A stretch of 34,510 bases of DNA from Lachnospiraceae bacterium (lineage in GTDB: Bacteria; Bacillota_A; Clostridia; Lachnospirales; Lachnospiraceae), in NCBI GenBank assembly GCA_028694115.1, contig JAQUUB010000043.1:1-34510 (forward strand), read 5' to 3'. The notes under the pieces were generated by a model, which made no database searches, was not told the origin of the DNA, and saw nothing but the letters and a program-made list of their open reading frames with translations. The stretch's first letter is position 1. Every line of letters starts with the position of its first letter. A program made the translations under genes and the position numbers. Shown here piece by piece: positions 1-34,510 of the stretch.

Positions 1-32
1 GCAAAGAGCAAGAAAAGTCCTGGAGGGAATCG

Positions 33-974
33 ATGCTATTTGGAATTAAACAATTTGGCCGTAGATTATGGTGGCTTGGAATAAGAGGAGAGAAAAGAGA
101 ACGCGAAGCTTTCTGGTATCACCTCTGCCATAGGCTGCAGAAGTCAAAGGGGAGTAGTAGCACTATGACATTCACTCCAAATGCAGACTTAGAAGAGCTT
201 CTACAAAAACCAATCAATACTCAAACAGACCAGAAATATCCTTTGATTTCTATTATTGTTTTAACGTATAATCATTTAACTTTAAATAAGCAGTGTTTGA
301 GAAGTATCTATCATGAAACAACCTATCCAAACTATGAAGTAATCTTAGTAGATAATGCATCAACCGATGGTACAAAAGAATGGTTAATGAGCCTGGCACC
401 TACGAAACACTGCAAAGTGATCCTGAATAAAGAAAATCTGGGCTTTGCAGCCGGAAATAACGCTGGAATTAAAGAAGCAAAAGGGGACTTTATCGTACTT
501 TTAAATAATGATACGTATGTGACAGAAGACTGGCTTACAAACTTATGGAAGAAATTTCAAATAGATGATAAACTAGGAATGTGTGGTGCTGTTACGAATT
601 CCATTGGGAATGAGGCCAAAATCGATACAGAAAATGTGGAACAGTACAAAAAAGAACATCAAGGGGAAGTTTATCAGGATCCCAGAGCACTTGCATTCTT
701 TTGTGTGATGATTAAAAAGCAAGTGATCGATGAGTGTGGACTCTTAGATGAGAACTATGGAAAAGGAATGTTCGAGGATGATGACTATGCAGAGGCAGTC
801 AGGAGAGCTGGATGGAAGCTGGCAATCGCTGAGGATTCCTTTGTATGGCACCTGGAAAGTGCATCCTTTCGCAAATTAGACAAAAAAGAGTTTCGAAGTA
901 TTTTTGAAACCAATCGAAAATATTATGAACATAAATGGGGAAAGAAGTGGATTCCTCATGGGACAAGGAAATAG
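33..974 (+). CDS. GT2 family glycosyltransferase (rhamnosyltransferase-like), possibly 5'-partial
   Basis: Cytoplasmic GT-A glycosyltransferase, likely adding a sugar (rhamnose type by resemblance) from a nucleotide donor to the growing glycan. The GT2 domain starts near residue 70 with SIIVLTYN, continues with the VDNAS donor-binding strand and NLGFAAGNN, and carries the DxD-equivalent LLNNDT around residue 158. FEDDDYA and the VWH segment near the C-terminus are typical acceptor-side elements. A GGAGGG ribosome site lies five bases before this ATG. However, the frame is open to the left edge of the window, so residues 1-69 could belong to a longer multidomain protein. It is followed almost directly by a GT4-like gene; the same GT2-then-GT4 order occurs inside the 1049-residue fusion protein downstream. 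Donor and linkage cannot be read from sequence. Confidence 0.85.
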   Translation: MLFGIKQFGRRLWWLGIRGEKREREAFWYHLCHRLQKSKGSSSTMTFTPNADLEELLQKPINTQTDQKYPLISIIVLTYNHLTLNKQCLRSIYHETTYPNYEVILVDNASTDGTKEWLMSLAPTKHCKVILNKENLGFAAGNNAGIKEAKGDFIVLLNNDTYVTEDWLTNLWKKFQIDDKLGMCGAVTNSIGNEAKIDTENVEQYKKEHQGEVYQDPRALAFFCVMIKKQVIDECGLLDENYGKGMFEDDDYAEAVRRAGWKLAIAEDSFVWHLESASFRKLDKKEFRSIFETNRKYYEHKWGKKWIPHGTRK

Positions 975-976
975 AA

Positions 977-2281
977 ATGATGGATAAAAGTTATCACTTG
1001 GAAAATAAAAAGTTTGTACTCTCTATCTCTTATGGAAATTATCAAAAATTTGTAGGAGGTACAGATAAAGTAATTATTGCTCAAAAGAATGCTCTGAAAA
1101 AAGAAGGAGTTTCCTATGTGTACCTATATCCACGTGTTAGCCGCTTTTATCATTTCTGGGAAATCATCATAGACGATGAGTTTTTGGGAATTATTGATAC
1201 AAATAGCTTTTTACAGCTCATAATTAAATTCATAGAGGAGGATCAATGTATCCTGCAAGGGATGTACATCCATCATCTATTAAAAGCAAATCTAAATGAT
1301 ATCCGATTAATTTTCAATAAAATCCAGATGTCAATCATACTATACATTCATGATTACTACATGATCTGTGAAAATTATTTTTTGCTTAAAAATGGAAAAC
1401 AATATTGCGGAGCAGGCAAGGTATGTTCAGAAAAGTGTAAAGTAAATGGTACTTGCAGTAGTTTTCAAAAAGCAATACCTAGATCAAAGGAAATAGAACA
1501 ATTTCTAAAATACTATAAAGAAAGAATCACATGTATTGCGCCATCAGCTTTTGCTGGAAATCTTTTTCAATCGACCTATTCTTTTTTGTCTAATCAAATT
1601 CAAATCGTACCACACCTAATCTTACATGGAGAATTTCAAAAAGAAGAATCGGATATACAGAACGACAGACCTGTCAGAATCGCATATCTGGGACAACAAA
1701 TCAGTATGAAGGGTTGGGAGGTTTATAAACAATTTGTAGAGAGAACACAAGATAGCCAAGAATATGAATATCATTATTTTGGTACTGGCAAGGAAGCAAT
1801 GTCAGGCGTCCATTATCACGAAGTATCATTTCAAAAAAAAGGAAGCAATGCAATGGTGGATGCTCTTAGAAAACATCAAATTGATGCGGTATTTCTCTAT
1901 TCTATCTGGCCAGAGACCTATAGCTTTACGTATTATGAAAGCATGGCGGCTAATTGCTATGTGATTACAAATAAGAATAGTGGTAATATTGCTGACCAGG
2001 TACTGAAGAACAGAAACGGAACCGTATATGAAAACGATACAGAAATTATGAATGATTCCATTAAAGAAAAAATAGGGATATGGAAGAAAAGTGGTAATCT
2101 AGGACCCGAATGGATGGAAGAGAACAATAAAAATCTTTTTACAGATAAAAATGTTGCTGTGGTTATGCAAGAGTATGTTATAAAACCCAAAAGACTAGTG
2201 CAAGTAGCGATTAATATATTACAAATAAGTATTGATATAAAGAGAAGGCTTTTTAGAATGAAACGGAAGTTGAGAGGGTGA
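977..2281 (+). CDS. GT4-like glycosyltransferase with cysteine cluster
   Basis: GT-B fold glycosyltransferase, probably acting in the cytoplasm on the same glycan as its neighbours. The C-terminal half has the donor-site pattern SIWPETYSF with a following E (YYESMA), as in GT4 enzymes. The N-terminal half has the HDYYMIC motif, then four cysteines spaced C-x5-C-x3-C-x5-C, recalling the cysteine-rich loop in the middle domain of the 1049-residue protein. I chose ATG 977 because AAGGAA (965-970) lies six bases before it and it starts two bases after the upstream stop; the longer frame from 935 would overlap that gene by 40 bases without a clear ribosome site. Its TGA overlaps a GTG start of the next frame. 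Sugar specificity is unknown. Confidence 0.82.
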   Translation: MMDKSYHLENKKFVLSISYGNYQKFVGGTDKVIIAQKNALKKEGVSYVYLYPRVSRFYHFWEIIIDDEFLGIIDTNSFLQLIIKFIEEDQCILQGMYIHHLLKANLNDIRLIFNKIQMSIILYIHDYYMICENYFLLKNGKQYCGAGKVCSEKCKVNGTCSSFQKAIPRSKEIEQFLKYYKERITCIAPSAFAGNLFQSTYSFLSNQIQIVPHLILHGEFQKEESDIQNDRPVRIAYLGQQISMKGWEVYKQFVERTQDSQEYEYHYFGTGKEAMSGVHYHEVSFQKKGSNAMVDALRKHQIDAVFLYSIWPETYSFTYYESMAANCYVITNKNSGNIADQVLKNRNGTVYENDTEIMNDSIKEKIGIWKKSGNLGPEWMEENNKNLFTDKNVAVVMQEYVIKPKRLVQVAINILQISIDIKRRLFRMKRKLRG

Positions 2282-4821
2282 ATGGGGGTATTATGCCTAT
2301 GAAAATAAATTTTAAGCAAAAAGGCATTTGGGGAATTTGGTTAGGAATATTCCTTTTTTACTTTTGTTTGATTCTATATAATATTGGAATCGATATTGTT
2401 GTTAACTATACGACTAATGAAAATGGAAGTATTCAAATTTTTACTACAAGTGATGATAGCCAAGAATACAGTGAGAATAATAGTTTTAATAAAGAAATTG
2501 ATCATTCCACTGATCAGGTAGTTGTTTCTACAAAAAACAAGAAAATAGAAAGTCTAAGATTTGATTTTGATAATATTTCAAATATAAATATTAATAAAGT
2601 GAGTTTTAAAATAGGAAGTATCAATTTAATATCTCTCACCCCAGAGGATATTTTAAATCGCATAAAGTTTGTGAATACAGTTGAAATCAATGCGGATTCT
2701 TCGGCTTTATCAATTACATCAATAGGAACAGACAGTTATTTCTCTTTTGATGTTACTACAATAAAAGTACCATTCATGGTTTATATTTTATTTATAACAA
2801 TAGCGATAATTAGTTATTTGATTCTAATAAAAATAGTAAGCTTGTATTTGCGACTACCTATTTGTAAGAGAGAAATTATTAATCGATATACAATAGCTCT
2901 TATATTAGTTGTAGTTGCACTAATCGCAAATATTTATACTTTAAATAGAATAAACAAGAAGAATTATGCGTTTTATTCTATAAAAACGTATGAATCAAGT
3001 AATGATATTGTTAAAAAAGATAAGCTTAGTACAGAATTTGAGGCGGTTACAAACCACCTAAACTCAATGAATATTCCATTATTTGAAAGAGTAATTCCGA
3101 ATGGATCTTTGCACTATCAGATAAAAAATAGTAATGGCAATATAATTTTTGAGAATACGATTCATGATTTTAAAAATATGATTAATGAAAATGCAGAACT
3201 GTGTTTAGATGTTAGTGCTTTACAATTTGAATGTGGAAAAACATACTTATTAGAATTAGATTTTTTACTTGAAAATGAAATTATGCTCCAAAATAATACA
3301 GATCATAGTCTTCGACTAAAGCAAGTTTATGATTTTAAGTATAAACCATTAATGATATCAGTTTTAATCCTCTTGGATGCGATAGGAATTGGTTTTATTC
3401 TTTTTGTTAGAAAAAAAGGTTTTAATAATCAATGTATTATGCTTTTATCGTTGGTAATTGGAATCTTATGTAGCTTTATTATGACACCATGTAATATGGA
3501 TGATGAATATAGACATTTTTTAAGAGCCTATGATATCTCACAAGGAAATATGAGAGTCGGTCTTTCTGAATATTCAGAAGATATTACCGGTAATGTATCG
3601 GTTTTGGAGGATGGTCAAGTCACGATTTCAGAGGTACCCTATAGTATAAATCAACTAAAGTATGTTGACGAGGATTATAATTTTAATGAAAAATCATATT
3701 ATGCAGAAATGAATTATGATACTAATATTGATCGAATAATAGAGATTTCAAAAAGAAGTGATTCACAAAAATATAAAGTATCATTAGCTGCTACATGGTC
3801 TATATCTTGTTTATCTTATTTGCCACAAGTGATTCTTCTTTTATTTGGAAGACTACTTCATTTAAATGGAGTTTGGCTTTATTATCTTGCAAGAATAGGA
3901 AATGTTATATTCTGTAGTTTGATTTTATATTTTTCACTAATGCTTGTACCTAAATATAAGAATCAAATATGCCTTGTTCATTTTATGCCTGCACTAGTAT
4001 TGCTTAGAAGTTCTTGTTCTAGTGATGGATTTCTAAATAGTATTATTCTTTTTACAGTATGCTTAATCCTATATGCGAAAGAGAACCAAATAAAAATTAT
4101 GAACTACAAATATCTGTTGATTTTAACTGTTTGTACATCATATGTTGCCATTATGAAGTTACCTTACATGGTGATTGTTTTATTATTACTTCTATTAGAT
4201 GAGACAAATTATACAAAGTTAACCAGATGTAAGAGTAAAATAGTAAGCTTACTACTTTCTTTTGGCGTTATGGCAGTAAGTTTATTTGCATACAAATCTC
4301 TAAGCTCTTTTATGCAAGCAAAAGCAGTTATGAAGGATATTCCTACAGTTCAAACAAATGCATTAGTATCTAATGAACATATAGATTATATATTACAACA
4401 TTCGAGTACCTTCACTTCGATGATGATTCATGAAATAGTGTTAAGATATGATAGATATTTCGGTGCAATAACAGGAAGTTATTCTCAAATATATGGAAAA
4501 ATTTATATAATAGGATTTTTTGTTATTTTAGTTTTATCTGCTAAAAAATTTAAACTAATTGAAAAGATGTACATATTCTTATTATTTTTAGGAATTATTT
4601 TTACTATTTTATTAGTAGGATTTACATGGCAAATTCCAACGTATGGTTCTGTATGGGGAGTGGGAAGCAGATATTTCGTCCAAATCATGTTACTAATTGC
4701 ATTGGTACTCCCAATTGGAACAAATAAATCGGAAGATATGATGGAAAAAATAGTACAATTATTTTTAATATCAGGGAATATTGGATATATGGTATTATTA
4801 ATGAGTGTTTATCTATTATAG
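2278..4821 (+). CDS. DUF2142-type polytopic membrane glycosyltransferase with N-terminal ectodomain module
   Basis: Large integral membrane protein of about 847 residues, most like DUF2142 (a probable GT-C fold transferase using polyprenyl-phosphate sugars outside the membrane). The DUF2142 core starts near residue 390; the TPCNMDDEYRHF segment matches the acidic first extracellular loop (usually PPxQxPDExxH), and GVGSRYF near the end matches the usual GxQGRYF. Before the core come TM1 (17-38), a beta-rich ectodomain (about 45-160) with LRFDFDNI at 93-100, TM2 (165-190), TM3 (204-222) and a second ectodomain (about 225-355). TM1 to TM3 is shared with the genes at 14135 and 22799. The GTG start overlaps the upstream stop (GTGA); in-frame ATGs at 2293 or 2299 are also possible. 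Likely adds side sugars to exported polymer. Confidence 0.78.
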   Translation: MNGGIMPMKINFKQKGIWGIWLGIFLFYFCLILYNIGIDIVVNYTTNENGSIQIFTTSDDSQEYSENNSFNKEIDHSTDQVVVSTKNKKIESLRFDFDNISNININKVSFKIGSINLISLTPEDILNRIKFVNTVEINADSSALSITSIGTDSYFSFDVTTIKVPFMVYILFITIAIISYLILIKIVSLYLRLPICKREIINRYTIALILVVVALIANIYTLNRINKKNYAFYSIKTYESSNDIVKKDKLSTEFEAVTNHLNSMNIPLFERVIPNGSLHYQIKNSNGNIIFENTIHDFKNMINENAELCLDVSALQFECGKTYLLELDFLLENEIMLQNNTDHSLRLKQVYDFKYKPLMISVLILLDAIGIGFILFVRKKGFNNQCIMLLSLVIGILCSFIMTPCNMDDEYRHFLRAYDISQGNMRVGLSEYSEDITGNVSVLEDGQVTISEVPYSINQLKYVDEDYNFNEKSYYAEMNYDTNIDRIIEISKRSDSQKYKVSLAATWSISCLSYLPQVILLLFGRLLHLNGVWLYYLARIGNVIFCSLILYFSLMLVPKYKNQICLVHFMPALVLLRSSCSSDGFLNSIILFTVCLILYAKENQIKIMNYKYLLILTVCTSYVAIMKLPYMVIVLLLLLLDETNYTKLTRCKSKIVSLLLSFGVMAVSLFAYKSLSSFMQAKAVMKDIPTVQTNALVSNEHIDYILQHSSTFTSMMIHEIVLRYDRYFGAITGSYSQIYGKIYIIGFFVILVLSAKKFKLIEKMYIFLLFLGIIFTILLVGFTWQIPTYGSVWGVGSRYFVQIMLLIALVLPIGTNKSEDMMEKIVQLFLISGNIGYMVLLMSVYLL

Positions 4822-4854
4822 ATGAAAGGGAAAATCGATTTGTTTGGCGCTATA

Positions 4855-4883
4855 TTGAAAAAATGTTGTTACTATGGTATATT
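4855..4883 (+). promoter_or_regulatory. Sigma-A-type promoter upstream of the ABC exporter genes
   Basis: TTGAAA at 4855-4860 and TATATT at 4878-4883 are separated by exactly 17 bases, in the only gap above 100 bases in the left half of the locus. It precedes the permease gene by about 60 bases and would start a transcript running through the exporter and the large glycosyltransferases. Consensus match only. Confidence 0.5.
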
Positions 4884-4942
4884 TAACTGAATTAGCTATA
4901 GTGCAGGTGACAGAAAATAAAGTAGATTAGAGGCATTAAATA

Positions 4943-5758
4943 ATGGTAATTATGTTTAGAAATATATGGATTAATTTTAAAAAATATTCTTTTTTATTGA
5001 AACAATTGGTTAATAGGGACTTCAAGGTGAAGTACAAAAGATCGGTTCTTGGTATATTGTGGAGTCTCTTATATCCTTTGCTGACAATGATTGTATTAAC
5101 GCTGATTTTTACAAAGGTCTTTGAATTTAGCCAGCCTGGTGTGAATTATGCTGTTTATCTTATTATTGGCTTGACTTATTTCAATTATTTTAGTGAGGCA
5201 TCCAATCTTTCTATGAGCTCCGTGGTTGCAAACTTCCCATTGCTTAACAAGGTTTATATGCCAAAATACATTTTTCCGCTTTCCAAGTGTATTTTTGTTG
5301 GAATAAATTTTTTGTTGAGTCTGATTCCGTTGTATGGAGTAATATTGGTAACCGGATCAACCGCCGCAGGGACGAAATGCCATTTAAATATTTATCACCT
5401 GCTACTGCCATACTCATTTATCTGTCTTTTTATGTTTACATTGGGTGTTGGTTTACTGTTAGCCTGTATTTCTGTTTTTTTACGAGATATGTTTTATATC
5501 TATGGAATTATGATAACCATGTGGATGTATTTTACCCCCATTATGTATGATATCAGCATGCTTGGAGAAAAAACGCAGTTGATATTAAAACTGAATCCCC
5601 TTTATCATTTTATTAATTTTGCCAGAATGATTATTTTGTATAATCAGGTACCGTCAAGGTCAAGTTTTATTGCATGTGCCTTGTTCGGATTTGTATTTTT
5701 GGTTTTGGGCGTAGTCGTTTTTCGAAGACATCAGGATCAGTTTATTTATTATGCATAA
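4943..5758 (+). CDS. wzm: ABC-2 type polysaccharide exporter, permease subunit (Wzm-like)
   Basis: Membrane subunit of an ABC exporter that moves an undecaprenyl-linked glycan, completed in the cytoplasm, across the membrane. The 271-residue length and about six hydrophobic segments fit Wzm/TagG proteins. The amphipathic N-terminal region leads into the family hallmark VKYKRSVLGILWSLLYPL (residues about 32-49), and FTPIMYD in a late TM loop is also typical. ATG 4943 has AGAGG (4929-4933) upstream; ATG 4952 is an alternative. It is followed 55 bases later by its ATPase partner and preceded by a good promoter. Presence of an ABC exporter implies that chain assembly is finished inside the cell, consistent with the giant polymerase-like proteins encoded next. 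Confidence 0.92.
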   Translation: MVIMFRNIWINFKKYSFLLKQLVNRDFKVKYKRSVLGILWSLLYPLLTMIVLTLIFTKVFEFSQPGVNYAVYLIIGLTYFNYFSEASNLSMSSVVANFPLLNKVYMPKYIFPLSKCIFVGINFLLSLIPLYGVILVTGSTAAGTKCHLNIYHLLLPYSFICLFMFTLGVGLLLACISVFLRDMFYIYGIMITMWMYFTPIMYDISMLGEKTQLILKLNPLYHFINFARMIILYNQVPSRSSFIACALFGFVFLVLGVVVFRRHQDQFIYYA

Positions 5759-5763
5759 AGTTT

Positions 5764-5786
5764 ATGCATATAGAAGAAATATGCAT
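5764..5786 (+). repeat. Intercistronic hairpin between wzm and wzt
   Basis: ATGCATAT (5764-5771) and ATATGCAT (5779-5786) form a perfect 8-bp stem with a 7-base loop. A further ATGCAT overlaps the end of wzm at 5751-5756. No T-run follows, so it is not a rho-independent terminator; it may stabilise or space the message. Function is not shown. Confidence 0.4.
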
Positions 5787-5813
5787 TAAAAAAGTAGATA
5801 AGAAGGTATAAAT

Positions 5814-6596
5814 ATGATAAATGTAGACAGTGTATCAATGAAATTTAATCTTGGAATAGAGAAGAACTTCTCTCTAAAGCAGGCATTTGTTGATACGTTT
5901 GATCCAACAAAAAAGAAAACTCCCAAAAAGGAGTTTTGGGCACTTCAGGAAATAGGATTTCATGTAGACCCAGGAGAAGTTGTAGGTTTGATAGGAACAA
6001 ATGGAGCAGGTAAATCGACTCTGTTAAAAATAGTTGCAGGAGTATTAAAGCCAACCAAAGGCACAGTGCAAATAAATGGAAATATCTGTCCGATGATAGA
6101 GCTTGGAGCTGGATTTGACTTTGATCTGACTGGGCGAGAGAATATATACCTAAATGCAGCAGTAATGGGTTATAATAAGAATTTTATTGATGAAAAACTT
6201 CACAGCATAATTGAATTTTCAGAACTAGAACAGTTTATGGATGTGCCAGTGAAGAATTATTCCTCTGGTATGATTGCAAGGCTTGCTTTCTCTATTGCCA
6301 CAATTGTAGATCCTGAAATACTGATTGTAGATGAAATCCTATCGGTAGGAGATTTGGGATTTCAGCAGAAGAGTGAGGCAAAGATGCGAAGTATGATTGG
6401 TGGAGGAACAACAGTATTATACGTATCGCATTCTTTAGACTCTATACGTGGACTTTGTGACAGAGTCATATGGCTAGAGCACGGCAAAATTGTAAAAATG
6501 GGAAATACAAAGGAAATCTGCGATGAATATACAATTCATACGACTGGAATGACGGCAGATGAATTTAAGGAAAAGGTAAAGAGGGAAGAAAAATAA
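5814..6596 (+). CDS. wzt: ABC-2 polysaccharide exporter, ATPase subunit (Wzt-like, short form)
   Basis: ATP-binding subunit that powers glycan export with the Wzm-like permease. Walker A is GTNGAGKST (61-69), the signature is YSSGM (149-153), Walker B is EILIVDE (168-174) and the switch histidine is in VSHS (about 206). ELGAGFDFDLTGRENIYLN is characteristic of the Wzt/TagH group. The protein ends at residue 260, about 30 residues after the nucleotide-binding domain, so it lacks the C-terminal carbohydrate-binding domain that long Wzt proteins use to recognise a capped chain end. This is notable because the locus also encodes a methyltransferase fused to chain-building domains, the usual source of such caps. 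Ribosome site AAGGT lies seven bases before the ATG. Confidence 0.93.
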   Translation: MINVDSVSMKFNLGIEKNFSLKQAFVDTFDPTKKKTPKKEFWALQEIGFHVDPGEVVGLIGTNGAGKSTLLKIVAGVLKPTKGTVQINGNICPMIELGAGFDFDLTGRENIYLNAAVMGYNKNFIDEKLHSIIEFSELEQFMDVPVKNYSSGMIARLAFSIATIVDPEILIVDEILSVGDLGFQQKSEAKMRSMIGGGTTVLYVSHSLDSIRGLCDRVIWLEHGKIVKMGNTKEICDEYTIHTTGMTADEFKEKVKREEK

Positions 6597-6642
6597 TAGA
6601 AATTTATTTCCCAAAAGCGATACAACAATAAAGGAAACCTAT

Positions 6643-9600
6643 ATGAAGATATGGACAGTATGGATAAATAAATTCAAATATTTCTATAATGGATTAGATA
6701 AGAGCCAGAGTAAGATACAAATACTGCGAGTAATTGTAGCTAAGGTGTTTCGCACAATCTATTGGCGGATTCGAAATCTCATTACGAAAAAGTTTTTCAG
6801 TAATGATAAGGTAACACCTAATTTTATAGAGCTAAATGAAAAGTATTATCAGATAACACCAAAATACCCAGATAATTTGTTTGACCATACCATAGATATT
6901 ATTATTCCAGTATATAACGGGTATGAATATTTGGAACCCTTAGTACGAGGAATAGAAAAAACTGCTATGCCATATCGAGTAATTTTTATCAATGACAATA
7001 GTCCAGATATCCGGGTAACCGAATTTCTAAAGCAATACAAAGAGACTCATGAAAACACAATACTGATTCAGAATGAAAAAAATCTTGGTTTTGTAAAATC
7101 AGTAAATAAAGGTTTTTGCCTTAGTAGCAATCACATTGCTCTTGTAAACACGGATGTGGAGGTTCCAGATCAATGGCTGGAAAGACTGATGCAGCCGATT
7201 CTGACAGGTAAAAAAATAGCTAGTTCCACACCGTTTACGAACTGTGGAACTATTTGTAGTTTTCCAGACTTTTGTAAGGACAATGAGCTTTTAGAAGGAA
7301 TGAGCTTAGCACAGATTGATGGGGAATTCATGAATATACGCCCTTCTTATACGAAAATGCCGACAGGAGTAGGATTTTGCATGGGAATTAACCGAGAGGC
7401 GATTCATAAAATCGGGTTATTTGATGAGATATATAAAAAGGGCTACTGTGAAGAAAATGATTGGTGTCAAAGAGCAATAAAAAAAGGATATAAGAATGTG
7501 CAGGTTGAAAATCTATTTGTTTATCATAAGCATGGAGGGAGCTTTTCATCGGAAGAGAAAATAGCCTATCAAAAGGAAAATCAAAAAATACTACAAAAAA
7601 GATATCCTAATTATTTAAGATTAGTAGCACAGTACTGTGAAAAAGATCCCAATCAAAAAATCAGGGATTATGTTTTATTACGGTTATTAATGGAAAAAAA
7701 TGAGGAGCCAGTGATTATGTCCTTTGACCATTGTCTTGGAGGTGGCGCAACAGCGTATCTGAATCATCAAAGGAAAGATTATCTGAATCAAAATTACCAA
7801 TATGTTCTGGTGGAATACAATATCTTTTCTAATTCCAATATTTTTCATTATTACAGAGGGAATAAGCATATTCAGTTTAAATTTAATTATCTTAAGGAAC
7901 TGGTCGATATTTTTTCGAATATGCAAATAGAGAAGATTTATATCAATGAGCTCGTTACATATCAGGAGCTTGATAAAACATTTGAGGCCATTTTGGCATT
8001 AAAGGAAAAGCATCAGGCAAAGTTAATCATGCTTTTACATGATTATTACTCAATCTGTCCGATGATTTATCTGCTAGATGATAAAGGATGCTTCTGTGGA
8101 GTACCGGATATTGAAAGATGTGAAGTGTGTGCCGGATGTAATAAAAATAATATGTACAGAAACTATGGAAGTATAAAAAAATACAGAGAGGAATGGAATT
8201 CCTTTCTGACTTATTGTGATGAGGTCAGAACGTTTTCTAGTGCATCTTCTGAGCTATTCCAAAAAGTATATGGGAATATTGATTCCATAACTGTAGTACC
8301 ACATAAGGTGAGGGAACTAGTACCTGTCCAAAGGGTGACGAAGTTGACGAAAACCTTGAATATCGGCCTTTTAGGAATGCTGTCCGTACATAAAGGCTTG
8401 CGGGTAGTGAAGGAGCTTCTACATTACATTGAAATGCAAGGTCTGGAGGTACGCATCATACTTTTAGGAGAGAGTGAAACAGGTCTAAAGGATAAAAATT
8501 ATATCGAAACAGGCAAATATAATAGGGAAATGCTGCCACGTCTTGTGTTGGAGAATGATTTGGATATCTTTCTGATACCATCTATCTGGCCAGAGACTTT
8601 TTCTTATACAACAGAAGAAATCATGAAGATGGACATGCCGTTGGCAGTGTACGATTTCGGGGCACCTGCTGAACGGGTAAAGAAATATGCGAAGGGCTGT
8701 ATTATCGAACATATCTCTGCAAAGGATACCTTGGAAGCAATTATGAATTTTATGGATAAGCAAGAGAATCTTACCAGAGAGGATAAAAGTAATAAGATTC
8801 TATTTGTTGCAGAATATATTTCTTTTTCATCCAGATACCGAGTAGATCATCATCGGGAGCAACTTTTGCTAAAGGGTATTGCTTCTGATTTTGTTGAGCT
8901 TGAAAAGGTAGGGAGCATTGATTTAACAACTTATGAAAAAGTGGTGATTTATCGCTGTACCAAGGAGAAGGCTTGTAAAAAGCTTATAGATAGAGCACAT
9001 GGAAGTAACCGAAAGGTTTATTACGATATAGATGATTATATTTTCAATTACAAAGAAATAAAGGAACTTCATTTTCTGGAGAATGAAAATAAGTCAGATT
9101 ATGAACAGTATGCAAGAAGCATTTGTGAAGTAATGAATCGTTGTGATGGGTATTTTACATCTACGGAAACCCTTGCAGAAGAGATTCAAAAATCTTTTCC
9201 GAATAAATCTATTACGGTAAATCGAAATGTAGCCAGTATGGAAATGAAGCTCTTATCGGATAAAGCAGCTGACGAAGTCGAAAGAGACAAGGGAAAAGTA
9301 GTCCTTGGATACTTTAGCGGTACAAAAACGCACGATGGCGACTTTGAAACAATCGCTACTGTAATTTTGGATATAATGCAGCAATATAAAAATGCAGTAC
9401 TATTTACGGTAGGAGCCATCGAATTGAGTGCAAAATTTAATAGCGTAAAGGAACGGGTCATTCATCGGGAATTTGTGGACTGGAAGCAGCTACCAGAATT
9501 AATCGCATCGGTTGATATCAATCTAATGCCGCTTCAGGATACGATTTTTCATGAGTGTAAGTCAGAAAATAAATGGACAGAAGCAGGACTGGTAAAGGTG

Positions 9601-9792
9601 CCAACAATTGCGTCCTATAACAGGGAGCTAGCAATCTCAATCCATGATAACCAAAACGGATTTTTATGTAGAAATACAGAGGAGTGGAGAGAAAAGCTAA
9701 GTCACTTAATAGAAAATGCGCAAAGCAGAGAACAGATTGGAAAACAGGCTTACCAGGATATATGTAAATACGCATTGACAAAGAGGGAGTAG
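6643..9792 (+). CDS. Three-domain glycosyltransferase (GT2 + GT4-like + C-terminal GT4-like), 1049 aa
   Basis: Multidomain cytoplasmic enzyme that probably adds two or three sugars in sequence. Domain 1 (about 84-310) is GT2: DIIIPVYN at 85-92, NDNSP donor strand at 117-121, NLGF, and the DxD-like NTDVEVP at 169-175. Domain 2 (about 350-700) is GT4-like: HDYYSICP at 466-473, a cysteine-rich loop with five cysteines (near 488-504), and SIWPETFSY at 647-655. Domain 3 (about 715-1049) begins with LFVAEYISFSSRYRVDHH and contains YYDIDDYIF, a pattern seen in C-terminal GT modules of multidomain polysaccharide transferases. The order GT2 then GT4 mirrors the two separate genes at the left edge. Three bases separate its stop from the next start, so the two giant proteins are likely made together. 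Specificity unknown. Confidence 0.85.
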   Translation: MKIWTVWINKFKYFYNGLDKSQSKIQILRVIVAKVFRTIYWRIRNLITKKFFSNDKVTPNFIELNEKYYQITPKYPDNLFDHTIDIIIPVYNGYEYLEPLVRGIEKTAMPYRVIFINDNSPDIRVTEFLKQYKETHENTILIQNEKNLGFVKSVNKGFCLSSNHIALVNTDVEVPDQWLERLMQPILTGKKIASSTPFTNCGTICSFPDFCKDNELLEGMSLAQIDGEFMNIRPSYTKMPTGVGFCMGINREAIHKIGLFDEIYKKGYCEENDWCQRAIKKGYKNVQVENLFVYHKHGGSFSSEEKIAYQKENQKILQKRYPNYLRLVAQYCEKDPNQKIRDYVLLRLLMEKNEEPVIMSFDHCLGGGATAYLNHQRKDYLNQNYQYVLVEYNIFSNSNIFHYYRGNKHIQFKFNYLKELVDIFSNMQIEKIYINELVTYQELDKTFEAILALKEKHQAKLIMLLHDYYSICPMIYLLDDKGCFCGVPDIERCEVCAGCNKNNMYRNYGSIKKYREEWNSFLTYCDEVRTFSSASSELFQKVYGNIDSITVVPHKVRELVPVQRVTKLTKTLNIGLLGMLSVHKGLRVVKELLHYIEMQGLEVRIILLGESETGLKDKNYIETGKYNREMLPRLVLENDLDIFLIPSIWPETFSYTTEEIMKMDMPLAVYDFGAPAERVKKYAKGCIIEHISAKDTLEAIMNFMDKQENLTREDKSNKILFVAEYISFSSRYRVDHHREQLLLKGIASDFVELEKVGSIDLTTYEKVVIYRCTKEKACKKLIDRAHGSNRKVYYDIDDYIFNYKEIKELHFLENENKSDYEQYARSICEVMNRCDGYFTSTETLAEEIQKSFPNKSITVNRNVASMEMKLLSDKAADEVERDKGKVVLGYFSGTKTHDGDFETIATVILDIMQQYKNAVLFTVGAIELSAKFNSVKERVIHREFVDWKQLPELIASVDINLMPLQDTIFHECKSENKWTEAGLVKVPTIASYNRELAISIHDNQNGFLCRNTEEWREKLSHLIENAQSREQIGKQAYQDICKYALTKRE

Positions 9793-9795
9793 AGT

Positions 9796-12700
9796 ATGAA
9801 GTATAATGTGCCTTTAGTAATAAAAGATAATGAATCGCTAAGCGGATTAATAAAATATATTGTACCTGGAAGTACGGTTTTGGAGTTTGGTTGTGCAAAT
9901 GGCAGGATGACAAGGCACATGAAGGAAGTCCTTAATTGCAAAGTTTATATCATGGAGTACGAACAGGAGGCATTTAACGATGCAATCCAATATGCAGAGG
10001 ATGGAATCTGCGGAGACATTATGCAGTTTGAATGGGTTGCATACTTCCAGAAAATAGAATTTGATTATATCATATTTGCAGATGTATTGGAGCATTTGTA
10101 CAATCCACAGCAGGCATTGAAGGAAACACAGAAATTATTAAAGCGTTCAGGGGAAGTCTTGATTTCGGTTCCCAATATTGCCCATAATGATATATTGATT
10201 AAATTATATTCAAATAAGTTCGACTATACAAAAACAGGTTTACTCGATGATACCCATATCCATTTTTTTGCAGAGGACATGTTGGAAGATTTTTGTGACC
10301 AGGCAGATTATACGATTATTAATCAAGACTACACTTATATTAATACAGGAAATACGGAGCAATTCAACGGGCAGTTGCCAGATATTAATCCATATATTAG
10401 AAATCTGATAGAGTCCAGAGAAAACGGACAGGTTTTCCAATTTCTATTAAGACTTCAGAAAAAGGAATATGCTAAAGAAAATAGAACATACATTCAAAAA
10501 TCGGAAAGTATTAAGGGAACGGTTCCGTGCGTTATTTACTTTGATAAGGGAAATGGATTTGACGAAAACCTTATTCAGGTTCTATATCTGGAAATGAATG
10601 CGGACGGAATATGCAATTTCAAACAGAAAATATCAATAGATGAGGATACCACCAGGGTAAGAATTGATCCATGCGAAAACCAATCCTGTATCATTATAAA
10701 AAAGGATAGCTTTCAAACTTGGGAACATCCAGATATCCAATTAACGGAGAATATTACCAAAGAAGATGTTACATTGTTATTTTGCCCAGATCCGCATATT
10801 ATCATAAGTTGTCAGGGGAAGACAGAGATTAATCTGGATTATGAGATTGCCATGGAGGGTACAACAGCATATCGTGAAGCACTCAATTATTTAACAAATA
10901 ATTTATTGGATCAAAAAATAAAGCTTGAGGAATTACAGAATAGCAAAAATGAGTTAATTTTAACAAATGAAAAGCTAATAAGATTACAGGCAATAGAAGA
11001 AAATTATCATATGATATTAGAAAAACTTCTCCTTGAGACAAAAGACAATATGATACAGCAGTTAAGGATGAGTCGGCAGTTACAGGACAGCCAACAGGAA
11101 ATCGAGCAGCTGAGATGGGAATTGCAAAACACCAACGAGGTTTTGCATGAGCGTCGGATGGCAGCAGATTATTGGGAGAATTGGGCAAAAGTCATGATGA
11201 CTTCTAGAAGCTGGTTTATCACAAAGCCATTTCGCTATGCACTGCGGATAGGTCGAAAGCTAAAATCAGTGGCAGCATCTGTTGTTAGGAAAGATACACC
11301 GAAGGAAACAGTAAGTGTAGAGGATATTAAGTTCTCTGTGATTATGCCAGTGTACAATGTAGATATCAAGTGGCTGGAAAAAGCCATTAACAGCATAAAA
11401 ACCCAGACCTACACGAATTGGGAGCTGTGTATGGTAGATGATGCCTCACCTGACAGAAGCATAGAAGAATATCTGAAAAAGGAAAAAAATCCAAAGATAA
11501 AGGTAAAATTTTTAGAAAAAAACGGCGGCATTTCCCAAGCCTCTAATGAAGCCGCAAAGCTTGCAACGGGCGAGTATGTTCTTTTGATGGATAATGATGA
11601 CGAGATTTCAAGGGATGCCTTAATGAAGTTTTATGAGTGCATCAAAGAAACTGACGCAGATGTCATCTATAGTGATCAGGATATTATTGACGAGGAGGGA
11701 AAACATAGTTGTCCTCTTTATAAGCCAGACTGGTCACCGGATCTATTTCAATCGCAGATGTATCTGGGACATCTGACTGGATTTAAAAGGGAATTATTCA
11801 ATCAGGTGGGAGGATTCCAGAAAGAGTTTGACGGAAGCCAAGACTATGACCTTCTTTTTCGAATTACCGAGAAGACTAGTAACATAGCCCATATTCCGGA
11901 AATCCTGTATTCCTGGAGGAGCTTACCGACCTCTACGGCTACAAATCCAGATGCGAAGCCCTATGCGCAGTATGCAGGACTACACGCAGTACAGGCACAT
12001 CTTGACAGAAAATATGGCAACGGGAACGCGATAGCGAAAGAGACAGACAATCTCTTTGTTTATGATGTACAGTATCAAATGAAGGAAAGCATAATGATTT
12101 CGATTATCATGCCAACCAAGGATCATGCAGATGACTTAAAAAAGGCTGTGGATAGCATCTTCCAAAAATCAAGCTACCGCAATTTTGAAATTATCATTCT
12201 GAACAATAATTCAGAAGAGGAGGAAACATACACCTATTTTGAAGAAGTGACAAGAGAGTATAAAAATGTCAGAGTCATAGAGGCATTTTATGAATTCAAT
12301 TGGTCAAAGCTGAATAACCACGGAATGAAAGAGGCCAAAGGCGATGTATATCTCTTTTTAAACAATGACGTTCAAATCATTTCATCCGATTGGATGGAGC
12401 GATTGGCTTCCAAAGCTCTTTTAGAGGAGACCGGTGTAGTGGGAGCACTACTTCTGTATGAGGATGGAACAATCCAGCATGGAGGAGTCGTGGTAGGATT
12501 TGGCGGTTATGCAGATCATGCTTATAAAGGAATGCGACCAGAACATTCTGGAACACCGTTTATATCGCCAGTAGTAACCAGAAATGTAACAGCTGTTACG
12601 GGTGCCTGTATGGCAATAGCGAAGAAAACTGTGGAGGCTATTGGAGCATTTGACGAGCACTTCATTATCTGTGGAAGTGATGTGGAGATATGTATCAGAG

Positions 12701-14109
12701 CTTTCCAGAAGGGCTTTGTAAATATATACGATTCCAACGTGAGGCTATATCACTATGAGTCAAAGAGCAGAGGAACTTTTATCCCGCAGATAGACTTTGA
12801 TCTTTCTGATGAATTATATAAATCATATCGAGAAAATGGAGATAGCTATTATAATAATAAGCTGGATTATCAGTGTTATATTCCAAGAGTAAAGGATCAT
12901 CCATCTATCATTCAGCAGCAACCACTGGATGTGATGAATGTTGGAGTTGTAGAAATAGAACCGATTCATTTCAGGAAGGTGAGCAGGAATCAGAAGAGAA
13001 TCAATATTATACTGCCGTCTTTAAATCCGGAGCATGTTTTTGGTGGAATAGCTACTGCTTATAAATTTTTTGAAACCTTATGCAATGAGAACAAATGTGA
13101 ATGCAGGATTATTCTGGTAGATGTGGATCCTAATGAAGCGGCTGTGGAATTATACGGAGAGGAATATTTATTTGTATCTGCTGAAGATACGATAGAGACA
13201 CCACGCCAGATTGTAGCATTTGCAAACCGGTATAACAGAACGATTCCCGTTTCGGACAAGGATTACTTTATATTCACAGGCTGGTGGACTGCTTATTGCA
13301 TTCAGGAGGAATATTCCAACTGGATAGGAAAGGGCTTGTCACCAAACCCATTTATTTATCTGATACAGGATTATGAGCCAGGATTTTATGCTTGGTCAAC
13401 CCGCTATATGCTGGCAGACGCATCGTATCGTACCAGCTTCGAGCAGATTGCGGTATTTAACTCAAAGGAATTAAAGACCTATTTTGATAATATGGGTTAT
13501 CAATTTGCAAAGGGTTATGTATTTGAGCCAATCCTAAATGTAGGACTGAAAAATCACCTGCTTAAATTGGATGAGACAATAGAAAAGAAAAAACAGATTC
13601 TAGTGTATGGACGACCGGGAACCGAAAGAAATGCATTTGCCCTATTGGTAAAGGCTCTTAGGAAATGGGTAGAAATACAGGAAGACGTAGAGGAATGGAA
13701 AATCCTTTCGGCTGGAGAGTATCATAAACCGGTCGCATTAGGCCGCGGTAAGATGTTAGAGCCGGTAGGAAAGCTGTCGATTGAGAAATATGCAAAAACG
13801 CTAGAGGAAACCTATGCAGGAGTTTCCCTAATGGTTTCTCCACATCCGAGCTATCCACCATTGGAGATGGCAGTATTTGGAGTGAAGGTCATCACCAATA
13901 CCTATGCAAACAAGGATTTGTCGGAGTTTAGCTTTAATGTAAGTTCCATAAGCGAAGCAAGCCCATTCCATATTGCAAACTGTCTGGAAGATCTATGCAA
14001 TCGGTATGATGGAAAGGGAACCATCGATACAAAGACAAATGCAGCATACTGCAATGGCAAAGATAGCTTTCCGTTTATAAAAGAACTAAATGCAGAACTG
14101 TTTTTGTAA
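9796..14109 (+). CDS. Giant fusion: SAM methyltransferase, beta module, coiled coil, two GT2 domains, WsaF-like GT (1437 aa)
   Basis: Probable chain-building and chain-capping machine for the main polymer. Order: class I methyltransferase (1-230; motif I LEFGCANG 29-36, ADVLEH 95-100); beta-rich module (243-352; VIYFDKGNGF, RVRIDP, PDPHIII); predicted coiled coil (about 365-455, rich in L, E, Q, K); GT2-A (513-745; FSVIMPVYN, VDDASPD, MDNDDE); GT2-B (767-1020; SIIMPTKDH, LNNDVQ, HGGVVVG); and a C-terminal domain (1068-1437) with GGIATAYKF, FTGWWTAY and IQDYEPGFYAWS, the pattern of WsaF-type rhamnosyltransferases. Methyltransferase plus two rhamnosyltransferase domains is the known layout of WsaE from Geobacillus S-layer glycan synthesis; here a WsaF-like domain is attached too. 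The beta module recurs in a pseudogene at 25991. Rhamnose as the sugar is inferred from family resemblance. Confidence 0.88.
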   Translation: MKYNVPLVIKDNESLSGLIKYIVPGSTVLEFGCANGRMTRHMKEVLNCKVYIMEYEQEAFNDAIQYAEDGICGDIMQFEWVAYFQKIEFDYIIFADVLEHLYNPQQALKETQKLLKRSGEVLISVPNIAHNDILIKLYSNKFDYTKTGLLDDTHIHFFAEDMLEDFCDQADYTIINQDYTYINTGNTEQFNGQLPDINPYIRNLIESRENGQVFQFLLRLQKKEYAKENRTYIQKSESIKGTVPCVIYFDKGNGFDENLIQVLYLEMNADGICNFKQKISIDEDTTRVRIDPCENQSCIIIKKDSFQTWEHPDIQLTENITKEDVTLLFCPDPHIIISCQGKTEINLDYEIAMEGTTAYREALNYLTNNLLDQKIKLEELQNSKNELILTNEKLIRLQAIEENYHMILEKLLLETKDNMIQQLRMSRQLQDSQQEIEQLRWELQNTNEVLHERRMAADYWENWAKVMMTSRSWFITKPFRYALRIGRKLKSVAASVVRKDTPKETVSVEDIKFSVIMPVYNVDIKWLEKAINSIKTQTYTNWELCMVDDASPDRSIEEYLKKEKNPKIKVKFLEKNGGISQASNEAAKLATGEYVLLMDNDDEISRDALMKFYECIKETDADVIYSDQDIIDEEGKHSCPLYKPDWSPDLFQSQMYLGHLTGFKRELFNQVGGFQKEFDGSQDYDLLFRITEKTSNIAHIPEILYSWRSLPTSTATNPDAKPYAQYAGLHAVQAHLDRKYGNGNAIAKETDNLFVYDVQYQMKESIMISIIMPTKDHADDLKKAVDSIFQKSSYRNFEIIILNNNSEEEETYTYFEEVTREYKNVRVIEAFYEFNWSKLNNHGMKEAKGDVYLFLNNDVQIISSDWMERLASKALLEETGVVGALLLYEDGTIQHGGVVVGFGGYADHAYKGMRPEHSGTPFISPVVTRNVTAVTGACMAIAKKTVEAIGAFDEHFIICGSDVEICIRAFQKGFVNIYDSNVRLYHYESKSRGTFIPQIDFDLSDELYKSYRENGDSYYNNKLDYQCYIPRVKDHPSIIQQQPLDVMNVGVVEIEPIHFRKVSRNQKRINIILPSLNPEHVFGGIATAYKFFETLCNENKCECRIILVDVDPNEAAVELYGEEYLFVSAEDTIETPRQIVAFANRYNRTIPVSDKDYFIFTGWWTAYCIQEEYSNWIGKGLSPNPFIYLIQDYEPGFYAWSTRYMLADASYRTSFEQIAVFNSKELKTYFDNMGYQFAKGYVFEPILNVGLKNHLLKLDETIEKKKQILVYGRPGTERNAFALLVKALRKWVEIQEDVEEWKILSAGEYHKPVALGRGKMLEPVGKLSIEKYAKTLEETYAGVSLMVSPHPSYPPLEMAVFGVKVITNTYANKDLSEFSFNVSSISEASPFHIANCLEDLCNRYDGKGTIDTKTNAAYCNGKDSFPFIKELNAELFL

Positions 14110-14134
14110 AAAAAGAAACAAATGAGGGGATAGT

Positions 14135-16750
14135 ATGAAAAAAACTCGGTCATTCGGAGAGTGGTTAAAAAGCGGGATAGCAATAGGATTATTTTCGGTT
14201 GTTGTCGCGATTCTTGCGGGAAAAGCCACAAATATTTCAATAAATGTTCAAAGTGAAGAAGTTGGAAAACTACAATGTTATTATGATGCTCTCGGAAAAG
14301 GAAACTATTCCGAGGAAAAATCCATAAGCCATTCTATTTCAGAAACAGGAGATAAAACTTATGTTTTTCCAATTCCAATAACATCACTTAAGAATATTAG
14401 ATTTGATTTTGATGGAATGGAAGAAATTATGATTCATTCTATTAAAATTAAGCTATTCGGTGTTTCAGTCGTAAATTATTCCGGGTCCCAGATGAACTCT
14501 GTTTTGTATATGGCAAGCAATACAAAGCTGATACAAAAAGAAAATTATGCAGTAGTCCAGGCAATAGGAGCAGATCCGTTTGTTTTTATTAATTATGGTA
14601 GTAATCTATGGCTATTATGGATGACCGTAGTTTTATTTGTGGTAAGTGTTCTCATTGCTACTTTTGTCTACGCAATGTTTCGATATAGTTACCTGTTATT
14701 TAGAGCAAACAGAGGGAAAATAAAGCTTTTATATAATCATTTGGAAATAGTCTTCACGGGGTTAATGATCCTTACGGTGGTTGTCTTCCGTCTGATGCTT
14801 CCATGTACGGATTCCTTTAATAGTGAGCGATATGCAAGAGAGCAAAGTAAGACACCAGTTGTCATAAAGAATAGTAATATGAGTTATACCTTCTATTCGC
14901 CTTACGCCCATATGGAGAGCCTGGCATTGAAGTTTGAAACTTTGAATTGCGAGAATTCCAAGGGAAATCTGAACATTCATATAAGTGTGGATCAGAAGGA
15001 ACAATACAGCGGCACTTACATGGTAGAGGAGATAGAAATTTCACCATGGATTATGATTCCATTGAATCATATAGGGAAATTTGGAAGTGAAATAGAAATA
15101 AAGATGATGTCTTCGGGAATGAAATCCAATGAAACGGTATCTCTTTATACCAGCGAAAACAATGTACTGTCCTCCATGGGCGGAAGGATTTTTTCTGATG
15201 GGAAGCTTATAGAAAATCAACCAGCCATAGAGATTACTTTCCTTTCCCCCAAATGGAATAGTTATGTGTGGCCTATCCTATGTTCGCTAGGTATTCTCTT
15301 TGGAATTTTAAAATGGTATCAGATCAGTGAGATAGACGAGAAGAAAAAAAGAGCCCTATCATCGCTATGGAAAGTTGTTGGGATAGCAGGGTTTATGCTT
15401 GTGGGAGTGATTCTTCTATCCATAAGGAGTAGCGAATTCATCACAAGACCTGTCATGATTGCGGAGGATGCAATCTATCTGGGTAATATATTCCATAATG
15501 GGCTTTTCCATTCTATTTTCAAAACCAGAATGGGAGGCAGTGCTGATTTTCAAAATAGTGGTTCTTATTTACTTATTTATCTTGCACTAAAAATAAACAG
15601 TGCCTTATTCGGATTTAATTTGGCAGCCTTGCCAACAGTAATTGGGATAGTGGCAAATACTTTTTGGAGCTTCACTGCGGTACTAGGTCTTAAGACCTTT
15701 CAAAAGATAAATACATTGACAGGCTATGTGATATATGGAGTTATCTTGCTTATTCCGATGGGCAATACAGGAGGCGAAGTATTTGGGCTGGTGCTAAACA
15801 CAGTATATCTTTGGCCCGTATTATGTGCCATTTTGCTATTTAAGAAATATGAAAAAGAAGAGAAAAGGCTGTTGCCGAATGTTTGCTATGGGCTAATATG
15901 TATCGTAGCGGGTCTATCATTTCCTGTAAGCTATGTTGTAGTAGCCGTATATCTATTTTGCTCTATTATCAGGGCTTGGCAAAAGAGAGAAATAAAGGAA
16001 CAATTCCTTCGGGATTTGGTTGTACTCATCTGTATGATAATTGGAGTGTTTTTACTTCCGACATTGCTTTTTGCCCAGGGGGCAGCTGCAACTATGCAGA
16101 TTAGGCCAGAGTCAATCGTTGAGTTTGTAATAGCCAGACATTTTCTATATCCATTTGTTTTTTATGCATATACCAGTTTAAGTGATGGGGTAGTGGTCGT
16201 GTTATTCATCCTGTTTTTAATTCTTACATGTGGGGTAGCCATAAAGGAGTTAAAAGCAAAGAAGGAACTTAGTCCATATATACTATACATGCTTATGACA
16301 TATGGAGTTTGTCTTAGCTCTGCAGTCATGCGTATTCGAATGTCCGAGATGTTTCAGTCCTATAGCAGCAGTTATCCAGACAGATATTATTTTGGTTGCA
16401 ATATGATGTCGATTCTTTTGGTATTGTATGCACTATCTATTTTGCGTAAGAATCATGCAAAGATACTACGACAAGTATCCGCAATCGTTGTATGTATTCC
16501 CTGCCTTCTTTTATTGTTTAACACAAGGTTATTCGAATTTAGTGCTACGGGTTCAAACTTTTATGGATCGGAATACCGAGGGACTCTTCAAGAGATGATA
16601 ACGAAGGAAATCGACGCGATGGAAGATAAAGAAGATGCACAACTATTCTTGAATGTAAGGCAGTATCCGATTGCGAAGAATGCCGACTTTTCCACGTCGA
16701 TACCCCTGTCTTATGCATTACAGACGGAAAAGAACTGGAAATACCGGTAG
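14135..16750 (+). CDS. Large polytopic membrane protein, GT-C-like, with two N-terminal ectodomains (871 aa)
   Basis: Integral membrane protein likely to act outside the membrane on exported glycan. Layout: TM1 (12-29), beta ectodomain (about 40-155) with IRFDFDGM at 88-95 and IGADPF at 144-149, TM2 (158-182), TM3 (205-222), a second beta-rich ectodomain (about 235-375), TM4 (about 378-392), then a polytopic core from about 413. The first loop of the core has an acidic pair (MIAEDAIYLGNIF), as expected for the catalytic loop of GT-C enzymes using polyprenyl-phosphate sugars; I cannot assign a named family. The TM1-TM3 unit aligns with the N-termini of the genes at 2278 and 22799. GAGGGG ribosome site is well placed. 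It precedes a GtrA-like gene and a polyprenyl-phosphate-type GT2, its likely donor suppliers. Confidence 0.72.
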   Translation: MKKTRSFGEWLKSGIAIGLFSVVVAILAGKATNISINVQSEEVGKLQCYYDALGKGNYSEEKSISHSISETGDKTYVFPIPITSLKNIRFDFDGMEEIMIHSIKIKLFGVSVVNYSGSQMNSVLYMASNTKLIQKENYAVVQAIGADPFVFINYGSNLWLLWMTVVLFVVSVLIATFVYAMFRYSYLLFRANRGKIKLLYNHLEIVFTGLMILTVVVFRLMLPCTDSFNSERYAREQSKTPVVIKNSNMSYTFYSPYAHMESLALKFETLNCENSKGNLNIHISVDQKEQYSGTYMVEEIEISPWIMIPLNHIGKFGSEIEIKMMSSGMKSNETVSLYTSENNVLSSMGGRIFSDGKLIENQPAIEITFLSPKWNSYVWPILCSLGILFGILKWYQISEIDEKKKRALSSLWKVVGIAGFMLVGVILLSIRSSEFITRPVMIAEDAIYLGNIFHNGLFHSIFKTRMGGSADFQNSGSYLLIYLALKINSALFGFNLAALPTVIGIVANTFWSFTAVLGLKTFQKINTLTGYVIYGVILLIPMGNTGGEVFGLVLNTVYLWPVLCAILLFKKYEKEEKRLLPNVCYGLICIVAGLSFPVSYVVVAVYLFCSIIRAWQKREIKEQFLRDLVVLICMIIGVFLLPTLLFAQGAAATMQIRPESIVEFVIARHFLYPFVFYAYTSLSDGVVVVLFILFLILTCGVAIKELKAKKELSPYILYMLMTYGVCLSSAVMRIRMSEMFQSYSSSYPDRYYFGCNMMSILLVLYALSILRKNHAKILRQVSAIVVCIPCLLLLFNTRLFEFSATGSNFYGSEYRGTLQEMITKEIDAMEDKEDAQLFLNVRQYPIAKNADFSTSIPLSYALQTEKNWKYR

Positions 16751-16782
16751 CTTAAAGAAGAGAGAAGTGGTGATTACCTGTT

Positions 16783-17223
16783 ATGAAAAAAGATAATATA
16801 AAAAAGATTTTAATGCAAATCGTAAAGTTCCTTATGGTTTCCGGTACTGGATGGGTACTTGACTTTTCTGTATATATTTTTCTGACGTATAAGCTTGGAA
16901 GTATCGTTGCCTACGCGAATATGATCAGTGCCATACCGGCAGTTACCTTTGTGTTTTTCGTATCGACACGTAAGATTTTTGATACGAAATCAGGAAAAGT
17001 CCCTCTGGGGGCAAAATATCTGATATACTTTTTTTATCAGATATTATTGGTGAGTATCGTATCTTTTTGGGGACAAATATTATATAATTTTATATTAGGT
17101 ACTTTTTTCATGGAGTATGGATGGGTAGCGGATAACTTAAAGCTATTGACAAAGGTATTCATTACACCGATTACAATGATCATGAATTTTTTAGTATTAA
17201 AAATACTTGCAGAGAAGCTATAG
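16783..17223 (+). CDS. GtrA-like family membrane protein
   Basis: Small four-helix membrane protein of 146 residues, the usual size for GtrA. FLMVSGTGWVLDFSVYIFL (about 17-35) matches the family start (F-x-x-x-G-x-x-x-x-x-D) and FVFFVSTRKIF the second helix. GtrA proteins are thought to flip undecaprenyl-phosphate-linked monosaccharides for side-chain addition outside the cell. The next gene, 11 bases on, is a polyprenyl-phosphate-type GT2, the normal partner, and the preceding GT-C-like protein could be the transferase that uses the flipped sugar. Confidence 0.85.
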   Translation: MKKDNIKKILMQIVKFLMVSGTGWVLDFSVYIFLTYKLGSIVAYANMISAIPAVTFVFFVSTRKIFDTKSGKVPLGAKYLIYFFYQILLVSIVSFWGQILYNFILGTFFMEYGWVADNLKLLTKVFITPITMIMNFLVLKILAEKL

Positions 17224-17234
17224 GAGGTCATGAT

Positions 17235-18047
17235 ATGAAAGAAAAGATATTACTATTTATACCAACATATAATTGTGAAAAGCAGATTGCACGGGTACTG
17301 AGACAAGTCGATGATGAGGTTCTTGATTATATAACAGAAGTGATTGTAATCAATAACCGCAGCCAGGATAAAACAGAGGATGAGGTCATCCGATTTGCAG
17401 AGGAAAATACTCAGGTACCAGTGAAGCTATTACGTAATAGGGATAATTACAGCTTAGGTGGATCACATAAAGTAGCATTTCAATATGCGAAGGACAACGG
17501 ATTTGATTACGTGATTGTCCTTCATGGAGATGATCAGGGGGATATCCATGATTTACTCTTTTGGATAAAAAAGGGAAAGCATAGAAAATATAAATCTTTA
17601 CTCGGTTCCCGATTTGAAAAGAAATCAACACTTGTGAATTATTCTAGATTCCGAATCATAGGAAACTATGTATTTAATATCTTTATATCCACCATGGCAG
17701 GAAAAAGACTGACGGATTTAGGATCAGGTCTGAATATGTATCAAACAGAATATCTGAAGAGTGGATTTTATATGACTTTTCCAAATAACCTAACGTTTAA
17801 TGTATACATGCTCCTTTATGGTTTATATTCCAAGTCACAGTTTCACTTTTTCCCCTTATGCTGGAGAGAAGAGGATCAGGTTAGCAATGCAAAGTTATGG
17901 AAACAGTCTACACAGATACTTCAATTAACCATGCAGTATGTATTTACAAAAGATAAGCTGTTTGGAGTTCAGAAAAATGAATTTTCAGAGATAGAGTATA
18001 CCTATGATGTCATACATGAGAATAGAGGGGTAAAAGAAAATGAATAA
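17235..18047 (+). CDS. GT2 glycosyltransferase, polyprenyl-phosphate sugar synthase type
   Basis: Member of the DPM/DPG-synthase-like GT2 group that transfers a sugar from a nucleotide to polyprenyl phosphate on the inner membrane face. ILLFIPTYNCEKQI at the N-terminus, INNRSQDKT (39-47) and HGDDQGD (97-103, the metal-binding DxD) are the key motifs, with GSRF and the TDLGSGLNMY acceptor-loop segment further on. No C-terminal TM helices are evident in this 270-residue form, so membrane anchoring may come from the GtrA-like partner. GGAGG lies upstream of the ATG. Its stop overlaps the next start by 8 bases, implying coupled translation with the nucleotidyltransferase, which may make its donor. 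Confidence 0.83.
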   Translation: MKEKILLFIPTYNCEKQIARVLRQVDDEVLDYITEVIVINNRSQDKTEDEVIRFAEENTQVPVKLLRNRDNYSLGGSHKVAFQYAKDNGFDYVIVLHGDDQGDIHDLLFWIKKGKHRKYKSLLGSRFEKKSTLVNYSRFRIIGNYVFNIFISTMAGKRLTDLGSGLNMYQTEYLKSGFYMTFPNNLTFNVYMLLYGLYSKSQFHFFPLCWREEDQVSNAKLWKQSTQILQLTMQYVFTKDKLFGVQKNEFSEIEYTYDVIHENRGVKENE

Positions 18048-18783
18048 AGGGATAAATTTAATTATGCCAATGGGTGGCGGCGGAGTACGTTTTTTTGATA
18101 ACGGTTATAAGATTCCCAAGCCATTGTTAGAGATTAATGGAAAGCCATTTTTTTATTGGGCAACGCAATCCATCAGCAAGTTCGTATCATTAAAAAGCTT
18201 GACATTTGTCGTTTTACAGGATCATATTGACAATTTTAAAATTGATGAAGAAATTTACAAATTCTATCCAGAGGCAAATATTGTAACGCTTAATCATATT
18301 TTAAACGGAGCGGTTCTTACCTGTTTGGAGGGTGTAAAAGGAATTAATAATGATGCACCTATTATTTTCAATGACTGCGATCATCTATTTCGTTGCAGTT
18401 CTTTTATTGAGTTTTGTGAGAGAGGTAATTTTCAGAATATCGATGGAGCATTGCTTACCTTTACTTCAACTGACCCAAAATTTAGCTTTTTGCAATATGA
18501 TGAGGCTGGTAATGTAGTGAAGACCGTTGAGAAGGTGGCCATCAGTGAAGATGCAATCTGTGGAGCTTACTATTTCAAAAATAAAGATATTTTTGCAAGG
18601 GCTGTAGAAACATATCTGCAAACCTGTCAATATAAGGAGTTTTTTGTCAGTGGAGTATATAATATTATGGCAAAACAAAAGATGATCATAAAGGGATTTC
18701 CAGTAGACTTTCATCTGCCCTTTGGTACACCAGATGAGTATATGGAAGCAAAGGATTCGAAATTATTTTCGGAGGTCGAATAA
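18040..18783 (+). CDS. Sugar-phosphate nucleotidyltransferase family protein
   Basis: NTP-transferase fold enzyme expected to join a phosphorylated sugar or alcohol to a nucleotide. The N-terminal signature is LIMPMGGGGVRF followed by KIPKPLLEINGKP (residues about 6-34), a variant of the usual GxGxRxxPxTxxxPKP loop. FNDCDHLF (about 108-115) contains the metal-binding aspartates. At 247 residues it is a single-domain form without a left-handed beta-helix. It is coupled to the GT2 before it (8-base overlap) and to the flippase-like/kinase gene after it (1-base overlap); together with the HAD phosphatase this suggests a short pathway making one activated building block. The substrate is not evident. 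Confidence 0.8.
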   Translation: MNKGINLIMPMGGGGVRFFDNGYKIPKPLLEINGKPFFYWATQSISKFVSLKSLTFVVLQDHIDNFKIDEEIYKFYPEANIVTLNHILNGAVLTCLEGVKGINNDAPIIFNDCDHLFRCSSFIEFCERGNFQNIDGALLTFTSTDPKFSFLQYDEAGNVVKTVEKVAISEDAICGAYYFKNKDIFARAVETYLQTCQYKEFFVSGVYNIMAKQKMIIKGFPVDFHLPFGTPDEYMEAKDSKLFSEVE

Positions 18784-20720
18784 TGATTTTTTATCTTTTA
18801 ATTATAGCAATGAGTCTGCTTTTTCTAGGACATTATTTTAAGGTTTTGCGATGGAAGCAGATTATCGAAGTTTACGAAGAACCAAATGATAAAAATCTAT
18901 TTCGTTCTCTATCGGTAGGATATCTGGTCAATTTTCTTATGCCATTTCGTGCAGGTGATTTGGTTCGTGGCTTATTGGCTGGACGTAAGATGAAAAACGG
19001 TTTTTCTTTTTCTATTTCATCAATCATTGTAGATCGTTATCTTGATGTCATTGTAGTTGGATTAATCTTTTTTATATTGTCTATCTGTGGATTTTCTTCT
19101 GAAGAAATTGTGGAATCGACAAAATTTTATTGTGGTTCTGCCATCATATTGATTTTATTAGCTGCAGTAGCAATTAGATTTAGTAAGTTTATTAAAAAAA
19201 TTATTAAAGCAATATGCGCTGTATTTAACTCAAAGATACAATTGCGGTTGTTATTTTTTGGCTGGGCAGTTATTACTGCATTTAAAGATACGTTTAAAAG
19301 AGTAAGTAAAAGAAAACTTTTTATTTACACCCTATGTATGTGGGCAGGTTATCTGACGTCTTATTATACAATGGCTGTTTTTATTACAAAGCTAGGATTG
19401 AAATTTAGTATTTTAGATATATTTACCATGCTTTTTTCCAGAGGAAACTTGGATGTAGCATCGGTACAAATGACAAAAAGTCTTACCGTGATAGGTCTTC
19501 CGATTCAGTCTATTTTGGGAATATATTTGATCTTTCCTTTGATAACGTTGATTCTTTTTTCATTTTGTAAGAAAAACAAGTCTAATATTGGGGAAAGTAT
19601 TGAAAAGAAGCTGAATCTTCTGCCACAGATTAATGAAACAGATCGGTTAAATTTTCTTGAAAATTATTTTACAGGAGAGAGAAGAGAGTCCTTAAATAAG
19701 TATTTAGAGGTCAACCGAGATATCAATATTATCCAGGATTATTCTGCTGGTTCTAATGCAACTACAATGTTATGTATGAACAATAAGCAGACGTTCTATA
19801 GAAAGTATGCATTTGGAAGTGATGGAAATAAATTAGCGGAGCAGGTAGTCTGGCTTAAAGAACATGAAAAAGACCTTCCATTACCAGTCATCCTCAGTGA
19901 GCAGTCAGAAGATGGATACTGCTGCTATGATATGGAATACAATGCCTCTATCGTTGATTTGTTTTGTTTTATGCACTCCATGCCACTAGATCGAAGCTGG
20001 GATATCTTGCAGCAGGCATTGGAAACCTTTCAGGACAATTTATATCAGAGGACAGCAAGACCGCTTGATACCAGAAAGCTAGAGGAATATATTAATCAAA
20101 AAGTAACTACAAACGTAAAGAAAATTGAAAATGCAAAAGAGACAAAATCCTTGATGGATTATGAAGACATCATCATCAATGGAGTAACGTACAAAAATCT
20201 TCCTCAATTAAAAAAATACCTAGAGTACGAGCATTTATACTCTGTTTTTAATTATGATATCTGCGCGGATATTCATGGAGACTTTACGATTGAAAATGTA
20301 ATCTGCTATAGCAGTCCGGTAGAAGGAAAGACCTTTTATTATATTGATCCAAACACTGGAAATGTTCACGATTCACCAAATCTTGATTATGGGAAGCTCC
20401 TGCAATCGTTACATGGTGGTTATGAATTTTTAATGAAGACACAGGCGGTAAGAGTAGAGGGAAATAAGATTGATTTTCTTTTTACAAAATCTTATACATA
20501 TAATGAAATCTTCTGGAAATATAAAGCTTACATGGAAGAGAATTTCACTAGGGAAAAGGTGAAAAGCATCTTTTATCATGAGGTTGTCCATTGGCTCCGT
20601 TTGATGCCATATAAGATAGAAAAGAACGGAAAGAGGGCAATACTTTTCTATGCGGGACTGATAATGGTTTTTAACGATGTGGTGAAATGGTTTGAGGAGG
20701 AAAAAGGTGAAAAAGAGTAA
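18783..20720 (+). CDS. Fusion of LPG-synthase-TM (flippase-like) membrane domain and APH/choline-kinase-like domain
   Basis: Two-part protein of 645 residues. Residues 1-265 are a polytopic membrane domain of the lysylphosphatidylglycerol_TM/UPF0104 type: LGHYFKVLRWKQII, LVNFLMPFRAGDLVRG (about 48-63) and SSIIVDRYLDV (about 79-89) are its hallmarks. After a linker, residues 290-640 look like an aminoglycoside/choline-kinase-type phosphotransferase: HGDFTIENVI (498-507) corresponds to the catalytic HxDxxxxN loop and YIDPN (about 520-524) to the metal-binding D. Between nucleotidyltransferase and HAD phosphatase genes, the kinase could phosphorylate a sugar or alcohol while the membrane half binds or moves a lipid-linked partner. 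I do not know a characterised protein with this pairing. The start overlaps the upstream TAA. Confidence 0.78.
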   Translation: MIFYLLIIAMSLLFLGHYFKVLRWKQIIEVYEEPNDKNLFRSLSVGYLVNFLMPFRAGDLVRGLLAGRKMKNGFSFSISSIIVDRYLDVIVVGLIFFILSICGFSSEEIVESTKFYCGSAIILILLAAVAIRFSKFIKKIIKAICAVFNSKIQLRLLFFGWAVITAFKDTFKRVSKRKLFIYTLCMWAGYLTSYYTMAVFITKLGLKFSILDIFTMLFSRGNLDVASVQMTKSLTVIGLPIQSILGIYLIFPLITLILFSFCKKNKSNIGESIEKKLNLLPQINETDRLNFLENYFTGERRESLNKYLEVNRDINIIQDYSAGSNATTMLCMNNKQTFYRKYAFGSDGNKLAEQVVWLKEHEKDLPLPVILSEQSEDGYCCYDMEYNASIVDLFCFMHSMPLDRSWDILQQALETFQDNLYQRTARPLDTRKLEEYINQKVTTNVKKIENAKETKSLMDYEDIIINGVTYKNLPQLKKYLEYEHLYSVFNYDICADIHGDFTIENVICYSSPVEGKTFYYIDPNTGNVHDSPNLDYGKLLQSLHGGYEFLMKTQAVRVEGNKIDFLFTKSYTYNEIFWKYKAYMEENFTREKVKSIFYHEVVHWLRLMPYKIEKNGKRAILFYAGLIMVFNDVVKWFEEEKGEKE

Positions 20721-21270
20721 ACTAGCAATATTTGATTTGGATGGAACTCTATTTGATACAAGAGACGTTAATTTCTATGCCTATCAGCAGGCAATGGTGG
20801 AACTGGGATATTCCTTGGATTATGATACCTATACAAATACCTGTAATGGAAAATATTATAAAGACTACCTTCCGCTCCTAATCAATCATCCATCGGAAGA
20901 ATTGATGGAGGATATCCATGATAGAAAAACAAGATATTATCCTGAATATTTAGATAAAGCAAAGGTAAATGAGCATCTTTTTTATGTAATGAATAAACTC
21001 AAAGAGGACTATTATCTGGCACTTGTCACTACGGCATCAAAGAAAAATACAGAAGATATCCTGAAATGTTTTGGAAAATTAGAAATCTTTGATCTGATAT
21101 TGACTCATAATGATGTAGAAAAAAAGAAGCCTGATCCAGAAGGATTTTTAAAAGCAATGAATTTTTTTCATATTAATGCAGATAACACAATTATTTATGA
21201 AGATTCTGACGTGGGAATTGAGGCAGCAAAAAGAAGTGGTGCTTCGGTGATGGGAGTTATTAATATTTAG
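20707..21270 (+). CDS. HAD superfamily hydrolase (phosphatase, beta-phosphoglucomutase-like)
   Basis: Small HAD enzyme (187 residues) likely to remove or move a phosphate on a sugar intermediate. Motif I is FDLDGTLFDT (D9 and D11 catalytic), motif II is in LVTTAS, the conserved lysine lies in EKKKPDPEGF, and motif IV is EDSDVGIEAAK. GTG 20707 is preferred as start because AGGAGG (20695-20700) sits seven bases before it; a TTG at 20692 would lie upstream of that site. It overlaps the kinase fusion by 14 bases. A degraded copy of its C-terminal third lies at 24470-24631, after the MBOAT/SGNH pair. Confidence 0.85.
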   Translation: MKKSKLAIFDLDGTLFDTRDVNFYAYQQAMVELGYSLDYDTYTNTCNGKYYKDYLPLLINHPSEELMEDIHDRKTRYYPEYLDKAKVNEHLFYVMNKLKEDYYLALVTTASKKNTEDILKCFGKLEIFDLILTHNDVEKKKPDPEGFLKAMNFFHINADNTIIYEDSDVGIEAAKRSGASVMGVINI

Positions 21271-21299
21271 TAATAATTTATTATAAGGAGTTAGAAGAT

Positions 21300-22727
21300 A
21301 TGTTATTTAGTTCAATGATTTTTTTATGGTTATTTTTGCCGATTGTGGTATTAAGCTATTATTTTGAAAAGGATAAGTACAGGAATTTATTACTTCTTCT
21401 TGCAAGTCTGATTTTTTATTCATGGGGAGAACCAAAATATATTTTTCTTTTATTATTTTCCATTGTAGTTAACTATTTTTTTGGAATAGTAATAAGCGAT
21501 TCAGTGAAAGAAAAAAAACAAAAACTATTGTTAGCGTTGTGTATAGTAATCAATTTAGGCTTACTAGGATATTTTAAGTATTTTAATTTCATTATGGATA
21601 ATATTAATTTAGTTATGAAAGGTAATATCAGTACAAAAAATATAATTTTACCATTAGGAATATCTTTCTACACTTTTCATTCATTATCTTATGTTATTGA
21701 TATTTATAGAGCTAAAGCTAATAAATTAGAAGTAAAGGTACAGCGTAATTTTGTAAATCTAGCTCTATATTTCTCTTTTTTCCCTCAATTAATTGCAGGG
21801 CCTATAATAAAATATCATGATATCCAAGAACAATTAAATCAGGTAAGGTGCATTGATAAAAGATGCATAACATACGGAATAAAAAGATTTACATATGGAC
21901 TGGGTAAGAAGGTGCTGATTTCAAATGTTATGGCAAAAGTGGCTGACTCTATTTTTAATTCTGATATTAATTCGATGAATAGCGCAATTGCTTGGATTGG
22001 TATAATTAGCTACACATTCCAGATATATTATGATTTCTCGGGGTATTCTGATATGGCTATTGGATTAGCAAAAATATTCGGGTTTGATTTTAAAGAGAAC
22101 TTTAATTATCCATACATATCATTATCCATCAAAGAATTTTGGAGAAGATGGCATATATCACTATCAACATGGTTTAAAGAATACTTATATATACCACTAG
22201 GTGGAAATAGAAAAGGAAGATTTAGAACCTATATTAATTTATTCATTGTGTTTCTCACAACAGGAATATGGCATGGAGCGAGTTGGAATTTTGCTATTTG
22301 GGGAATTTACCATGGCATGTTTATTATTCTAGAAAACTGGAAATGGGGAAAAATATTAGAAAATAACAAGTTTAAAATTTTAAATCATGTCTATACATTT
22401 TTAGTTATTATGGTTGGATGGGTATTTTTTAGAACAGAAAGTATAACTGCTGCACTAAAATTTATAAAGCTTCTATTTTGGCCAACAAGTAGTATTTTTG
22501 TATATGGAATAGGATATTACTTAAATTCTCAATACATAATTACATTAGTAATTGCACTTCTTTTCTGTGGATTCATACAAAATAGATGGCATAAGGTTAG
22601 AGACATTTTATACGATAAAGAAAAAACATATATTTATGAACTTATATCAATACCGCTTATCTTAGGTTTATGTTTCATTTCATTGATTAGTGGAACCTAT
22701 AACCCATTTATTTATTTTAGATTTTAA
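21300..22727 (+). CDS. MBOAT family O-acyltransferase (AlgI/DltB-like)
   Basis: Polytopic membrane enzyme that passes acyl (usually acetyl) groups from a cytoplasmic donor to an extracytoplasmic acceptor enzyme. The 475-residue length, LPLGISFYTFHSLSYVIDIY, FWRRWHISLSTWFKEYLYIP (280-299) and the catalytic IWHGASWNF (His 325) are diagnostic of the AlgI group. The next gene encodes an AlgJ/AlgX-like SGNH protein, its usual partner, so the pair should O-acetylate the exported polysaccharide. A clear AGGAG ribosome site precedes the ATG. The pair is noticeably AT-richer in feel than the glycosyltransferases upstream and is flanked by an intact and a decayed HAD gene, suggesting insertion as a unit. 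Confidence 0.92.
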   Translation: MLFSSMIFLWLFLPIVVLSYYFEKDKYRNLLLLLASLIFYSWGEPKYIFLLLFSIVVNYFFGIVISDSVKEKKQKLLLALCIVINLGLLGYFKYFNFIMDNINLVMKGNISTKNIILPLGISFYTFHSLSYVIDIYRAKANKLEVKVQRNFVNLALYFSFFPQLIAGPIIKYHDIQEQLNQVRCIDKRCITYGIKRFTYGLGKKVLISNVMAKVADSIFNSDINSMNSAIAWIGIISYTFQIYYDFSGYSDMAIGLAKIFGFDFKENFNYPYISLSIKEFWRRWHISLSTWFKEYLYIPLGGNRKGRFRTYINLFIVFLTTGIWHGASWNFAIWGIYHGMFIILENWKWGKILENNKFKILNHVYTFLVIMVGWVFFRTESITAALKFIKLLFWPTSSIFVYGIGYYLNSQYIITLVIALLFCGFIQNRWHKVRDILYDKEKTYIYELISIPLILGLCFISLISGTYNPFIYFRF

Positions 22728-22798
22728 TAAATCATATAGTAAGGATAAAGAAAAATATTACTATATATTAAAGAGTATTTGGAGAGGAACAGATATAG

Positions 22799-24445
22799 AT
22801 GACAATTAATAAGAGTATAAAAAAGATAATAACCTGCATGATATGCAATATCATATTAGCCATGTTTATGTATTTAATTTGCCTACAATTTATATCTATG
22901 AGCGTAAAGTTTACGCCCTATAGTAATGGTAGGATTCAGCTTTATTATAATAATCAATCGGGAACTGACAGTTATTTTGATGAGTCACATTCGGAAATAA
23001 AGGAAATTGTTGAAAGTGATAGAATAATAACTTTTTCAAAATCTTTAACAGAACTAGAGAAAATCCGATTAGATTTCAAACGAATGAAAGAAATATCAAT
23101 AGATGAAATAGTAATTAAAAGCTGTGGGATACCATTAATCAGATTTAACCCAAATGAGATAAATAGAATATTTAATTTGAGATACGCAGTACAGGTAGAT
23201 AACAAGGAAGAACAAGTACTATTAAAAATAATTTCTGATCCAGCATATATTGGAACAGCTGATATGCCGACACAGAAAGTCAGAATTAGAGTCTTGATAA
23301 TGGCATGGATTATTTCAATTATTGTAGTATCTTTCATGAGGAACAAGATATTTAAGCATACTTCAGTAGATAATATTCTGATTGCATTTACAATTTTTAT
23401 ATTAATAGTTCCTACGCTGATCTGGAATATTATATTACCAGAGAATAATGTAACAAACGAAAACAGAGTACTAAAAGATAAACCGGAATTAAAATTGAAC
23501 AAGATAATAGACTATCCATCAGAAATGAATGATTATGTTAATGATCATCTACCTTTCAAACAAAATATAGTGACAATAAATAGCTTTATTAAGTACAAAT
23601 TATTATCAATGTCTCCAGAGGATTATGTTATAAAGGGAAAAGATGATTGGTTATTTTATAATTCAAAGGCAAGAGGAGAAACAGATAGTCTGGGCGATTA
23701 TTTAGGAACCATTCATTATAAAAAAGAGGAACTAGAAATAATAAAAAATGAATTATTAGAAAAACAAAAATACTTTTCGGATAGAGGTATAGAATTCTAC
23801 ATAATGTTATGCCCTAATAAGGAGCAGATTTATTCTGAGTATATGCCGGATTATTTTGTAGTACAAAATCCAGAAAGCAGGCTGGATGAATTGGTTTCCT
23901 ACTTAGAAGAAAACACGGATATTCCGATTATCTATCTGAAACAGAAGCTTATAGAAAATAAGAACAACAATAGACCGTTATATTTTAAGTGGGACACTCA
24001 TTGGAATAATGCAGGGGGATACGTAGGATTTTATGAATTAATGAAGGCAATGGGCAGACAACAAGGAATATTAAGTTATAGTGAAATGAATTTCACTCAA
24101 TATGAGCGACTAGATGCAGATATGACGAGAATGATAAATATGACACCTGGAGGAAAAGATTATAACTATAATCCTGAAAATTTTAAGAATGATATCGAAG
24201 CAATTAATAAAAAAACAGAAAATGATGCAACTTATTACATGAGTAATGGTACGGATAAAGAAAAAATAATCTTGTATCGGGATTCATTTGGAGAAGCATT
24301 AATCCCTTATATTAGCAAGACCTTTAATGATAGTATTTTTATAACTAATAGAATCATTGACAATGAACTTATTGAAAGTGAAAAGCCTGATATTATTGTA
24401 TATGAGGTTGTAGAAAGAGGGATTGAGGTATTGAAAAATTTCTGA
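22799..24445 (+). CDS. AlgJ/AlgX-like SGNH O-acetyltransferase with N-terminal membrane ectodomain module
   Basis: Membrane-anchored protein whose C-terminal ectodomain (about 220-548) is an SGNH-hydrolase-like O-acetyltransferase. WLFYNSKAR starts the domain, DTHW (399-402) supplies the catalytic Asp/His and YRDSFGEA (Ser 496) the nucleophile, as in AlgJ, AlgX and DHHW proteins. It would take acetyl groups from the adjacent MBOAT protein and place them on exported glycan. Unusually for this family the N-terminus has TM1 (11-33), a beta-rich ectodomain (about 42-155) with IRLDFKRM at 89-96, TM2 (163-180) and TM3 (192-213). This TM1-TM3 unit aligns with those of the genes at 2278 and 14135. 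Ribosome site GGAGAGG precedes the ATG. Confidence 0.85.
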   Translation: MTINKSIKKIITCMICNIILAMFMYLICLQFISMSVKFTPYSNGRIQLYYNNQSGTDSYFDESHSEIKEIVESDRIITFSKSLTELEKIRLDFKRMKEISIDEIVIKSCGIPLIRFNPNEINRIFNLRYAVQVDNKEEQVLLKIISDPAYIGTADMPTQKVRIRVLIMAWIISIIVVSFMRNKIFKHTSVDNILIAFTIFILIVPTLIWNIILPENNVTNENRVLKDKPELKLNKIIDYPSEMNDYVNDHLPFKQNIVTINSFIKYKLLSMSPEDYVIKGKDDWLFYNSKARGETDSLGDYLGTIHYKKEELEIIKNELLEKQKYFSDRGIEFYIMLCPNKEQIYSEYMPDYFVVQNPESRLDELVSYLEENTDIPIIYLKQKLIENKNNNRPLYFKWDTHWNNAGGYVGFYELMKAMGRQQGILSYSEMNFTQYERLDADMTRMINMTPGGKDYNYNPENFKNDIEAINKKTENDATYYMSNGTDKEKIILYRDSFGEALIPYISKTFNDSIFITNRIIDNELIESEKPDIIVYEVVERGIEVLKNF

Positions 24446-24469
24446 TATAAACATAGATTTGTCAAAGTG

Positions 24470-24631
24470 CTTAATCATAATTATTAATTATGGTCTTGAG
24501 TATTTGATTCAAAAGATTTTTCAAAATTCAAAGGCTATTTCAATATTGGATTAGAGGATACGATCATATATTAAGAATCAGATGTGGGAATTGAGCCAAC
24601 AAAACGAAGTGGTATTTCAGTAATGTCAGTT
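24470..24631 (+). pseudogene. Relic of a HAD hydrolase C-terminal region
   Basis: Read in one frame, this stretch aligns with the last third of the HAD enzyme at 20707. From 24518, FSKFKGYFNIGLEDTIIY aligns without gaps to FLKAMNFFHINADNTIIY, then a stop codon (24572-24574) replaces the E of motif IV, followed by ESDVGIEPTKRSGISVMSV against EDSDVGIEAAKRSGASVMGV. LNHN at 24470 matches LTHN of the intact gene, with stops and a one-codon shift between. There is no start and no N-terminal two thirds. It fills most of the 231-base gap after the SGNH gene and is not functional. Confidence 0.8.
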
Positions 24632-24676
24632 AGATGTATTAGTTATAAAATAGTGGTTTCAGGTAGGAGATAATAA

Positions 24677-25692
24677 ATGAAAACAAGATATTTTAAGTTT
24701 GATAATATTAAGTTTTTTCTAATATTTTTAGTAGTTATAGGACATGTTTGTGGTCTGTTTTTAAATACATCACTTTTTGCAAAAAGTATATATGCAATAA
24801 TATATTCTTTTCATATGCCAACCTTTTTGTATATATCAGGACTTTTTTCAAAGAGTTCAATTAAAAACAAAAAGTGGCTGAATGCAGGAAAATATTTATT
24901 AATATTTTTTCTAATAGAATTTATTAATATTCCAATTCAGTTAATATTAGGTGGAGAGCAAACAATGTTCATTTTTAGCAATGATGGTATTCAATGGTTT
25001 GCTCTTTGTCTTTTCTTTAGTTATTTAATAACTATATTATTGCAAGATTGTAATTTGGTTTTTGTGTTTATTCTATCTATTGCTATAGCATGTATATCAG
25101 GATATGATACAAGTTTAGGTAATAATTTTGCATCATCAAGAACAATAGTATTCTATCCATTCTTTTTGGCAGGTTTTATTTCACCTATTGATAAATTAGA
25201 AATATTAGAAAAAAAATAGTAAAAATTATTTCTTTAATGGTAATTATTTTTGTTTGTTTATATGGATTCAGTAATTCTTTATATGAAAATTTTTGGCAAA
25301 TAGTAATACTTGAAGGTGGCAGTATGAACTATAATTCATTTTTAGGAGAATTAAGTTCAAATGGTATAATATATCGATTAGGACTATATTCAATATCATT
25401 TTTAATTTTATTTTCATTAATAGCATTAATACCTAATCGAGATGGAATATTTGCTAAATTAGGAAGTAGAAGCATGCAGGTTTATATTTTACACATTGGT
25501 GCAATATATATTTATAATCATTTTGTAATTGAACGCTTAACAGAAATAAAAACTTCTCATATCGCACTTTCACTTTTGTTCGGAGTTTTAATTACATTTC
25601 TATTTTCAAGCAAATTCTTAGAAAATGTATTTAATATATTATTAAATAAAAAGTTAAAAATTGAAATAGGAATTGACTCTAAGAAACCCTAG
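24677..25692 (+). pseudogene. Acyltransferase-3 family gene split by a frameshift at an A8 run
   Basis: The first frame (24677-25219, 180 residues) has the family N-terminus: FKFDNIKFFLIFLVVIGHVC with the conserved H, then YSFHMPTFLYISGLFSK. The second frame (to 25692) continues with the remaining hydrophobic helices, ending with RSMQVYILHIG, a typical late segment. The first frame stops right after eight A residues at 25209-25216; adding one A joins both into about 338 residues, the normal family length. Membrane acyltransferases of this group O-acylate surface sugars. The lesion may be a real knock-out, a slip-prone phase switch, transcriptional slippage or a sequencing error; the sequence alone does not decide. 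No other lesion is seen in the gene. Confidence 0.8.
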
Positions 25693-25695
25693 TTA

Positions 25696-25875
25696 ATGGA
25701 TAGAAATAAGTTTGTTTTCCACAATCTAGCATCTACTTTATGAGTAGTTATAGGATTTTCGTTATAACTGACAGATTTATTGAAATGGAGAAGGCTTTAC
25801 ATTACTGTTCTATATTTACTATAATAAATAATTTTATTATTTATATTTATTTTTTCTGGGGCTGAAGGTATATAA
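25696..25875 (+). pseudogene. Relic of the N-terminus of a second acyltransferase-3 gene
   Basis: Starting at ATG 25696, three bases after the previous stop, the frame MDRNKFVFHNL matches the intact start MKTRYFKFDNI position by position. It continues, interrupted by stops, with VVIG and, 32 codons later, FIFIFSGAEGI; in the gene just upstream VVIG and YISG are 31 codons apart. Frame is kept throughout, but four or more in-frame stops (TGA 25741, TAA 25765 and others) destroy it. This suggests a tandem pair of acyltransferases of which the second has decayed. The remaining bases to 25990 show nothing I can identify. Confidence 0.6.
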
Positions 25876-25990
25876 CAATACAATTAATAGCTTAAATTTC
25901 ATTATATACAGAATGGATGGTAGCAGAGGATATGCAGTGTGATAACCGGCAGTAATAAATCAAATAAACGAAAAGGACAAGTGGAAAATC

Positions 25991-27002
25991 ATGCATAGTA
26001 GCTCACTACGAAATATGAAGTAATTTGTAAACGATTATTTAGATACAAACAAAAAATACCGGATATTGGATATTGGAAGCCAAATGGTAGAAGGTGATGA
26101 GATAGGAAGCTATAAAAGTCTTTTTGAGGCTGGAAAAGATAATTGGGAATATTTAGGTTGTGATATGGTGGCTGGAAATAATGTCGATATTGTTTTTAAG
26201 AAACCATATGATTGGAAAGAAATAAAAAGAAATAGTATGGACTGCGTTATTTCAGGAGGTATTTGAGCATGTACAGTTTCCATGGCTTACGATTTTAGAA
26301 ATTAGAAGAATATTAAAGCCAGATGGAATATGTTGTATCATTGCTCCTTCGGCAGGTGAGGAGCATAGATATCCAGTTGATTGTTACCGATATTATCCAG
26401 ATGGCTTATCAGCCTTGGCTAGATGGGCTGGTCTTGAGGTACTAGACGCATATGCAGAATGGAATTAAGAAAGGTATCCAGATCTTAATCAGCAATGGCG
26501 TGATTGTGTAATGATTTGCAGAAGGTACCAGGATACAATAGATAGTAAAATAAAATTTGCTTTTAAGTCATGGATGATTCATAAATTAAGCAAAACTGTA
26601 AACCAGAAGGTTAATACAGCACAATTTCACAGCGATACATATCAATACCCTGAAAAGCCCTTTTTTCCACCAAGAATTTATTTTGATTTTGGATGTGGTT
26701 TTAAAGAAGATAATAAAATTGAATTGAGAGAAATAGGAAACAATAATTTCAGAACAAAAATTGAACTTTCCAAAGGGTGTATAAGATTTCGGTTAGATCC
26801 CACAGAAAATGCAAACTGCGTTGTCAGAAATATGAAATTAAAGACAGAGGATCGAATACTGCAAGTGGTAAGCCATAATGGAGAGGAAACAAAGGATCAG
26901 TCATATTTGTTTTTAGATACCAAAGATCCTCAGTTTATTTACGAAACAGAAGGTATTGAAAGAATGGAAATTAATATAGAATTGCAGATATCATTTGTTT
27001 AA
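25991..27002 (+). pseudogene. SAM-dependent methyltransferase gene with C-terminal beta module, three lesions
   Basis: Reading through the lesions gives a complete protein of about 336 residues. Segments: MHSSSLRNMK, stop at 26021-26023, FVNDYLDTNKKYRILDIGSQ (motif I DIGS), YLGCDMVAGNNVDIV, MDCVISG, a frameshift near 26258, FEHVQFPWLTILEIRRILKP, IIAPSAGEEHRYPVDCYRYY, GLEVLDAY, a stop at 26466-26468, then ERYPDLNQQWRDC. These are standard class I methyltransferase elements, probably for a sugar O-methyl group. The C-terminal 120 residues (YFDFGCGF, IRFRLDP, PQFIY, MEINIEL) form a beta module also present between the methyltransferase and coiled coil of the 1437-residue protein. Two in-frame stops plus a frameshift make a sequencing artefact unlikely as the sole cause. 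Confidence 0.85.
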
Positions 27003-27011
27003 TACCAATAA

Positions 27012-27314
27012 CTACGACCAATATCGATGGTACAATAGGATGACAGTATAGAGGATACTAAATAAAAGATATACATATTTAGTAATTATGACAGGATTCC
27101 ATTTTACGAAATATAAGGTCTTAATCTGCGGAACAGGCAGGAAGAATAAGCTGGCAAAAGGAATAAAATATCGCCCCTGTAGTCCGCCAATGTAAGGTTG
27201 TTTCGTCTGGAGTCTGCCACGTGGGAACGAAAAAAGAAAAAAGAAGTCCCCAGAGGAAATTACGATGAAGGCTTTTATTTTATTCAAATTGTTTGTATCA
27301 CATAAATTATTCAT
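27012..27314 (-). pseudogene. Antisense relic of a DUF2142-family membrane protein gene
   Basis: On the minus strand an ATG at 27314 has GGAG (27323-27326) nine bases upstream and reads MNNLCDTNNLNKIKAFIVIS. After a frame change the sequence gives LLFSFFVPTWQTPDE (PDE at about 27202-27210), matching the DUF2142 first-loop signature PPxQxPDE. Only a few bases later, in another frame, comes YIGGLQGRYFIPF (27159-27193), the C-terminal DUF2142 signature, then a hydrophobic tail to a stop at 27012. So a gene of about 400 or more codons has lost its middle, leaving both ends. It is the only gene-like sequence on the minus strand. Confidence 0.65.
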
Positions 27315-27613
27315 AGGGGTTTCTCCAATTGGGAAGCATAGTAAATTAATTCGTACAATTATCTCATAACTGAAATTTAAAAACAAGAAATAATGACTTG
27401 TTTCTTTAGATTTATCTTTTAGGTATACTGAAAAATGGGTAGACAAAAAGGAATCTTATCATTCAAAGTTGAGTTACATGCGTTTTTCTATGCAAAACTT
27501 TTAAATTCATGTATAATAGTTTCATTAACTGCGTGTCTATGAGAAATATTAGAAAGCAATGATTCAAGGTGAAAAAATGTTGCAAACACAGCGAATTTAA
27601 TAATATAAGGTAG

Positions 27614-27649
27614 AATCCATCACGGATATCAGTTCAGGGGTGGATTTTT
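27614..27649 (+). terminator. Rho-independent terminator-like hairpin
   Basis: AATCCATC (27614-27621) pairs with GGTGGATT (27639-27646), seven Watson-Crick pairs and one G-T, and runs into TTTTT (27645-27649). The 17-base loop is long. It would end transcripts coming from the decayed region before the right-hand operon starts. Confidence 0.45.
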
Positions 27650-27728
27650 CTTTGAATTCTAATCTTTTTTCTCTTAGCAAGCTTGACTATACAATGACTA
27701 TGCTGATGAAAAATCGTGTCACATAATC

Positions 27729-27757
27729 TTGTTAATGACTTTTGGGTAGAATAATAT
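27729..27757 (+). promoter_or_regulatory. Promoter-like element for the right-hand operon
   Basis: TTGTTA (27729-27734) and TAATAT (27752-27757) are spaced by 17 bases, about 70 bases before the GT2 gene and after the terminator-like hairpin. Match to sigma-A consensus is fair; in AT-rich DNA chance matches are common. Confidence 0.4.
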
Positions 27758-27826
27758 AACGAAGCAAATGAAAGGAAAAATAATTCAAACAACTTGAGAA
27801 AGGATAATTGGATTATACAAGATAAA

Positions 27827-28519
27827 ATGAAAATACTAATCATTATTCCAGCTTATAATGAATCAGAGAACATTGAGCGTGTAGTAGATAACTTAATACA
27901 GAATTATTCTCAATATGATTACGTTATTGTGAATGATGGTTCAATAGATGATACAACTGTCATATGTGAAAAGAAAAACTACAATTATATAGATTTACCA
28001 ATTAATTTAGGATTAGCTGGTGCATTTCAAACAGGCATGAAGTACGCTTATGCAAAGGGATATGATGCTGCGATTCAATATGATGGAGATGGACAACATA
28101 ATCCAGATTACATAGAACCCATGGTTAAAGCCATGGTAGAGCGACAACTAGATATCGTGATAGGTTCTAGATTTATTACAGAAAAAAAGATATTGAACCC
28201 AAGGATGATTGGTAGTACATTAATAGCCCTATGTATTAAACTAACTACAGGCAGAAAAATAAATGATCCGACATCAGGTATGAGACTTTTTAGTAAGTCA
28301 ATGATTGAAAAGTTATCAAAAAGTATCAATTATGGTCCAGAACCGGACACAATTGCTTATTTAATTCGATGTGGTGCGAAAGTAGAAGAAATACAGGTCA
28401 CTATGAATGAACGAATAGCTGGTGAAAGTTATTTAAATCTTACGAGAACAGTGAAGTACATGATAAATATTTGTTTTTCAATATTGTTTCTTCAATGGTT
28501 TAGAAAGGGAGGTCAATAG
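27827..28519 (+). CDS. GT2 glycosyltransferase, polyprenyl-phosphate sugar synthase type (DPM1-like)
   Basis: About 230 residues from MKILIIIPAYNESENI, the normal start of this family. VIVNDGSIDDT is the donor strand, YDGDGQHNPDYI carries the DxD, IGSRF and NDPTSGMRLFS follow, and the family's usual G-x-x-x-EP-like acceptor segment appears as NYGPEPDTIAYLI. It should make polyprenyl-phosphate sugar on the inner membrane face. ATG 27827 is chosen for homology; a TTG at 27794 would extend it by 11 residues, and neither has a strong ribosome site. The next gene is DUF2304, a frequent partner. This is the locus's second such donor synthase, distinct in sequence from the one at 17235. Confidence 0.85.
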   Translation: MKILIIIPAYNESENIERVVDNLIQNYSQYDYVIVNDGSIDDTTVICEKKNYNYIDLPINLGLAGAFQTGMKYAYAKGYDAAIQYDGDGQHNPDYIEPMVKAMVERQLDIVIGSRFITEKKILNPRMIGSTLIALCIKLTTGRKINDPTSGMRLFSKSMIEKLSKSINYGPEPDTIAYLIRCGAKVEEIQVTMNERIAGESYLNLTRTVKYMINICFSILFLQWFRKGGQ

Positions 28520-28520
28520 G

Positions 28521-28865
28521 ATGTCTATTTATCTTAGAGTTATTTTACTAATGGTATCATTTTTTACATTTATATACGTATTTCGTAAAATTAGAAAAGA
28601 ACAACTAAAACAGGAAGATGCAATATTTTGGTTGCTACTATCAATAGTCCTTGTAGTATTAAGTCTATGTCCTCAGATCGCATATTGGGCATCGGCTATT
28701 ATGGGATTTATGGCTCCAGTGAATTTTATCTTTCTAGTCGTGATTTTTATTTTATTAATAAAAGTATTTTCGCAATCTCTTAAGCTATCAAAACTTGAAA
28801 CGAAGTTTGAAACTTTAGTAGAATTAATAGCCATTAAAGAAAAAGAAGCAAAGGATAGTAAATAA
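28521..28865 (+). CDS. DUF2304 family small membrane protein
   Basis: 114 residues with three hydrophobic helices (about 3-20, 33-53, 64-85) and a charged C-terminal coil. RKEQLKQEDAIFWLLLSIVLVVLSL is not spelled in full here, but the KIRKEQL-x-x-x-DAIFWL region (about 23-40) is the DUF2304 signature. Such proteins sit next to DPM1-like GT2 enzymes and are presumed to help anchor them or handle polyprenyl-phosphate sugars. GGGAGG ribosome site lies before the ATG and the gap to the GT2 is one base, so the two are certainly co-translated. Confidence 0.82.
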   Translation: MSIYLRVILLMVSFFTFIYVFRKIRKEQLKQEDAIFWLLLSIVLVVLSLCPQIAYWASAIMGFMAPVNFIFLVVIFILLIKVFSQSLKLSKLETKFETLVELIAIKEKEAKDSK

Positions 28866-28866
28866 T

Positions 28867-29826
28867 ATGGGTAGTGAATTGGTTTCTGTAATTATATTGT
28901 CTTATATTAATTTTGATGGGATATATTTTACGCTTGATAGTATTTTTAACCAGACTTATCCAGATATTGAGATAGTAATATCGGATGATGGTTCTCCGAA
29001 TTATGCGGAAAATATAGATCGGATCAAGAAGTACATTGAAATAAACAGAGGCAGTAATATTAAAAATGTTATTTATAATGAGATTTCTCAAAATAGTGGA
29101 ACCGTTAAGAATATTAATAGTGCAATAGTTCAATCGACTGGAAAATACATTAAACTAATATCGGTAGATGACGGACTAAGTAGAAACGATGCATTAGAGA
29201 TTTATGTAGATTTTCTTGCAAATTCAAAATATGAAATTTGTTTTGCTAAGATGCGTGGAGTACAGCCAAACGGGAAATATTTATATAAATTGGCCTCTTG
29301 TGAGGATGATTATGATGAACTTAGAAGATTATCTCCTGATAAGACGAAAAATAAATTATTTGGTAAAAATTTTCTACCTGCGCCTGCTTTATGTGTAAAG
29401 AGAACGTTATTTGATAAGTATGGACTTTTTCATGAAACAACAAGACTGATAGAGGATTACTCTTATTGGATTTATTTATGTTCTCAAGATGTAAGATTTG
29501 GATATATTGATGATATTTTAATTGATTATAAGCTATCAGGAATTTCCAGTGCAGGAAGTTATGGAGTAAGTTTTCTAAAAGATCTATTTGTGATTTATGA
29601 TCAGTATATTTTCCCACATGATAAGCGATATGGTGCGTTTCAACCAATCTACAATTTACTGAAAAAGGCAGGATTAGCTACCTATATGGCAAAAGCAAAC
29701 TGGAAGAATTATTCTTTTTATCAGAAAGTTGTTGCATCTATAAAATATGCACCCTTCTTTTTATACATATGGGTCGGTAATAAGAAGGTAGAACAGCAGA
29801 ATAGGAAAATTAAAAATGAATTATAA
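28867..29826 (+). CDS. GT2 family glycosyltransferase
   Basis: 319-residue GT-A enzyme. LVSVIILSYINFDGIYFTLD starts the domain, VISDDGSPNYAENI is the donor strand, NSGTVKNINSAI follows, and KLISVDDGLS holds the DxD-equivalent near residue 100. FLPAPALCVKRTLFDKYGLF and LIEDYSYWIYL are acceptor-side elements. The C-terminal 60 residues are basic with one hydrophobic stretch (APFFLYIWVG), possibly membrane-associating. It likely adds one residue of the repeat unit assembled from the nearby amino-sugar genes. The end overlaps the ketoisomerase start by 11 bases. Donor sugar unknown; the adjacent 3-amino-sugar pathway is a reasonable guess. Confidence 0.83.
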   Translation: MGSELVSVIILSYINFDGIYFTLDSIFNQTYPDIEIVISDDGSPNYAENIDRIKKYIEINRGSNIKNVIYNEISQNSGTVKNINSAIVQSTGKYIKLISVDDGLSRNDALEIYVDFLANSKYEICFAKMRGVQPNGKYLYKLASCEDDYDELRRLSPDKTKNKLFGKNFLPAPALCVKRTLFDKYGLFHETTRLIEDYSYWIYLCSQDVRFGYIDDILIDYKLSGISSAGSYGVSFLKDLFVIYDQYIFPHDKRYGAFQPIYNLLKKAGLATYMAKANWKNYSFYQKVVASIKYAPFFLYIWVGNKKVEQQNRKIKNEL

Positions 29827-30226
29827 AATATTATCGTTTGAAGAGCATGGGGATTATCGTGGAACCTTAATTTCACTAGAAGAGATGAAAAATATACCTT
29901 TTGATACTAAAAGGGTTTATTTTATGTTTAATGCATTAGATGATGTCAGGCGGGGATTTCATGCACATCGCCATTTAAAACAGGTATTAGTATGCACTCA
30001 TGGAAGTTGTAAAATCATGTTAGATGATGGAAAGCAGAAGGAAGATATCTTACTGAATGAACCATCCAAAGGTCTTTATATTGAATCAAATTTATGGCGT
30101 GAAATGTATGATTTTTCAAAAGACGCAGTTTTGATGGTATTAGCCTCAGAATTATATGATGAAGATGATTACATTCGAAATTATGATGAATTCTTAACTT
30201 ATGTAAAGGAAATGAGGGAAAAATAA
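29816..30226 (+). CDS. dTDP-4-oxo-6-deoxyhexose 3,4-ketoisomerase (FdtA/QdtA, WxcM-like cupin)
   Basis: Cupin enzyme of 136 residues that converts dTDP-4-keto-6-deoxyglucose to the 3-keto isomer, the first committed step to dTDP-Fuc3NAc or dTDP-Qui3NAc. The conserved [16 protein letters not shown] (45-60; His 49 and His 51) is the active-site signature, followed by [10 protein letters not shown] and LWREMYDFS. The next gene is the matching PLP aminotransferase and a GNAT acetyltransferase lies two genes later, completing the pathway except for RmlA and RmlB, which are not in this window. Fuc3N versus Qui3N depends on facial selectivity that I cannot read from the sequence. Confidence 0.88.
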
Positions 30227-30227
30227 G

Positions 30228-31319
30228 ATGAAGATACCATATCAGGATTTTAGTGGAATCCATATGCCTATTGCAGAGGAATTTGAAAAAGCATATCAAT
30301 CGGTTTTTAATTCACAATGGTTCATTCAGGGAACTAGATTAAAAGAGTTTGAAGAACAATATAGTAAATACTGTGGAGTAAACTACTGTATTGGTGTTGG
30401 AAATGGACTTGATGCAATACGTTTAATTTTAATGGCATATGAGATTGGTGAAGGGGATGAAGTAATCATTCCATCTAACACATTTATAGCAACAGCGTTG
30501 GCCGTGAGCTATGTCGGGGCAACACCTATTTTTGTGGAACCAGATCCAGATACGCTAGAAATAGATCCAACCTTAATTGAAGAAAAAATAACAGAGAAAA
30601 CAAAAGCTATTATTGCCGTGCACTTATATGGTAGATTGGCAAATATGAAAGAGATTTGTACAGTTGCAAGAAAATATAACTTAAAGGTATTTGAAGATGC
30701 GGCGCAGGCACATGGAGCTACCAAAGATGGATTGAAAGCCGGGGCATTTTCAGATGCTGGGGCATTTAGTTTTTATCCAGGTAAAAATCTTGGAGCATTA
30801 GGAGATGGTGGTGCGGCTGTTACAAACGATATCAAGATTGCAGAAAAGATTCGAGCACTTTCAAATTATGGAAGTACAAAGAAATACCAACATGACTATT
30901 TAGGAGTTAATTCGAGATTAGATGAATTACAAGCAGCTTTTTTATCTGTGAAGCTTCCTTATTTAGATGATTGGAATAGACAACGTAAGGAAATAGCAGA
31001 TAGTTACTATGACCACATTAAAAATGAGTTAATTAGGTTACCTAAGAAAGTAGAAGAAAATGTATATCATATCTTTCCTGTTTTTTCAGATAGAAGAGAT
31101 GAATTAAAAGAATATCTAGAAATGAAAGGGATCCATACGTTAATTCACTATCCTATTCCAATTCATTTGCAAAAAGCCTACTCTATTTTGGATGCAATAA
31201 AAGGAGATTATCCTATAGCAGAGAAAATATGTGATACCGAACTTAGTATCCCATTATTTCCAGGTATGTCCACAGAAGAAATACAGTATGTTGTGAAAAG
31301 TTTAAACGAATTCAGATAG
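30228..31319 (+). CDS. DegT/DnrJ/EryC1 sugar aminotransferase (FdtB/QdtB-like)
   Basis: PLP-dependent transaminase (363 residues) expected to convert the 3-keto-6-deoxy sugar to the 3-amino sugar. [20 protein letters not shown] and [13 protein letters not shown] open the protein, [10 protein letters not shown] (155-164) holds the cofactor-binding Asp and [15 protein letters not shown] (181-195) the Schiff-base lysine K186. [20 protein letters not shown] is the usual family segment before the C-terminal lobe. It starts one base after the ketoisomerase stop, so the two act together. Closest named enzymes by motif are FdtB and QdtB; they cannot be told apart by eye. Confidence 0.9.
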
Positions 31320-31373
31320 AAAAAGTCGTGGAACTTTATGAAACAATTAAATTAAAATAAGTGAGAATAAGAT

Positions 31374-32618
31374 ATGAGTCAAAAAGATAAATCAATAGGT
31401 GAAAATATAATATGGAATACGGTTGGTCTACTGGTATTAATGATTTGTCAATGGCTTATTACAGTATTTACTGTAAAAATAGGTGGATATGAGATGGGTG
31501 GTTATTTGACAGTGGCAATGACAATATCTATTCTTTATTATACCTTCGCATGCTTTACAACAAGATCTTTTCAGGTAACAGATATGAATGGAAAATACTC
31601 AGATTCGACTTATTTAGTTTCACGTATTCTAACAAGTGCGATTGGATGGATTATTTTGCCTTTTATTTTATTATCAGGTAAGTATAGTCTGCAACAAAAT
31701 ATATGTATCATTATTTTTATAGCGATAAAACTAGTAGAAGCAATGATTGATGTTATGCACGGAGTAGATCAAAAAGCAAATCGTATGGATATCATAGGTA
31801 TCTCATCATTATTAAGAGGTTTATTTAGTTTAGGAATCTTCTTATTAATGTTTAAGATATCCTTGAATTTGGCACTAAGTCTTTTTGGGATGCTTGCAGT
31901 AACAATAATTGTAGGAATTACTTATGATTATAGAAAGTTTAAATTATTTTTTAAAGGTCAAATGATATGCGAAAAGGAAAAAATCAAAAATCTTTTGGTA
32001 GAATCTTTTCCACTTTTCATGGTCACGTTCTTGTCAACACTAGTACCCAGTATTCCAAAACTTTTTCTGGAAGCAATGAATTCTAGCGAAGAACTTGGGA
32101 TTTATACTGCAATAGCAGCACCGGCATTAATTGTTCAAGCAGCAGCTAATTTTATCTTTGTTCCATTTTTAGGAAGTTTTGCATATGCATATCATCAAAA
32201 AGATGATAAGTCCTTCAAAAAATTATTTGGCATCTGTTGCGCAATTTTAATTGGAATTAGTATTATTACGATAAATGGGGCTAAGCTATTAGGTGATTTT
32301 GGATTAGAGATTCTTTATGGAGAATATATTCTAGAATATTCTTATCTATTGATTCCAACAATTATTACAACAATTTTAACTGCATTTACCTATTTACTGT
32401 TTGCTATATTAACGGTTATTCGTGATTTCAAGTCGCAAGTAATAGCGAATGTAATTACAGTGGTCTTATGTTTGATAGGTAGCAATTATTTCATTAGAAG
32501 TAAATCAATCGTTGGTGTTAACATTGCTTTGCTGATTGCACTAGGCTTTGAAGTTGCATTTTTACTACTTATTATAATAAAAATGTTTAAACGGTTAACA
32601 ATTAAAGATCAATTTTAA
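31374..32618 (+). CDS. Wzx-type polysaccharide flippase-like membrane protein (MOP superfamily)
   Basis: 414-residue protein with about 12 hydrophobic helices and a polar N-terminal tail before the first helix (IGENIIWNTVGLLVLMICQW), the arrangement of oligosaccharide flippases. It would move undecaprenyl-diphosphate-linked repeat units across the membrane. It lies between the aminotransferase and the acetyltransferase of the 3-amino sugar pathway. The locus therefore encodes both a Wzx-like and a Wzm/Wzt exporter, suggesting two glycans or two stages. No Wzy-like polymerase is recognised in the window. A 54-base gap precedes it, with only a weak ribosome site (GTGAG). Confidence 0.75.
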   Translation: MSQKDKSIGENIIWNTVGLLVLMICQWLITVFTVKIGGYEMGGYLTVAMTISILYYTFACFTTRSFQVTDMNGKYSDSTYLVSRILTSAIGWIILPFILLSGKYSLQQNICIIIFIAIKLVEAMIDVMHGVDQKANRMDIIGISSLLRGLFSLGIFLLMFKISLNLALSLFGMLAVTIIVGITYDYRKFKLFFKGQMICEKEKIKNLLVESFPLFMVTFLSTLVPSIPKLFLEAMNSSEELGIYTAIAAPALIVQAAANFIFVPFLGSFAYAYHQKDDKSFKKLFGICCAILIGISIITINGAKLLGDFGLEILYGEYILEYSYLLIPTIITTILTAFTYLLFAILTVIRDFKSQVIANVITVVLCLIGSNYFIRSKSIVGVNIALLIALGFEVAFLLLIIIKMFKRLTIKDQF

Positions 32619-32645
32619 CTAGAAAAGGGAAAGAAGAAATAAAGA

Positions 32646-33164
32646 ATGAAATTAAAATTACTAAAAAGGGAAGATGCCATCCCAATGCTAGAATGGATGC
32701 ATGATACTAGTGTTGTAAGTGTATTACCTACTCATTTTGAAGAAATGACAATCGAAGACTGCTATGCTTTTATTGAAGCGGCTAAATCAAATCAAGATAA
32801 AAATTTACATTTGGCAATATGTAATGATGAAGACGAGTACTTAGGTACGGTAAGTCTGAAAAACATAAATCCAAAAGATAGTAATGCGGAATTTGCAATT
32901 ACAATATCTAAAAAAGCAATGGGGCAGGGAGTTTCTGGTTTCGCAACTCGAGAAATTCTGAGAATAGCATTTGAACAGTTGAATTTGAAGCGAGTATATT
33001 TGTGTGTATTCTCAGATAACCTACGTGCAAAGAAATTTTATAAAAAAATAGGTTTCCTATACGAGGGAACATTCAGAAAGCATATGCTATCAAAAGATGG
33101 GAAATTACATGACTTGGAGTGGTATGCGGTATTAAAAGAGGAAATTGAGAAGTATAGTAGATAG
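32646..33164 (+). CDS. GNAT family N-acetyltransferase (RimJ/RimL-like), probable amino-sugar acetylase
   Basis: 172-residue acetyl-CoA-dependent enzyme. Strands LHLAICNDEDEYLGTVSL and NAEFAITI lead to the acetyl-CoA loop GQGVSGFATREIL (about 93-105), then the RVYLCVFSDNLRAKKFYKKIGF segment with the classical N-x-R-A-x-x-F-Y pattern ending the fold. Its place beside the ketoisomerase and aminotransferase suggests it acetylates the 3-amino group of dTDP-Fuc3N or dTDP-Qui3N. Known enzymes for this step are often of the hexapeptide-repeat type, so this would be a GNAT substitute. AAGAAATAAAGA is a weak ribosome site. It is the last intact gene before the decayed sulfate-activation genes. Confidence 0.82.
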   Translation: MKLKLLKREDAIPMLEWMHDTSVVSVLPTHFEEMTIEDCYAFIEAAKSNQDKNLHLAICNDEDEYLGTVSLKNINPKDSNAEFAITISKKAMGQGVSGFATREILRIAFEQLNLKRVYLCVFSDNLRAKKFYKKIGFLYEGTFRKHMLSKDGKLHDLEWYAVLKEEIEKYSR

Positions 33165-33180
33165 ACTGGGAGAAGACGGT

Positions 33181-33487
33181 ATGGAAGAAAACATTTTTTG
33201 GTCAGAGGGAAAGGTCCAATATAAAGAACGTTGTGAAAAAATGGGGCAGCTGGGAAAGGTTTTTGGTTTACGGGAATGTCTGGTGCAGGGAAGTCAACGA
33301 TTGCGATAGAAGTGGAAAGACAGCTGTTTGACAAAGGCTTTCATGTCTGCCGTCTGGATGGAGATAATATTCGTCATGGATTAAACAGTAATCTTGGATT
33401 TAGTGAAGAAGACCGTCTGGAGAACGTAAGGAGAATTGCAGAAACCGTCAGGATGATAACCCTTGTTTCTGTGATATCACCTGTGAA
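33181..33487 (+). pseudogene. cysC: Adenylylsulfate kinase (cysC) fragment, frameshifted and truncated
   Basis: MEENIFWSEGKVQYKERCEK begins a typical APS kinase. One T is missing from a T-run near 33260-33264; restoring it gives VFWFTGMSGAGKSTIAIEVE (P-loop GMSGAGKST), then RLDGDNIRHGLNSNLGFSEE and DRLENVRRIAE, all APS kinase signatures. About six codons are lost before ITLVSVISP, and the rest of the enzyme is missing. The frame then runs out of phase into a cysD end. APS kinase makes PAPS, the donor for sulfotransferases, so this is a remnant of sulfation capacity. Confidence 0.85.
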
Positions 33488-33655
33488 TGCTGGCCATGTA
33501 CAAGTCCAATCGGTTCTACATCAAAAAATGTGGATGAGATATTGGAGGAATTAAGAGCTTGGCAGCTTTCTAATATCGCAGAGCGTTCAGGCAGAGAGCA
33601 GGATAAGGAAGATGAAGGAGGACTAGAAGCACTTCGTCGGGATGGATATATGTAA
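33488..33655 (+). pseudogene. cysD: Sulfate adenylyltransferase subunit 2 (cysD) C-terminal fragment
   Basis: The last 55 codons of a CysD protein remain: CWPCTSPIGSTSKNVDEILE, then EELRAW, SERSGR-like AERSGREQDKEDEG, and the terminal RRDGYM before TAA, matching the E. coli CysD ending (CWPLTGAVES ... KKRQGYF). It directly abuts the cysC fragment in another frame, so a deletion fused the two genes, removing the C-terminal part of cysC and the N-terminal majority of cysD. Confidence 0.8.
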
Positions 33656-33673
33656 AACGAAAGGAATATTTTG

Positions 33674-33842
33674 ATGGAGATAAATATAGAAAAGGAATTT
33701 AATAGGGAGTAGGATGCTACGGGCCATCTGGACTTTCTTAATCTGGTTGTAGTAGGACATGTCGATCACGGTAAAAGTATAATCATAGGTAATTTGCTTG
33801 CAGATACCAATTCTCTTCCACAGGGAAAGCTGGAGCAGGTAA
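33674..33842 (+). pseudogene. cysN: Sulfate adenylyltransferase subunit 1 GTPase (cysN) N-terminal fragment
   Basis: ATG 33674 follows AAAGGA and reads MEINIEKEFNRE, a stop at 33710-33712, then [20 protein letters not shown] and [16 protein letters not shown]. These are the start and G1 region of CysN/NodQ; the P-loop Thr (GHVDHGKST) is changed to Ile. Similarity ends at about 33840, where unrelated sequence begins. More than 80 percent of the GTPase is gone. The order cysC, cysD, cysN shows that a complete sulfate-activation set once lay here. Confidence 0.82.
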
Positions 33843-34046
33843 ATTGTGGTGGTAACGGCAAGCGATTTTACCGAAGATGATATGAGTATCCTAAAGGCGG
33901 TCATTCCAGAAGAGAGGATGAGTCATATATGTGTTACAAGAGATTCAGAAGAGGTAGATTTTGCAGATATTATCCTATCAAGTAGTGAAACTGAACTAAA
34001 TAATGTAAAGAAGATAAGGTGGATGATGGAATATGGAAAAGAATGA
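33843..34046 (+). pseudogene. C-terminal fragment of an unrecognised protein
   Basis: An open frame of 66 codons follows the cysN break: [56 protein letters not shown]. It has good codon use and reads like the C-terminus of a real soluble protein, but there is no start or ribosome site and I do not recognise the family. It overlaps the next frame by 14 bases. A function in sulfated-glycan synthesis is possible from context only. Confidence 0.4.
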
Positions 34047-34470
34047 AAAAAGAACAAGCAAAAAAAGTCCATTAATTAGCAGCTCTTCTGCGGCACAGCT
34101 TTTCCCGCAGAATGGAGTTACGCTTTTAGTCTGTTGCTGTAACGAAAGAGGCGGCCTGTTTCTTGTGAATTTTACGAATGAGGAGTATTCCTATAAACAG
34201 GTACTAACAGGAGAGTGCAGGGGAATAGCAAAGTATGGAGATAACTATATTGTTGCTTCCAATGATTATGGGGTATTTTTACTTGATCGAGAATTCAAGA
34301 TTGTTAAGCGTCATATACCCCAACAGATGATGGATTATCACGGAGTAAAAATATATAAGGATCGAGCATATATTGTGGAAACAGCATGCATATTCCGCGA
34401 AAACTGCGCATCCGTTCCAAAGGAACGGATCGCTATTCCGCTTGAAACTGAGCGGAGCTCAGCTAGTTGA
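34033..34470 (+). pseudogene. 5' part of a beta-propeller-like (DUF4915/TIGR03032-like?) gene cut by a repeat element
   Basis: The first 117 or so residues look like real coding sequence: LLVCCCNERGGLFLVNF, LTGECRGIAKYGDNYIVASN, DYGVFLLDREFKIVKRHIP, DYHGVKIYKDRAYIVET. The repeated strand pattern suggests a beta-propeller protein; resemblance to DUF4915/TIGR03032 is a weak guess. After AYIVETACI (about 34390) base composition changes and a GC-richer hairpin element begins; the remaining codons to TGA are probably not native. The gene thus appears truncated by insertion of the element. Confidence 0.4.
34395..34470 (+). repeat. GC-richer double-hairpin element (REP- or MITE-like)
   Basis: ATCCGTTCC and GGAACGGAT (34410-34430) form a perfect 9-bp stem around AAA. 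A second stem TCCGCT/AGCGGA (34437-34442 and 34451-34456) follows at once, then GAGCTC. Composition is clearly GC-richer than the surrounding DNA. Two adjacent hairpins without coding are typical of dispersed palindromic elements; only one copy is seen here. Confidence 0.5.
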
Positions 34471-34510
34471 TTAGTTACTGTTGTTTACGCGTCTGTCACG
34501 GCCTGGGAAA

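Follow-up and report, generated by a model that had tools for sequence, protein, structure and literature searches.

Gene organization of the window

The window, the whole 34,510-nt stretch of DNA analysed here, contains the genes of an ABC exporter together with genes for proteins of glycan synthesis and modification (Table 1). Three of its proteins, namely a DUF2142 polytopic membrane protein, a GT-C-like polytopic protein (GTC) and an SGNH protein, carry an N-terminal module, and their ORFs were confirmed at the coordinates given in an earlier, preliminary description of this DNA. GTC exhibits no match to a Pfam family above cut-off and none in the PDB, and we infer its GT-C assignment from its topology and its neighbours. 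The GTC gene is followed by a GtrA_DPMS_TM gene and then by a GT2 gene. GTC likely acts as the transferase in an extracytoplasmic glycosylation set of three components, with the GtrA-like flippase and the GT2 protein, a putative polyprenyl-phosphate sugar synthase, as its probable partners. Likewise, the MBOAT and SGNH proteins probably work as a pair, with SGNH as the acyltransferase. Judged from its domain matches, the 9796–14109 protein is a putative WsaE/WsaF-like enzyme of chain synthesis and capping.

Table 1. Features of the window (TM limits of the cassettes are approximate)
Feature	Position	Strand	Evidence or remark
DUF2142 polytopic membrane protein, 847 aa	2278..4821	+	core from TM3 on; PF09913 1e-22, aa 392-806
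TM1-ectodomain-TM2 cassette, DUF2142 protein	2320..2865	+	ectodomain aa 41-165 = 2398-2772
ABC-2 exporter permease (Wzm/TarG-like), 271 aa, without module	4943..5758	+	PF01061 1.1e-14
ABC exporter ATPase (Wzt/TarH-like), 260 aa	5814..6596	+	PF00005 1.1e-20; 6amx 4.2e-63; TarH 6jbh 4.7e-55
Methyltransferase-domain-(coiled coil)-GT2-GT2-WsaF protein	9796..14109	+	Pfam; WsaF 2x0d 7.9e-108; coiled coil by eye
Cytosolic domain form inside 9796-14109 protein, aa 236-355	10501..10860	+	A8 profile 2.9e-37, this row included in A8
GT-C-like polytopic protein, 871 aa	14135..16750	+	GT-C from topology and neighbours
TM1-ectodomain-TM2 cassette, GT-C-like protein	14159..14689	+	ectodomain aa 33-157 = 14231-14605
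GtrA-like flippase	16783-17223	+	PF04138 2.6e-6, 28.1 bits vs cut-off 26.1
GT2	17235-18047	+	PF00535 1.9e-13
MBOAT protein	21300..22727	+	PF03062 2.3e-34
SGNH (AlgX/PatB-like) protein, 548 aa	22799..24445	+	PF16822 1.5e-20; PatB1 5v8e 2.9e-10; DTHW at aa 399
TM1-ectodomain-TM2 cassette, SGNH protein	22814..23353	+	ectodomain aa 35-162 = 22901-23284
Lone cytosolic-type domain copy in 163-aa ORF 26511-27002	26637..26999	+	window-free extracytoplasmic profile 2.5e-4

Homology of the three ectodomains

The ectodomains of the DUF2142, GTC and SGNH proteins are homologous, and their likeness persists once the TM helices are masked. Smith-Waterman comparison with the TM helices excluded yields z values of 12.3 (DUF2142/GTC), 12.6 (DUF2142/SGNH) and 17.5 (GTC/SGNH), and none of 1000 shuffles equalled the score for any of the three pairs. 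A phmmer search of 978 ORFs with any one ectodomain as the query retrieves the other two at 1.1e-9 to 4.4e-6. Furthermore, a window-free profile matches all three ectodomains, at 2.5e-18 for DUF2142 and at 3.7e-16 and 2.8e-11 for the other two. The shuffle tests and the window-free profile thus agree with the preliminary description that one homologous module is attached to otherwise unrelated cores. The motif series on which that description had aligned the three N-termini is present and aligns overall; the one exception is SDPAYI of the SGNH protein, whose D is displaced by one column relative to its counterparts in DUF2142 and GTC.

Given short motifs and an AT-rich contig (33.5% G+C), a likeness produced by chance or by the composition of AT-rich, beta-rich ectodomains has to be considered. 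Such an origin is extremely improbable and was ruled out, given that composition-keeping shuffles never equal the score and that reversed-ORF decoys gave no hit at 1e-3 with profiles A11, A8 and A9 (0/978). In addition, full-length matches occur in proteins outside the profile (G071 permease, 3.8e-15; G199, 1.4e-12). Recent duplication within the locus was also considered as the origin of the three copies; by single-sequence scores the three are each other's best or nearly best matches, and the tree gives no support to such a duplication.

Boundaries and predicted structure of the cassette

The mobile unit is a TM1-ectodomain-TM2 cassette, and TM3 is part of the core. TM3 belongs to the core in the DUF2142 protein because the module-less homologues P0006 and P0007 begin just ahead of it. 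On exporter permeases it likewise lies outside the unit: the match to solved TarG/Wzm chains begins no earlier than profile position 193, past TM2. The TM-ectodomain-TM-TM plan put forward earlier is therefore one helix too long. The GTC and SGNH proteins presumably share the same boundary.

The AlphaFold2 model of the GTC ectodomain (pLDDT 87.6, pTM 0.83) contains eleven strands and one short helix, and the domain is predicted with confidence to be a beta-sandwich. R and D of a central-strand R-x-D are invariant in 24/24 aligned copies, and a second D, that of the D(P) before the last strand, is kept in at least 90% of the 24. All three window ectodomains have both R-x-D and D(P) before the last strand, the features that define the family; the second D is displaced by one column in the SGNH copy. 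Searches of Pfam and NCBIfam yielded only sub-threshold matches to the module and none above the curated cut-off.

A cytosolic form of the domain

That the module heads three enzymes is correct but too narrow, since cytosolic relatives occur in the 9796–14109 protein and in ORF 26511–27002. The lone copy in this ORF, which is possibly a gene remnant, resembles the 9796–14109 copy (Smith-Waterman z 18). The 9796–14109 copy reaches only 0.044 against the window-free extracytoplasmic profile. Within the window, a direct link between the cytosolic and the extracytoplasmic copies is not significant: the window-only profile comparison gives P 0.18, and pairwise z values range from -0.7 to 4.2. The extracytoplasmic (A7) and cytosolic (A8) profiles, intermediates included, match at 1.1e-9, and the relationship thus rests on intermediate sequences. 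In terminator-like proteins, the beta domain is located C-terminal to the methyltransferase (window 9796, L029, L034, L039 and L087; Pfam and profile), with the kinase and coiled-coil labels on such proteins assigned by eye. The structure model of the cytosolic form is too uncertain for fold comparison.

Distribution among relatives

The preliminary description proposed a search for the module on other membrane enzymes, and relatives of the extracytoplasmic module indeed occur on LtaS-like, YfhO, GT-C-like and acyltransferase proteins. They also occur on ABC-exporter permeases (n=12), and the cytosolic form sits on methyltransferase and kinase-like chain terminators, which refutes a restriction of the module to sugar-adding and acetylating enzymes. 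Most carriers have a part in building, exporting or modifying a surface polymer. Module-bearing proteins also occur in Butyrivibrio proteoclasticus P18 (L026). Regions L041, L042 and L043 and ORF L040_2700 were excluded by eye as false positives before counting. A circularly permuted form of the domain exists, and only some relatives carry the module C-terminally, for example L102, which has tandem copies. Copies from the same locus resemble one another in a test that used 59/62 domains, those shorter than 100 residues being excluded; the pair of L036 (z 39.2), whose two copies sit on similar cores, was not counted among the seven. When the SGNH and GTC modules each served as a single-sequence query against 5.8 billion proteins, nothing but the window itself came up at E<=0.01; a scan of genomes with GTC and three viral_contigs scans gave no match.

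The window Wzt is 260 aa long and therefore has no room for a C-terminal carbohydrate-binding domain. Could the module stand in for this missing domain? Such a replacement is not general, given that Wzt measures 397–496 aa in 25/26 regions that have both Wzm and Wzt. A short Wzt is found only in L038 (237 aa) and in the window, and Wzt_C is also present in L034, the one locus with a module-bearing permease that was tested.

Discussion

On balance, we propose that the module is a mobile CBM-like beta-sandwich by which exporters and modifying enzymes hold their polymer, and we infer that its ligand is a glycan. That the domain recognizes the sugar chain is made probable by its presence, in relatives, on the exporter of that sugar and on intracellular enzymes. 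By its predicted topology, the beta-sandwich would lie directly at the outer face of the membrane, anchored by a TM helix on either side. A cassette with two helices can precede any protein whose N-terminus is cytosolic and leave the topology of that protein as it was. In the window, the module would most likely keep the exported surface polysaccharide near three post-export active sites, namely those of two putative sugar transferases (DUF2142 and GTC) and of the probable acyltransferase (SGNH). Among the relatives, a permease-borne module would contact the chain on its way out of the ABC exporter; inside the cell, terminators of the methyltransferase/kinase-like type would use the cytosolic form to grip the chain while it grows or once it is capped. 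The homologous module, a predicted fold compatible with sugar binding and the surface-polymer carriers fit the earlier suggestion of a common recognition part that binds the exported polymer, although this part is not confined to tailoring enzymes.

The ectodomains might instead bind a shared protein, either one another or the exporter, and gather the enzymes at the ABC exit with no glycan as the ligand. In 12 loci the permease itself bears the module, which elsewhere is attached to enzymes; the short proteins of L032 and L036 consist of little besides the ectodomain and TM helices, and homotypic contacts would also predict the likeness of same-locus copies. Nonetheless, such docking is rather unlikely, given that the permease in the window carries no module, that the cytosolic form would need another partner and that many fetched regions (up to 20 kb) contain one copy only.

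A domain that faces the membrane, with PLAT/C2-like contacts to lipid head groups or to the undecaprenyl carrier, is improbable: the module is also present in cytosolic enzymes that have no predicted TM helices and, in L038, is found at the extreme C-terminal end of an SGNH protein and of a protein that is sulfotransferase-like by eye. Moreover, MBOAT/SGNH pairs, to our knowledge, perform O-acyl transfer without an undecaprenyl carrier. We likewise give little credence to an inert beta-sandwich that stabilizes or positions polytopic enzymes and has spread by recombination in glycan loci. The invariant R-x-D and D could form a structural salt bridge and the sequence is otherwise strongly divergent (window copies are about 15–31% identical to others), but a spacer does not readily explain the concentration on glycan-handling proteins, the use of both membrane faces or the tandem copies of L102.

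Our proposal of a polymer-holding module can be tentatively extended. One unnamed glycan-reading domain might serve the whole ABC-dependent line, from the terminator through the outer face of the permease to the post-export enzymes, and might be tuned in each locus, such that the topology-neutral cassette or its circular permutant acts as a locus-specific glycan address. If true, the terminator CBM of PMC11231755, whose function that paper leaves open, may be joined by relatives with which it can be compared. An ABC glycan exporter may then read its polymer not only through Wzt but also at its outer face, and the module would provide a sequence handle on how tailoring enzymes outside the cytoplasm are told their polymer.

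Comparison with known systems

The nearest solved fold among those ranked is of the CBM60/CBM36 type, and a CBM60-type jelly roll is thus a candidate fold for the module. The title of 2xhh reports a circular permutation that links two CBM families, and forms of the present domain are likewise related by circular permutation. However, no sequence relation was found: up to an E value of 10, the A7 profile matched just one chain among the PDB sequences, that of a methanogenesis marker protein (0.043).

The preliminary description stated that no domain with this role had been described. CBMs have, however, already been published on the GT-C enzyme ORF12 (PMC11127046) and modelled in the terminator ORF6-O7 (PMC11231755), and the principle is therefore known. 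By contrast, the membrane cassette, its use on permeases, its use on both faces and its permutation were not found described in the open-licence full-text literature. In Citrobacter youngae O1, the isolated C-terminal CBM of ORF12 (GT136) bound the unmodified O-polysaccharide (PMC11127046). As is proposed here for the window GTC, ORF12 is a GT-C transferase with an extracytoplasmic beta domain, and it acts on a polymer that an ABC transporter has exported. However, the ORF12 CBM is C-terminal and described on one enzyme only (PMC11127046), whereas in the window each copy stands at the N-terminus, flanked by TM1 and TM2.

The Ig-like CBM of the Klebsiella pneumoniae O7 terminator ORF6-O7 is known from an AlphaFold model, its function was not pursued, and the paper states that CBMs had not been identified in other terminators (PMC11231755). 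ORF6-O7 has the domain order methyltransferase-kinase-CBM-coiled coil-GT2-GT2 (PMC11231755), and the cytosolic form described here is likewise C-terminal to a methyltransferase. A 1457-aa plasmid protein of Pseudomonas asturiensis (methyltransferase/kinase-like query) appears by eye to have an ORF6-O7-like order; it matches the present family with profiles A11 (2.8e-7) and A9 (6.9e-7; 7 sequences) and reaches only 0.033 with the cytosolic profile A8.

The C-terminal carbohydrate-binding domain of Wzt (PF14524) is a chain-recognizing beta domain on an ABC glycan exporter (PMC9445017). It is located on the ATPase in the cytosol, whereas the domain found here is extracytoplasmic and borne by 12 permeases. 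In the Geobacillus S-layer glycan cluster, WsaE combines a methyltransferase with two GT modules and is accompanied by WsaF, with wzm/wzt upstream (PMC2943079). In contrast to this separate arrangement, the window 9796–14109 protein unites the counterparts of WsaE and WsaF in one chain together with the beta domain.

Extent and topology of the shared module

The DUF2142, GT-C-like and SGNH proteins of the window (34.5 kb; G+C 33.5%) begin with homologous ectodomains. The preliminary description had proposed, by eye, a common plan for the first ~220 residues, and all three ORFs were found at its coordinates; shuffles, profiles and decoys bear this plan out with the transmembrane (TM) helices excluded. 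Pairwise alignments span most of each ectodomain (z 12.3, 12.6 and 17.5), and 0 of 1000 shuffles reached the score for each pair. A window-free profile matches all three (2.5e-18, 3.7e-16 and 2.8e-11), and profiles omitting each window ectodomain in turn still match the omitted one (2.2e-19, 2.7e-18 and 5.5e-14), although these leave-out scores measure likeness, not blind discovery, since the non-window rows came from profiles seeded by the window. Reversed decoys gave 0/978 matches at 1e-3 for each of three profiles.

The repeating unit is smaller than the TM-ectodomain-TM-TM arrangement originally described, and TM3 lies outside it. P0005, a DUF2142 homologue (34% identity over 95% of the protein), carries the module; the homologues P0006 and P0007 start just upstream of TM3 without it, as does, by eye, a Butyrivibrio protein (region L001). 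In exporter permeases the module stops at TM2 and a TarG/Wzm-like core comes next; solved TarG and Wzm chains align no earlier than position 193 of the 459 in the permease profile. The module-less homologues and the permease core boundary thus define the unit as TM1-ectodomain-TM2, a boundary that we infer for the GT-C-like and SGNH proteins as well. N-termini and TM2-TM3 linkers have a net charge of +2 to +5 and ectodomains of -1 to -7; by the positive-inside rule, the basic N-termini and linkers place the ectodomain outside the membrane. Judged from its anatomy, this two-helix unit would leave the topology of the downstream protein unchanged.

The surface-glycan locus

The setting in the window is a surface-glycan locus with multiple glycosyltransferases, an exporter and decoration enzymes. 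DUF2142 genes are also reported from streptococcal rhamnan loci, their products being polytopic membrane proteins (PMC9746298). The acyltransferase-3 gene at 24677-25692 is divided between a pair of ORFs that differ in reading frame (24677-25219 and 25237-25692), reflecting either a disrupted gene or an assembly error. An ORF of 163 aa (26511-27002) is mainly a cytosolic-type domain with few other long ORFs around it, and is possibly the remnant of a larger gene. The protein at 18783-20720 has an N-terminal LPG_synthase_TM region; Pfam matches none of the several hundred residues after it, which by eye look kinase-like (ICADIHGDFTIENVI...YIDPNTGN).

Features of the window and proteins bearing the domain in related genome regions (L handles)
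Feature	Location	Remark
DUF2142 protein	window 2278-4821	module
GT-C-like protein	window 14135-16750	module
SGNH protein	window 22799-24445	module
ABC exporter pair	window 4943-5758, 5814-6596	
Methyltransferase-GT2-GT2-WsaF protein	window 9796-14109	also holds beta domain; WsaE-WsaF-like fusion, one polypeptide
GtrA-like protein and GT2	window, adjoining GT-C-like gene	
MBOAT/SGNH pair	window	
Extracytoplasmic copies, LtaS-like sulfatase-fold proteins	L027, L028	PF00884
Extracytoplasmic copies, YfhO proteins	L029, L040	PF09586
Permuted copy, YfhO	L080	
Permuted copy, DUF7657	L030	
Permuted copy, acyltransferase 3	L033	
Permuted copy, C-terminal, SGNH/AlgX	L038	
Cytosolic copies, methyltransferases	window 9796, L029, L034, L039, L087	
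Cytosolic copies, kinase-like proteins	L037, L012, L102	kinase labelled by eye

Distribution and forms of the domain

Family profile searches matched at least 12/397 genomes (A2, E<=0.01; weak matches here include the false ones L013 and L014) and, when repeated, at least 34/397 (A7, E<=0.001); class and phylum searches matched at least 8/391 (A3, E<=0.01) and at least 7/398 (A11, E<=0.001). Copies can escape these searches because the first-look step scores a limited number of candidates. From 39 regions and the window, with L041, L042, L043 and L040_2700 removed as false by eye, 62 domains were kept, best matched by the extracytoplasmic (A11, 32), cytosolic (A8, 19) or permuted (A9, 11) profile. 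Twelve of the 32 extracytoplasmic copies belong to ABC-2 permeases 457-468 aa long (L034, L073-L082, L103), identified by Pfam for L034 and by alignment and match to the window permease for the others. A polytopic protein (L102:6911-9019) has two tandem copies at its C-terminus; it adjoins a kinase-like and a GH99-like (by eye) protein with one copy each. In Butyrivibrio proteoclasticus, a 1315-aa protein (L026:10541-14485) combines an N-terminal permuted domain, a polytopic core and long C-terminal YEYDEAGN-type repeats. Among seven sequences, a Pseudomonas asturiensis plasmid protein encoded beside permease and ATPase genes matches A11 (2.8e-7) and A9 (6.9e-7) but A8 only at 0.033; a Citrobacter braakii methyltransferase from the same search has no domain match.

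The extracytoplasmic and cytosolic profiles match each other at 1.1e-9 (score 58.3, against 13.5 for the best of 60 column shuffles). This link depends on intermediates, such as an LtaS-like protein bearing both motif sets (L004), since window sequences alone gave no significant link (profiles 0.18; pairwise z -0.7 to 4.2). In the third form, the DP strand precedes the QIYY strand. When the columns of this form are rotated, the score against A7 climbs from 70.1 (65 columns) to 94.9 (106 columns) and that against A8 from 46.8 (52 columns) to 64.6 (107 columns); with the cut at column 72 and the moved block alone shuffled, the rotated score was reached in 0/100 cases for each profile. These sequence comparisons are good evidence that the third form is a circular permutant.

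Discussion

What could one domain do on such different proteins? The initial interpretation, a common recognition or docking part, is partly supported and is here enlarged to permeases and to cytosolic and permuted forms. We propose that the polymer would be built on a lipid carrier inside the cell and that a protein bearing a methyltransferase or kinase would cap it, the described case being WsaE (PMC2943079). Wzm/Wzt would then export the capped chain, and GT-C and acyl enzymes would decorate it outside. The glycan is the sole substrate that the domain bearers would share, and keeping a bound chain close to the active site would increase its local concentration and make the enzyme more specific.

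Resemblance within loci may bear on the ligand. Among same-type pairs of 59 domains, with an L036 pair of like cores set aside, seven pairs join different proteins of one locus (four loci); six have z of 13.3-18.3 (one each in L038 and L030 and four in the window, one being two cytosolic copies) and one, in L073, has -0.6. Different-locus pairs (n=623) have a median z of 4.9 and a 95th percentile of 15.6 (one-sided p 0.0013 for the seven, with same-locus pairs few and not independent), permease-permease pairs (n=66) a median of 10.0, and orthologous pairs from different loci can score higher than the same-locus ones. In the tree, no supported grouping unites the three window copies. The resemblance is a hint that copies within one locus may face one ligand; as rivals to glycan binding, docking onto a partner protein, contact with lipid and an inert spacer role remain.

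Wzm and Wzt are both present, by match to window proteins, in 26 of 36 domain-bearing regions, and in 14/24 once the 12 with a module-bearing permease are set aside, both raw counts with no random-region baseline. The window Wzt (5814-6596, 260 aa) would not accommodate a C-terminal carbohydrate-binding domain (Wzt_C), which would fit, by length, into most Wzt proteins of related regions. Given Wzt lengths of 397-496 aa in 25/26 of the Wzm+Wzt regions and the Wzt_C present in L034, the single region examined for it, a checkpoint in the cytosol could generally be accommodated in the related loci too. The module as a substitute for Wzt_C fails on the same lengths.

Carbohydrate-binding modules (CBMs) on glycan-assembly enzymes are a known general idea. 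Our literature search, covering open-licence full texts, found no description of the domain as a membrane cassette, of exporter permeases that carry it, of its occurrence on both membrane faces or of a permuted form. In the account of the GT-C enzyme ORF12, the CBM binds undecorated polymer, and the enzyme without it is still active in the same assay (PMC11127046); an Ig-like CBM has been modelled in the terminator ORF6-O7 (PMC11231755). For the permuted form, the parallel is CBM60, where PDB entry 2xhh presents, in its title, circular permutation as connecting two CBM families.
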